Part shown: positions 1 through 64,000 of the stretch, piece after piece
Numbering within the stretch: the stretch's first letter is position 1
Layout: each line of letters begins with the position of its first letter
Source: Tridacna crocea
Taxonomy: Eukaryota > Mollusca > Bivalvia > Cardiida > Cardiidae
DNA length: 64,000 bases
Reading direction: 5' to 3'
Assembly: GCA_943736015.1 (NCBI GenBank)
Contig: OX031066.1
Location: forward strand, 8,994,245 to 9,058,244
Notes under the pieces: model-generated
The model's input: only the letters and a program-made list of their open reading frames with translations
Database searches by the model: none
What the model was told of the DNA's origin: nothing
Translations under genes and position numbers: made by a program

Positions 1-422
1 AAAATACAGATAGCGAATGTGAACCTTTAATCTATTTTCACAATCGTCTCATGTACGGATGTTTTGAGAAAACCCCTACTTAAAGTCAGTAGCCTGTAGT
101 CCGCAGCCGGTACTGGTGTATGTTGCAAAACTCTAATAGGATTATGACGGCACGTGGTAGCCTTTTGACCAACAACACGGTGGACTCTTTCAGGCAGAAA
201 ACAATTTTGGGTGTCATTAATCTTTTAAAAGATAACCTAGAAGGTGAAAGAGAGGTAAAGACCGAGATCAGGTCGGCGTCATGTGGTGCATCATCTTTGT
301 CTGCTATACGTAGGTGATCAGCATCGTGACAAAAGGAGATACACTTCTAAATGATTCCTTTCCTTATTTCTTTTTTGTTCTGAATTTTAACCTTAATCTA
401 GGATTGGCTTTTTTTATATATA
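1..422. other. flank without recognisable gene
   Basis: AT-rich sequence. The only open frame, 120-317, is 65 codons with no recognisable domain and no splice context, so I treat it as chance. It ends in a TATATATA run (415-422) that forms the target of the next element. Confidence 0.4.
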
Positions 423-2230
423 TGTCGTAGTCCAAACTGGAATCTAGGCAGATCCGGAATCTGCCTAGACCAAATTGGAATTCTATTATGGTCCAGACCA
501 AATTAGAATTCTACTTTGGTCTAGACGGATTCCAGATCTGCCTAGACCAAATTAGGATTCCAGTTTGGCTAGGCAGATCCAGAATCTGCCTAGACCAAAT
601 TGGAATTTTTAATTTAAACCCAAAAATAAAAGGGGTTGCTCATCAGAAATTCAAAGTAAGACTTAGTGTTGAATGTTTTGCATTTTAGCAGGAAAAAATG
701 TAGGAAGTGGAGCAAATGGGGAAAAAAAGATAATGCTTTAACTAGAAATACATCTTAGTTGTAAACATATGTGGATCTGTTTGATTAATAGAAAGAAATA
801 ATCCAATAATAAAGTAGTAAGCATTGTTGGAAAAGGAGATTTTTTTTTTTTTTGTAATTTCATAAGAATTCTACCACAGAGTTGTATTTGTAAACCTGTT
901 TTATTTATTTTTTTTTTTTGCAGGACTGATATTGTCAAAATGAGAAAAATGATTAATAAATCTGGTAGAAATTATGATGGGAAAAGGAGAATCATTCATA
1001 CTGTATTTTCTTTATATCTTTTCCCAATAAATGGTAATTTATAATGTGTGATGGGTCAACCTATCTACCTGGCACAAGTATAATTATGATGTGTGAAGAC
1101 CAGTGAAAGTTGAAATTGTGAAAATATTGATAACCCTTTACCACTCAATGCTGACTCTTAAAACTGGGAAAGGAGCCTTTTGAAAACATTATGTGGATAG
1201 AAGAAAATTTTGGTAACTAGCATTTTCTCCTTTTCCCACAATAGTTTCTACCTTACCAAAGAAAAAATGCTCAATCTTAACCACATTGAAATCGTTGTCT
1301 GCAAGTGCTTGCAATTTGGACAAGGCTAAAATTTTGTCGTCTGGTAAAGGGTTAATTGCAAAAATAGTTACATGTAGCTGTAAAGGTATCTTTTTGACCA
1401 ATCACACATACAGGGACCATCTGGCTACCCTTTACATGAAATTAGAGAGATCACAGACAGTGTAACTGTACATATATCTCGGTTAATAGTTTCAAACATA
1501 TGACTGTTTATTAGATAGGTAAACATATCATCTACAGAAAATCTACGTGAAGTGAAATTTCAGTCTTGGTCAGCCAATGCAGTCAGTGTAATCTGACCAG
1601 TGTCGATATTTATTGCAGTTTCTAGATGGTCCTTTTTTACATGAAGGGTCACATTTACTAAACAATTTTTTTGTTTTTGAAATAATTCATTGTAATTAAT
1701 TGCTTTGTTCATGAATAATAAATGCCCAAATAATAATAATTATAAAAATAATAATATTATTATATAGACAAAAGTCCAATCTGTATTAATGTACATGCTG
1801 ATCTTTGTCTACATTTCCTACAAAATATATGATTTAAGTTGGGAACTACATAAACAGAAGAATGAGGATGAATTTGTAACTTACTACTTTTTTTTCCTTT
1901 TGTATAAGTGTTTACTTAATAAAGCATTTACAGAAAAGGTGTAAAAATCAAAATTCAAGTGATAAAGAAATGCTTTTTTTGTGTTAAAATGGGTATTTAC
2001 TGAAAAGATTCCAAAGAAAGAAAAGATTCCAATTTGGTCTAGGCAGATCCTGTATCTGCCTAGCCAAACTGGAATTCTCATTTGGCCTAGGCAGATCTGG
2101 AATTTGCCTAGACCAAACAGGAATTCTATTTTGGTCTAGACCAAACTAGAATTCTAGTTTGGCCTAGGCAGATTCCAGATCTGCCTAGGCCGATTCCGGA
2201 TCTGCCTGGATTCCAATCTGGCCTACGACA
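423..2230. mobile_element. foldback-type TIR DNA element, non-autonomous
   Basis: The ends are inverted: TGTCGTAG at 423-430 and its complement CTACGACA at 2223-2230, both bordered by TATA (419-422 and 2231-2234), a likely target duplication. The terminal 180-200 bp at each side are built from short palindromic units around GATCTGCCTAGACCAAATTG, so each arm can fold on itself as well as pair with the other. The interior holds no convincing coding sequence and contains a piggyBac-type MITE copy at 1134-1351. Superfamily is not assignable from the ends alone. Confidence 0.65.
1134..1351 (-). mobile_element. piggyBac-type hairpin MITE, diverged copy
   Basis: Starts CCCTTTACC after ATAA and ends GGTAAAGGG before TTAA. 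The central hairpin (around 1195-1245) has lost much of its left arm. Nested inside the foldback element. Confidence 0.7.
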
Positions 2231-2529
2231 TATACATGTATATATAAACTACTGACGGACATTCACGTTTCCTTTGGAAATGATGATTCTATTACATAAC
2301 TATACAACGGCAGTTATATCAGTATATATATTCAGTCTAGTTTTTTCTGGTCATGATTTTTCATTTTACTTTTTGGGTAAAAAAAAATCTAGCAGATATA
2401 ATTAAAGAAGTTTAATTTTGCATAAAACATGCGTTTTCACACCTCAGCATTAGTCACATTCATTGCGCGGAAAACATTCCGTGATTAATAACTCAACCAA
2501 ATAAACAAGGTGATCAACGGTATGGATGA

Positions 2530-3083
2530 TGTTATGTACATACCTAGTTACTCCTAGCTTTGTTCATGTGTGTATCTATTTTTGAATGGTTTTCCCCTGT
2601 TACTATTTGTAGAACTGGATTCTCTCTTGTGGAATATTGTGCTGGAAGTTTCCAGGCCTTTTTACAATCTGATTACTAGAAATTATGCAACTGATTTTAA
2701 CATGAATTTTCTGGAAGTTTCTCTGTTATTATAAAGGGAAAAGCTTTTTGCATCTCAGTTTTCACTAGTTAATACATGATTGCCAGACTACAGTGGTGAT
2801 TATTTTGTGTCATAATTAGTGCTTGGATTACATTCAGTTTGGATTCGGATCAGACTAGACTAAAGTGAGGATTACTTCGTGTGCTTGAATTACATTCAGT
2901 TTGGATCAGGATCAGACTGGAATTAAGACTGGAATAATTTGTCTTTTGAATTTAACGTCTAAGGTATTGTTTTGTACTATTGTTATATTGTCACTGTTTA
3001 TTTGATATTTTTGTTAATAAATTCTGTTAATTGTTATTGTTTGTTGCTGGCTTCTACTTTCTAGTTACGCCTGACTCGTAACA
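2530..3083 (+). repeat. 5' LTR of copy A
   Basis: Begins TGTTATG and ends CGTAACA. It carries a TATA-like box (ATTATAAAGGG, near 2730) and an AATAAA-type signal (TTAATAAATTC, near 3015). Compared with the LTRs of copy B it has an extra duplicated block around 2835-2905 with a repeated ATTACATTCAGTTTGGAT, which explains its greater length. Confidence 0.93.
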
Positions 3084-3088
3084 GAAAT

Positions 3089-3106
3089 TGGGGGCTCGTC
3101 CGGGAT
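3089..3106 (+). promoter_or_regulatory. primer-binding site, tRNA-Pro type
   Basis: TGGGGGCTCGTCCGGGAT lies 5 bp after the LTR. This 18-mer is the complement of the tRNA-Pro 3' end, the same primer type used by murine leukaemia virus (established knowledge). Copy B has one mismatch in this site. Confidence 0.85.
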
Positions 3107-3321
3107 TGGAAAATAGACTAGCGCATTCGTTTTCCTTTTGGGATTAATCATCGATTGGAAAAAAAGACATAGACGTTTGCTTTTCACGATTTGAATAAAT
3201 CTAATACATCCTGTTAGTCAAAATTTGTTACAGACAGTCTAGTTTTATTGAATTTTTTGTCCTACATTTTACTAATCTGTAATTATAATAGTTTTGTACT
3301 TGAATCCAGCAACAAACAAAC

Positions 3322-6300
3322 ATGTCTTTTGAATTAGATAAATTTACGGCTGAACCGTCTGTGGAGTTATTGAATTTAGGTAAAAAGACTGATTTGCTTA
3401 ATCTTGCTAAACACTATAAATTGTCTGAAATAAAATCTTCAATGCGTAAACATGAAATTAAGAACACTTTGGTACAATATTTTGTTGATGAGGAGATTTT
3501 CAATGAAAATGCTCTTTCCCTGATAGTTGACGTTCAGTCAGTTTCAAGTTCGAAAGAACTTGAATTGAAATTTCAGATCAGACAATTAGAAATTCAGGAA
3601 AGAGAGAAGGAAAGAGAAAGGGAAAGAGAAAGGGAGAGAGAAGAAATTGAAAGAGAAAGGGAGAGAGAAGAAAGAGAAAGGGAAAGACAGAGAGAAGAAA
3701 GAGAAGAGAGAGAGAAGGAAAGAGAAAGGGAAAAAGAAGAGAGAGAGAAGGAGAGAGAAGGAAAGAGAATTTCAATTAAGAATGACGGAAATAGAAATGC
3801 AAGAAAGAGCAAATCAGTCCAAGCAAAAGATTGAATATAATTTCGATGTTACAAAACATATTAGGCTTGTTCCTCCATTTCAAGAGAAAGAAGTTGATAA
3901 ATACTTCCTACACTTTGAAAAAGTTGCAGATAACTTAAATTGGCCAAAAGAGCACTGGACTTTGCTTCTGCAAAGTGTTTTGATAGGCAAAGCTCGTGAA
4001 ATTTATACACAACTAGGTGTTGAACAAAGTCATCATTATGAGACTGTTAAAGAACTTATTCTCAAAGGTTATGAGCTGGTCCCAGAAGCATATAGACAAA
4101 AATTTAGAAATTGTAAAAAAGATTCTAACCAGACTCATGTTGAATTTGCTAGAAACAAAGAACAGTTATTTGATAGATGGTGCTGTTCTAAGAAAATAGA
4201 CCAAAATTATGATAAACTAAGACAACTTATGTTAGTTGAAGAATTCAAACGTTGTATTCAATCTGATGTTAAGACATTCTTAGACGAAAAACAAGTTGAA
4301 ACTTTAGAAGAAGCAGCTCGTCTGGCTGATAATTACTACCTTACACATAAAGTTTCTTTTATTAATAAACCAAAACCTACGTCCTCACATCCCCAAAATA
4401 AATCTATGTCTGGTTATTCATCTGGCATGCCCAGTCAATCCAATACACCCAAACCCAATTCTACTAGTGAAACCAAAAGTCAATATCCATTATCTCGACC
4501 CACTTGTAACTATTGTAAGAAACCTGGTCACCTTGTTTCTGAATGTTTGAAATCAAAAAGGAAGTTAGAAAGTGATGAAGCCAAACCAACAGGGCTCACC
4601 ACTCTTAGGCCAAGGCCACAGTCTTCTATTAAAACCAATACAATTGACATAGTCACAAAACCCAAGTCTAATTCTACTATGGAGATTTTTGAACCATTTA
4701 AGTTGAATGGTTTTGTATCACTTTCAGGTGATAATTGCCCACCTACCCCTATTAAAATTCTAAGAGACACAGGAGCTTCTCAATCTCTAATTTTAGCAGA
4801 TATACTGCCTTTTTCTGAGAAGACTTCTTCTGGTACTAGTGTCCTTATTCAGGGTGTAGAGTGTGGAACTGTTAATATCCCTCTCCATTACGTGAATTTG
4901 TCATCAGATTTGGTTACTGGGCTTGTGGTTATTGGTATTAAACCTTCCTTACCATTTAAAGGTGTCCATTTACTGCTAGGCAATGACTTAGCTGGAGATA
5001 AGGTTGTGGTTAATCCACTTGTAACTGACACACCAAATATAGGTCAAACAGATGACCCTATCGAGCAGGAAATTCCTGACTTGTATCCTTCTTGTGCAGT
5101 TACCCGAGCTATGGCTAAAAAGGCCATTTTGAAAAACTCAAACTCTGACATTGACTTGACGGATACTTTTATCGGTCAATATTTCAATAATGAGATTAAA
5201 AAGTCTCTTGATCCCAGTTTGTCTGATACTCAGACAGACTCGTCAATGTCTCGTCATTCTCCACCAAGGTCTATTGACCAAGGTCACGACACGCTGTCAA
5301 AGTCACAGCTTATCCAGGAACAGCAAACTGATCCTGAGATTTCAAAATTAATTTTTAGGGCTTTACCTAAAGATGAAATTTCACAGGTCCCAATGTGTTA
5401 CTATATAAAGAATGGGATTCTTATGAGAAAATGGCGACCATTTGATGTCCCAGCTGATGATGAATGGGCTGTTTACCACCAAATTGTGGTTCCAAAGTCA
5501 TATCGCCATGAAATACTAAGTATAGCCCATGAAAGTCCTATGTCAGGTCATCTAGGTATCAACAAGACCTATCACAAAATTATTAATCATTTTTATTGGC
5601 CTGGTCTAAAATCAGATGTCTCTAAATATTGTAAAGCTTGCCATACATTTCAAATGGTAGGTAAACCGAACCAAACCATTCCCAAAGCTCAATTACAACC
5701 TATTCCTGCTTTTGATGAACCTTTCAGTTGGGTACTTATAGATTGTGTTGGTCCTTTACCTCGAACCGAGTCAGGAAATGAGTATCTCTTAACAATTATG
5801 TGTACTTCTACACGTTTTCCTGAAGCTATTCCTTTAAGGAACATCAAAACAAAGTCAATAGTCAAAGCTCTTATAAAATTTTTCACATTTGTTGGTCTTC
5901 CAAAATCAGTTCAGTCTGATCAAGGGTCAAATTTTATGTCTGGTATATTCCAACAGGTTATGCATGTATTAGGAATCAAGCAACATAAGTCATCCGCTTA
6001 TCACCCTGAAAGTCAAGGTGCTTTAGAAAGATTTCACCAGACATTAAAAAATATGATAAGGTCATATTGCTTTGACACTGAAAAAGATTGGGATGAGGGC
6101 ATCCATTTGTTACTATTTGCAGCCAGAGAATCTGTTCAAGAATCTCTTGGTTTCAGCCCTTTTGAATTAGTTTTTGGCCATTCTGTTCGTGGACCTTTAA
6201 AACTTTTGAAAGAGAAATTTCTCTCAAATGATAAAACACCTTTGAATTTACTACAGTATGTTTCTGACTTCAGAAATAGACTGTCTAGGGCATGTGAGGT

Positions 6301-8356
6301 TGCTAGGTCTAATCTTAAAACGTCTCAGGGCAAAATGAAAGCAAGATATGACAACCATGTTATTGATAGAAAATTTAAACCAGGTGATAAAGTCCTTGCT
6401 CTTTTACCAATACCTGGCAGACCTCTACAGGCAAGATATTTTGGACCCGACAAGAAAACAAGTGATTTAAACTATGTAATTAATACTCCAGGAAGGCGTA
6501 AAAACAAACAAATGTGTCATATAATTATGTTAAAGGAATACGTTGACAGAGATAGCTCTATTTCAAAACCAATTACAGTTGTAAAAACTGTCCCACAAGA
6601 ATCAAGTGTATTTGAAATTGAAGTAAATTCTGACTTTATTGATAAATCTGATCCTGGTCCATCTAAAGTTGAGGATTCTGATATTTTGAGAAACCTTAAC
6701 AACAAACTTTCTCACTTGGAACCATCACAACAAGAAGAGCTGAAACAGTTGATACATGAATATGAACATTTATTTCCTGATATCCCCACAAGAACTGATA
6801 AAATCTATCATGATGTCATTGTGGAAGATTCTAAACCAATAAAGCAACATCCATATAGAATGAATCCTTTGAAACAGAAATACCTCCAAGATGAAGTAAA
6901 ATACTTACTGGAAAATGACTTTATTGAACCTAGCCAGAGTAATTACAGTTCACCATGTATATTAGTACCCAAATCAAATGGAACATATAGAATGTGTACT
7001 GATTATCGTAAAGTGAACTCTGTGACAAAAACAGACTCTTTTCCAATACCAAGAATTGATGACTGTATTGACAAAGTTGGAAATTCTAAATATGTCACCA
7101 AATTCGACCTGCTAAAAGGATTCTGGCAAGTTCCACTGACTGATAGAGCAAAAGAAGTATCAGCCTTTGCTACTCCAAACGGTCTGTACCAGTACAAAGT
7201 TATGCCGTTTGGGATGAAAAATTCTCCTGCAACGTTTCAGCGACTTGTAAACAACGTTATATGTGGATTAGATGGCTGTGATGCATATATTGACGACGTC
7301 ATCATCTACTCAGACAGTTGGAGTGACCACCTTCAAAGAATCAGGAAGTTCTTCGACAGACTCAGTAAAGCGAAACTGACTGTGAATCTTGCAAAAACTG
7401 AATTTTGTCATGCTACTGTAACATTTCTAGGACATCTTGTGGGACCATCCTCGGATACCGCGGGGTCTCCCTATTTGCTACGCTACATCGACCCTGGGAC
7501 AATTGACTGATAAAACTTTGAATCAGTCGCCGAAAATCGATACGAAACGTCATAGCGTACAGTACACTCGCCCATCACAAAATGATGATGGAACCAATGA
7601 AAAGCCAGCATTCGGCCAGCGGTAAAGCGAGGGAAATACAACTAATTGTCCCAGGGGTCGATGTAGCGTAGCAAATAGGGAGATCCCGGGGTATCCGAGG
7701 ATGTTGTGGGACAGGGCCAAGTTAAACCTTTAGAAGATAAAGTCAATGCTATCTCTGAGTTTCCTGTGCCTAAATGTAAAAGACAGCTGATGCGATTTCT
7801 TGGTATGGCTGGCTACTATAGGAAATTCTGTAAAAATTTCTCAGGTATTGCTGAACCTTTAACAAATTTACTTAAGAAAAGCACAAAGTTCAAATGGAAT
7901 GACAAATGTCAAGATGCATTTGATCGTCTAAAAGCCATACTAAAGAGCGCACCAGTTCTCTTGGTACCTGATTTTGACAAATGTTTCAAATTAGCTGTTG
8001 ATGCAAGTGATGTTGGTATTGGTGCTGTTCTTTTACAAGAAGATAATAATGGTATTGATCACCCAGTTTGTTACTTTTCTAAGAAATTTAACAAACATCA
8101 GAAAAATTACTCTACCATAGAAAAAGAGTGTCTTGCTTTAATTCTGGCAGTCCAGCAGTTCGAAGTTTATTTAACTTCTTCAACTTCACCAATCGTTGTA
8201 TTCAGTGATCATAACCCTTTAAGTTTTCTACACAAACTTAAGAATAAGAATCAAAGATTACTGTGGTGGAGTTTATTGCTTCAAGAGTTTAATCTTGACA
8301 TAAGACACATAAAATGGAAAGATAACATTATACCAGATGCTCTTTCAAGAGTTTGA
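3322..8356 (+). pseudogene. gag-pol of copy A, disrupted
   Basis: The start codon at 3322 opens a Gag with a SAP-like N-terminus, a long Glu/Arg tract, a SCAN-like capsid segment and a CCHC knuckle (CNYCKKPGHLVSEC). A 10-bp GAGAGAAGGA-type expansion near 3757-3770 shifts the frame relative to copy B. After it the frame is open through protease (DTGAS), integrase and RT (YIDD) to 7445, where a 258-bp MITE inserts and supplies a stop at 7508. RT/RNase H coding resumes at 7713 and ends at 8356. Further defects: the second Cys of the integrase HHCC finger is Phe (CHTF against CHTC in B), and three codons of the GPY/F motif are missing (9-bp deletion near 6448). Non-functional as a unit. Confidence 0.93.
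7446..7703. mobile_element. Mutator-like MITE inside the RT domain of copy A
   Basis: A 258-bp insertion with terminal inverted repeats of about 60 bp (CATCCTCGGATACC... at 7446 and its complement ending at 7703). It is flanked by a perfect 9-bp target duplication TTGTGGGAC (7437-7445 and 7704-7712). Copy B shows the empty site, proving the boundaries. A 9-bp duplication with long TIRs fits the Mutator/MULE superfamily. No transposase is encoded. Confidence 0.9.
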
Positions 8357-8564
8357 AATTTCAATAGTCGTTTTTCCCTAAATCAAGTTTAAACTGTTTT
8401 TTCTTTTAAATTGTAATTTCATTACTTTGACTATTTTCATTAGTCTGAAATAATTAATATTTGAGTTTGTCATTTCCTATGTATACTTCAGTTAAAGTGT
8501 CATATACATGTATGTAAATAATATTGCAAAAAAGAAAGATTTATTTCATAAACATTTCTTTTTC

Positions 8565-8580
8565 TTTTCAAGGGGGAAAG
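8565..8580 (+). promoter_or_regulatory. polypurine tract of copy A
   Basis: AAGGGGGAAAG lies immediately before the 3' LTR, preceded by a T-rich stretch, the standard plus-strand priming site. Confidence 0.85.
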
Positions 8581-9153
8581 TGTTATGTACATACCTAGTT
8601 ATTCCTAGCTTTGTTCATGTGTGTATCTATTTTTGAATGGTTTTCCCCTGTTACTATTTTTAGAACTGGATTCTCTCTTGTGGAATATTGTGCTGGAAGT
8701 TTCCAGGCCTTTTTACAATCTGATTACTAGAAATTATGCAACTGATTTTAACATGAATTTTCTGGAAGTTTCTCTGTTATTATAAAAGGAAAAGCTTTTT
8801 ACATCTCAGTGTTCACTAGTTAATACATGATTGCCAGACTACAGTGGTGATTATTTTGTGTCATAATTAGTGCTTGGATTACATTCAGTTTAGATTCGGA
8901 TCAGACTAGACTAAAGTGAGGATTACTTCGTGTGCTTGGATTACATTCAGTTTGGATCAGGATCAGACTGGAATTAAGACTGGAATAATTTGTCTTTTGA
9001 ATTTAACGTCTAAGGTATTGTTTTGTAGTATTGTAATATTGTCACTGTTTATTTGATATTTTTGTTAATAAATTCTGTTAATTGTTATTGTTTGTTGCTG
9101 GCTTCTACTTTCTAGTTACGCCTCTACTTTCTAGTTACGCCTGACTCGTAACA
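8581..9153 (+). repeat. 3' LTR of copy A
   Basis: Matches 2530-3083 with about nine substitutions and one 19-bp tandem duplication of CTCTACTTTCTAGTTACGC near its 3' end (9104-9140). Confidence 0.93.
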
Positions 9154-9435
9154 ATGAAAAACCTTAATACTTCACTTTATTGTATCAAAAGACTATCAAG
9201 GACACTTACATCGGTAAACATGTATGTATATATATTTTCTTTCTTCTTCTTTTCAGAAAATTATGATTCTGTAGAAGCTAATTAGCCTATGTACTATGTA
9301 ATGGCCTCGATTACTTTATGATTTGAATTAGATCTAATGTAATGATTCTTAATATACACTATCATTCAAGAATCTTTGAACCATTATTCTCTCAAGGTGC
9401 TCATTGTCTCTCTGCTTCTCTCTTTAAATTATTTT
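9154..9435. other. AT-rich sequence, nothing recognised
   Basis: No open frame, hairpin or repeat that I can relate to the rest of the window. Confidence 0.35.
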
Positions 9436-9584
9436 GGGGGCGAAACGACTAGGGGAGGAAATGGTTTGGGGGCGAAACGACTAGGGTCCGGGGGCGAAAC
9501 GACTAGGGGTGAAAAATAGAGGCGAAACGACCAGGGGGAAACGACCAGGGGGGAAACGTCTTGGGGGCGAAACGTCCTGTTACC
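9436..9584 (+). repeat. G-rich minisatellite (GGGGGCGAAACGACTAGGG units)
   Basis: About eight imperfect copies of an 18-20-bp unit GGGGCGAAACGACTAGGG with varying G-runs. The repeated GGG/GGGGG tracts on the + strand could form G-quadruplexes. CpG-rich compared with its surroundings. Confidence 0.85.
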
Positions 9585-9814
9585 GATAACATCAATGTAC
9601 CTGCAATAGACCTTTCCTAATTTTATGTCTGATTATTCAACCAATGTTTGCGTAATTCTGTAGCTAAGTTTGTAACGTACAGGCTCGAAGTCCAGGAATC
9701 TGTAGTTTGATTTATTTAAACTATTAATGTGATAATCTTTCCAAAAGATCGTTTCAGTATCTGCTAAAAGACAGAGACAGTCTACTAACAAAAAAAACTG
9801 GGATTGATTGATTA

Positions 9815-10042
9815 TTTTCGTTTATTTATCGTCGCTACCGGTTGCCAATCTGAGCGACGCCCCCAGAAGAAGGTTAGTTGTTACGGGGGATAGTGCAAGG
9901 ACACAGGACGAAACTACTGAGAATTCCGCCTGGTTCTTTAACGTGCTCGGTGTGTAGCACCGTCACACGGGACCTCGGTTTAACGTCTCATCCGAAAGAC
10001 TATTAGTAATTTTTAGTTGTCCAGCCGGGGATTCGAACCCAC
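9815..10042 (-). mobile_element. tRNA-derived SINE, 5'-truncated
   Basis: Shares a ~220-bp body with the copy at 21023-21313 (on the + strand: ATCGTCGCTACCGGTTGCC, then the ACCTCGGTTTAA core). On the minus strand a B-box-like GGGTTCGAATCCCC is at 10027-10042, but the A-box half is missing. Confidence 0.75.
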
Positions 10043-10543
10043 AAAAAACTGGGACATCAAACATTTTGAATTTATAGCAAAAATCTTAACATTGAAATAA
10101 GGGTGTACGTTTGATCTCGGTGTTTCACCGTCAAAGTGGATGATCTACTTGGAAAGCTGTTGTGTTCTTTTTACGCACCGACTGGTTAACACACACGTGT
10201 CATAATTAAGTGTTTATCCCGTTTTGTCTTACGTTGATCACTTGTAAAGTTTTGGAATTATTAAAAGCTGTGACAGAGGGTAAGTCTGTTCTAATTACTG
10301 GTGCCAAAAGATGCATTTTTCTGCCTGAACATTTTTTTTTTCAAATGCATTATGTAACCTGGGTTATCAGGTCCCACTTTAAACGGTATATTTGCACTAA
10401 TTTCTTTAGGAATGGAGGGGGTATTTGTTTAAGTTAAACCTTATCTTACTAAATAATAAATATATTAAATGCCACTTTTAAAGCCGATAGTAAAGCCTCA
10501 AGAGTTATTTCAAAGGAATATCTCGAGGAAAAATATCTCCGTA
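10043..10543. other. unassigned sequence
   Basis: No gene recognised. A 75-codon open frame at 10210-10437 has no domain and no homologous copy elsewhere in the window. Confidence 0.3.
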
Positions 10544-11546
10544 TCGGATAGTGTAGATCTAGGACCAGACTGCACGTTCTTCCTGGTGTGATCTGAATCT
10601 ATATTGTCTGCAAAAGGTCATTGAGTCGCACTTGGTAGCCGAAGGGTTAATGCAATCTGCATACGAAAAGCTCTGTCAACACGCCCGGCAGGAGACAGCG
10701 CTTATAAATGATACCGCTTTACTCTCTGAAGTCTAGCGAAAAATTAATAAAACAACAGTTCTTTTTTGTGTGTGTCTTCGAAAAAGATAATTGATGAAAC
10801 TAACGGCACGGCCGTTTTAGGCTGTTTATCTATCGCGTTTAGGGTGTAATCCATTTAAAAAATATGACACTTTCACTGTTCGGGTATATACAAGTTTGGG
10901 AAAAAAACTGTCAGGTGGAAAGGGAAGCAACTCGTGGTGACGCGTCAGTAACGGTATTTGGCAAACGGTCTATTACCTCGATCTATAAATATTCATGAGC
11001 AATCATATGGAGTAGCGTGCAATCATAGGGCCAACAAGCCATGGAATCGGATAGTGTAGATCTAGGATCAGACTGCACGTTCTTCCTGGTGTGATCTGAA
11101 TCTATATTGTCTGCAAAAGGTCATTGAGTCGCACTTGGTAGCCAAAGGGTTTATGCAGTCTGCATACAAAAAGCTCTATCAACACGCCCGGCAGGAGACA
11201 GCGCTTATAAATGATACCGCTTTACTCTCTGAAGTCTACCGAAAAATTGATAAAACAACAGTTCTTTTTTGTGTGTGTCTTCGAAAAAGACAATTGATGA
11301 AACTAACGGCACGGCCGTTTTAGGTTGTTTATTTATCGCGTTTAGTGTGTAATCCATTTAAAAAATATGAAACTTTCACTATTCGGGTATATACAGGATT
11401 GGGAAAAATTGTCGAGTGGAAAGGGAAGTAACTCGTGGTGACGCGTCAGTAACGGTGTTTGGCAAATGGTCTATTACCTCGATCTATAAATATTCATGAG
11501 CAATCAAATGGAGTAGCGTGCAACCATAGGACCAACAAGGCATGGA
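10544..11546 (+). repeat. tandem duplication, two ~503-bp units
   Basis: TCGGATAGTGTAGATCTAGG starts at 10544 and again at 11047. The two units are nearly identical through CGATCTATAAATATTCATGAG to CATGGA. A short open frame in unit 2 (11135-11323) is closed by a stop in unit 1, so it is unlikely to be a gene. The first ~110 bp resemble the hairpin at 59949-60012. Confidence 0.9.
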
Positions 11547-12238
11547 ACAAATTGGTTTTGGAACGAAAAAGCCCAAGGTCAGTTGGCAAATTGTATCATT
11601 TCGCGAGAGGCTAGTTTCAATCAAAAATAAGTATCTCAACGATCGATAGCCTCGTCCAATGTATTTTAATATGCCATTTCAAATTACATATTTGAGTGAC
11701 ACTGTAATAGTCATTTGCCTGAGAAAAAATGAGTTTAACTGGGTTTATTTCCTTCGGTTTTGCACAAAATGGTTGAACTAAAACTCTACAAAGTTTGGGT
11801 ACGCTGTCTCGGTATAGACTCGGTATAAACTCTAAAGAGTTTGGGTACGCAATGACAAAATGGATACGCTGGCATATGTAGAAATATGTATCATATAGAA
11901 GATCTGCAAATCAAGATTTAAATTGAAATGTCGTCCTAGATGGCTGCAAATTATGAAGAAAATGGCAATATTCATGTATTTAAATTGAACTACTTTATGC
12001 CAAGTTTTATATTCTTGCGCTAAAACCCGGGACCTTTCGGAGGTTGATTAATTTATCAGTGTCATTGACGATCGACTTTTTTTGAAAAGGGCTAAGTTAT
12101 TACACTTGAAATTACGTTTTTCAGCCCTTCTGGCTTTTTTGCGATAAAAGAGCATATAATTATTGCTTTGTCTGTTTGTATGTGGTTAGGACAGAGAACG
12201 TAGTAATGGTATTCCAAAGCGTTTGAAGCATTTTCACA
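11547..12238. other. unassigned AT-rich sequence
   Basis: Nothing recognised apart from a short local repeat (AACTCTA-AAG-AGTTTGGGTACGC) near 11776-11850. Confidence 0.3.
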
Positions 12239-12335
12239 ATCTCCGAGCTGAGTTGTCGTTCGTTACCTCACATACATCTCTGCGATCAATCTCCGAGCAG
12301 AGTTGTCGTTCGTTACCTCACATACATCTCTGCGA
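12239..12335 (+). repeat. short tandem repeat, two ~48-bp units
   Basis: CTCCGAGC(T/A)GAGTTGTCGTTCGTTACCTCACATACATCTCTGCGAT occurs twice in a row. It sits at the left edge of the 540-bp duplication. Confidence 0.8.
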
Positions 12336-13405
12336 TGGGCTAAATGACAAGAATCTTGTCAAACCGAGGAAAAGATGTTTTGTTACTGTTTAACTGTTTC
12401 ATATGCAAAATTGTAAGTTAGACAAAGGAAATATGATTCTGGATACATTATAGGTGCGTTCAAACTGATGAATTTACCTGTATTAAATAGAACTATTTTT
12501 TTTTAGCCTCTTCACTTTTAAGAATCTTACGCCGATTGTAACAAAAATAGCTGCGCCCATCAATGATGACAACTGATTTGACACACCGCTGGATCTAAGT
12601 TTGTATTATTAAAAATCAAGTTATCGTCCTTTAAAGATATTTAGGCTTTTCAGAAAATCCCTCTTTTGTTCAATTACTATCGTTTAAGTCTGATTGGTCC
12701 CATGCTGTTTAAACAGCACACGAAACAATCGATATTGGTCTTTCTTTCACCGGCGTTTGTGTAGCTATTTTGAGTTATGGTCATGTGACAAAAATATGAC
12801 GTAATGACGGTCTACTTTCTGAGCCCACTACAGAGGTAAATGTAATGATCCGGAGTGCAAGAGAGTGCTCTGCGATGGGCTAAATGACAAGAATCTTGTC
12901 AAACCGAGGAAAAGACGTTTTGTTACTGTTTAACTGTTTCATATGTAAAATTGTAAGTTAGGCAAAGGAAATATGATTCTGGATACATTATAGGTGCGTT
13001 CAAACTGATGAATTTACCTGTAGAAAATGAAACTATTTTTTTCGAGCCTCTTCCCTTTTCAGAATCTTACGCCGATTTTAACAAAAATGGCTGCGCCCAT
13101 GAATGATGACAGCTGATTTGACACACTGCTGGATCTAAGTTTGTACGATTAAAAATCAAGTTATCGTCCTTTAAGATATATAGGCTTTTCAGAAAATCCC
13201 TCTTTTGTTCATTTCCTATCACTAAGTCTGATTGGTCCCATGCTGTTTGAACAGCATTCGAAACAATCGATATTGGACTTTCTTTCACAGACGTTTGTGT
13301 AGCCATTTTGAGTTATGGTCATGTGACAAAAATATGACGTAATGACGGACTACTTTCTGAGCCCACTACAGAGGTAAATGTAATGATCCGGAGTGCAAGA
13401 GAGTG
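12331..13405 (+). repeat. tandem duplication, two ~540-bp units
   Basis: TGCGATGGGCTAAATGACAA begins at 12331 and at 12871, and the units agree through GGAGTGCAAGAGAGTGC. A related third copy lies inverted at 58655-59245. Each unit contains, on the minus strand, an ATGGC start context after CATAACTCAAA. In unit 2 this opens a 79-codon frame (13306 to 13067), but the other copies do not keep the frame open equally, so I do not call a gene. Confidence 0.85.
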
Positions 13406-13616
13406 CCATTTTCAAGCTACAAACATCCGGGATATTCCGGCAAAATTTAAGCGGGAACTACTTGAACTCAATCTCTTTCTACTGCTGTGTACCTAAACGC
13501 GATGGAGTATTAGATTCAAGGTACATATATATATTGGTTATCAAACTTCAATCTTGAACTCATTGTGGTATTGTCTTCGACAAATACCACAAAAACTATT
13601 GAGTGATAGCATTTAA

Positions 13617-13844
13617 CCCTCTACTACATGAGAAAGTTTTAGACTGGTACAAATTCAAAGCATTTGCAGACAAAAACAAAAACAAAAAAAAAAAAGCGAC
13701 AGAAAAATTAAAATTTGGTTTGGTAAAGGTAGAAAACACTGTGGGAAAAGGAGAAAATGCAGCAGTTTTTCCTTTTCCCTCAGTGTTTTCAAAGGGCTTC
13801 TTTCTCAGGGTCGTTAAAAGTTGGGGTTGTGTAGGAGGAAAGAG
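13617..13844 (+). mobile_element. piggyBac-type hairpin MITE
   Basis: TTAA at 13613-13616 and 13845-13848 flank the copy. The core hairpin is degraded on its right arm. Confidence 0.8.
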
Positions 13845-14025
13845 TTAAGCAATTTTCAAATAAAGTTCAACAGTGACCTTGATCTCTGACCCAACGACCA
13901 GCAAACAATATAGCACCTTCTTGGGTAATGAGCAATTGTAGTAAAAAGTTTAAGGGACCTACGTCAAACAGCTATTGAGTAAGCAGAGAAATGTTACCCT
14001 GACCTTTGACCCATGTGACCAGAAA

Positions 14026-15310
14026 AACAAGAAGGCCATGATGGCCATGTATCGCTCCAATGGCTAATAAGTAAAAACACAACAAACCAAACATTACAAT
14101 ATTTCACCAATTGGTTTCAAACTTGAGGACATAGGACATACAATTTTTTCTTCTATTAATCCTTCATGTACAAGAAAGTTGTGACCCCCAGTCACCCGCG
14201 TGCAAAGCCAATATTGACCGCAAAGCTATAATTACTTGAATCCTGGTGGTAGTCCACAAGATACAGCCCCATACCAAATAATACAGGCCTAGAATGTGTG
14301 GTTATAAATAAGAAGATTTTAAAAGTTTTTTCAACAAAAGGCATGTAAACATGAAACCCATCAGACAGGGCTAAATTTAGTAGTCCTACTCTTTATTATG
14401 GTGGGCAACAATATAACTTATAAAGTTTTCACCTCAAACGCCCATGTAAAACTTATGACTCCTGGTATGGGGACAAACTTGATCCCAAGGCTATAATTTG
14501 GGCCTTCCTGGTAGAGGCCCACTTTATAAAGCTACATGCAAAATTTGGTAGCCTTAGGCCTTATGGCTAGGTACCTGTACATGTAGATTTTTAAAAATTT
14601 CTAAATATGAGCCCATGTTTAACCTGGGACCCCCAGGGCTGGGCAAAATTCAATCCCAAGGCTTTAATTTGGGCACCTTTGGTAGAAAACCACTTGATAA
14701 AGCTAGATGCAAAATTGAGTAGTCCTAGGCCTAATGGCTTGGTTAGAGAACTTTTATGAAGTTTTCCCTATATAACCCCAAATAAAACTTGTGACCCCCG
14801 GGGCCAGGCCAAATTGACCACTGGGCTATCATTTGGGCACTCTTGGTAGACAATCACTTGATAAAAATACATGCCAAATTTGGTAGCCCTAGGCCCTATG
14901 GCTAGGTACCAGATGGATTTTAAAGTTTTCTTTAAATAAGCCCATATAAAACTTGTGACCCCCAGGTCGGGGCCAATTTTGTCCCCATGGCTATTATTTG
15001 CAGGAACTTGGTAGAGGTCCACTAGATAAGGCTACATGCCAAATTTGGTAAGCCTAGGCCTTATGGTTTCAGAGAAGAAGATTTTTAATAAAGTTCAATA
15101 TTTTTCAGTTATTTTGCTTTGGCAACCAGTTTTTGAAGGAATAAAACCCTTTCAAGAATTCTGAAGGGGACCATGTCAGGATAATTTCTGTGAAGTTTCA
15201 TCAAAATTGGATGGGTAGTTTCAGAGAAGAAGATGTTTGAAATAACACACGGACACGCGACGGACACCGGGCCATGGCATATGCCCACTGGCATTTGGCC
15301 AGTGGAACTA
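14026..15310 (-). mobile_element. hairpin-ended (Helentron-like) non-autonomous element, reversed
   Basis: The left boundary AACAAGAAGGCCATGATGGCCATG is the complement of the terminal hairpin plus CTTGTT seen at the right ends of 38003-40090 and 63108-63913. The interior is an imperfect tandem array of ~150-bp units, each with a GTGACCCCCAGG-type and a GCCTAGGCCTTATGG-type block. No coding sequence. Confidence 0.6.
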
Positions 15311-15595
15311 AAAATGGGACATCTACGTGTATTTGTGTCATTAGCAACACTAGAAAAAGTATTGGGGTCCTAGATCAATAGCTATTGAGCTTTAGAACTG
15401 CAATGATTTTCTAGCAAAGATCACCTGTGACCTTGACCTTTGTGACCCCAAAACAATGAGGCACCTCTTTGGGTCATAAACAATATTTGTATTTACTTTC
15501 AGGATCCCAAGGCAATCAGGATTGGAAGAAGATTTTTTTCTGTACAAAATGTTTTCAAATAGATCTAGTTTGTTCTAAACTTGATGCTCTGTTAA
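15311..15595. other. unassigned spacer
   Basis: No gene. It resembles the low-complexity interior of the preceding element, so may be part of it. Confidence 0.3.
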
Positions 15596-16133
15596 AGGTG
15601 GGTATTTAGAATTTTTACATCTCACCAAATTAAAAAATATATATATCACTGAAATTCAAATGAAAAAATAATACAAATCATCAATAATTAAGATTCATAA
15701 AATCACAAAAAAAAAAAATTGATGGTATTTCCTTAAAAGGCTACATAGCCTCTTAAGCTATTTTTAGATTTCGCGCCAAAAATCAATAAAGCATTGTGGG
15801 AATGTCAAGTGACTGGCACGTGACTCATAACGCTTAAATTCCCCATCATAACAAACATGTAATAATTATTTTCCATAATGTCTTCTTCGGATGATATGTT
15901 TCAAGCTTCTTCTGTGTATTCCTGTAAGTAAATGAGCGAATTGATCATCTAAAAATAGGATGTGTCTCCCGTTGGTGTCAACCTGGGCAGTAGTAAATCT
16001 CTAATTTCTCATGTTTTCGGATGGTTTTGGACTACTGGGATTTTATGAATGAAAACTGAAAGGCTTTGGGAGTATAAGGATGATTTTTTTGCGCTTTTGT
16101 AAAATTTTCATCCCAAAATCTGAAGGGCCACCT
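15596..16133 (+). mobile_element. TTAA-flanked MITE family 2 (AGGTGG...CCACCT), complete copy
   Basis: 538 bp, beginning AGGTGGGTATTTAG and ending GGCCACCT, with TTAA at 15592-15595 and 16134-16137. An internal inverted pair, AAGGCTACATAGCCTCTTAAG, sits near 15735. Further copies lie at 35311-36880, 43142-45195 and 55920-56180. Confidence 0.85.
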
Positions 16134-16180
16134 TTAAATGGAATATCTGTAAGAGATGACTACATCAGACATTTGCTACA

Positions 16181-16481
16181 GGCGTGTGGAGTCTTACTGA
16201 CATTAATGATTTGGTTACGCATTATCAAATCATAAAGGATTTACCAAACATGACAAGGAAATGGGGACTATTGCTCATTGCATTACTGATATGTTGTCTA
16301 ATAGATCTACTCTTTTTAACATTATTCAGTTATATTTTGGCAGGCAGTGCAACTTTCTATGCTTTCCTGGAATTCGTGTTAGCACATCCACATTTCAAAA
16401 TATTTCTCCCAAGCCAATGGCTGCTATCCCACACAACTAACGTCGATAGAAAGACCAGTGACGAGAGAGCCACGAATCATC
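16181..16481 (+). CDS. candidate internal exon of a membrane protein
   Basis: An open frame begins behind a possible acceptor (TTTGCTACAG ending at 16180) and runs to a strong donor (CATCTC|GTAAGTA at 16481/16482), giving about 100 codons. The product has a hydrophobic segment of about 25 residues (WGLLLIALLICCLIDLLFL...) followed by a second weaker one (ATFYAFLEFVLA), so a two-helix membrane hairpin is plausible. I do not recognise the family. No neighbouring exon could be joined with confidence. It could be a chance frame or an exon of a gene that mostly lies elsewhere. Confidence 0.3.
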
Positions 16482-16892
16482 TCGTAAGTAACATCAAAGC
16501 GTGATCGAACAAGCCGGGGACGAATTGTTTTGGTTGGAACGAACAAGACCCCGCTAAATCGGATTTAGGGCCTACGTAGCACTGGGTCCGTAGATTTTGT
16601 TCATCATGAATATATGATACTTGAAAAGGAAATAGATACCTGAAACACATAAAAGACACTGGAATACATACTCTGTCAGTCTGATGATACATTTTCAGCC
16701 TCTGTGTGGTTTATTTCCTTACGCCATTAGGTGGAGCAAGTTACAAAATGTAAACATGACCTACTTACATTCGTTGTGACTTACATTAGCACAACACAGC
16801 CTGACAAATCAACTGCTGACACGTTCGGCAAATCTCGGTTGATCCGTTGTTCAAGTTAGACCATTTGGCATACTTCGGGTGATGAGAGATAT
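16482..16892. other. unassigned sequence
   Basis: No gene or repeat recognised. If the preceding exon is real, this is intron. Confidence 0.3.
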
Positions 16893-16962
16893 AGGTACGG
16901 AATCGGCCGAGTTGTGACGTAAGAAGGTAGATGTCACAACTCGGTCGATTCCGTATCAGCCG
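16893..16962. repeat. inverted repeat (hairpin)
   Basis: GGTACGGAATCGGCCGAGTTGTGAC is followed after a short loop by GTCACAACTCGGTCGATTCCGTATC. A third related half-arm follows (CAGCCGAATTGTGAC), ahead of AAGTATATAAACG. Confidence 0.8.
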
Positions 16963-17250
16963 AATTGTGACAAGTATATAAACGAGTAGTGACGAACGGC
17001 AATATGCAGTTGTCGAAACAATCGACTAACAATCTGCAGGCCAGCCGGTTGATCTGGTATTTTCAGGTAGTTGAAGCCTCATATTGATTTCTAAATTCGT
17101 TTCACTTTAAGAACATTTTTTTTGCTGCTTTGTTCATTGGAAAAATTGACCTGTCTGGGACAAATGTTTTTATAATAGATCTGCATCACATAGATTTTCA
17201 TTAGAAACTCAAGACGTCAAGTTTGAAAGTGAAAATAGATCTTCCTAGGC

Positions 17251-17395
17251 ACAGGAATTTGACATTCTACAACCAAAATAAATGATAAAATATGATAAAA
17301 ACATCTCCCCTAGTGTTTATATTTTAAAGTGGAGATTTTTTTTTTTCTCATATTGTATTATTTATTTTGGTTATAGAATGTCATATTCCTGTAAT
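17251..17395. repeat. palindromic repeat with ~45-bp arms
   Basis: ACAGGAATTTGACATTCTAC at 17251 is mirrored by GAATGTCATATTCCTGT ending near 17392, and the AAATAAATGATAA / TTATTTATTTTGG blocks also pair. Likely a small foldback MITE. It supplies the target CCTGTAAT for the next element. Confidence 0.75.
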
Positions 17396-19142
17396 GGTAA
17401 GTGGTCAACTCGTACCTAAGTCAACACGTACCTAAGTCAAATCGTACCTATTTTGGTCAACTCGTACCCGAGTCAACTCTTACCGAAGTCAACTCGTACC
17501 TAAATATTTCTTATATTTTATTTTGCGAATTTTATCAGTATCAGTATGTTTAAGTATGTGTTCTTGTTTATATCTTTGTAATTTTCTTATATATATATTG
17601 ACATCATCAAAACCTCAGTGCCGTATCATTGCCACCCATTCTAAAACCTGACCAATTCCATTCATATTACGCAACATCATGTCAAAAACCAAGTAATTTT
17701 TTTGTGTGGATTCATATTACACAAACTTGTGTCAAAAACCAAATAAAAATTGGGTTTTGGGGGGATTTGGGGTGCTGGACGTCATATGTTCAGACCCGTC
17801 ATATGTCAACACCTAAATGACTGAAAATTCTAGCATAGGAAAGAAACAAATGCAAGCCACATGATTATGTAATACTTTTTTCCAAAAAAATCTCTGTCTT
17901 GCAAAATGTAATACGGCCATTAGATGTAAATTACATATGAGCAGCGTCTATCATGATAAAACATGTTATGTGCAAAAAACATAGGAGCAGACTAGCTGAT
18001 CTATGCCTTTCATTTCGATTCATGCATAGTACGCATAAACTACCGTGTTTTGGTGCGTATAACACGCACATTTTTTCAGCTCTGAATAATTTCAAACTAG
18101 GGACTGCGTGTTATACACTACAAGAGGCAAAACCATGTTTTTCTCCTCCTTGAAAGTCGGTTGTATACCTGTTCAAAGTGGGTGGGTGGGAGACGGGGCG
18201 TAGGTACAGAACTGCAAAGTTCTCTCGCCACAGCCTTAACTTTCGTCATCACCCCATTTCAACTTTTACCGATTTAAAAAAATTATTATGTTTTAATTTT
18301 GTTAAAATGTACTTGTACATTCTTAATTTGTGGATTAGGATTCGTAATTTCCCGATTCTGTCAGCCATTTGGGGTATGGCGAACGTACCCCGGAATGATA
18401 AATATTGATTTTTTTTTACCGTCTGATTCGTCTCATATTTTTTTTTTACTCTTTGTTAATAGCTAAAATTGAACAATTACACAAGAGTAAAATAATGATT
18501 CAGAAAGAAATGAATGATTTAAAAATATATATATTTATCGCTACTTTTTACAAAAAACGTGATTTACATCATATAGATCTATGTTTATTTCACACCTGTC
18601 ACATTTGTCGATCGAGGTGAGAAAAAAGTAAATTAACTACGATATGGTCGTCAGTTCAATTTGTGAATTTGCAACATGTCATAAGCTGGCATGTTTTTAT
18701 AATCCCCCAAGTACACATCGAATCATTACCATTTCCACTTTGATTACAAATGGTTATTTCCCTTTGATAAAGTATCGCCATTTACAATTTTTCAAGATGG
18801 CGTCGTAAGCTTCAGATGTTACGATATTTTGGTCAATTTTTGATGCGTGTTGTACATCCAAACAACCTTTTTTCCTCGGATCTGATGCTGAAAAAGGCCT
18901 GCGTGTTATACATGCCTGCGTGGTATACACAGCGGTTTACGGTATTTATACTATTTAGTGGTGCAAATATTTGTCTAATCTAATCAATTTTCAAAACATC
19001 AGTTACTACAAACTCTCTTGGAGATAATCTCATCAACACTTGTAAAGTGTCTATTACCATTCGCACCTGTTGAATCAATTAACGAAAAAACTTAATGGGA
19101 TTATCTTTAAATACTGTGACAATATTGTCTACATAGTTTTAA

Positions 19143-19371
19143 CCCTTTCCCAAACAATCACTGGTTTTTACGGGTCAGGAATAGAAGCATTTTTAAAACA
19201 TTGTGGGAAAAGGAGAAAATGCTGGTGAAGAGCAATTTCTCCTTTTCCCACAGTGAATGAATGTTTTCTACCCTATCATGAAGAAAAATCATCTTTTTAG
19301 CAACTGCTGATTTGTCATCTGCAAAATGCTTTCAATTTGGTCTGGTCCAAAATTTGCCTTTAGGGAAAGGG
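19143..19371 (-). mobile_element. piggyBac-type hairpin MITE, complete
   Basis: Perfect TTAA on both sides (19139-19142 and 19372-19375). Ends CCCTTTCCCAAAC and AGGGAAAGGG. Confidence 0.88.
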
Positions 19372-19410
19372 TTAAGAGTATAAAGATGTTGTGTTCTGCA
19401 CTTTCATTAA

Positions 19411-19608
19411 CCCATCACCACACAATGGCTACTGTTTACACTCCTGGAACAGAAGCCTTTAGAAAACATTTTGTGAAAAGGATAAAATGCTGGTAAATGG
19501 CATTTCTCCTTTTCCCACGATGTTTTCTACCCTTCACAAAATGAATTTCGTCGTCTGCAAACATTTTTCCATTTGGACAAGCCTAAAATATTGTCGTTTG
19601 GTAATGAG
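19411..19608 (-). mobile_element. piggyBac-type hairpin MITE
   Basis: TTAA at 19407-19410; the right target has decayed to TCAA. It lies 39 bp from the previous copy in the same orientation. Confidence 0.8.
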
Positions 19609-20587
19609 TCAATGGAAATACATATTACATTAAAATTTTCTGCTGTAATCATTTTGTTCCTTATATTTTAATTTCCAAACGAGTTAAAAAGAATCAGACA
19701 TATTTCAAGCATTTGCTGACGACCCACGCACCCAACCCCACTTCTGTTATAGACCTATATTTTCATTTCATATAATAACAGTTTGTTTTTTTTTCACTCA
19801 TGAATAGAATTTCAGTTTCCACTTATTGCTTTTTATTCAGAGATTTGTGTAAATTCATTCTTCAAACTCAGTATTAAAGATGAGAAGATAGTTGTGTAAA
19901 TTCATTGTTTGAATTCAATATTAAAGATGGGAAGATAGTTTAAAGACCCTCTGATTGGAAGATGCCACCCTGCTCATTGTAGTGTCATTGGTTTTCACGT
20001 TTTTTTTTTTTGGCGATCGATTTTTTTGCGACAGTTAATTTTTGGAGAAGTATTGCTAAATGATTTGACACCAATTAGTCAGTTTCAATGACAGGTAACT
20101 TTAAAAGCTGTCACTTTACGCTGGATAAGAGGATTAACACCTTTGATACTTTCACGGTCATAAATGACTTGCCAGCTTCATTATCGTCCGCGTGTCCTTT
20201 GCAATTAATACTGATAGTGCTCAGGCCATATTCTGCCGGCTGCGCGCAGGCTAGGTTAAATGAAGCTCTAGACGATTATTTCACGCATCAGATTGACATT
20301 TAGGCAGATATTTTTCATTATCAAAGACAGGCATTTCAAATTTCCAATTGTCAAAACCCGGGCTCAGGGATCATTACTTAAAAGCTTGCCGAGTTGTCAA
20401 GTTTTGTCAAGACATCCATGGACAAAGTTTTCTTTTCTCATTTTTCTGGCCAATTTCCGTGTTTGTTATCCACTATGTTTAATCCACAAAATGGGATTCC
20501 TCAATTGACTGTCGGAATCGGACACAGAAACCAACTGACTTTGGACTATAGTCGATCATCAACCCACCACTATGTTTTCATCTACCT

Positions 20588-20687
20588 TCAGTCTGAAAGT
20601 TTGCTCCGAAGCTATTTTTGTTATTTGTCTCCTCAAATAAATATTTAAAAGAAAAATAGCTTCGAAGCAAACTTTCAGACTGAAGCT
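20588..20687. repeat. perfect inverted repeat, ~34-bp arms
   Basis: CTTCAGTCTGAAAGTTTGCT at about 20588 pairs with AGCAAACTTTCAGACTGAAG at about 20668-20687, with the arms extending to CCGAAGCTATTTTT / AAAAATAGCTTCGAAG around a ~32-base AT-rich loop. Confidence 0.88.
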
Positions 20688-21022
20688 ATAGATATATCTA
20701 TCTTTTTACAAAGGTTACGAGTTAACCAAAACAGGTACGAGTTGACCAAAATAGGTTCAACTTGACTTGGGTAGGTACGAGTTGACCAAAAAACAGGTAC
20801 GAGTGGACCAAAACAGGTACGAGTTGACTTAGGTACGAGTTGCCCAGAAAGCCCTGTAATCAGGTCTAGATTTAACAGTAACATTTTCAGTTTTCAACCA
20901 AGGTATTTTACATACTAAATCTATAATGTGACAGGGATCTTGAATAAAGATGTGTATATGATTCCCGAGTGTAATAAGATCTAGAGTAAAGTACCCTTAC
21001 TAGTATTATGGTTGGTTAATAT

Positions 21023-21313
21023 TATCTTTTATTTATCGTCGCTACCGGTTGCCCATCTGAGCGACACCCTCAGAAGACAGTTAGTTGTTACGGGGGAGAG
21101 TGTAATGATACAGGTCGAAACTACTGAGAATTCCGCCTGTTTCTTTAACATGGGCGGTGTATAGCACTGTCACACAGGACCTCGGTTTAATGTCTCATCT
21201 GAAAGAGTATTAGTAATTTTAGTTGGCCAGCAGGAGATTCGAACCCACAACATGTAGTGATCCGAAATGTTTTGTTCATGAGTCCTACGCTCTACCTACT
21301 GAGCTATACTGGC
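21023..21313 (-). mobile_element. tRNA-derived SINE, full length
   Basis: Read on the minus strand from 21313, it starts GCCAGTATAGCTCAGTAGG, a good A box (TAGCTCAGTAGG), followed by the B box GGGTTCGAATCTCC, so Pol III could transcribe it. The head resembles a whole tRNA with CTGCTGGC closing the acceptor-like stem. The body contains ATTAAACCGAGGTCCTGTGT, a conserved-looking core shared with the copy at 9815-10042. It may belong to the animal MetaSINE group (inference from memory). Confidence 0.8.
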
Positions 21314-21544
21314 TGATGTATTATGGACTGACATGAATTTCGACCAGTAATACATATTTCCTATATGAAAATAGTCTGTTTTGTAAAGCAAGATATTTCA
21401 TGATGGCAAGGTTCATAAGAAGAAAACTTGACCAATGAATTGCCTTGAAACAGCTACACTTCATTTGATGGATTTCAACAAAGTTTCTTTTCCTAGACAC
21501 CCTTCAACTCCGGACTATTATGGACACCCACAAAAAGGGAAAAT

Positions 21545-21692
21545 AGTGTGTGAAAAGGTGGTAATCATCATTCCGTCCTTTTCCACAATATTTTTATCCT
21601 TTCAATGATAAAACCAATCAGTTGTGCCACATTTTATGTCATCTGCAAATGCTTTGAATTTGAACTTGTCTTAAATTTTGTCCGGTGGGAAA
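21545..21692 (-). mobile_element. piggyBac-type hairpin MITE, strongly decayed
   Basis: Only the CCTTTTCCACAATATTTTTATCC arm and the GTCATCTGCAAATGCTTTGAATTTG...TTTTGTCCGGTGGGAAAG end remain. It ends about 45 bp before the caspase start codon, so it occupies the proximal promoter or 5' UTR. Confidence 0.6.
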
Positions 21693-21737
21693 GAGCTCAT
21701 TCATTTATCTATTCAGAAGTAGTGCAGTAGAACCAAT

Positions 21738-22221
21738 ATGGCGGCAGGTTCACAAGAGGACAACCAGTATGGTTTAGCAGCCTTTTTCACTTATCTCAGG
21801 GAGATACCAAAGAAAGATGACAACCAATCAGGCACTGAATACAGAATTAGAGATGGGGCAGAGAAAGATAAACAGAATTTTGAGGAAATGTTTTGGAGTA
21901 TTCTTGGTTTTAAACCATTCACTGGCGATAAGGGTGATTCTTCGGTTGAGAATTTAACTCTTGATATGTGGAAAGACTGGGAACGTAAGATTAAAGCAGA
22001 AGATTTCAGTAAATGTAAATATGTTGTATTGGGATTCAGCTCCCATGGACGTGAAGAGACTGCAGATGGCATACATCAACCTGTCATACTTTTGAGTGAT
22101 GGTAAAACATTGCCCTTGTCTGACATTTTGAAAGTTTTGACAGTGGAAAGCAATTCAACACTAGAAGATAAGCCCAGAATAGTTTTTCTGTTTGCTTGCC
22201 GAGCGATAACTAAAGAAGCAG
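21738..22221 (+). CDS. caspase gene exon 1: complete p20 half
   Basis: Encodes residues 1-161 plus one base. The start context is CCAATATGG. p20 elements appear in order: strand 1 (QYGLAAFF), the RDGAEKD motif, LGFKPF, the NLTLDMW segment, YVVLGFSSHG with catalytic His103, and RIVFLFACRA with catalytic Cys154. The donor is GCAG|GTGTGT. Without splicing the frame stops 3 codons later (22230), so the p20 could only be extended by splicing. Confidence 0.85.
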
Positions 22222-25200
22222 GTGTGTTATGATTCTGTTATCATTCTATTCTTTTGTGTTTAAGAAATAATCTTCTTCCTATCGTGGGTTATCAGGGGTG
22301 TGGAAATATTCACATTTTCTACTTGTCCATGGACAAGTAAATCTAAAAAATCTACTTGTCCATCAGAGAAGCTTACTTGTCCAAAACAAAACAATTTTAT
22401 ATAGCATTCAAAGACCTAATTGAATGTAGTTTGTAGATAATTATCATCTTTTCACTATTTGAATTTGCTTTGTGTGGCTTTTTAATGATGATTATGAAAA
22501 ATCAGACTGACTTTCAAGGTACATCAATTTAAGAAAATAATGGCACTGTACATAGGTAGAGTAAATAGAAAGGTGCAAGAATTTAATAATTGAGAAAGAT
22601 TCAACAATTACACTATAGCTGCTTCAACCATGGCCAAATATCTCTGTGTTTGCATACACCCATGGGTGCCGAATGTAATACTTCTGCAGAACTGCTTACC
22701 AGCCATCATAATGATACAAGGGAATAATTATCTGTGGCTTGGTTATTGTGTCTGGAGATGTAGAGTTTGCATGATGCGCAGTGATAATATTTATGGTCTA
22801 GTTTTCAGTCAGGTGTTGTAAAATCAGACTTGCCTATTTGTAACTGGTCCGCCTCCGAGGGTCACAAAAACTGCTAGTCGTCTTTTGTACAGGCAGATGC
22901 CGCACGACAACAAATACAAGGTACAGAAAACACGTCTTTTCACTTCGGCTTCTCGATTTCGTCTGAGGCTACCTTTATGACGCGGGATTCTCCGGCGCTC
23001 ATTATGCATATGCGGGAATGGCTGATGTCAAACCAGTAAGATTACCACATACTTCCCCATTTTGAAAAGCCCCATCTTATCTAGGTCTGTTAATGCAGCA
23101 GCACCCTTTAAGCAACTATACAGAAGCCCAAGTCTGAAATTGCGGCTTGTCTAGGTGGATTTGGCCTGTTTCTCTACATACACGGCCATTAAGATCTAAA
23201 ACATAACTGATACTAACTGAAAGGACCACTGACACAGGCATCACTTTCAGTCTGGCAATTAGCACAGCAACTTCCCCTTTAAAGGTGGAAGTATTTATTC
23301 TAATTCCATTTCCAGGCATCAGAGCAAATCTCTTCCCACCAGAAATATGTCTAAACCGACTTTCTTCTGAAAATTCCTTTGGCTGGAAAATGCTTTTCCC
23401 TGGAAAAACCAAAACCACAGTGTGGAAAAGTCTCCATAAATTCCCTAGCCATACTGTAAAAGTCGGTATATGAATCCATGGATCCTCTGATATGGTAAAC
23501 AGCGGTTCATATGGTTTGAAGGTACTTGCTATTTAGACACCTTCTTGCCTATTGGGTCCCCTTTTTCTTCTCTCAGGTGAACTATCAATAAAAGACCTGC
23601 AGCTCCCATTATAAGGATCTTCTCTCAATTCCCTATAAACCCAAGGATCAGTAGTCTCTGAGCAGAGTAGTCAAGACATCCATATCTCACTTGTATCTGC
23701 TAGCACTGTACTGTTGTGAATCTCCTTTTCAAATATTACCCATTTTTTCTGGCGTCATTACTCATAAGACTCACTTCATTTGGATATATGTCAACTACTG
23801 ACCTCTGTATGTACCAAAAGGCAGCTTAATAGCTCCTTCCAATGGTAATACCAACAGTCTTCTTTCACCCCCTGAATCCATTTCCCTGACTGGGATTCAG
23901 GTTGGGAGTGAGAGACAGTTACCTACATTTATTTGATCCTTCCCTTCTTCTATCTGGGCAAGGATCTGACCTAGCTGATTTCTGCACTTTTACGCCCATG
24001 TCAATTCCCACATTTCTTATTGTCAGGATGACTAATTCAATTCCAATCGACTTCTTATTTTGAGTCTGAAGTACTTGGTCTACTGTTTCTGGATCCCTTT
24101 TCAACAGCTTAGAGTCTGCCAGAATGATATTATCCATACATGTCCAAAAGTACTTTTTCAGCTGCATCAAATTCAATGTCACTTCTCTATCTGGTGGTTC
24201 TTTTATATGGAATAACCATTTAACAGGTATTTGAACTTTTTCCCTTGTAACCTTTGACCTCGGAGTGTCTTCCTGGTACCATTTGTATATATTCTCTGTC
24301 AAGGGATGTGTTCTGTACCATTTCCATTCCCATAATGTATTTCCATTCCTGGTGTGATCTACCATCGTTATTGCAGCCTCCACATAGGAGCTGTTCAAAA
24401 CTACCTTGGACTGTATATACATTTACATGTACTGCCTCTGGATTACTACATGTACCATCTTTCTCTGGTTTGTGCCTCCTATTCAAGCTATGGTATATAT
24501 CAGATGTATCTATGGCACTTCTCAACGGCTCTTTAACCTTTTTACAGACTGTTCCAGGTAACACCAAGTTCCTTTTAGTGACTGATTCAAGGATATTTTC
24601 ACCTGTGTGTTTGAGTGAACGTTCCACCACTTCAATAGGTTTAGATAGTTCACGGTCATTGGCAATTACATACACTCTTGATACCCTTGATCTTTCTTTT
24701 TCGATGCTAATTGTCATTGGTACCTTTTCCTCCTTTATTTGTAGGCAGGATTCTGAGGTGTTGATATCAATCTTCCTCTCTTGTATTATGTCTATAGGAG
24801 CGACATAAATGTCCTCTTCAAATGCAGAAATGCCTAGTTTAACACGTACAGGGCCCACAGTGTAACCTTTAATGCTCATCTCTCTCCCAGCAGCATGTAG
24901 GACGGCATATTCTTTGATTGGGGGCTTTGGCTGTAGTTGATTATAAATCCTGTCTGACATTACTGTGACTTCCGCAGCTGAATCAACTATTGCTGTTGTT
25001 ACGAGTCAGGCGTAACTAGAAAGAAGAAGCCAGCAACAAACGATAACAATTAAGAGAATTTATTAACAAAAAATATCAAATAAACAGTGATAATATTACA
25101 ATAGTACAAAACAATACCTTAGACGTTAAATTCAAAAGACAAATTATTCCAGTCTTAATTCCAATCTGATCCTGATCCAAACTGAATGTAATCCAAGCAC

Positions 25201-28200
25201 TAATTATGACACAAACACAAGATAATCCCCACTGAAGTCTGGCAATCATGTATTAACTAGTGAACACTGAGATGTAAAAAGCTTTTCCTTTTATAATAAC
25301 AGGGAAACTTCCAGAAAATTCATGTAAAAAAGAGTTGCATAACTTCTAGTAATCAGATTGTAAAAAGGCCTGGAAACTTCCAGAACAGTATTCCACAATC
25401 CAGTAATCCAGTTCTAAAAATAGCAACAGGGAAAAACCATTCAAAAATAGATACACACATGAACAAAGCTAGGAATAACTGGGTATGTACATAACACTTC
25501 CCCCCTTGAAAAGAAAAAGAAAGGTTTATGAAATAAATCTTTCTTTTTTGCAATATTATTTATATACATGTATATAACACTTTAACTGAAGTATACATAG
25601 GAAATGACAAACTCAAATATTAATTATTTCAGACTAATGAAAATAGTCAGGTAATGAAATTACAATTTAAAAGAAAAAACAGTTTAAACTTGATTTAGGG
25701 AAAAACGACTATTGAAATTTCAAACTCTTGAAAGAGCATCTGGTATAATGTTATCTTTCCCTTTTATGTGTCTTATGTCAAGATTAAACTCTTGAAGTAA
25801 TAAACTCCACCTCAGTAATCTTTGATTCTTATTCTTAAGTTTGTGTAGAAAACTTAAAGGGTTATGATCACTGAATACAACAATTGGTGAAGTTGAAGAA
25901 GTTAAATAAACTTCGAACTGCTGGATTGCCAGAATTAAAGCAAGACACTCTTTTTCTATGGTAGAGTAATTTTTCTGATGTTTGTTAAATTTCTTAGAAA
26001 AGTAACAAACTGGGTGATCAATACCATTATTATCTTCTTGTAAAAGAACAGCACCAATACCAACATCACTTGCATCAACAGCTAATTTGAAACATTTGTC
26101 AAAATCAGGTGCCAAAAGAACTGGTGCACTCTTTAGTATGGCTTTTAGACGATCAAATGCATCTTGACATTTGTCATTCCATTTGAACTTTGTGCTTTTC
26201 TTTAGTAAATTTGTTAAAGGTTCAGCAATACCTGAGAAATTTTTACAGAATTTCCTATAGTAGCCAGCCATACCAAGAAATCGCATCAGCTGTCTTTTAC
26301 ATTTAGGCACAGGAAACTCAGAGATAGCATTGACCTTAGCTTCTAAAGGTTTAACTTGACCCTGTCCCACAAGATGTCCTAGAAATGTTACAGTAGCATG
26401 ACAAAATTCAGTTTTTGCAAGATTCACAGTCAGTTTCGCTTTACTGAGTCTGTCGAAGAACTTCCTGATTCTTTGAAGGTGGTCACTCCAACTGTCTGAG
26501 TAGATGATGACGTCGTCAATATATGCATCACAGCCATCTAATCCGCATATAACGTTGTTTATAAGTCGCTGAAACGTTGCAGGAGAATTTTTCATCCCAA
26601 ACGGCATAACTTTGTATTGGTACAGACCGTTTGGAGTAGCAAAGGCTGATACTTCTTTTGCTCTATCAGTCAGTGGAACTTGCCAGAATCCTTTTAGCAG
26701 GTCAAATTTGGTGACATATTTAGAATTTCCAACTTTGTCAATACAGTCATCAATTCTTGGTATTGGAAAAGAGTCTGTTTTTGTCACAGAGTTCACCTTA
26801 CGATAGTCAGTACACATTCTATAAGTTCCATTTGATTTGGGTACTAATATACATGGTGAACTGTAATTACTCTGGCTAGGTTCAATAAAGTCATTTTCCA
26901 GTAAGTATTTTACTTCTTCTTGGAGGTATTTCTGTTTCAAAGGATTCATTCTATATGGATGTTGCTTTATTGGTTTAGAATCTTCCACAATGACATCATG
27001 GTAGATTTTATCAGTTCTCGTGGGGATATCAGGAAATAAATGTTCATATTCATGTATCAACTGTTTCAGCTCTTCCTGCTGTGATGGTTCCAAGTGAGAT
27101 AGTTTGTTGTTAAGATTTCTCAAAATATCAGAATTCTCGAGTTTAGATGGACCAGGATCAGATTTATCAATAAAGTCCGAATTTACTTCAAGATCAGATA
27201 CATTTGATTCTTGTGGGACAGTGTTTACAACTGTAATTGGTTTTGAAATAGAGCTATCTCTGTCAAAGTATTCCTTTAACATATTTATATGACACATTTG
27301 TTTGTTTTTACGCCTTCCTGGAGTATTAAGTATATAGTTTAAATCACTTGTTTTCTTGTCAATAGTGTAGGGTCCAAAATATCTTGCCTGTAAAGGTCTG
27401 CCAGGTATTGGCAAAAGAGCAAGGACTTTGTCACCTGGTTTAAATTTTCTATCTATAACATGGTTGTCATATCTTGCTTTCATTTTGCCCTGAGATGTTT
27501 TAAGATTAGACCTAGCAACCTCACATGCCCTAGACAGTCTATTTCTGAAGTCAGAAACATACTGTAGTAAATTCAAAGGTGTTTCATCATTTGAGAGAAA
27601 TTTCTCTTTCAAAAGTTTTAAAGGTCCACGAACAGAATGGCCAAAAACTAATTCAAAAGGACTGAAACCAAGAGATTCTTGTACAGATTCTCTGACTGCA
27701 AATAGTAACATATGGATGCCCTCATCCCAATCTTTTTCAGTGTCAAAGCAATATGATCTTATCATATTTTTTAATGTCTGGTGAAATCTTTCTAAAGCAC
27801 CTTGACTTTCAGGGTGATAAGCGGATGACCTGTATTGCTTGATTCCTAATTCATGCATAACCTGTTGGAATATACCAGACATAAAATTTGACCCTTGATC
27901 AGACTGAACTGATTTTGGAAGACCAACAAATGTGAAAAATTTTATAAGAGCTTTGACTATTGACTTTGTTTTGATGTTCCTTAAAGGAATAGCTTCAGGA
28001 AAACGTGTAGAAGTACACATAATTGTTAAGAGATACTCATTTCCTGACTTGGTTCGAGGTAAAGGACCAACACAATCTATAAGTATCCTACTGAAAGGTT
28101 CATCAAAAGCAGGAATAGGTTGTAATTGAGCTTTGGGAATGGTTTGGTTGGGTTTACCTACCATTTGACATGTATGGCAAGTTTTACAATATTTAGAGAC

Positions 28201-31200
28201 ATCTGATTTGAGACCAGGCCAATAAAAATGAGTAATAATTTTGTGATAGGTCTTGTTTATACCTAGATGACCTGACATAGGACTTTCATGGGCTATACTT
28301 AGTATTTCATGACGATATGACTTTGGAACCACAATTTGGTGGTAAACAGCCCATTCATCATCAGCTGGGACATCAAATGGTCGCCATTTTCTCATAAGAA
28401 TCCCATTCTTTATATAGTAACACATTGGGACTTGTGAAATTTCATCTTCAGGTAAAGCCCTAAAAATTAATTTTGAAATCTCAGGATCAGTTTGCTGTTC
28501 CTGGATAAGCTGTGACTTTGACAGTGTGTCGTGACCTTGGTCAATAGACCGTGGTGGTGAATGACAAGACATTGACGAGTCTGTCTGAGTATCAGACAAA
28601 CTGGGATCAAGAGACTTTTTAATCTCATTATTAAAATACTGACCGATAAAAGTATCTGTCAAGTGAATATCAGAGTTTGAATTTTTCAAAATGGCCTTTT
28701 TAGCCATAGCTCGGGTAACTGCACAAGAAGGATACAAGTCAGGAATTTCCTGCTCGATAGGGTCATCTGTTTGACCTATATTTGGTGTGTCAGTTACAAG
28801 TGGATTAACCACAACCTTATCTCCAGCTAAGTCATTGCCTAGCAGTAAATGGACACCTTTAAAAGGTAAGGAAGGCTTAATACCAATAACCACAAGCCCA
28901 GTAACCAAATCTGATGACAAATTAACGTAATGGAGAGGGATATTAACAGTTCCACACTCTACACCCTGAATAAGGACACTAGTACCGGAAGAAGTCTTCT
29001 CAGAAAAAGGCAGTATATCTGCTAAAATAAGAGATTGAGAAGCTCCTGTGTCTCTTAAAATTTTAATAGGGGTAGGTGGGCAATTATCACCTGAAAGTGA
29101 AACAAAACCATTCAACATAAATGGTTCAAAAATCTCCATAGTAGAATCAGACTTTGGTTTTGTGACTATGTCAATTGTATTGGTTTTAATAGAAAACTGT
29201 GGCCTTGGTCTAAGAGTGGTGAGCCCTGTTGGCTTGGCTTCATCACTTTCTAACTTCCTTTTTAATTTCAAACATTCAGAAACAAGGTGACCAGGTTTCT
29301 TACAATAGTTACAAGTGGGTCGAGATAAGGGATATTGACTTTTGGTTTCACTAGTAGAATTGGGTTTGGGTGTATTGGATTGACTGGACATGCCAGATGA
29401 ATTACCAGACATAGATTTATTTTGGGGATGTGAGGAAGTAGGTTTTGGTTTATTAATAAAAGAAACTTTATGTGTAAGGTAGTAATTATCAGCCAGACGA
29501 GCTGCTTCTTCTAAAGTTTCAACTTGTTTTTCGTCTAAGAATGTCTTAACATCAAATTGAATACAACGTTTGAATTCTTCAACTAACATAAGTTGTCTGA
29601 GTTTATCAAAATTTTGGTCTATTTTCTTAGAACAGCACCATCTATCAAATAACTGTTCTTTGTTTCTAGCAAATTCAACATGAGTCTGGTTAGAATCTTT
29701 TTTACAATTTCTAAATTTTTGTCTATATGCTTCTGGGACCAGCTCATAACCTTTGAGAATAAGTTCTTTAACAGTCTCATAATGATGACATTGTTCAACA
29801 CCTAGTTGTGTATAAATTTCACGAGCTTTGCCTATCAAAACACTTTGCAGAAGTAAGGTCCAGTGCTCTTTTGGCCAATTTAAGTTTTCTGCAACTTTTT
29901 CAAAGTGTAGGAAGTATTTATCAACTTCTTTTTCTTGAAATGGAGGAACAAGCCTAATATGTTTTGTAACATCGAAATTGTATTCAATCTTTTGCTTCGG
30001 CTGATTTGCTCTTTCTTGCATTTCTATTTCCCTCATTCTTAATTGAAATTCTCTTTCCTTCTCTCTCTCTTCCCTTTCCCTTTCTTCTCTTTCCCTTTCT
30101 CTTTCTCTTTCCTTCTCTCTCTCTACTTTTTCTTCTCTCTGTCTTTCCCTTTCTCTTTCTTCTCTCTCCCTTTCTCTTTCCCTTTCTTCTCTCTCCCTTT
30201 CTCTTTCCCTTTCTCTTTCCTTCTCTCTTTCCTGAATTTCTAATTGTCTGATCTGAAATTTCAATTCAAGTTCTTTCGAACTTGAAACTGACTGAACGTC
30301 AACTATCAGGGAAAGAGCATTTTCATTGAAAATCTCCTCATCAACAAAATATTGTACCAAAATGTTCTTAATTTCATGTTTACGCATTGAAGATTTTATT
30401 TCAGACAATTTATAGTGCTTAGCAAGATTAAGCAAATCAGTCTTTTTACCTAAATTCAGTAACTCCACAGACGGTTCAGCCGTAAATTTATCTAAGTCAA
30501 AAGACATGTTTGTTTGTTGCTGGATTCAAGTACAAAATTGTATTATAATTACTGATTAGTAGACAAATGTGTTAGTCTTATTTTCCAATCGATGGTTAAT
30601 CCGAAAAGGAAAACGAATGCGTCAGTCTATTTTCCAATCCCGGACGAGCGCCCAATTTCTGTTACGAGTCAGGCGTAACTAGAAAGAAGAAGCCAGCAAC
30701 AAACGATAACAATTAAGAGAATTTATTAACAAAAAATATCAAATAAACAGTGATAATATTACAATAGTACAAAACAATACCTTAGACGTTAAATTCAAAA
30801 GACAAATTATTCCAGTCTTAATTCCAATCTGATCCTGATCCAAACTGAATGTAATCCAAGCACTAATTATGACACAAACACAAGATAATCCCCACTGAAG
30901 TCTGGCAATCATGTATTAACTAGTGAACACTGAGATGTAAAAAGCTTTTCCTTTTATAATAACAGGGAAACTTCCAGAAAATTCATGTAAAAAAGAGTTG
31001 CATAACTTCTAGTAATCAGATTGTAAAAAGGCCTGGAAACTTCCAGAACAGTATTCCACAATCCAGTAATCCAGTTCTAAAAATAGCAACAGGGAAAAAC
31101 CATTCAAAAATAGATACACACATGAACAAAGCTAGGAATAACTGGGTATGTACATAACACTGTTACTGGTATAGATTGCACTTTGCAGGTAACTGTAAAG

Positions 31201-34200
31201 GCTGAATGGGAATCAGATCTACAGACAATGAATTGCTCCGTAAAACTTTGATCTCCCTTTAATGTTCCTTCAACATGAACTTGGTTGACACACACATTCA
31301 ATTTATTGTCGTGTGTTTCACCTTCGTTCAAGTACAACTCCCTATCAGCAGTATCTGCCGGCTCTTCTTTGAGTCCAGCTACTCTGTTTTCAGTTTTCAG
31401 GCCATTTAATTCTGCTTGGGTTGAAGGCTGGCCTTCTCCCTCAACCCTTGGTCGTTTAACGAGTCTGTTGTCTCGTGAAACCTTACAGATTTGTGCTGCT
31501 TAGGACAATCTTTCTTTATGTGTCCCACTTCGTTACAGCTGTGACAAGTAGGCCTATCTGGGTCCCTTTCTGGCGACCTAGATCTATCCCCTTTTTCACT
31601 GTCTGATAAGATGACAGTCTTCAATTCTTCTATTACTGTCACAACATGACTCATCTTCCCCTCCAGAGTAGTTATTCTTTCCTCTAACTCTGGTTTACTT
31701 GAAGCATCAACAGAGCATTCTTCACTTGCCTCTGTATCTGCATACACTTGCCGGGTTGGATGTCTAACCTGACCCGCATTCATCATTTTTGTAGTGTTTT
31801 GATTCCACACTACATGGCCTATTGCTTGCTCCAAGGTCTGTGGTTTCATATTTAATGCATAGTGACCGGAATCAGTATCTATGCAACCTTGGCAAAATTT
31901 CAGTACAAGCTCGTATTGTACGAGATGTTCTGGCATGTCTCTATAGGCCTTTGTGCCTAAGTATGCCACTCTGTCTGCCCATTCATAAATGCTTTCATCA
32001 CATTTTTGGCGCAGATTTACAAATTGCATCCTCAGCACGCTGGGAAGATCAGAAAAACTAAATCTTCTCTCTAGTCTTTGAACCAAATCAAAATATTCCA
32101 AATTTGGGTCCCTGTCCATGATCATAGCAAAGTAGTCACTTGCTCTACCTTGCAGACACCAGCACAAATTATTCTTTCTTTCCCTTCCTGTCCACTGTTG
32201 CTCTTCAGCGAAGGTAGAAAATTGAACCAGTGCCATCATAGCTGATGTGTCTTGGAACCGTTACTGGCTCATAGAACAAATCATGTCTCTGTGCATTGCA
32301 GTTGTCAACCCAATTAGTTTTGCGGCCGACACTATAAGCATCTCTGGCAGTATACTGCGAATAGAACGAGTTATATGATCTCCGTTCATAATCTCCATAA
32401 TATGTACTGCCATAGGCACCAGAGGTTTGTGTAGGGTAGTGAGCCACCGGTGAGGGAATACTTGGATTAGAAGGGGCACCAATATTTTCATTGAAATATA
32501 TAGACCGATTTATTGGACTACGACTGTCAAATGTTTGCTTTCTTGTATCTTTTTGAACCTCTTTATAAGACGGCTCGTATGGTTGGAAGTCTATCTGGTC
32601 TATCAATTCATCTGTGATTCTGAGTCCTCGAATAGATCGAAGCTCTTCTAAATCTACATTTCCTTTCTCCTCCCTCATTTTCAAAATTTCAGCAGCTAGG
32701 CGCTCTCCAATTCCTGGCAGAGCTAGTAATTTACGCCCCAAACAATAATTTATTAGTACCTTGTCCATTTTAAGATGATCTAGCTTATGAATGTAAATGA
32801 AACCCAGAATTATGCGTGATATAAATCACCATTTGTTCATAATTGTTGACATGGATAATCAACAGCTAGATGTATCAAATGACTGAAATTTTCAATTATC
32901 TGCTTTTTTAACTAAGTCAGAAAATTGTTCACTTCCCCTTTAATTGACAGGAAAAGTGTAGCAGTTCCCCTTTAACACTTCCTCTATTTGAAAAGAAAGA
33001 GGTAAGCAATTTCGCTTTAATAAGTGGAAAGCTGTAAACAAATGTTTCAAATTGTTTCCACTGTAAAGCCGGAAACTGGTTATTTTCACTTTTGGTTAGT
33101 TGAAAATAAAATTGAAACAACTGGGTTATTATTTTCACTTTCAATTAGTCGAAAATAATGAACACCCTCAACCAGCAACAGTCAATTGACCCTACAACAA
33201 TTTGGGCAAATATTGCAAATCCAAATGTTGAACTGAGGCAATGGAAAAAGCAAAATATTAAGTTGCTACTGCCACAATGTTTTCAACTGTTGGCAAGAGA
33301 GGTAACCCTGTAAAACAATTCAGACAAAAAATTAAAATATCGTTCAAACTGTGTTTTACTACTAATCCCAGCAGTTAAAATACAGAAAGAACGATATCAA
33401 AATTGTAACATACAATTAATAATGCAATTAAATGGACATAAATAATTTTGAAAACAGCATTCAAATTCAGCGGGAAACTCCACCCACGTGACAAATGGAC
33501 GCTGCCTCAAAACAACACAAGTAAATGCAAAATACAATAATACGAACAATTCTCCGCAAACGCGATTCGAATTGCTCGCAGCGCCACTGTTGTAAAATCA
33601 GACTTGCCTATTTGTAACTGGTCCGCCTCCGAGGGTCACAAAAACTGCTAGTCGTCTTTTCTACAGGCAGATGCCGCAAAAGAACAAACACAAGGTACAG
33701 AAAACATGTCTTTTCACTTCGGCTTCTCGATTTCGTCTGAGGCTACCTTTATGACGTGGGATTCTCCGGCGCTCATTATGCATATGCGGGAATGGCTGAT
33801 GTCAAACCAGTAAGATTACCACACAGACAAAAGGAGATCGGCGATGTCCAACACTTCAGATTGAGACTCAGAAAGCGGATAGTTGATTACCTGCAGATCG
33901 ATCTGCAAAGAATTTCACGCCGAAATTTCACGTCGAAAGTAAAACGGCTCTGCTGGCTTTTATCATCTACAGCTCTTTTAACAAACTGTTTGTAATGTTT
34001 CCCGGTTCTTGACATGTTTTACATGGATACAGCTTGTTTGGTTTTCTTTCAAATACTGCGATCGAGTAAGAATGTGTTCTACAGTGTTAAGTTGAGACAA
34101 CTTCTCTTTTGTCAACTGTAAGTTCTTGCAAACGACAAAAAAGAATTTGATATTGAATGATAGAGATTGAATGACAACCGCATCTAGTCTATGTGCGGTG

Positions 34201-37200
34201 TAATCATGTGCAAAAACAAAAAGGCTAACTCAATTCGGTTATTGTTGCCTCCATTAAACAAACCAAATGGAGCCAAGAAACCACAACATTTCGGCCACAC
34301 TGCAGCGCAGTAAAAAAAGCCTGCGTAGGGGATAAAGTCAGAGTCAGCCAAATATTCGGGCTTTTTTCTGATTCCAGATATCTGGGAATAGAATCATAAT
34401 TCAATTTAAAAATGTTCTTGTTCTTGTAGAGAGAACATATCTGTTTCACAAGGGTAATGTTATTTAATAATGATATTTTCTTCCAAATTACCCCTCGTTT
34501 TCTACTTGTCCGCAGACGAGTAGATTGCAAAAAGCCACTTGTCCGACGTCAAATTTACCCGAGTCGGACGAGTCGGACGTAAGAATTCCACACCCCTGGT
34601 TATCGTTCAATAAACCACAGAGTTATGAGGCACAATAAAGAATTCATGAGGGCAATAGCCAGAGTGGTTTATTTATTTTGCCTCATAGCTCACAACATGA
34701 TTTATTGAACGATAAACCACGATAGGAAGAAGATTATTTCGATTCTAACATGGCCAATTCTCAATGAAAGGAAAACAAGTTCAAATTTGGAGTAAACATG
34801 CGGATGAATTATGTTCCATTGAATAACCCACTCATTAAATGACGTCACTCGATATGGAATGACGTCACTCTGCATGGATTGTCACAGATTTTACATGTAC
34901 CACACTTTCCTTGCACTGAGTTTATAGAGCCAAATCCACATGTCATGTTAGAATATGTAATAATGGCCATTCTACTATTAATAGAATACAAGACAATAAA
35001 GCAAAAGTGTCAAATGCTGGTTAATTTCTCAAATTTGATACATGTATTTGTATCAGTTTTCTGTATTGAAAGCCATCTTTGCTTGCAAATGAAAATTACT
35101 AGGTCTTTGACCCTGAGAAAGGAAGCCTTTAAAAACACTGTGGAGAAAGGAGAAAATGCTGGTAACCAGCATTTTCTCCTTTTCCCACAGTGTTTTCTAC
35201 CCTTTTCAAATCAAATTTTGGTTTTTGATTTGCACTTATTTTGTTGTCTGCAAATAGATCTACTTTCAATTTGGACTAGATCAAAATTTTGTCGTTTGGT
35301 AAAGGATTAAAGGTGGCCCTTCAGATTTTGGGACAAAATTTTTTCAAAAATAAAAAAAAGTTCATCCTTATACTCCTAAGGCCTTTTTATTTTCATTCAT
35401 TAAACCCCAGTAGTCGAAAACCGTCGGACAACAAGAGAAATTAGAGATTTACTAACAGGAATTACGGTCTATTTTTAGATGAGCAACTTGGTCATTTACA
35501 TACCGAAAATACACAAATGACACTTCAAACATAGCGTCCAAAGAGGAAATTATGGAACATAATTATCTATTTGTTATGTTATGGAATTTAAGCGTCATTA
35601 TTCACATGCCAGTCACACAGTGCTTTTCTTTAGTTTTGGCACGAAATCTAAAAATACCTTAAGAGGCTACTTAGCCTTTTAAGGGAATACCATCCAAGAA
35701 AAAATTTTTTGGTAATTTTATGATTCTTAATTATTGATGATTTGCATTGTTTTTTCATATAAATTTCAGTGATACATGAATCTATATTTTTTAATTTGGT
35801 GAGATGTGAAAATTCTAAATACCCACCTTTAAAGATGGCCCTTCAGATTTTGGGACGAAAATTTTACAAAAATGCAAAAAAATCATCTTTATACTCCAAA
35901 AGCCTTTAAATTTTCATTCATAAAACCCCAGTAGTCAAAAAGCATCCGACAACATGAGAAATAAGAGACTTACTACAGCCCAGGTTGACACCAACGGGAG
36001 ACACATTCTATTTTTAGATGATCAGTTTGCTCGTTTACATACAGGAATCCACAGACAAAATTTCAAAGATAGCGTCCGAAGAATACATTATGGAAAATAA
36101 TTATTATATGTTTGTTATGTAATGGAATTTAAGCATTATGAGTCAGTGCCAGTCACTTGACATTCCCAAAATGCTTTATTGATTTTTGGCGCGAAATCTA
36201 AAAGTAGCTTAAGAGGCTACGTAGCCTTTTAAAGGTGGCCCTTCAGATTTTGGGACGAAAATTTTACAGAAGTGTAAAAAAATCATCCTTATACTCCGAA
36301 AGCCTTTTAATTTTCATTTATAAAATCCCAGTAGCCGAAAACCGTCCGACAACACGAGAAATTTGAGATTTACTATGGCCCAGGTTGACACCAACGGGAG
36401 ACACATTCTATTTTTAGATGATCAATTCGCTCATTTACTTACAGAAATACACAGAAGAAGCTTCAAACATAGCGTCCGAAGAAGACATGATGGAAAATAA
36501 TTATTACATGTTTGTTATGATAGGGAATTTAAGCGTTATGAGTCATGTGCCTGTCACTTGACATTCCCACAATGGTTGATTGATTTTTGGCGCGAAATCT
36601 AAAAATAGCTTAAGAGGCTACGTAGCCTTTTAAGGGAATACCATCAAAAAAATCTTTTTTTGTAATTTTATGAATCTTAATTATTGATTATTTGTATTAT
36701 TTTTTCATATGAATTTCAGTGATATATATATTTTTTAATTTGGTGAGATGTAAAAATTCTAAATACCCACCTTTAACGGAACACCATCAAAAAATTCTTT
36801 TTTTTTGTAATTTTATGAATCTTAATTATTGATTTGTATTATTTTTTCATATCAATTTCAGTAATATATATATATTTATTCCCCGCTGAAAAGGCGGCGG
36901 GGGATATGGTAATAGTCTCCATCCATCCTTCAGTCATTCCGTCCGTCCTTCAGTCCTTCTGCGACACATTTTTGTCCGGAGCATATCTCCAAAAGTATTT
37001 GAGATATCATCTTCTAACTTCACAAGTGGATAGATCTCATAAAGGAGGCGTGTAGTGTACAAGAACCATTACTCTTTCTTCAGTATTTTTGGAGTTATTG
37101 CCCTTTGTACATTTTTTTCTGGAATTTTTGTCAGGAGCATATCTCCAAAAGTATGAAAGCTAGGAACTTGAAACTTCACACACATATAGAACTCATTGAG

Positions 37201-40200
37201 GAGAAGTGTAGTGCACAAGAACCATAACTCTATCTTCAGTATTTGTGGAGTTATTGCCCTTTGTACATTTTTTACTTTGAATTTTTGTCCGGAGCATATC
37301 TCCAAAAGTATAAAAGCTAGGAACTTGAAACTTCACACATAAATAGAACTCATTGAGGAGAAGTGCAGTGCATAACAACCATAACTCTGTCTTCAGTATT
37401 TTTGGAGTTATTGCCCTTTGTAAATTTTAACTTTGGATTTTTGTCCGGAGCATATCTCCAGAAGTATAAAAGCTAGGAACTTGAAACATCACATGCATAT
37501 AGAACTAATTAAGGAGAAGTGCAGTGCTAAAGAATCATAACTCTATCTTCAGTAATTGTTCAGTTATTGCTTTTTGTAAACTTTCACTTTGGAATTTTGT
37601 TCGGAGCATATCTCCAAAAGTACAAAGGCTAGGAACTTCAAACTGTATACACTTATAGAATTCATTAAGGAGAAGTGCAGTTCACAAAGACCAAAACTCT
37701 GTCTTCAGTAGTTTTTGAGTTATTTCCCTTTGTCAATTTTTACTTTGGATTTCTGTCTGGCGTATATCTCCAAAAGTATAAAAGCTAGGAACTTGAAACT
37801 TCACACACATATAGAACTAATTGAGGAGAAGTGCAGTGCCCAAGAACCATAACTCTATCTTCAGTATTTTTGCGGTTATTGCCCTTTGTAAATTTTTACT
37901 TTAGATTTTTGTTCGCACATTTCCATTTAGATTCACAGGCTTCTTTTGACTGATTAACCTTTGATGAATTTATTCTGTTCTGGGACAAGTGCTAATTTAT
38001 TTTTAGCTCACCTGAGCACAACGTGCTCAGGGGGAGCTATTGTGACCGGTCATCGTCCGGCGTCCGTCCGTCCGTCCGTCCATCTGTCCGTCCGTTAACA
38101 ATTTCTTTAAAAATCTTCTCCTCCAAAACCAGAAGGCCAATCTTGATAAAACTTGGCAGGAATGTTCCTTGGATGAAGCTCTACAAAAATTGTTAAAAGA
38201 ATTTAATTCCAACAAAAACTCTGGTTGCCATGGCAACAAAATGGCTGAAAATGGAAAAAATCTTTAAAAATCTTCTTGTGACAAACCATAAGGCCGGGAG
38301 CATTCATATTTTGTATGAAGCATCATTGGGTGACCCTTTACCAAAATTGTTAAAATTATTCCCCTGGGGTCATATTTGGGCTTTGCCCGGGCGCACCCTA
38401 TTTTACATAGAAACAAAGAAGGAAAGCTTTAAAAAATCTTCTTCTGACAAACCATAATGGCTTAGTGTTTATTCTAGAGCGGAATAGCAGGGCGCGCCGC
38501 CCTGCCCCTTTTTCACTCCGCCCTTCTGCCCTCGAATCTGTGAACACCCGCCCTGTTGCCCTTATCATATACATACTTAACTTGTCTGTGTATTGTTCTG
38601 GTTTCAGAACAAACCACCGGGCTACATGGGCAAAAAACTCATCTTCAGTGTCTCGGCTCTGTCTCGTCAAGCTTGCACAGTCACAAAAAGTCGCCATAAA
38701 TTTCTTCCGACCTGACTATATTCATGAAATACAGCCAATTTAAGACTAAGGGTGACACTAATTATCCTTTATCAACTTCGTCAGTTAAGACAAGACAGCA
38801 GGGTGTTATAATCCTTATCTGTCATTAACTTGCTAAACCATCCCTTTATCCCTCGAAACCCTGACTTTTTTCCCCCAAAGGTACTTTAACGTCTGCTAAT
38901 TTCTTTAAATGACGTCACACAATCAGTGAAATTTATCAATACTTGAATAGTTTTAAAATAAAGCTGAATTAACTCTTATTGCAGCTGGAGATTATCATGT
39001 CGTATATTTTTTGCATAAATTACAAGTATGGATGGTAAACCAAAGTTGCCAACTATCTTGAAAATACTCGATGTTTGCTATTCAAGCATCGGCAATTTTT
39101 TAAAGCAAAATCTGCATTGCAGTGTTCTATTTTTAGCAGTCTATTTATAGAATGGCTATGCAGAAGTACACTACTCCATCAGTAGGTTTGCCCACACATT
39201 TTGTAATTCTTTCTATGTAATAATTAAGTTTTTTTTAATCAAAATTATTGTCATTTCTTAAAACAGCTGAGAAGAAGGGGTTTTTTTTATAATTACTCTG
39301 GACATTTTTTGTTATCTGACGAGAAGTTAGGTAGTGGACCTGTAATAAAAAGCAGCTATTTCCACAATATCATTATCATACAAAATTTGCTAAAATGAGT
39401 ATTATTGTACTACTTTAACAGAGCCAATTTTTCCTTTTTTTCCTTCCTAGAATTATTATTTATAAATCCAAAACCATTGTATTATCATTACAAAGCAAAT
39501 TAATAATTACCTCCCTTTTCTGAAAACTAACAAAAGTATCAACAATTGTTTTTAAGATAGACATCAAAGGCATTTCTAGTCGGTCAAAAATATGCATAAG
39601 TATTTTATCTGTATAAATCCATATTTATCAACTATCAAGAACTTTTATTCCATGCTACACCAGAAGTGTTACGGGTCTACTACATTAAAGCCAAGTGTGA
39701 CAGTGCATCATGGGATCATAAATTACATGGCAATCAAAACCTGTATAGTCAGATTGTGTTGCTTTGGGTCTATGAGTTGATAAGAATCTTTTCTTATTCT
39801 TTTCTTTAATATGCAATTCATATCCAAGTTATAGTTAGAACTTGTTTCGAAAAGAGTGAAGGACACTGATTTGCCTTTATCTGATATGAGAAGTCATTCA
39901 ACAAGGCAATGTTCCTCCCTGCCCCTTTTTCCTGCCTCCCTGCTTTAAAAGAAAATCTTTAAACATATTTTTGTGACAAACCCCAGGGTATGCCTTGTTT
40001 GAAAAGAATAAATAGCCTACCCTTGATAAACCATGTAAGTTACAAATATACTCAGGTGAGCGATATAGGACCATCATGGTCCTCTTGTTTATACTTATTA
40101 TCCCCCTAGTGGGAGGGGGGGGTATGGCAATAGTCTCTGTCAGTCCCTCCTTCCGTCCCCCATTTTTATCTGGAAGATAACATAAACAGTATTTCAGATA

Positions 40201-43200
40201 CCAACTTCAAACTTCGTAAGTGGATAGATCTCATTAAGGAGGAGTGCAGTGTACATGAATGACAACTCTGTCCTTCAAATTTTTAGAGTTAATGCTCTTT
40301 GTTATTTTTCAGGCTTAATTTTTTTGTCCAGCACATAACTTGAAAAGTGTTTCACATATCAACTTCAAAATTTGTATGAGTCTAGATTTCAATAAGAAGT
40401 GCAGTGCAGAAAAATAATAACTTTATCTTTCATAATTTTTGAGTTATTACCCTTTCTTATTTTTCAGGCTTAATTTTTGTCCAGAACATAATTGAAAAAC
40501 TATTTCAGATATGAACATGTAACTTAATCGGTGGATGGATCTTACTGTGAGGAGTGCAGTGTACAAGAACAATAACTCTTGCAATATGACTTTTGAATTA
40601 TTGCCCTTCGTTATTTTTCAGGCTCAATTTTTGTCCGTAACGCAAAAATTATTTCAGTTAATGACATGTGTCTTCATACGTGGATAGATTTTAATTTGGA
40701 GAAATGCATTGTACAAGAATGATAACTCTGCTTTTTATGATTTTTGAGTTATTATGTAATGAAATCCTGTGCCATGGAACAAGGGAGCTTAATGTATAAT
40801 TTCATCATGGACCAATAATAAAAAGGCCACATGTACATGCAAAACACAATACCTCTTATACGTTTGTATCAAAAAAGGTCTTTTTCAGCAGGGGATATCA
40901 TTTCAACGAAATTACTTCTTTAATTTGGTAAGATGTAAAAATTCTAAATACCCACCTTTAAGCATTCAGTGCTCAATTTGAGCTTATTTAATTGTGCTAT
41001 GTCAGTCATCCATCACCCATCATGCATTGAGCATCATTATGTACACTCTAACTCTAAATGCCCCATTTTCTGTTTTATGCTTATGAAATTTGGTCCAAAT
41101 TTTGTCTTGATAGTATCTCCAGCAAGTTTAACTCTTTAGCACACAATCGCAACTTTTAACGACCCGGTGGAAGATTCCTTTTGAAAACACAGTGGGAAAA
41201 GGAGAAAATGCTCGTAACCAGCATTATCAACTTTTCCCACAATTTCTTCTACTCTTCTGCGGTCAAGTTTTAGTTTTTTATTCACATTTGTTTTTTGGTC
41301 TGCAAGTGCTTTCAATTATGTTAAGTCTAAAATTTTGTCATCTGGTAAAGTAAGAGTTTACTCTTTACCAAACAACAAAGTTGTAGACTGGTCCAAATTG
41401 AAGGCTCTTTCAGATAACAAATTAAAGGTACATCAAAAATTAAAGTTTGTTTCCAGTAGGGTAGAAAACATTGTAGGAAAAGGAGAAAATGATTATGCTT
41501 GTTACCGGCAATTTCTCCTTTTCCCACAATGTTTTCAAAAGGTTTCTAGCTCAGGGATGTAAAAGCCAGGGATTGTTTGGGAAAGGGTTAAAGAAAGGAT
41601 CCATTTTATTAAAATATTTGGTCCCATCTTTTATCTAGAGGCCCTGAAGGGCCTGACATTGCTCTACTGGCAGAGATTTTGGTTTTATGCTAACATATGG
41701 CTACATTTCTCATACTGTTTGTTACATTTTTTCAAAATGGATATTGTTAAAGCTATTGATGAAATAAACAAACTGTGAAACTTTCCAAAAAAATCAGGTA
41801 ACAGTTGCAGACTTTATCATGTAAACAAGAAATGGAAGCTTTCAAACTGAAAAGGCTACTTACCATACATTATTGGTTGGAGTTTTTTCAAAATCAATAG
41901 AGTTGAAGCAATTGCTTAGATAAATAAACTGTGCAACTTTCACAGAAATCTGAAAACATACATGGACTGTATCACATAATCTAGAAATAGAAATTTTTAA
42001 CGTGAAATGGAAACTTTTGCCATACTGTTTTATGAAACTTTTCCAAATCAATAGGGTTCAAGCTATTGATGAGATGACCAAGCAGTGCAAGTTTCTGAAA
42101 ATCTGACCACAATTGCAGACTTTATTGTGTAAACAAGAAAAACACATACCTTTAGACAAACAGATAATTATGTATGGACATATGGACGACTGAAACCAAG
42201 CCATGACATAGACTCTGCTGACTTTCAGCCAGTAGATCTGAAAATCTTATGTAGGCATATTTTCAACCCGATACAACTGAGAGTTGGTTTGAATAATTAA
42301 CGGACACAGTCTTGCAAATGATAATATCTTGGACAAAGTGGAAAATGGATCATGTGCAGAAAAAACTAGGTCACAAGGTCATATATTTTACACTCTAGGG
42401 GCCACATTTTCAGTACAATACTCACGAAATCTTAGTCGAAATTTTTTCACGATGATCTCAGACTGATTTGAAAATGATTTTCATGTAGAGTCAAAAACTG
42501 ACTCATCATTCCAAATCCTAGAAAATAACAATTGCACAGTTTGGAGGCAACATTTTTGTTCAGTACTCAGGAAAATTTGTCAGTATATGTTTGTTTGATG
42601 ATTATCTCTGACAATTTCGGTATTTTGGGTGAAAAAGTACCGTACGGTAGGTCACTAAAACAAATCCTAGACAAGCTTGCAGACTTTCTAAAAACCACAG
42701 TTTTGGTTCAATACACATGAAATTTTGTTAGAATGCTTGTCATTATATTTCTGAAGATATTTTATATTAGCCATTTTACATCAAACAGTCTCAGGTGAAT
42801 GACCTTAGAGCTGTCATGGCTCTCTTGGCTAAAAAACTTTTAAATCAAAGTCTGGTTTGTCTCTTTAACACTTCACCACACAACCCTGCCTTTTAATGGC
42901 CCAGACCAGAAAGAGAGGTAAAAACATTGTGGGAAAAGTAGAAAATGCTGGTAACCAGCATTTTCTCCTTTTACTAAAATGTATACTAAAAACAAATGTG
43001 AGTTTTTGAGGCACAATCATTTTGTAGTCAGCAAATGTTTTTTTAACTTTGATAATCCCAAAATTTTGTCAAGTAGTAAAGATCCTGGAAGCACTGAACA
43101 TTTATATACTCTTGAACCTGAGTATATGTTTTTGTAATTAAAGGTGGGTATTTAGAATTTGTACATCTCACCAAATTAAAAAAAAATATATATATCACTG

Positions 43201-46200
43201 AAATTCGTATGAAAAAATAATACAAATCATCAATAATTAAGATTCAGAAAATTACAAAAAATTTTTTTTTGGGGTGGTATTCCCTTAAAAGGCTACGCAG
43301 CCTCTTAAGCTATTTTTAGATTTCGCGCCAAAAATCAATAAAGCATTGTGGGAATGTCAAGTGACTGGCACGTGACTCATAATGCTTAAATTCCCTATTA
43401 TAACAAACATGTAATAATTATTTTCCATAATGTCGTCTTTGGACGCTATGTTTGAAGCTTCTTCTGTGTACTCCTGTAAGCAAATGAGCGAATTGATCAT
43501 CTAAAAATAAAATGTATTTCCCATTGGATTTTATGAATGAAAATTAAAAGGCTTTGGGAGTATAAGCAGTGCTCGCGCTGCCAATCGACATTATCGACAT
43601 TTGTCAATTTATTAATTCAGATATCGATTAATTCTTTCAGTTGTCGATAAAAATTGTCGATTAATTTATACCCCAAAAAGTCGGTTTAAATTTCCTTTAC
43701 ATGCCTGATGCAGGCTAATTTGCGCCAGAAATGTGTGGTAATTGCTTGTTTCACACCTCGGCAACACAGACTTGGGCAATCAACAGGTTACAATGGGCTG
43801 GTATATTATACAACATGTGTCATATTACTCTAAGCCGCTAATTGACCATTATTGTTTGTTTCTTAAATTTTGATTGACCACGTTAACTGACTCGCGGATA
43901 GAAGGGAACCAATCAGCTGTTACTACGTTGACATTATAGCATTGAAATTCACGTTACAAATTTTGGTTACACGCGAGACCTCACGTTAGAAAAAACGGGA
44001 AAAAAAACATTATCTGCTTAACTTGTGTAAAATGACAAGATTTGAAGTTACTTGCTACCCTTATTGATAATTATAGGCAAATCACATGGAAATACCTATC
44101 CACAAATCAACACGAGTGAAAAAATGCTCGATGCAAAAAAACACGGAAACCCATGACACAACAAAATGCTTCTTGTGACATTGACCGATCATTGTCCCTT
44201 TAGACCGTCTTTTCAGCTTTTTAATGACTCTAAGCAGTAAATTTCCATAGGTATCTTACTTTAACAGAGTTTTGTGCAGCAAATCATCAATATTGACTAC
44301 TTTACTTCTAGCTGAGAACAATAATTGTTATATTATATCACATCTTGCCCCTAGATTTACAGCTCAGTGGGTAAGTGTGCCCTTGAAACCAAAAATAAGC
44401 CACTGGGATAACTGTTCACTTATTTAAGTCTTCTGCACTGTTTATGTACTATCGAGTGAATAACTTTTTGTTGATATAGTCTGACTCGCCTACCACACTG
44501 ACTTAACTTGAAAATAATTGAGGTTAAAATATAATAAAGGGAGGTAATCATGTAATAGAAAATTTTCTCCATTTACTTGTGCATATCACTTATTAAAGAG
44601 TTATGTTAATTAAAAAAATGTTGTTGGTAAAGAAGTACTCTCAAAAGTCCTTATGCTTTTATGCAATATTGTGGGAAAAGGAGCACTGTCCCACGAAGTA
44701 GTGCTATACAAATTTTCCTTTTCCCCCCCTCAATATTTTCTGCATTGTAACATTAAAACAAAAATTGTGTTATATGTCAAAAGAGTAACTTTTCATCAAA
44801 GGAAACCAAGAAATCAGTCTTTGTGCTTCTATGCAAATCTTGTGGGAAAATGAGCACAATCTCAGGCAATGGTATAGAGCAAATGTTCCTTTTCCCCCAA
44901 TATTTCTACAATACAAGGTTAAATATATACATGTAGTTGAGTTATTATTATCATTGACATAATAATGTGAATGAAAGTTTGAAACTATGAGTTAACCGTA
45001 AAGTTTGTTCAATGCTACAATTGCATATTTATTTATTTTTTTTTTTAAACCAACTTCACACGCTTATTTTGTCTATTATTTTTTGTAAGAAAAAGTTGTT
45101 GGCCATTATTTTACTTGGGCCAGAGCTAGCACTGTATAAGGATGATTTTATTGCACTTTTGTAAAATTTTTGTCCAAAAATCTGAAAGGCCACCTTTAAG
45201 GTTTAATCATTTGCCTACTGGGGATGCCCTGTCATTGCCTGGTGTTGTCATGTGCAAACTTTGACATTTTTTTTCATGAACTAGTTATTCTGTAATTGAT
45301 GAAGACTTTTTTATTTCAAAGTTGGGCTAGTTGTTGACTGTCAAATGGGAACCCATACAAAAAGGGCAGGTAACTCAGAAATATAGTTTGCTAAAAAAAA
45401 AAAAAGGTTGCTTCCTTTTAAACTTAAAATTTTCAATGAAAAAGCAGCTCAGGCTGAGCTTTGGGACGGTCATGTCTTGTCTTTGTCTTGTCTTTGTCAT
45501 TTTCATCAGTCATTTTTCCTTTCACAGACTGGTTTGAAGTACAGATGCCTCAAGATTCAGTATCCAATGTCTTACCAGATGGTGAGTAGCTAAAACTGAT
45601 ACCGACAATAACCTTTTTATAATTATGCCCGTCAAGACGGGACGTATTATGGGATCACCAGTGGTATACAAGCTGGTGGGTGGGCGGGCAGGCAGCGTCC
45701 AGGTCTTTGTCCGAAGCACCAGGAAAGTTACTACAACATTATTCCATATGTGTGCAAGTATGTACTTTCAAATTCAGCAAATGTAAATTTGTGTAATTTG
45801 CTGTGATGTTTAATTATGTTTAAGAAATAATCTTCCTTCTATCATAGTTTATTGTTCAATAAACCACACTTGTGAGTTATGAGGCTCAATCTATAATCCA
45901 TGAGGACAGTAGCTGGAGTGGTTTATTCATTGCGCCTCATAACTCAAAGTTCAGCATTATCGAATAATAAACCAATACAGAAAGAAGATTATTTTGATTC
46001 TAACGTGAGAAACTCTTAATTTACGTAATCTTTTCATTGATTACCACACAATCCCTACTTTTGACGACTCTGAGAAGGAAGCTTTTAGAAAAGATTGTGG
46101 GAAAAGAAGAAAATGCTGGTAACCAGCATTTTGTCCTTTTCCCACAATGTTTTCTACCCTTTACAAAACAAATTTCAAATTTTCAGTCACTTTCATTTTG

Positions 46201-49200
46201 TCGTCTGCAAATGCTTTTGATTCGGACAAGACTAAAATTTTGTCGTTTGGTAATGAGTTAATGAAAGGAAAACAAGTTCATACTAAGAGTGAAAACATGG
46301 ATGCAGATTATGTTCCTTTAACTCTTTCCCAAACAAGCCCTGGTTTTTACGTGTCTGCAGTGCAAGTCTTTGGAAAAAACTGTGGAAAAAGGAGAAATTG
46401 CTCGTAACGAGCAATTTCTCCTTTTCCCACAGTGTTTTCCAGCCTATTGGAAAACTTTCTGCCATTCTCATCAAATTCAAATTTGTCATCTGCAAACACT
46501 TTGATTTTTGGACAGTCTAAAATTTGTCATCTGGGAAAGGGTTAAATAACTTACTTTATACATAATAATATCACTCTATATAGAATGATGTTACTCTGTA
46601 TAGAATAACATGGATTATACCATGCTTTATTTATGCTTTCGTTGCTCTCAGTTTCAAGGGTTGAATTCACATGTCATGTTAGAATTAACTTTTTACCACA
46701 CTATCTTACCTTTTAATGACCCTCAGCATAAAATGTTTTAAAGACATGGTGGGAAAGGAAAAAATGCTTGTAACCAGCATTTTCTCCTTTTCCTACAATG
46801 ATTTCTACCTTATCAGAAATTATCATTTGAGCAACATTTGCCATCTGCGAATTGCATTCAATTTGTTCAACTCTGAAATTTTGTTGTTTGGTACAGACCT
46901 GGTGTTGTTAAAATTTTAGAGTATATTCATCACATAACTCTTGAAATTTTTCACTGTATTAAAGTGAGGTAGTAAGCTTTCAAACCGTCAGTGAAGAAGA
47001 TTGACAAATGCTAAAAAAAGATTATCGTTGAGGGTTAAATGTGTACATAGTGAAAGTATATTTAAGAAGGAACTTAAAACATTTCTATTCAACAAACACT
47101 ATCAATAAGTTCTTCTGTATTATTGTAAAGGGCAGAAGAATATACATGTATTGTATAAATTTTGCACTATATATATGTTGATGTATTTGTATTTCCTCTG
47201 CCTAATGGTTTCTTCTTCTTAAGATATCATGCTTGAATTCTGCAGAGGTTTGTTGGAATTTTATGTGATCAGTAACACTTATTATACGGGATTGTTTTCA
47301 AATAAGTGTAATGATGCCGTATTCAGTCACATATAAATAGAAAGACATACCAGCTGCAAGGCTAACCAACTAATTACCAAATCGCAAAATTTTTGGTTTG
47401 TCCGAATAGAAAGCATTTGCACACCACAAAGTAAACATAACTCAAAAATTGAAATTTGCTCCAGCGGGGTAGAAAACATTGTGGGAAAAGGAGAAAATCT
47501 TGGTCACCAGCATTTTCTCCTTTTCCCACAATGTTTTCTGAGGGCTTCTTTCTCAGGGTCATCAAAGGTAGGGATTGTGTGGTAATGGGTTAACTCTTTA
47601 CCACACAGCAAAAATGTAGACTGGTCCAAACTGAAAGCATTCACAGGTGACAAATTAAAAGTATCTTAAATGGTGCAATACGTTTCTGAAAGAGTAGTAA
47701 ACATTGTGGAAAAAAGAGAAAATGGAAGTTACAAGTATTTCTCCTCATCTCACAATGTTTCCAGAAGGGGTGTCAAGGGTAAACAAATTTAACTTGCAAC
47801 AAATAACAGAAAGAAAGGACTGACATGTATTACTGATAGTTTTTTATGATAAGTTTTCAAGTGTTAGGTATACCACATTGCAGTGCATATCTAGCTCTTT
47901 TATTTCTTTTATTTCTACAGGTTCCTTGAATCCACAGCTTGTAGGTCTATCTGATACTTTTGTCAAGTATGTAGTTGAAAACAGAGCAGATGTATTGGAG
48001 TATGATATCAGATGGACTAAACAGGAATTCAGCTCAGTAAGTAAATGATCAGTAGTTTTCATAATTTCTTTTCAGCAAATGAGAATACCCTACATTTTCT
48101 GAATTTTTACTATTTTTGATATTCTAATAACAATGATTTTTTATGAATTTTTATCAATTGCATTCACTTATGATTTAACTATAACCTGGTGACTGCCAGT
48201 AAATAATCTCATGCCCTAAAATATCATATTTTAACTACCCTGAAAAAGAAGGCTTTTAGTCTTTTCACCCAACAATCTCGACTTTTAAAGACCCTGAGAA
48301 AAAAGCCTTACAAAAACACTGTGGGTAACGGAGAAAATGCTGGTACAGTCAGGCCGCGATACACCGACCATCGTTATACCGGCAAACTCAGTGAACGACA
48401 AAAAAACACTGGGAACAAACCTCACCTAACATAATTTTGACCCGTTTGAACGGCATATTCAAGTACCGACACCGACGGACATTTGTCGGAACAAATCTTC
48501 GAAATTTAATGAATTTTGCTTCAGTTTATCGGAATTTTCTCAGCCGTGGTCTACGGTTGTTGACATGCCGTAAAGGGTGTCGTAAAATCCTTTATCCACA
48601 GTTGTCGTAAACAATATAGGTTACACAATAGACTCGATTATCGATTTTTTACACCTTCTGATTAATATTGTTTAATGTAAATGAAATGCCTTTGGCAAGT
48701 TTTTCACACTTAAATTTAACTATGTACCGGTGTTGTATGTTTTATTGAATTCGGTTGTCTTTATTTGAGATGTTTGAGCAATTTGAGAAGTTTGAGAAAT
48801 CTGAGAAGTTTGAGAAGTGTCCTTAATAAATGCGAGAAACAATTTTCTTCGTCATTTTTATTATCATTGTGTTTTTATCGCAAAAATTGCCGACTTGTCC
48901 CAATCCGTAACGTAATACGTAAACTTCCCAGCTTTTAGCCTGTTCCTGTTTACAACTCTCACTTCCTGTCTTGTCCGTCATTTCTCGCCGACATCCCGAA
49001 AAATCTCCTGCTCCATTACAACGACTGACTCAGTTACTGACAGGAATTGTGTGGGGACAAAGTATGTCGTTATAACGGGGTTTGACTGTACCACAATGTT
49101 TTCTACCCTTTCCAAATCAAATTTCAAATTTTTCAGCCACATTTATCTTGTCATCTGCAAATGCTTTCAATTTCGACCAGTCTATAAATTTTTTGTTTGC

Positions 49201-52200
49201 TGTTTGGTAAAGAGTACCAGCATTTTCTCCTTTTTCCACTCTCCAAAATTGGATGTTGAATTGTTAGCAGCATAATGCTTTGAAAATGGACAAGTCTAAA
49301 AAATTGTTTGTATGGTTAAGGATCACTCAGACTAGGTATATGAAACATTACCTCATAAATGTGAGATGATGCAGTTTGTTTCGAATAGGACTGAATTTTT
49401 CAGTAAATAAAACAAATTGCCAGATATAGCTTTTAAAACACTATTATTATATATTTCATGGGCGGATCCAGAGGGGGGGACTGGGGGTCCAGACCCCCCC
49501 CCCCCAGGAATTTTGGCAAAAAAGTGGGTACCGGATTCGTGAAATGGTACTGGTTTGATATTGCACAGCATTTATGTTAAATACAGTCATACATTATAGA
49601 TTTAAAAAAAAAGGTTCTAAATCAGGAGACTTCCTCATGGAAAGGTCGACTTTTCTTGTTAAATGGCTTACATCCACTTTAATAAGACAAGTGCGTTTTT
49701 GGTGGGAACCCCCCCCCCCCCCCCCCCCCCCCCCCCGCCTTGTGTATATATAGGTCATCTGTAGTAAAGCTGATGTTTTCATCAAAATTAACCTTTTACC
49801 AAACAATCAGTGGTTTTTATGACCCTAAGATAGAAGCCTTTTGAAAACATTGTGGGAAAAGGAGAGAATGCTGGTAAGCATTTTCTCTTTTTCTGTAGTG
49901 CTTTCAATATCTTCCTTCTCTAAGGCCATCGAAATGGGGAATTTAAAGAAAAAGAATTGAATTTAAGATAGATGATCTAGAGCCAAATATTAATTTTCAT
50001 ATCCTACAAAATGGTTTAGATCTGTCAACATAGATGATCATTTGACATAATTGTGAGTTCATACATCAAAATGCAATGTTCCATGGGTGATTATTCACTG
50101 AGAACTCTATAATTGTCCCACTGAATTCCAGAAAAAGGTAAACAAATGCAGTCAGAAGTGAAATTTGTCAAAATTTCATCTTGTCTTAGGTTTGGACGAG
50201 TTTGGTGATTCCGAAAGATTCAAATAATGACAAAAGTACTCTACTCAAAATAGATAAACTTGATAGAAATACAAGTTATTGTATCATAGTGAGGGAGAAA
50301 ACTACAAGAGGATTTGGTCCTTTTTCTGTCCCAGATTATGTGAGAACATTAGGTAAGTTGTCATTTTTATACCAGATTCATACCAGATTTTAATTCATTT
50401 TTAGCTCTACTGGCTGAAAGCCAGCAGAGCTTATGTCATTGTGGGGTTTCTGTCTGTTCGTCCGTCTGTCCATTTGTCTGTCTGTGTACAAAATACCAGT
50501 TGACTTTGTTAACACTCTAGCATCTACGATTATTAGCCAGTCAGCACCAAACTTGGTCAAAACATATATGACTATAACATCTTGCATGAGTTTGATTATG
50601 GGTCTTATGGGACTGGAACAACAGGAGTTATTTGCCCGTGGAAAAAATTGCTATATTTGACTTTGTTTATATGCTAGCATCTACATTTATGAACCAATCT
50701 TCACCAAACTGGGACAAAATATATATGACCATAAGATCTCGAATGAGTTCAGCTATTGGTCTAATTGGACTAGAACAACTGGAGTTATTTGCCTTTGAAT
50801 TAGAAAAATTGCAATATTTGACTTTTTTTACACTGTGTCATCTATGGTCATCTGCAAATACAGAATTCTACAAATGTAGAATAGTGCTCTAGTCGGAGCA
50901 CAATTTTGTCATCAAGTATGATTGACTTGAAACTTGGCATTTATGTTTGTTGTAATAATACGGAGTGAAGTGTGAAAGGACCATAACTCTACCTCCTACT
51001 GTCTATGAGTTATTACCCTTTGATCCTCATGTTTACTGCATTTTCTGCTCGTGTGCAATTTAACTTTGTCATCTCCAGCCTGAACATCTTCAAATTTGGT
51101 ATGCATGACTGTTGAAAAATTACAGAGTGCAGTGTAGAAGAGCCATGACTCTTCCTAGCACAAATTTTGAGTTATTCCCCCTTTCTCCTTCATTTTATAG
51201 CATTTCTTGCTTGTTCGGAGCAAAACTTTGTCATCTTAAGTAGGAATGACATGAAATGTGGTGTGCTTATTTATTGCAATATTTGAAAGTGCTGTGCACA
51301 AGAATTGTAACTCTACCTCATATTATCTTTGAGTTACGTATTTCACTTTGAATGTAATTTTCACAGCACTTAGTGCTTGTCTGGAATAGATATGTCATCC
51401 ATGAAACATGTATGTCATCTCAAGTCAGAAGGACTTCAAACATGGTATGCATGTTTTCTGCAATATGAATGAGTGCAGTGTGCAAGAACAATAACCATAC
51501 ATAGCAAATGTGAATGAGTACAGTGGGCAAGAACAATAACTGTACCTAGCAATAATCCGTTTTACTGTGTAAAAAATACTACATGTACTAATTGTCTGTT
51601 TCTGTCAAAGAGCTGGTGTGGGTATTAACCCTTTACCAAATGATAAGATTTTAAACTGGTCTAGATTGAAAGCACTTGCAGACGACAAAATAAACCTAAC
51701 TCAAAAGTTGAAATTTGTTTACAGCAGGGTAGAAAACATTGTGGGAAAAGGAGAAAATGCTGGTAACCAGCATTTTGTCCTTTTCCCACAATGTTTTCAA
51801 AAGGCTTCTTGCTCCAGATCGTAAAAACCAGGGATTTTTTCGGAAAGGGTTAAGTCACATTCAGTGACAGCTCTAGCTATTTTTGTTTTACCCTTTACAA
51901 GACAACAAAATTTTAGACTGGTTGAAATTGAAAGCACTCACACACGAGAAAATGAAGGTAACTCAAAAATTGAAATATGTTTCCAGCAGGGTAGAAAACA
52001 TTGTCGCAAAAGGAGAAAATGCTGGTTACCGGCATTTTCTCCTTTTCCCTCGATGTTTTCAAAAGGCTTTTCTTTCAGGGTTGTCAAAGGTCGGGATCGT
52101 GTGGTAAAAAGTTAAGAGACATACATTACTTTTTTCTTTGTATTTTAGAGAATTGCTTTACATGTATTTTTCTTTATGTTTGACAGATTTACATGATTAG

Positions 52201-55200
52201 TGTTTGTGTTTGAGAGACTTACATGTTTTGTGTTTGATAGACTTACATGTTTTGTGTTCATGCTTGAGAGACTTATATGATTTGTGTTTGAAAGACATGA
52301 TTTGTGTTTGTGTTTGAGAGAATTGCATTATTTTTCTTTGTGTTTGAGAGATTTACATGATTTGTGTTTGTGTTTGAGAGACTTACATGGTTTTTGTTTG
52401 TGTTTGAGAGATTTACATGATTTGTGTTTGTGTTTGAGAGACTTACATGGTTTTTATTTGTGTTTGAGGAATTTACATTATTTTTCTCTACTGATTAGAT
52501 GCAGAGGATGAAGGGGCAGAATTATATGTTCAAGGTGGCAGACAGGACCAGCAATCATCTGGTATGTTATTTTTGTAAATGTTGTATATATCTTACTGTT
52601 ATAACTACAGTTTGAGAAATTACAGTATGTGATTAATTGATTGTATGTAGCAAGCAATAAGTGCTCTTTTTCCCCTCTGTTTTAACTCTTAACCAAACGA
52701 CAAAATTTTAGACTGGTCAAAATTGAAAGCATTTGCAGAAGACAGAGCAAAAGTTACTGGAGAATTCAAAATTGTTTTGGGAAGGGTAGAAAACATTGTT
52801 TGAAAAGGAGAAAATGCTGGTTACCAGCATTTTCTCCTTTTCCAACAATGTTTTCAAAAGGCTTCTTTCACAGGGTCGTTAAAAGTCGGGATTGTGTGGT
52901 AATGGGTTAAACCCTTTTCTAAACAACATTAGTTAGACTCTTTTTGAATGGAAAACTTTTTCAGCTGACAATTTCAAAATTGAAGCAAGTAAGCTTAAGT
53001 TCTTTTATTCTTTACCAAACGACAAAAAATTAAATTGGTCCAAATTGAAAGAATTTGCAGACAAAAAAATAAATGTGGCTCAAAATGAAATTTAATTTGG
53101 AAAGGGTAGAAACACTGTGGGAAAAGGAGCAAATGCCAGTTACCAGCATTTTCTCCTTTTCCTACAATGTTTACAAAAGGTTTCTTTTTGAGGGTCGCTA
53201 AATGTTTGGATTGTATAGTAAAGAGTTAAAAGGTTAGAAAATATTGAAAATGCATTTTCTCCTTTTCTGTAGAAATTTTCAGAAGCTCATTTCCTCAGAA
53301 TGGTAAAAACATTGGACTGTGTAGTGAAATCTTCAAAAAGAGCAGCAGATAGTCAAAAGTTCTATTTGTGCATGGTTTGATTGGCTCTTTACCAAATGGT
53401 CCCATGTTTTTATTACTCTTTGGTAGAAGGCTTCATAAAAAAGTTGTGGCAATAAAGGGAAAATGCAAGAAATAAGAATTTCCTCTCTTTTCGATAGTGA
53501 TTATAAGCAGTTTGATACAAATCTATTGACCCTTTCCCAAACAAGCCCTGGTTTTTACGTGTTTGCAGTAAAAGTCTTTTGAAAACACTGCGGGAAAAGG
53601 AAAAATTGCCTGTAACGAACAATTTCTCCTTTTGCCACAGTGTTTTCTACCCTTTTTGAGAACTTTCTACCATTTTCTCAAAATCTAAAATTGTTGTCTG
53701 CAAATTCTTTCAGTTTGGAAGAGTGCAAAATTTATCGTTTGAGAAAGGGTTAACATGATTTCTTGTCTGCAAACACAGCACTCTGAATTCTGGACCATCT
53801 AGCAGTCTAACAGTTTGTCATGGGGCAAAGAGTTAAGCATGTTTCTTGTATGTCATTTAAAATGACATATACAATTTGACAGCAGTGGTAGAAATTAATG
53901 GATAAATTCAATTAATTGAGGCATGCAGTCGAAGATTGGGGAATGTTGTTTGTTTGCTAAAATGCAACATGAAAGAAATTCAAATAATCGAGTAGAACTA
54001 ATACTAATTATTTGTCCGAGTCTTTAAAAATCAGCAGATTATAATTTCGATACGCATTTATTTTTGGAATTATGCAGCATACTTAAAGAGTTTTTTTGAA
54101 AGAATCATTGTGGGACGTGACTGTCGTTACGAAGGAAATCACGTCTGTCTGAAAAACATGTCTTCCAAAATCCACTAACAAACTGAAAGAAAATCATGCA
54201 CATGAAAAAACAATATGGATGATTTAAGCATGTTCTCTTGGTTTGAAACATATGACAAAAGAAACAGGTTTTTCTGTGAATTGTCATTATAGCAGTTAAG
54301 GAACATGGATTTGCTTATAATTCTTTCAAGTATCACCATCCTAATGCTTCTAGCGCAAAATGGAATGAAATTTCTTCTTAGTTGGTGAATAAGGATTTAT
54401 ACTGTTTAGAGTAACTGTTTAATGTTTACAGCCACAGGCTCTGATGTTGGAGACCCCACATCACCATTAGCCCCGAGGAAAAAAAAATTTGAAGTAACTC
54501 CAGTGTCTGAGAAAGAAGATAAGCATTACTCGGCAGAAAATATTCCAAACAATTTTCTAGTGGGTATGTATTAACCTGTTACTATATGGCAAAATTTTAG
54601 ATCTATCCAAATTGAAAGCATTTGCATACGACAATTTCAAAGTAGCTCAAATGGTGTAACTTTACTTTGATAGGGTAGAAAACTTTGCGGGAAAAGGAGA
54701 AAATGCTGGTAACCAGCATTTTCTCCTTTTTATACGCCCGTCGAAGACGGGACGTATTATGGGATCACCCGTGGCGGGCGGGCGGGCGGGCGGCGTCCAG
54801 TTCTTTGTCCGGAGCATATCTCCAAAACTATACAAGCTAGGGTTATGAAATTTCATGGGTGGATAGATCTCATCGAGGCGGAGTGCAGTGCACAGGAATC
54901 ATAACTCTTGCTTGCTTAATTTTTGAGTTATTGCCCTTTGTTGTTTTTCATACTTGAATTTTGTCCAGAGCATATCTCCAAAACTATACTAGCTAGGGTT
55001 ATGAAATTTCATGGGTGCATAGATCTCATCGAGGGGGAGTGCAGTGCACAAGAATCATAACTCTTGCTTGCTTAATTTTTGAGTTATTGCCCTTTGTTGT
55101 TTTTCATACTTGAATTTTGTCCGGAGCATATCTCCAAAACTATACTAGCTAGGGTTATGAAATTTCATGGGTGGATAGATCTCATTCAGGGGGAGTGCAG

Positions 55201-58200
55201 TGCACAAGAATCATAACTCTTGCTTGCTTAATTTTTGAGTTATTGCCCTTTGTTGTTTTTCATACTTGAATTTTGTCCGGAGCATATCTCCAAAACTATA
55301 GTAGCTAGGGTTATGAAATTTCATGGGTGGATAGATCTCACTGAGGGGGAGTGCAGTGCACAAGAATCATAACTCTTGCTCGCTTAATTTTTGAGTTATT
55401 GCCCTTTGTCGTTTTTTATACTTGAATTTTGTCCGGTGAATATCTCCAAAACTATAGTAGCTAGGGTTATGAAATTTCATGGGTGGATAGATCTCACTGA
55501 GGCGGAGTGCAGTGCACAGGAATCATAACTCTTGCTTGCTTAATTTTTGAGTTATTGCCCTTTGTCGTTTTTCATACTTGATTTTTGTCCGAAGCATATC
55601 TCTAAAACTATACTAGCTAGGGTTATGAAATTTCATTGGTGGATAGATCTCATCAAGGGGGAGTGCAGTGCACCGAAATCACAACTCTTGCTTGCTTAAT
55701 TTTTGAGTTATTGCCCTTTGTTGTTTTTCATACTTGAATTTTGTCTGGTGCATGCCCCAGCTTTACAACTTGGGGTAAGACGTGCGTATCTTGCGACAAT
55801 TTGCCGCTCTTGTTCCACAATGTTTTCAAAAAATTAAAAGTTGTCATTGTGTGGTAAAGGATTAAATACCATTCAAATGCATGAAATATGATCTTGTACC
55901 ATGTAGACTTTGTTTTTTTAAAGCCTTTAATGGAATTTAAGCGTTGTAAGTCACATGCCAGTGACTTGACATTCCCAAAATGCTTCATTGATTTTTGGCG
56001 GGAAATCTAAAAATACCTTAAAAGGCTACGTAGCCTTTTAAGGGAACACCATCAAAAAAATTTTTTTTGGTAATTTTATGAGTCTTACTTATTGATGATT
56101 TGTATTATTTTTTCATATAAATTTTAGTGGTATATATGTTTTTTTAATTTGGTGAGATGTAAAAATTCTAAATACCCACCTTTAAAGTAAAAAGTATTAC
56201 CCCAAATAGGAGAAAGCGCACCCTTGTTCAAAACTGCTTACTATGCAGCATAGTAAGACTTCAGACACACCATCATATAAGTTGGAGAGGAAATTTTACA
56301 AGGTTACATATAAGCAATTTCACATTTTTCAACAAGGTTTTCCAAATGCCTACTTCCTATGTGATAAAAAAGGGAGTATCAACAAATAGGTAAAAGTTTT
56401 TTTAAAAGGGAAATTTTTTGCTTTCCTCTACCGTCTCCCTCTTTCCCACCTGAGCTCCTTGCCTATTACCCTCTCTATAAATATGTGTTTACCAAATAGA
56501 GAAGAAATAATTGGAAGATTTTGTGTCAAAAACACTTTTACCTAAATTTGTTAATTCATAGAACTAAATGTATGCTCAAAGTGTCTGTGACCTAATGAAT
56601 TCACATTTTTTTATACGCCCGAAGGGTCGTATTATGTTATACCCCCGGTCGTCCGTCCGTCCGTCCGTCCGTCCGTCCGTCCGTCTGTCCGTCCGTCCGT
56701 CCGTCCGTCCGTCCGTCCGTCCGTTAGCAATTTCTTGTGTGCGCAACTCCTCCTACAGTTTTCATCGGAATTATTTGAAACTTGCCACAATGAATCTCCA
56801 TGATGTCTAGTTGTGCACCTGGGTCTTAGAATTTTTATCGCTGTTTCCGTTCCAAAATTATCTGCCCTTGATTTCTGAAATAACCAACTTTTCACTTCGA
56901 ATTTTTGTTCAGGCCATAACTTCCATACCATAAAAGGTATTAAATTGAAACTACATACACTGATAGAACACATTATGGAGAAGTGCAGTGCACAAGAACC
57001 ATAACTCTGCCACTTTTATTTTTTGAGTTACAGCCCTTTGTTAATTTTCAGTTTGAATTTTTGTCCAGGCCATAACTTCTAAACTATAAAAGCTATTAAC
57101 TTTGAACTTCATACACTGATAGATAACATTGTGGAGAAGTGCATCGCACATGAACCATAACTCTGTGACTTCTATTTTTTGAGTTATTGCCCTTTGTTAA
57201 TTTTCAGTTTGAATTTTTGTCCAGGCCATAACTTCTAAACTATAAAAGCTAATAACTTGCAACCTCATATAGTGAAAGAACACTTTATGGAGAAGTGCAT
57301 TGCACATGAACCATAACTCTGCGACCTTTATTTTTTTACTTATTGCCCTTTGTTAATTTTCAGTTTGAATTTTTGTCCAGGCCATAACTTCCAAACTATA
57401 AAAGCTAATAACTTGCAACTTCATACACCGATAGAACACATTATAGAGAAGTGCAGTGCACATGAACCATAACTCTGCGTCATTTCAACTCATTTCACTG
57501 ACAAGCCCCTTCGGGCGTATATGCGCCGCTTTGCGAAGCTCTTGTTTCCACTTTTGACTATCATGACTTATCAAAAAGGTCATTGATGGTTGGACACTTC
57601 ATTTTATACTGGATATTCCCTAGGAGTTTTGTAATTTTTTTCAGATCTTTAAGTAGCTTTCTATCTTGGGTTTAATCTTTGTCCAATATATAAAAACTGT
57701 GATATACTGTGATATACTGTATACCTTGTGTTTAAATGACTTGACCTTTGAAAGTTTTTGTATGCTTCAGAAAGAAGCTAGTTGTTGTGTCCAAGCTTTT
57801 GTGTATAAACATAACTGATGCCCAGACCAGACTCTCCAGCTCTGAAATTTGGTTGGTTAACCTATTACCACACAATCCCTACTTTTGACGACCCTGAGAA
57901 AGAAGCCTTTAGAAAACATTGTAGGAAATGGAGAAATGTTGGAGACCAGGATTTTCTCCTTTTCACACAATGTTTCTACTCTTTACAAAACAAATTTCAA
58001 ATTTTCAGTCATTTTTACTGTATTGTCTGCAAATGCTTTTGATTTGGACAAACCTAAAATTGGTCGTAATGGGTAATAAGTTAATGGGGCAGGGGCAATC
58101 AAAGCTTCTTGTTGAGTATGGTACTTCCTAGCAATGGAATGCCTGGGATATACTTCCCTCCCTCGTCCCTCCCTCGCTCCCTCCCCTCCCCCTACTCCCC

Positions 58201-60440
58201 CCCCCATTAAGTTTTGGAGAATTTATCCTTCCGTAGAAAGAATTTGTAGGAGAGGAAAAAAAGTAACTGAAGAATATTGGATGAATGTAGGAATGCAAGC
58301 ATAACTTGGCAGAAATGTGCTGGTCAGTTTTCTTGTTGGCAGATATTGTATCTTGAACTATGTAGGGCTTTTCATTTAAACTAAAGAACATCAGCGAAAA
58401 TGAAAAAAAAACACTGGTAATCAGTATTTTATGTCTTATTATACCCTTACAAAAACAAAAACGAAAAAACCCAACCCAATTCCACTGTTCCATGTATTTA
58501 ATTTGTCTACACATGCTTTCAGTTTAGCAAGCAAAAAATTGTGTAACTTATGATACATGTAGGTTGGCTTTTTTGGAAGAATGTCTAGGGGTTGTCATGG
58601 CCCTGTATGCTCTGTACAGTTGTAGTCTCGTTTCAAAAACATGGACATTTTTTTATCACTCTCTTGCACTCCAGATCATTCACATTCACCTCTGTAGTGG
58701 GCTCAGAAAATAGTCTGTCATTGCGTGATACTTTCGTCACATGACCAGGACTCAAAATGGAGAGACAAATGCCGGTGAAAGAAAGACCAATGTCAATTAC
58801 TTTGTGTCCTGTTCAAACAGCTTACGGCCAGTAAGACTAAGTGGTAGGAAATGTGAATAAGAGGGATTTTCTGATAAGCTTAAATGTCTTTTAAAGGACG
58901 ATAACTTGTTTTTTAATCTAATAAACTAAGATCCATCTGGGTGTCAAAACTGTTGTCATCATTCATAGGCGCAGCCATTTTTGTTTAAATTGACATAAGA
59001 TTCTAATCAGTAAAGAATCTTGAAAAAAAATAGTTCCATTGTATACAGGTAAATTAATCAGTTCGAATGCATCTATAATGTATCCAAAATCATATTTCCT
59101 TTGTCTACTTTATAATGTTACACATGAAACAGTTAAATAGAAACAAAACATCTTTTCCTTGGTTTGACAAGATTCTGTCATTTAGCCCATTGCAGAGATG
59201 TATGGTGAGAGTAACTAATGATGACTCTGCTCGGAGATTGATTTTTTCAATTTTTTGATGTCCTTTTTTGTTGAGATACATTTGGATAGAATTGCTAGTG
59301 CAGTGACTATCCTCAATTCTTGAAAAGAAATTGGCAGAGCTATAGATTTATACTAGCATCCGCTGATCTCAAGTCCTACATGTATATGCTGCCAACTGCA
59401 CAAGTGGGCTTGGCACTAACCAACAATGGCTTAACTCTTTACCACACAATGACAACTTTTAACGACCCTGGGAAAGAAGCCATTCGAAAACATTTTAAGA
59501 AAAGGAAAAAATGCAGGTAACCCCCATTTTATCCTTTTTCCAAAATGTTTTATACTCCTTAAAAAAAAATGGTTGCACTGTTTGGGCCACACTGAAATTG
59601 TCAATTGCAAATGCTTTCAATTTGGACAAAGCTTAACCCATTACCACACAATCCCTACTTTTGACGCCCCTGAGAAAGAAGCCTTTTGAAAACACTGTGG
59701 GAAAAGGAGAAAATGCTGGTAACCAGCATTTTCTCCTTTTCCCAGATTGTTTTCTACCCTTTTCAAAACAAATTTCAAATTTTCAGTCACTTTTATTTTG
59801 TTGTCTGCAAATGTTTTCAATTTGGACCAGTCTAAAATGTTGTCGTTTGGTAATGGGTTAAACTTTGTCGTCTGGTAAATGAAACTTACAAGCTGATAGT
59901 AGAGACCCAAATATTGAGTAACTTTTTGAGAAAAATACCTACTTTTCAGATAGTGTAGACACAAGATCAAACTGCATATTCCATGCAGTCTGAGCTTGAT
60001 CTACACTATCTGCCACAAGTCATGTAGTCACACTCAGCAACCTTAGGATTAACAATAATACTAGTGATGGTTAGGTTCTCTGACCTTGGTGTTACATGGA
60101 AAATTGCATCAAACACCTTAAAAAAAGAACTGTCATTCTGCTATGGTTTGTCTTTGCAGTATATGGTGCAAATAGGGGAAGAATGAACAAGAGAAATGAA
60201 GAGACAGGCAGCTGGGCTTTAGATAATCTTTTAAAAGTTTTAATAAACGAGGAAAGGGATGAAGTGAACATTTTTCACCTTTTAACTAAAGCAGCATTTG
60301 AGATGTCACAGAGGAACTCAAAGAACCCAGATGATGAAAGTTTGAGTAACAAAAAGGGGATTTTGTGTTTTTCCCACACTTTGACAGAAGATATAATGTT
60401 ACAGAAAAGGAAGATACCTCCCCCTGCTCCTTTATTTTAA
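21738..60440 (+). CDS. caspase-family protein with Fn3 domain between p20 and p10 (7 exons)
   Basis: Exons 21738-22221, 45528-45581, 47921-48036, 50190-50352, 52499-52561, 54432-54563 and 60160-60440 sum to 1293 nt (430 aa plus stop). Phases run 1,1,0,1,1,1 and all six introns have GT..AG borders. Residues 10-161 form a caspase p20: Arg38 in RDGAEKD (the substrate-pocket R-x-G-x-x-x-D motif), catalytic His103 in FSSHG, catalytic Cys154 in FACRA (family QACRG). There is no room for a CARD or DED prodomain. About 182-272 is a fibronectin type III domain. A charged linker (273-328, PRKKK) leads to p10 at about 330-430 with RNEETGSW (Arg349, 354-356). C14 proteases are cytosolic Asp-specific cysteine proteases of apoptosis or inflammation. 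Cys154 and the GSW motif are 200 residues apart, against about 50 in ordinary caspases. Start chosen for ATGG with A at -3. The gene model is inference from splice sites, phase and homology. Confidence 0.78.
22814..23049 (-). repeat. 3' LTR of element C
   Basis: Reads TGTGGTAATC...CAACA on the minus strand. The purine-rich AAAATGGGGAAGTA just outside it (about 23050-23063 on the + strand as its complement) is the likely polypurine tract. Confidence 0.88.
23050..24219 (-). pseudogene. unrecognised 3' coding remnant of element C
   Basis: Minus-strand open frames at 24422-23919 and 23418-23116 are in different phases and match no retroelement domain I know. They could be decayed tether or spacer sequence left after loss of RT and integrase, or a non-canonical third ORF. 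Confidence 0.4.
24220..24996 (-). pseudogene. protease part of element C, 3' half
   Basis: On the minus strand the frame begins at the B insertion site with a retropepsin-like VDSAAEVTVMSDRIY (the catalytic triad D-T/S-G reads D-S-A here), followed by the beta-rich TVGPVRVKLGISAF segment. About 260 codons are open. The upstream half of the same frame is at 31164-31337, 6.2 kb away, in the same phase once B is disregarded. After the protease the expected RT is absent. Confidence 0.7.
24997..25496 (-). repeat. 3' LTR of element B
   Basis: On the minus strand it starts TGTTATGTACATACCCAG and ends ACGCCTGACTCGTAACA. It lacks the ~55-bp internal duplication of the copy A LTRs. Confidence 0.96.
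25497..25514 (-). promoter_or_regulatory. polypurine tract of element B
   Basis: Minus strand CTTTTCAAGGGGGGAAG abuts the 3' LTR; one G longer than in copy A. Confidence 0.85.
25720..30507 (-). CDS. Gag-Pol polyprotein, Gmr1-type retrotransposon (intact)
   Basis: A single 1595-residue frame with no internal stop or frameshift. In order: SAP-like helices (about 1-60), Glu/Arg tract (about 90-160), a capsid whose C-terminal part resembles a SCAN domain (about 262-350), CCHC knuckle CNYCKKPGHLVSEC (about 397-410), retropepsin DTGAS (about 484), integrase with HHCC finger (about 741-775), DDE residues in LIDCVG, DQGSN and the Glu of GALERF (about 808, 868, 905) and a GPY motif, then RT with YIDD (about 1329) and RNase H (DASDVG about 1477) ending PDALSRV. 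Integrase before RT defines the Gmr1 arrangement. Gag and Pol in one frame means no programmed frameshift is needed. It is 86-90% or more like copy A by eye, which carries the lesions B lacks. Confidence 0.96.
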   Translation of the reverse strand: MSFDLDKFTAEPSVELLNLGKKTDLLNLAKHYKLSEIKSSMRKHEIKNILVQYFVDEEIFNENALSLIVDVQSVSSSKELELKFQIRQLEIQEREKEREREREREREEREREREREERERERQREEKVEREKEREREREREEREREEREKEREFQLRMREIEMQERANQPKQKIEYNFDVTKHIRLVPPFQEKEVDKYFLHFEKVAENLNWPKEHWTLLLQSVLIGKAREIYTQLGVEQCHHYETVKELILKGYELVPEAYRQKFRNCKKDSNQTHVEFARNKEQLFDRWCCSKKIDQNFDKLRQLMLVEEFKRCIQFDVKTFLDEKQVETLEEAARLADNYYLTHKVSFINKPKPTSSHPQNKSMSGNSSGMSSQSNTPKPNSTSETKSQYPLSRPTCNYCKKPGHLVSECLKLKRKLESDEAKPTGLTTLRPRPQFSIKTNTIDIVTKPKSDSTMEIFEPFMLNGFVSLSGDNCPPTPIKILRDTGASQSLILADILPFSEKTSSGTSVLIQGVECGTVNIPLHYVNLSSDLVTGLVVIGIKPSLPFKGVHLLLGNDLAGDKVVVNPLVTDTPNIGQTDDPIEQEIPDLYPSCAVTRAMAKKAILKNSNSDIHLTDTFIGQYFNNEIKKSLDPSLSDTQTDSSMSCHSPPRSIDQGHDTLSKSQLIQEQQTDPEISKLIFRALPEDEISQVPMCYYIKNGILMRKWRPFDVPADDEWAVYHQIVVPKSYRHEILSIAHESPMSGHLGINKTYHKIITHFYWPGLKSDVSKYCKTCHTCQMVGKPNQTIPKAQLQPIPAFDEPFSRILIDCVGPLPRTKSGNEYLLTIMCTSTRFPEAIPLRNIKTKSIVKALIKFFTFVGLPKSVQSDQGSNFMSGIFQQVMHELGIKQYRSSAYHPESQGALERFHQTLKNMIRSYCFDTEKDWDEGIHMLLFAVRESVQESLGFSPFELVFGHSVRGPLKLLKEKFLSNDETPLNLLQYVSDFRNRLSRACEVARSNLKTSQGKMKARYDNHVIDRKFKPGDKVLALLPIPGRPLQARYFGPYTIDKKTSDLNYILNTPGRRKNKQMCHINMLKEYFDRDSSISKPITVVNTVPQESNVSDLEVNSDFIDKSDPGPSKLENSDILRNLNNKLSHLEPSQQEELKQLIHEYEHLFPDIPTRTDKIYHDVIVEDSKPIKQHPYRMNPLKQKYLQEEVKYLLENDFIEPSQSNYSSPCILVPKSNGTYRMCTDYRKVNSVTKTDSFPIPRIDDCIDKVGNSKYVTKFDLLKGFWQVPLTDRAKEVSAFATPNGLYQYKVMPFGMKNSPATFQRLINNVICGLDGCDAYIDDVIIYSDSWSDHLQRIRKFFDRLSKAKLTVNLAKTEFCHATVTFLGHLVGQGQVKPLEAKVNAISEFPVPKCKRQLMRFLGMAGYYRKFCKNFSGIAEPLTNLLKKSTKFKWNDKCQDAFDRLKAILKSAPVLLAPDFDKCFKLAVDASDVGIGAVLLQEDNNGIDHPVCYFSKKFNKHQKNYSTIEKECLALILAIQQFEVYLTSSTSPIVVFSDHNPLSFLHKLKNKNQRLLRWSLLLQEFNLDIRHIKGKDNIIPDALSRV
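30637..30654 (-). promoter_or_regulatory. primer-binding site of element B
   Basis: Minus strand TGGGCGCTCGTCCGGGAT, one base different from the tRNA-Pro-type site of copy A (TGGGGGCTCGTCCGGGAT), 5 bp inside the 5' LTR. Confidence 0.85.
30660..31159 (-). repeat. 5' LTR of element B
   Basis: No difference found against 24997-25496 on reading through all 500 bases. It contains ATTATAAAAGG (TATA-like) and TTAATAAATTC (poly-A-type signal) on the minus strand. Confidence 0.96.
31164..31337 (-). pseudogene. protease part of element C, 5' half
   Basis: Minus-strand frame from Met at 31337 up to the B insertion point. It leads in the same phase into the D-S-A motif at about 24985. It is out of frame with the preceding gag (stop at 31406), so a frameshift or a separate ORF lies between. 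Confidence 0.65.
31406..32239 (-). pseudogene. gag of element C with CCHC knuckle
   Basis: 277 codons. The N-terminal two thirds match a retrotransposon Gag capsid (FAEEQQWTGRERKNNL, LQGRASDYF, FVNLRQKCDESIYEWADRV). A zinc knuckle CHSCNEVGHIKKDC lies near the C-terminus. The expected beginning of the capsid is in another frame in the preceding ORF (YDGTG at its end), so a short deletion or frameshift near 32225-32240 separates the two. Confidence 0.8.
32205..32768 (-). pseudogene. N-terminal gag of element C with helix-hairpin-helix domain
   Basis: 187 codons from MDKVLINYCLGRKLL. Residues about 12-58 are a ComEA-like helix-hairpin-helix pair: LLALPGIGERLAAEIL, then VDLEELRSIRGLRI. Such modules bind DNA backbone through the GIG-type hairpin. 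A Tyr/Ser-rich linker (SGAYGSTYYGDYERRSYNS) follows, then PRHISYDGTG, which normally opens the capsid. It overlaps the following gag ORF in a different frame by 35 nt. A helix-hairpin-helix at the start of Gag is unusual in my experience. Confidence 0.75.
32769..33568. other. untranslated leader of element C
   Basis: AT-rich, no coding frame of interest. Lies between the primer site and the gag start on the minus strand. Confidence 0.5.
33569..33586 (-). promoter_or_regulatory. primer-binding site of element C, tRNA-Ser type
   Basis: Minus strand TGGCGCTGCGAGCAATTC. Its complement ends GCTCGCAGCGCCA and continues back into TTCGAAT, the T-loop of a tRNA, so pairing may extend beyond 18 nt. 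The tail resembles tRNA-Ser 3' ends, the primer of Mag-like gypsy elements. Confidence 0.7.
33588..33823 (-). repeat. 5' LTR of element C
   Basis: 236 bp; differs from the 3' LTR by e.g. GACGTGGG against GACGCGGG and CAAAAGAACAAACAC against CACGACAACAAATAC. Confidence 0.88.
34746..35104. other. intron 1 sequence, nothing recognised
   Basis: A 143-codon frame (34879-35310) runs through this into a MITE and is chance. Confidence 0.35.
35105..35306 (-). mobile_element. piggyBac-type hairpin MITE, left end lost
   Basis: A near-perfect core hairpin at about 35146-35192. Its right TTAA (35307-35310) is also the left target of the next, unrelated MITE family. Confidence 0.8.
35311..35828 (-). mobile_element. 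MITE family 2 (AGGTGG), complete
   Basis: TTAA at 35307-35310 and 35829-35832; opposite orientation to 15596-16133. Confidence 0.82.
35833..36228 (-). mobile_element. MITE family 2, truncated by the next copy
   Basis: Begins AGATGGCCCTTCAG right after the previous TTAA. It stops inside the GGCTACGTAGCC block where TTAA (36229-36232) precedes the next copy. Confidence 0.75.
36233..36772 (-). mobile_element. MITE family 2, complete
   Basis: TTAA on both sides (36229-36232 and 36773-36776). It appears inserted into the preceding copy at its own internal TTAA; a further part of that family (36777-36880) follows. Confidence 0.8.
36880..37965 (+). mobile_element. Helentron-like element with 156-bp tandem repeats, array 1
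   Basis: Starts with a hairpin (CCCCGCTGAAAAGGCGGCGGGG) and GTCC microsatellite, then about seven units beginning GTCCGGAGCATATCTCCAAAA at 36974, 37130, 37287, 37443, 37599, 37754 and 37911 (spacing 155-157). Each unit contains GAGTTATTGCCCTTTGT. No transposase. Confidence 0.75.
38003..40090 (+). mobile_element. hairpin-ended (Helentron-like) element, AGCTCACCTGAG family
   Basis: Opens AGCTCACCTGAGCACAACGTGCTCAGG and a GTCC run (38058-38095). It closes CTCAGGTGAGCGATATAGGACCATCATGGTCCTCTTGTT, i.e. a subterminal inverted repeat plus a terminal stem-loop followed by CTTGTT. The interior is AT-rich and non-coding. Confidence 0.68.
40097..40760 (+). mobile_element. Helentron-like element with ~154-bp repeats, array 2
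   Basis: TATCCCCCTAGTGGGAGGGGGG at the start, then units with GTCC at 40325, 40479 and 40633 (spacing 154). More diverged than array 1. Confidence 0.65.
41132..41350 (-). mobile_element. piggyBac-type hairpin MITE
   Basis: TTAA at 41128-41131. Almost head-to-head with the next copy in the opposite orientation, 10 bp away. Confidence 0.8.
41361..41587 (+). mobile_element. piggyBac-type hairpin MITE
   Basis: Ends GGAAAGGG before TTAA (41588-41591); left target decayed to GTTTA. Confidence 0.82.
41641..42833 (+). mobile_element. hairpin-ended (Helentron-like) element, decayed
   Basis: The right end GAGCTGTCATGGCTCTCTTGG matches the terminal hairpin of 63108-63913. Internal ~150-bp units share AATCAATAGRGTT...AGCTATTGATGA blocks. 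The left boundary is uncertain. Confidence 0.45.
42869..43081 (-). mobile_element. piggyBac-type hairpin MITE
   Basis: TTAA at 42865-42868; the right end is decayed (AAGTAGTAAAG). Confidence 0.75.
43142..45195 (+). mobile_element. MITE family 2 interrupted by a hAT-like element
   Basis: AGGTGG at 43142 and CCACCT at 45195, with TTAA on both sides (43138-43141, 45196-45199). The ~485 bp of its own sequence is split by 43567-45134. Confidence 0.85.
43567..45134. mobile_element. hAT-like non-autonomous element with 6-bp target duplication
   Basis: 1568 bp. Ends CAGTGCTCGCGCTGCC and GGGCCAGAGCTAGCACTG, flanked by TATAAG (43561-43566 and 45135-45140). The intact target GGAGTATAAGGATGA is seen at 16072-16086. 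It carries two MITE-like GTGGGAAAAGGAGCAC...TTTTCC relics (44660-44730, 44840-44900). No transposase frame. Confidence 0.8.
45528..45581 (+). CDS. caspase gene exon 2: inter-subunit linker start
   Basis: 54 nt, 18 codons (DWFEVQMPQDSVSNVLPD), phase 1 to 1. Strong acceptor TTTTTCCTTTCACAG and donor GATG|GTGAGT. It contributes the segment between the p20 and the Fn3 domain. Confidence 0.72.
45626..45720 (+). repeat. 5' fragment of a Helentron-like element
   Basis: ATGCCCGTCAAGACGGGACGTATTATGGGATCACC then GTCCAGGTCTTTGTCCG, matching the first ~90 bp of the element at 54731. Confidence 0.65.
45828..46008. mobile_element. palindromic MITE, uninterrupted copy
   Basis: ATGTTTAAGAAATAATCTTC at the left and GAAGATTATTTTGATTCTAAC at the right. 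The interior has further inverted blocks (GAGTTATGAGGCTCAAT / ATTGCGCCTCATAACTC) and TTCAATAAACCAC. It is the reference for the split copy at 22256/34745. Confidence 0.75.
46039..46257 (-). mobile_element. piggyBac-type hairpin MITE
   Basis: Right TTAA 46258-46261; left target decayed. Confidence 0.8.
46322..46541 (-). mobile_element. piggyBac-type hairpin MITE, complete
   Basis: TTAA 46318-46321 and 46542-46545. The core reads GCTCGTAACGAGC at the apex instead of GCTGGTAACCAGC, a compensated change that keeps the hairpin paired. Confidence 0.88.
46689..46902 (-). mobile_element. piggyBac-type hairpin MITE
   Basis: Left TTAA 46685-46688; right end decayed to GGTACAGACC. Confidence 0.75.
47374..47589 (+). 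mobile_element. piggyBac-type hairpin MITE
   Basis: Right end GGTAATGGG; the TTAA at 47590-47593 is shared with the next copy. Confidence 0.85.
47594..47785 (+). mobile_element. piggyBac-type hairpin MITE, right end decayed
   Basis: Starts CTCTTTACCACACAG directly after the shared TTAA, same orientation as its neighbour. Confidence 0.78.
47921..48036 (+). CDS. caspase gene exon 3: first half of the Fn3 domain
   Basis: 116 nt, phase 1 to 0, acceptor TTTATTTCTACAG and donor CTCA|GTAAGT. It encodes NPQLVGLSDTFVKYVV and VLEYDIRWTKQ, the A-to-C strand part of an Fn3 fold. Confidence 0.78.
48257..49215 (-). mobile_element. piggyBac-type hairpin MITE split by a pogo-like element
   Basis: The left half ends ...AAAATGCTGGTA at 48345 and the right half resumes TACCACAATGTTTTCTACCC at 49089. 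The insertion sits at the apex of the hairpin, and part of the right arm is missing. Confidence 0.78.
48346..49088. mobile_element. pogo/Tigger-like MITE
   Basis: 743 bp between TA dinucleotides (48344-48345 and 49089-49090). Ends CAGTCAGGCCGCGATACACC and, on the other strand, CAGTCAAACCCCGTTATAAC. CAGTC-type ends and a TA target fit the pogo/Tigger branch of Tc1/mariner. Non-coding. Confidence 0.75.
49440..49560 (-). repeat. GGATCC-type repeat end with C-run
   Basis: GGGCGGATCCAGAGGGGGGACTGGGGG followed by a 13-14-base C-run. The inverted G/C tracts could pair. A common repeat-end motif, but the family is not identified. Confidence 0.4.
49709..49736 (+). repeat. poly-C tract, 28 bases
   Basis: Uninterrupted run of C, intron 3; length is likely unreliable in assembly. 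Confidence 0.9.
49792..49915 (-). mobile_element. piggyBac-type hairpin MITE, right half missing
   Basis: Left TTAA 49788-49791; breaks off after the core hairpin. Confidence 0.7.
50190..50352 (+). CDS. caspase gene exon 4: second half of the Fn3 domain
   Basis: 163 nt, phase 0 to 1, acceptor ATCTTGTCTTAG and donor TTAG|GTAAGT. It holds the Fn3 signatures: LLKIDKLDRNTSYCIIV (the L-x-P/x-T-x-Y tyrosine corner) and TRGFGPFSVPDYVRTL (the G-x-GPfS...T end). Confidence 0.85.
50400..51560 (+). mobile_element. Helentron-like element, diverged array
   Basis: AGCTCTACTGGCTGAAAGCCAGCAGAGCTTATG hairpin at the start with GTCTGTCCGTC microsatellite, then ~160-bp units containing ACCATAACTCTACC...GAGTTATTACCCTTT. 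The right boundary is not clear. Confidence 0.55.
51629..51849 (+). mobile_element. piggyBac-type hairpin MITE, reference copy
   Basis: 221 bp between perfect TTAA targets (51625-51628 and 51850-51853). Left end CCCTTTACCAAATGATAAG, right end CGGAAAGGG. The central palindrome spans about 51728-51798: GTGGGAAAAGGAGAAAATGC, apex TGGTAACCA, then its complement. CCC...GGG ends with TTAA targets fit piggyBac. There is no coding sequence, so it must be moved in trans. This defines the family used for the other copies; strand is assigned by the CCCTTTACCAAA end being first. Confidence 0.9.
51889..52111 (+). mobile_element. piggyBac-type hairpin MITE
   Basis: Right TTAA 52112-52115, left target TTTTA. 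Only 35 bp after the previous copy, same orientation. Confidence 0.85.
52165..52490 (+). repeat. 30-bp minisatellite next to exon 5
   Basis: About ten imperfect units of TGTGTTTGAGAGACTTACATGATTTG, in-phase enough to translate as repeats of LCLRDLHD (52284-52511). It ends about 10 bp before the exon 5 acceptor, so it forms the 3' end of intron 4. Confidence 0.85.
52499..52561 (+). CDS. caspase gene exon 5: acidic linker
   Basis: 63 nt, phase 1 to 1 (AEDEGAELYVQGGRQDQQSS), acceptor TACTGATTAG, donor TCTG|GTATGT. Joins the Fn3 domain to the p10 side and contains possible Asp cleavage positions. Confidence 0.68.
52686..52906 (+). mobile_element. piggyBac-type hairpin MITE, complete
   Basis: TTAA 52682-52685 and 52907-52910; the second is shared with the following fragment. 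Confidence 0.88.
52911..53005 (+). mobile_element. piggyBac-type hairpin MITE, fragment
   Basis: ACCCTTTTCTAAACAACATTAG...GACTCTTTTTGAATGGAAA after the shared TTAA; only the left ~95 bp remain. Confidence 0.6.
53009..53224 (+). mobile_element. piggyBac-type hairpin MITE
   Basis: TCTTTACCAAACGACAAAAAATT start, right TTAA 53225-53228. A further decayed core follows at 53232-53335. Confidence 0.8.
53385..53520 (-). mobile_element. piggyBac-type hairpin MITE, fragment
   Basis: CTCTTTACCAAATGGTCCCATG and a decayed core; right part lost at the next copy. Confidence 0.55.
53530..53749 (-). mobile_element. piggyBac-type hairpin MITE
   Basis: CCCTTTCCCAAACAAGCC start, right TTAA 53750-53753. Same subfamily as 46322-46541 (GTTTTTACGTG, apex AACGA). 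Confidence 0.85.
53760..54431. other. intron 5, nothing recognised
   Basis: Unique-looking AT-rich sequence without coding or repeat signature. Confidence 0.35.
54432..54563 (+). CDS. caspase gene exon 6: basic linker and start of p10
   Basis: 132 nt, phase 1 to 1, acceptor TTTAATGTTTACAG, donor GTGG|GTATGT. It contains PLAPRKKKFEVTPVSEKED and ends in IPNNFLV. Together with the next exon (VYGA) this matches the IP..DFL.AYS strand at the start of caspase p10. Confidence 0.78.
54575..55861 (+). mobile_element. piggyBac-type hairpin MITE split by a Helentron-like element
   Basis: Left part 54575-54730 after TTAA (54571-54574), right part about 55813-55861 before TTAA (55862-55865). The break is inside the TTTTCTCCTTTTCCCAC arm. 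Confidence 0.82.
54731..55812 (+). mobile_element. Helentron-like element with exact 156-bp tandem repeats
   Basis: Opens TATACGCCCGTCGAAGACGGG (hairpin) and a GGCGGGC run. It then has seven GTCC-starting units at 54807, 54963, 55119, 55275, 55431, 55587 and 55743, every spacing being 156. It ends GCGACAATTTGCCGCTCTTGTT. The split MITE gives its empty site (CCTTTTCCACAATG type): there is no target duplication and insertion is next to T's, as described for Helentrons. Confidence 0.8.
55920..56180 (-). mobile_element. MITE family 2, partial
   Basis: Contains GGCGGGAAATCTAAAAATACC, GGCTACGTAGCC and the AAATACCCACCT end before TTAA; the left half is missing. Confidence 0.72.
56181..56605. other. 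intron 6, nothing recognised
   Basis: No gene or known repeat seen. Confidence 0.3.
56610..57546 (+). mobile_element. Helentron-like element with 156-bp repeats and GTCC microsatellite
   Basis: Opens TTATACGCCCGAAGGGTCGTATTATG, then (GTCC)n at 56650-56722, then units with GTYCAGGCCATAACTTC at 56907, 57063, 57219 and 57375 (156 apart). It closes CCCCTTCGGGCGTATATGCG, GCCGCTTTGCGAAGCTCTTGTT. The CGCCCGAAGGG / CCCCTTCGGGCG pair are subterminal inverted repeats. Confidence 0.8.
57861..58080 (-). mobile_element. piggyBac-type hairpin MITE
   Basis: TTAA 57857-57860 and 58081-58084. The hairpin arm has GGAGACC for GGTAACC at the apex. Confidence 0.82.
58150..58205 (+). repeat. CT-rich low-complexity tract
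   Basis: (CCCTCCCT)n-like, 56 bases, purely pyrimidine apart from a few G/A. Confidence 0.85.
58206..58654. other. intron 6, nothing recognised
   Basis: A 128-codon minus-strand frame across this tract is produced partly by the CT-rich repeat and has no domain. Confidence 0.35.
58655..59245 (-). repeat. third, inverted copy of the 540-bp repeat
   Basis: CACTCTCTTGCACTCC...GACAAGATTCTGTCATTTAGCCC runs opposite to 12331-13405 and shares its start context (CTCAAAATGGAGAGAC). Confidence 0.8.
59435..59632 (-). mobile_element. piggyBac-type hairpin MITE, right tip missing
   Basis: Left TTAA 59431-59434; ends at GGACAAAGC immediately before the TTAA (59633-59636) of the next copy. Confidence 0.78.
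59637..59857 (-). mobile_element. piggyBac-type hairpin MITE, complete
   Basis: TTAA 59633-59636 and 59858-59861. CCCATTACCACAC and GGTAATGGG ends and a near-perfect core hairpin. Confidence 0.9.
59949..60012. repeat. 64-bp palindrome in intron 6
   Basis: CAGATAGTGTAGA...GATCAA.CTGCAT pairs with ATGCAG..TTGATC.TACACTATCTG. The same half-sequence begins the 503-bp duplication at 10544. Confidence 0.85.
60160..60440 (+). CDS. caspase gene exon 7: p10 half and stop codon
   Basis: 281 nt, entered in phase 1 behind GGTTTGTCTTTGCAG. It encodes the caspase small subunit: RNEETGSWALDNLLKVL (family R-N-x-x-x-GSWFIQ-x-L), EVNIFHLLTKAAFEM (family D-x-x-x-ILT-x-V-N) and ILCFSHTLTED (family P-C-x-x-S-T-LTK). 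It ends in a short proline-rich tail. A methionine at 60096 would give a longer unspliced frame, but the splice site, phase and homology all begin at 60160. Confidence 0.88.
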
Positions 60441-60447
60441 GTCTGCA

Positions 60448-60665
60448 CCTAACAAAAAAAATTCAATTGTCCAAATTGAAAGCATTTGCAGACAGCAAAT
60501 CTGATATGGTCCAAATGATGGAAATTGACTTTGAAAGGGTAGAAAATCATAGAGTATAGAGGGTCAAATGATAGAAACTTGCAATTTATCCTCTCCCCAC
60601 AAAGTTTTTAAAACCTTCCTTTCTTAAGGTTGTTTAAACCATAGATGTTTGATAAAAAGTAAAAC
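60448..60665 (+). mobile_element. piggyBac-type hairpin MITE, decayed, in the 3' UTR
   Basis: CCTAACAAAAAAAATTCAATTGTCCAAATTGAAAGC and AGGGTAGAAAATC match the family. It begins within 8 bases of the caspase stop codon. Confidence 0.65.
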
Positions 60666-60903
60666 AGTATATCAAGAAGGTAATGGGGGGAGCTTTCTTT
60701 CTGTCCTCCTGCTGTCATGTTTCTCCATGCAAATTATGCCATCTGCAGTAGAGGCTTTTTGATCTTTCAATTAACTGAATATCCATGCAATAACACCTAT
60801 TTGATATTTGTGACCCATCACGTGAAAAGGGACATTTTAGGAATTCCGGACATGAAATAGATGAAAACAGGTGACCACTTTTTATTTAGAAAATATCATA
60901 AAA

Positions 60904-60958
60904 GCTAAGTGTCAACCCTGGTAAGACTGCAATTAGTGCAGTCTGACCAGGGATGACA
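60904..60958. repeat. 55-bp palindrome
   Basis: AAGTGTCAACCCTGGTAAGACTGCA pairs with TGCAGTCTGACCAGGGATGACACTT. Confidence 0.85.
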
Positions 60959-61014
60959 CTTGTCACAGTTCACAGATGGTCCTTTTTTGTGAGATAAGTC
61001 ATTTATTTTTGATA

Positions 61015-61310
61015 CACCACAGATATTTATAAAAAATGATTGATATTTCACGGACATTTAGAGAACATGAAATGATAAAATACCATGGTTATTTATAGAA
61101 CATGATTAAATTTTGATATACCATGAATATTTTTAGAAAATGATTGATGTACAATGGATATTTATTGGACATGATTTTATATACCATGGATATTTATAGA
61201 ATATGAATTGATTTACCTTGGATATTTATAGAAAATGGATTGATTTACCTAGGATATTTATAGAATATGATTTGATTTACCTTGGATATTTATAGAAAAT
61301 GATTGAAATT
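61015..61310 (+). repeat. ~30-bp AT-rich minisatellite
   Basis: Eight to nine imperfect copies of TTTACCTTGGATATTTATAGAAAATGATTGA. Confidence 0.85.
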
Positions 61311-61662
61311 TCAGTAGGTAAAGTTCACACCTTATGAGATAGTCAATAGTATTAATGACTAAATTGAATACATCTTTTTTTTCAATTGAAATAAGTCACA
61401 TACTTTTGCACATCTTTTTCATGATAAGTAAAAACAAAATGTTTAAAGATAATTGGAATATTTTTATAGTATTATAGTAAATCTATACCAAAATATCTAA
61501 CTCTGGTTATGAGAACCGATTATTGTGAAATTGTGATTTTGATAACATGATTTTGATACACGATAACACTATGTTCATATTCTCTATTTATCAAAATATT
61601 ATCTCCTACAGACTGTATTCTAGTCATGCCACAGACCATTTTTGAAACAATGTGGCTTTTGA
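61311..61662. other. downstream flank, nothing recognised
   Basis: AT-rich, no frame or repeat of note. Confidence 0.35.
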
Positions 61663-61863
61663 CCCTTCACCACACATTCCCAATTTAAAATGATGTAGAC
61701 AAAGAAAACTGATGAAAACATAGTGGATAAACAAGAAAATGCTAGTGACCAACCATGTTTTCTCTCCAATCAAAGACAAATTATATCGTTTGAATCGCAT
61801 TTAAATTCTATTTCTTATCCACGATTTGCACAGTCTACAATTTTTTATGCGTGTGGTAAAGTG
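61663..61863 (-). mobile_element. piggyBac-type hairpin MITE, decayed
   Basis: CCCTTCACCACACATTCCC start, GTGTGGTAAAGTG end before TTAA (61864-61867). Confidence 0.7.
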
Positions 61864-61915
61864 TTAAAGGACAAATTGCTCACACCCTTCTTAACAGGTT
61901 AACGCTCTTACTTAA

Positions 61916-62140
61916 CTCATTACCAAAGGTCAGAATTGTTGGCTTGTCCAAATTGAAAGAGTTAATTTGCAGACGACAAAATGAAGGTGACTGAAAATTT
62001 GAACTTTTTTTTGTGGAGGGTAGAAAACATCGTTGGAAAAGGAGAAAATACTGTATACCAGCATTTTCTCCTTTTTCTCACAAAGTTTTCTAAAGGCTTC
62101 TTTCTCAGGGTCATCGAAAGTAGGGATGTATTAGTAAAGG
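61916..62140 (+). mobile_element. piggyBac-type hairpin MITE plus fragment
   Basis: Left TTAA 61912-61915. The right end (AGTAAAGG) is followed by a second partial copy, 62141-62229, ending before TTAA. Confidence 0.75.
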
Positions 62141-62417
62141 TTGGGGACCAGTATTTTCTCCTTTTTTCACTATGTTCTCAGAGACTTCCTCCTCTTGGAC
62201 GTCAAAACCAGGGGTTGTTTGATAAAGGTTTAAATCCATGATTTATTTTTGATAATTCACTAGTGTATTATTCTTGTTTTTTTTTGTCCCTGTTCTGGCT
62301 CTTTTTGTAGTAATGAATGCTTGAAGCCGGCAAAACTAACCACAGCATGTACCAGAATTTGTATGACTACCATTTTGGGTGAAAATAACATTGTAGTAGA
62401 GGAGTGTGTGGGAAATG

Positions 62418-62600
62418 TCTTTACCAAACAGTGAACCTGTAGACTCATCCAAATTGAAAGACCTTGCAGACTATAAAATAAATGTGATTAAAAAGTAGAA
62501 ATTAATTCTTAGTATGGAGTAAAATATTGTGGGAAAAGAAGAAAGTGCTGGTTACCAGCATTTTCTCCTTTTCCCATAATGTTTTCAAAAGGACTTCTTT
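62418..62600 (+). mobile_element. piggyBac-type hairpin MITE, right end truncated
   Basis: TCTTTACCAAACAGTGAACC start; stops at AAAAGGACTTCTTT where the next copy begins. Confidence 0.75.
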
Positions 62601-62605
62601 TTTAA

Positions 62606-62828
62606 CTCTTTACCACACGAGAAAATTTTAGACTGGTCCAAATTGAAAGCATTTGCAGACGACAAAATAAAAGTGATTGAAAAATTGAAATTTGTACTGG
62701 GAAGGGTAGAAAACACTGTGGGAAAAGGAGAAAATGCTGGTTACCAACATTTTCTCCTTTTCCCACAGTGTTTTCAAAAGGACTTCTTTTTTAAGGTTGC
62801 TAAAACCTATGGACAGTGTGGTAGAGGG
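62606..62828 (+). mobile_element. piggyBac-type hairpin MITE, complete
   Basis: TTAA 62602-62605 and 62829-62832; right end GGTAGAGGG. Confidence 0.88.
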
Positions 62829-63107
62829 TTAAGAACTATTGGAAATTTAGCCTTATTGTTTATATATAGTCAACAAAATTGTGGAAGTATTTCGATTTAC
62901 TGGCTCTATAAAATGTTCCATCCTACTTTTGATATAAGTGTCACATATTCATTTCCTCACATTATGTACAAATTCAAACCAAAGTACATCTCACATGGAC
63001 TTGTGAAATATTGTTTAGGCTGAAGATGATGATGCAGTATTTCCAATGTGTCTGTCATTTGTTTTGTGTGATTAATAGAATATCAAATTTATTTTTAAGG
63101 TATTATT

Positions 63108-63913
63108 AGCTCCACTGGCAGAAGGCCAGCAGGCTTATGTCATGGCCTGGTGTCCGTTTTGCATTCGTTTGGTTGTCCGTTCGTCCATGCGTTAACTTTT
63201 ATTTCAAACATCTACTTCTCTGAAACTACTCATCCAAATTTGATGAAACTTCACAGAAATGATTCTGCCATGGTCCTCTTCAGCATTTCTTGAAAAAATA
63301 TGATTCCTTCAAAAACTCTGGTTGCCATGGCAACAAAACTGAAAAAAAAAAAATATTTTCAAAAATCTTCTTGTCTGAAACCACAAGGCCCAGGGCTACT
63401 GCGTTTGGCATGTAGCTTTATCTAATGGACCTTTAACAAGTTTCTTCATATTATAGCCTGGGATCGAAATTGGCTCCATTTCAGGGATTACAAGTTTAAC
63501 ATGGGTCTCAAAATATAGTAACTTCAATGGAAAAACATTAATCAAGGGAAATAACTTTTTTTTAAATAAAGGATAATGTTTGTTACTATTTACCTCCCTT
63601 GATTATCAAACTGCAATGGTACAAGTTATGATTGGTGCTAGATATTAAGTTTTTTGACAGAAAATATTCTGTTTTTTAGGAAGAGTGATTCATTTTGATG
63701 CTTATAGTTATGCTCACATGAGTAGAATAATTAATTCATAGTAAGGTGTCTATCATTCTGGGTTTTTTCATAGAGCTTTACCTTTCATGCCAATGAATTT
63801 ATCTGCTTGTATTGCCTGACACTGTTCATTGTTTTCGAAGGCCCTCTTTTTCAGGGTCATGAAGACTTCAATTTGTGTTGTAAAGGGTTAAAAAGCCATC
63901 ATGGCTCTCTTGT
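63108..63913 (+). mobile_element. hairpin-ended (Helentron-like) element
   Basis: TAGCTCCACTGGCAGAAGGCCAGCAGGC hairpin and GTCCGTTCGTCC near the left; AAAAGCCATCATGGCTCTCTTGTT at the right. A MITE relic (about 63830-63888, ending GTAAAGGGTTAA) lies inside. Confidence 0.65.
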
Positions 63914-64000
63914 TATGGCCGTCTTGTGTTGCTGGCTAAGACTTGCCTTGTATAATATTAGTAAACTCATATAATAAAGATGAGAATACATTAACCCATT

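Follow-up and report, generated by a model that had tools for sequence, protein, structure and literature searches.

The segment between p20 and p10 of a caspase is normally a short activation linker, and its cleavage is the main switch controlling effector caspases. The paracaspase MALT1 pairs a caspase-like domain with β-sandwich (Ig) domains; these flank the protease domain rather than lying between p20 and p10, unlike the fibronectin type III (Fn3) domain described here. For the bivalve Mytilus coruscus, 47 caspases have been catalogued, and in the part of that report available two of them have an FN3 or PB1 domain that the authors place in prodomains (PMC10967218). Before aligning its sequences, a study across bivalves trimmed away insertions and the intersubunit linker, so that insertions of this kind could have gone unnoticed; its main text, as far as available, contains neither ‘fibronectin’ nor ‘fn3’ (PMC7836458). 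Fn3 modules of class 1-1 occur in shuffled metazoan proteins, intracellular titin and twitchin included, and class 1-1 modules, Fn3 among them, are what exon shuffling usually moves, according to the accessible sections of PMC8001218.

We found a caspase gene on the + strand between 21738 and 60440 of the window, by which we mean the whole 64,000-nucleotide stretch of DNA analysed. Seven exons, identified by exon reading and splice phase, chain into a single product of 430 residues that runs from p20 through an exon of 18 residues, an Fn3 domain encoded by two exons and two linker exons to p10 and the stop codon. The modelled features are given below, with ranks over 2132 donors, 2138 acceptors and 284 candidate exon readings, for which the splice-site weights were not trained on this genome.

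21738..22221, + strand: exon 1, start codon and caspase p20, ending in phase 1 (PF00656; donor rank 6 of 2132)
22222..45527, + strand: modelled intron 1, 23.3 kb long; its phase-1 position is common to several related caspases
45528..45581, + strand: exon 2, spacer, DWFEVQMPQDSVSNVLPDG including the split end codons, phase 1-1 (splice score 22.3)
47921..48036, + strand: exon 3, predicted first half of Fn3, phase 1-0 (acceptor rank 6 of 2138, donor rank 124 of 2132)
50190..50352, + strand: exon 4, predicted second half of Fn3, phase 0-1 (donor rank 5 of 2132, acceptor rank 47 of 2138)
52499..52561, + strand: exon 5, acidic linker, DAEDEGAELYVQGGRQDQQSS including the split first codon, phase 1-1 (splice score 13.1)
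54432..54563, + strand: exon 6, linker and p10 N-terminus IPNNFLV, phase 1-1 (acceptor rank 186 of 2138, donor rank 83 of 2132)
60160..60440, + strand: exon 7, p10 (Arg349, GSW356, LTED) and stop codon (PF00656; acceptor rank 87 of 2138)

Every junction in this model is GT/AG, there are no internal stops, and the phases of exons 1 to 7 (in/out) follow as 0/1, 1/1, 1/0, 0/1, 1/1, 1/1 and 1/0. The five small exons with matching phases that the preliminary description had placed between p20 and p10 were thus all readable and could be chained. The insert that they create measures 18 + 93 + 21 + 44 = 176 residues, close to the 170 or so first estimated, and in the model it takes the place of the short cleavable linker expected of a caspase. 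The joined product matched Peptidase_C14 (PF00656) over residues 38–415 with 69.5 bits and E=4.6e-19, far exceeding either half alone: the open reading frame (ORF) piece 21738–22232, containing p20, gave E=2.6e-10, and the p10 ORF at 60084–60440 gave E=2.8e-4 with 21.1 bits (cutoff 21.4). Removal of exons 2 and 5 left a score of 70.8 bits, indicating that both exons are neutral for the caspase match. Searched against the PDB, a joined product had a best match of E=2.1e-8, and the best 60 of 142 distinct sequences (E<=1) were all caspase chains; these matches were carried mainly by p10, with p20 contributing weakly (7–11 bits in the two alignments displayed). Homology backs five of the seven exons, namely p20, both Fn3 halves, the IPxxFL exon and p10. 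An NCBIfam search gave no match. We conclude that a caspase with an Fn3 domain separating its catalytic halves is confirmed as a gene model, which bears out at that level the p20–Fn3–p10 architecture originally proposed.

Among the papers listed in searches of the open-licence literature, no title or opening of an abstract pointed to a caspase that has Fn3 between its p20 and p10. The earlier statement that no caspase of this order had been described is uncontradicted within that literature, but a bivalve caspase with FN3 has been published, with the domain assigned to the prodomain (PMC10967218, in the part available). The M. coruscus protein is like ours in that a single bivalve polypeptide combines FN3 with a caspase domain, and unlike it in the position that its authors give for FN3; the comparison is with a published description, and the two may or may not be the same gene.

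Apart from the insertion, the gene resembles effector-type caspases (MEROPS C14A; caspase-3/7) in its p20/p10 profile, the catalytic His and Cys, both S1 arginines, the GSW motif, a p10 that starts with IPxxFL and the lack of a detected prodomain. It departs from them in its p20–p10 segment, of about 176 residues with Fn3, in the pentapeptide FACRA and in a Phe in place of the S1 Gln. The catalytic residues were recovered in exon 1 under the numbering first assigned, as His103 (in SSHG) and Cys154, and the last exon likewise contains the p10 with GSW and LTED that had been read there. Pfam detected no CARD or DED in the reading or upstream of exon 1, and in the + frames of 11.7–21.6 kb no upstream prodomain exon rose above noise (DUF5814, E=0.17, 12 bits, cutoff 25). 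Since neither CARD nor DED was found, the caspase looks effector-like and would presumably be cytosolic. The p20 has no close copy elsewhere in the genome: at E<=0.01 the matches were p20 itself and a 30% match at C1:76347545. Just upstream of exon 1, at 21225–21313 on the − strand, lies a marginal tRNA match (Rfam, 30 bits; gathering threshold 29).

The active-site pentapeptide is FACRA and not QACXG; in the S1 pocket Arg38 and Arg349 are retained and Gln is replaced by Phe. Deviations in the pentapeptide are known in bivalve caspases (PMC7836458, PMC10967218), and in the available part of the M. coruscus report the standard form is kept in only 11 of 51 CASc domains (PMC10967218). Enzyme activity is thus uncertain on sequence grounds, given FACRA and the altered S1 Gln, yet both S1 arginines are present. 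It is a genuine possibility, short of probable, that the protein is made as modelled and works as a pseudo-enzyme or as a caspase of altered specificity, with Fn3 as a scaffold. The replacement of QACXG by FACRA and the Phe at the S1 Gln position favour this, as does the loss or alteration of S1 residues in many M. coruscus caspases, as described in the accessible text of PMC10967218; retention of His103, Cys154, Arg38, Arg349 and the GSW motif speaks against it. On architecture it agrees with the explanation that we prefer below, so that the two do not exclude each other.

We next consider the Fn3 domain, which had been placed at about residues 182–272 and spans about 180–273 in our model, with a Pfam core at 201–266. 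In the raw frame, exon 4 showed half a match to PF09294 at about 50193–50297 (E=0.062). Joined exons 3 and 4 reached 20.6 bits (E=5.1e-4) against PF00041, below the Pfam gathering cutoff of 25, and 18.5 bits (E=2.5e-3) against PF09294, for which the cutoff is 21; inside joined products, the PF00041 score was 17 and 16.8 bits. At the N-terminal end of the domain, about 20 residues were left without a profile match. Against the PDB, the two exons gave 18 matches at E<=10, the best being pikachurin (E=0.011). Of these 18, 13 are Fn3 proteins (pikachurin, four ROS1 chains, PTPRD, EphB1, EphB4, contactin, three of integrin β4 and EphA1); the other five, the second-best match among them, are not Fn3.

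The exon pair was also scored among decoys enumerated on both strands of the window; the set comprised 34,753 exon pairs that were splice-compatible, had the size of an Fn3 domain and were separated by no more than 6 kb. Under a profile built on 30 Fn3 domains taken from this genome the pair scored 9.3 bits, whereas decoys scored up to 11.0 bits, the top ones being built on pieces of exon 1; this profile was narrow, as 24 of its 30 domains came from a single cluster at C18:8.81–8.88 Mb. A second, broader profile of 48 same-genome domains (40 new and 8 of the first 30) was made after the first had failed to separate the pair. With it, the ten best of the 34,753 pairs were all variants of exons 3 and 4 with slightly shifted ends (E=0.016–0.037), and the exact pair ranked sixth with 15.8 bits (E=0.024 over all pairs), compared with 9.9 bits for the best pair without overlap to exon 4. 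The top of 20,000 shuffled sequences (19,766 reported) reached 14.2 bits under the same profile. Exon 4 combined with alternative first exons also reached at most 14.2 bits, indicating that exon 3 contributes to the match. On these profile and decoy scores we take the Fn3 domain to be real. This genome is rich in Fn3 exons: scoring 150 of 321 candidates gave at least 143 matches at E<=0.001. The exons at C18:8813363–8882888 form a dense same-strand cluster that would represent one or more very large Fn3 genes.

The exons that flank Fn3 differ in how they were identified. Exon 2 was called by splice score and phase, not by homology; its score of 22.3 tops the 284 readings, equalled by the same exon read in another frame, and it is the best 1-1 candidate in its intron, while symmetric candidates on the minus strand of the window peak at 19.4. 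Exon 5 is the least certain exon, third by splice score among the 1-1 candidates in its intron; its start, DAEDEG, bears a short resemblance to the start of the linker exon of a related locus, L019 (DAEDKGTPS), in the same phase. The stretches encoded by exons 2 and 5 each matched the genome once, at their own positions. Exon 6 has a middling splice score (117 of 284) and clear homology: IPNNFLV aligns with the IP..DFL of L001 and L002, two readings of related caspases that have no intron. Exon 2 provides two candidate Asp cleavage sites ahead of Fn3, MPQD171|S and VLPD179|G, and exon 6 provides one behind it, EKED323|K. A further Asp after Fn3, DVGD301|P, is followed by Pro, and additional Asp residues are found inside the Fn3 domain.

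A search of the genome for related caspases gave at least 29 matches, this gene itself not among them. We examined 16 related sources (L001, L002 and L009–L022), two of which (L013 and L014) are pieces of one place. The active-site motif was found in 8 of the 16, and in five of these eight (L010, L011, L012, L017 and L019) a phase-1 donor lies at the motif or within about 6 residues past it; in L001, L002 and L021 the reading continues through the motif without a donor. L018 has the motif region and no clear donor, and the acceptor of the linker exon is good and in phase 1 in L018 and L019. Given the phase-1 donor near the motif in five of eight loci, a class 1-1 Fn3 cassette at this position looks like the product of exon shuffling. 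The modelled Fn3 cassette has symmetric flanks, entering and leaving in phase 1, and in this it is like the class 1-1 modules of titin and twitchin, which have phase-1 introns at both ends (PMC8001218, as far as available). The difference is one of setting, as Fn3 here lies inside a protease domain, compared with the strings of modules in shuffled metazoan proteins.

Raw scans of the corresponding introns of L010, L012, L015, L018 and L019 found Fn3 in none of the five, and recurrence therefore lends the arrangement no confirmation; such scans would miss many split domains, because the same type of scan saw only half of the Fn3 in the window. When the part comprising Fn3, linker and p10 was searched against the genome at E<=1, eight matches resulted: the four exons of the query themselves, three places with a caspase p10, and a weak one at C1:75486680 (E=0.68), whose surroundings had no clear Fn3 exon by eye. 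Three related loci have features of their own. L017 contains four successive p10-like readings downstream of its p20 exon (at 5309, 5560, 5810 and 6758; GTWFIQAVV three times and GTWFIQALV once), possibly an array of duplicated p10 exons. In L018, at 1164–2888, the catalytic His is replaced by Tyr (SYGGD) and the motif is QACGT, and it may be a pseudo-caspase or a pseudogene. L005 (C11:5346239), on the same chromosome as the window, has a paracaspase-like p20 with AGHG and DIC.

The explanation that we consider probable is that a short-prodomain caspase received a class 1-1 Fn3 cassette by shuffling into a phase-1 intron past the active site, and that its mRNA most likely includes the cassette. 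The exon readings, their phases and order, and the position of the donor in related genes are observed, and from them we infer the shuffling event and the inclusion of Fn3 in mRNA. The two-exon cassette, in phase 1 at both ends, would have entered just after the active-site Cys, giving a zymogen with the order p20, short spacer, Fn3, acidic and proline-rich linker, and p10. Cleavage at both sides of Fn3 would release the domain, whereas after a cut on one side it would stay attached to either the large or the small subunit, where it may act as a docking or tethering module or guard access to the linker; cleavage, docking and activity are likewise what we infer. A somewhat unlikely elaboration is that the Fn3 linker acts as a receptor module, in which ligand binding or alternative splicing would gate linker cutting, subunit docking and activation.

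Exon 2, exons 3 and 4 together, exon 5 and exon 6 are each symmetric 1-1, so that the frame survives skipping and splice forms with and without Fn3 are possible. The main transcript might then be an ordinary caspase of about 298 residues made from exons 1, 6 and 7, an open and ordinary-looking reading, with the Fn3 exons a rare cassette or a usually skipped relic. We regard this as unlikely, as exons 3 and 4 rank 9 and 5 of the 284 candidate exon readings and stay open, which would be unexpected of a neutral relic. That the Fn3 exons instead belong to a different gene, nested or starting inside the caspase introns, is suggested by the abundance of Fn3 exons in this genome but strikes us as very improbable: the exons lie on the same strand as the caspase, their phases fit on both sides, and the Fn3 domain is single. 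Across the three + frames of 22.2–61.2 kb, which cover the introns, no Pfam domain of a second gene was found besides p10 and the half match to PF09294; on the minus strand of the introns the scan covered two retrotransposon pieces only.

If transcripts confirm that the cassette is included as we propose, the gene would represent a new way of building, and perhaps of controlling, a caspase. A natural caspase with a folded linker domain would reveal how much the activation switch tolerates and would offer a built-in coupling of activation to a binding event. Fn3 in the linker suggests one route of diversification for the expanded caspases of invertebrates, and a phase-1 intron beside the active site would make this spot receptive to class 1-1 modules, which predicts more insertions in invertebrate caspases.

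The window also contains retrotransposon stretches and tandem repeats, one of the former within intron 1.

3304–8356, + strand: LTR-retrotransposon stretch 1, broken into three frames, very similar to stretch 2
25720–30525, − strand: LTR-retrotransposon stretch 2, antisense in intron 1, very similar to stretch 1
36968–37912, 54804–55753 and 56889–57479: three tandem arrays of 156-bp units

In stretch 2 the integrase (27424–28323) lies upstream of the reverse transcriptase/RNase H (25723–26502), an unusual order known from Gmr1-type elements. The consensus sequences of the arrays at 36968–37912 and 54804–55753 have TTTGTCCGGAGCATATCTCC in common, and the array at 56889–57479 has the related TTTTTGTCCAGG.
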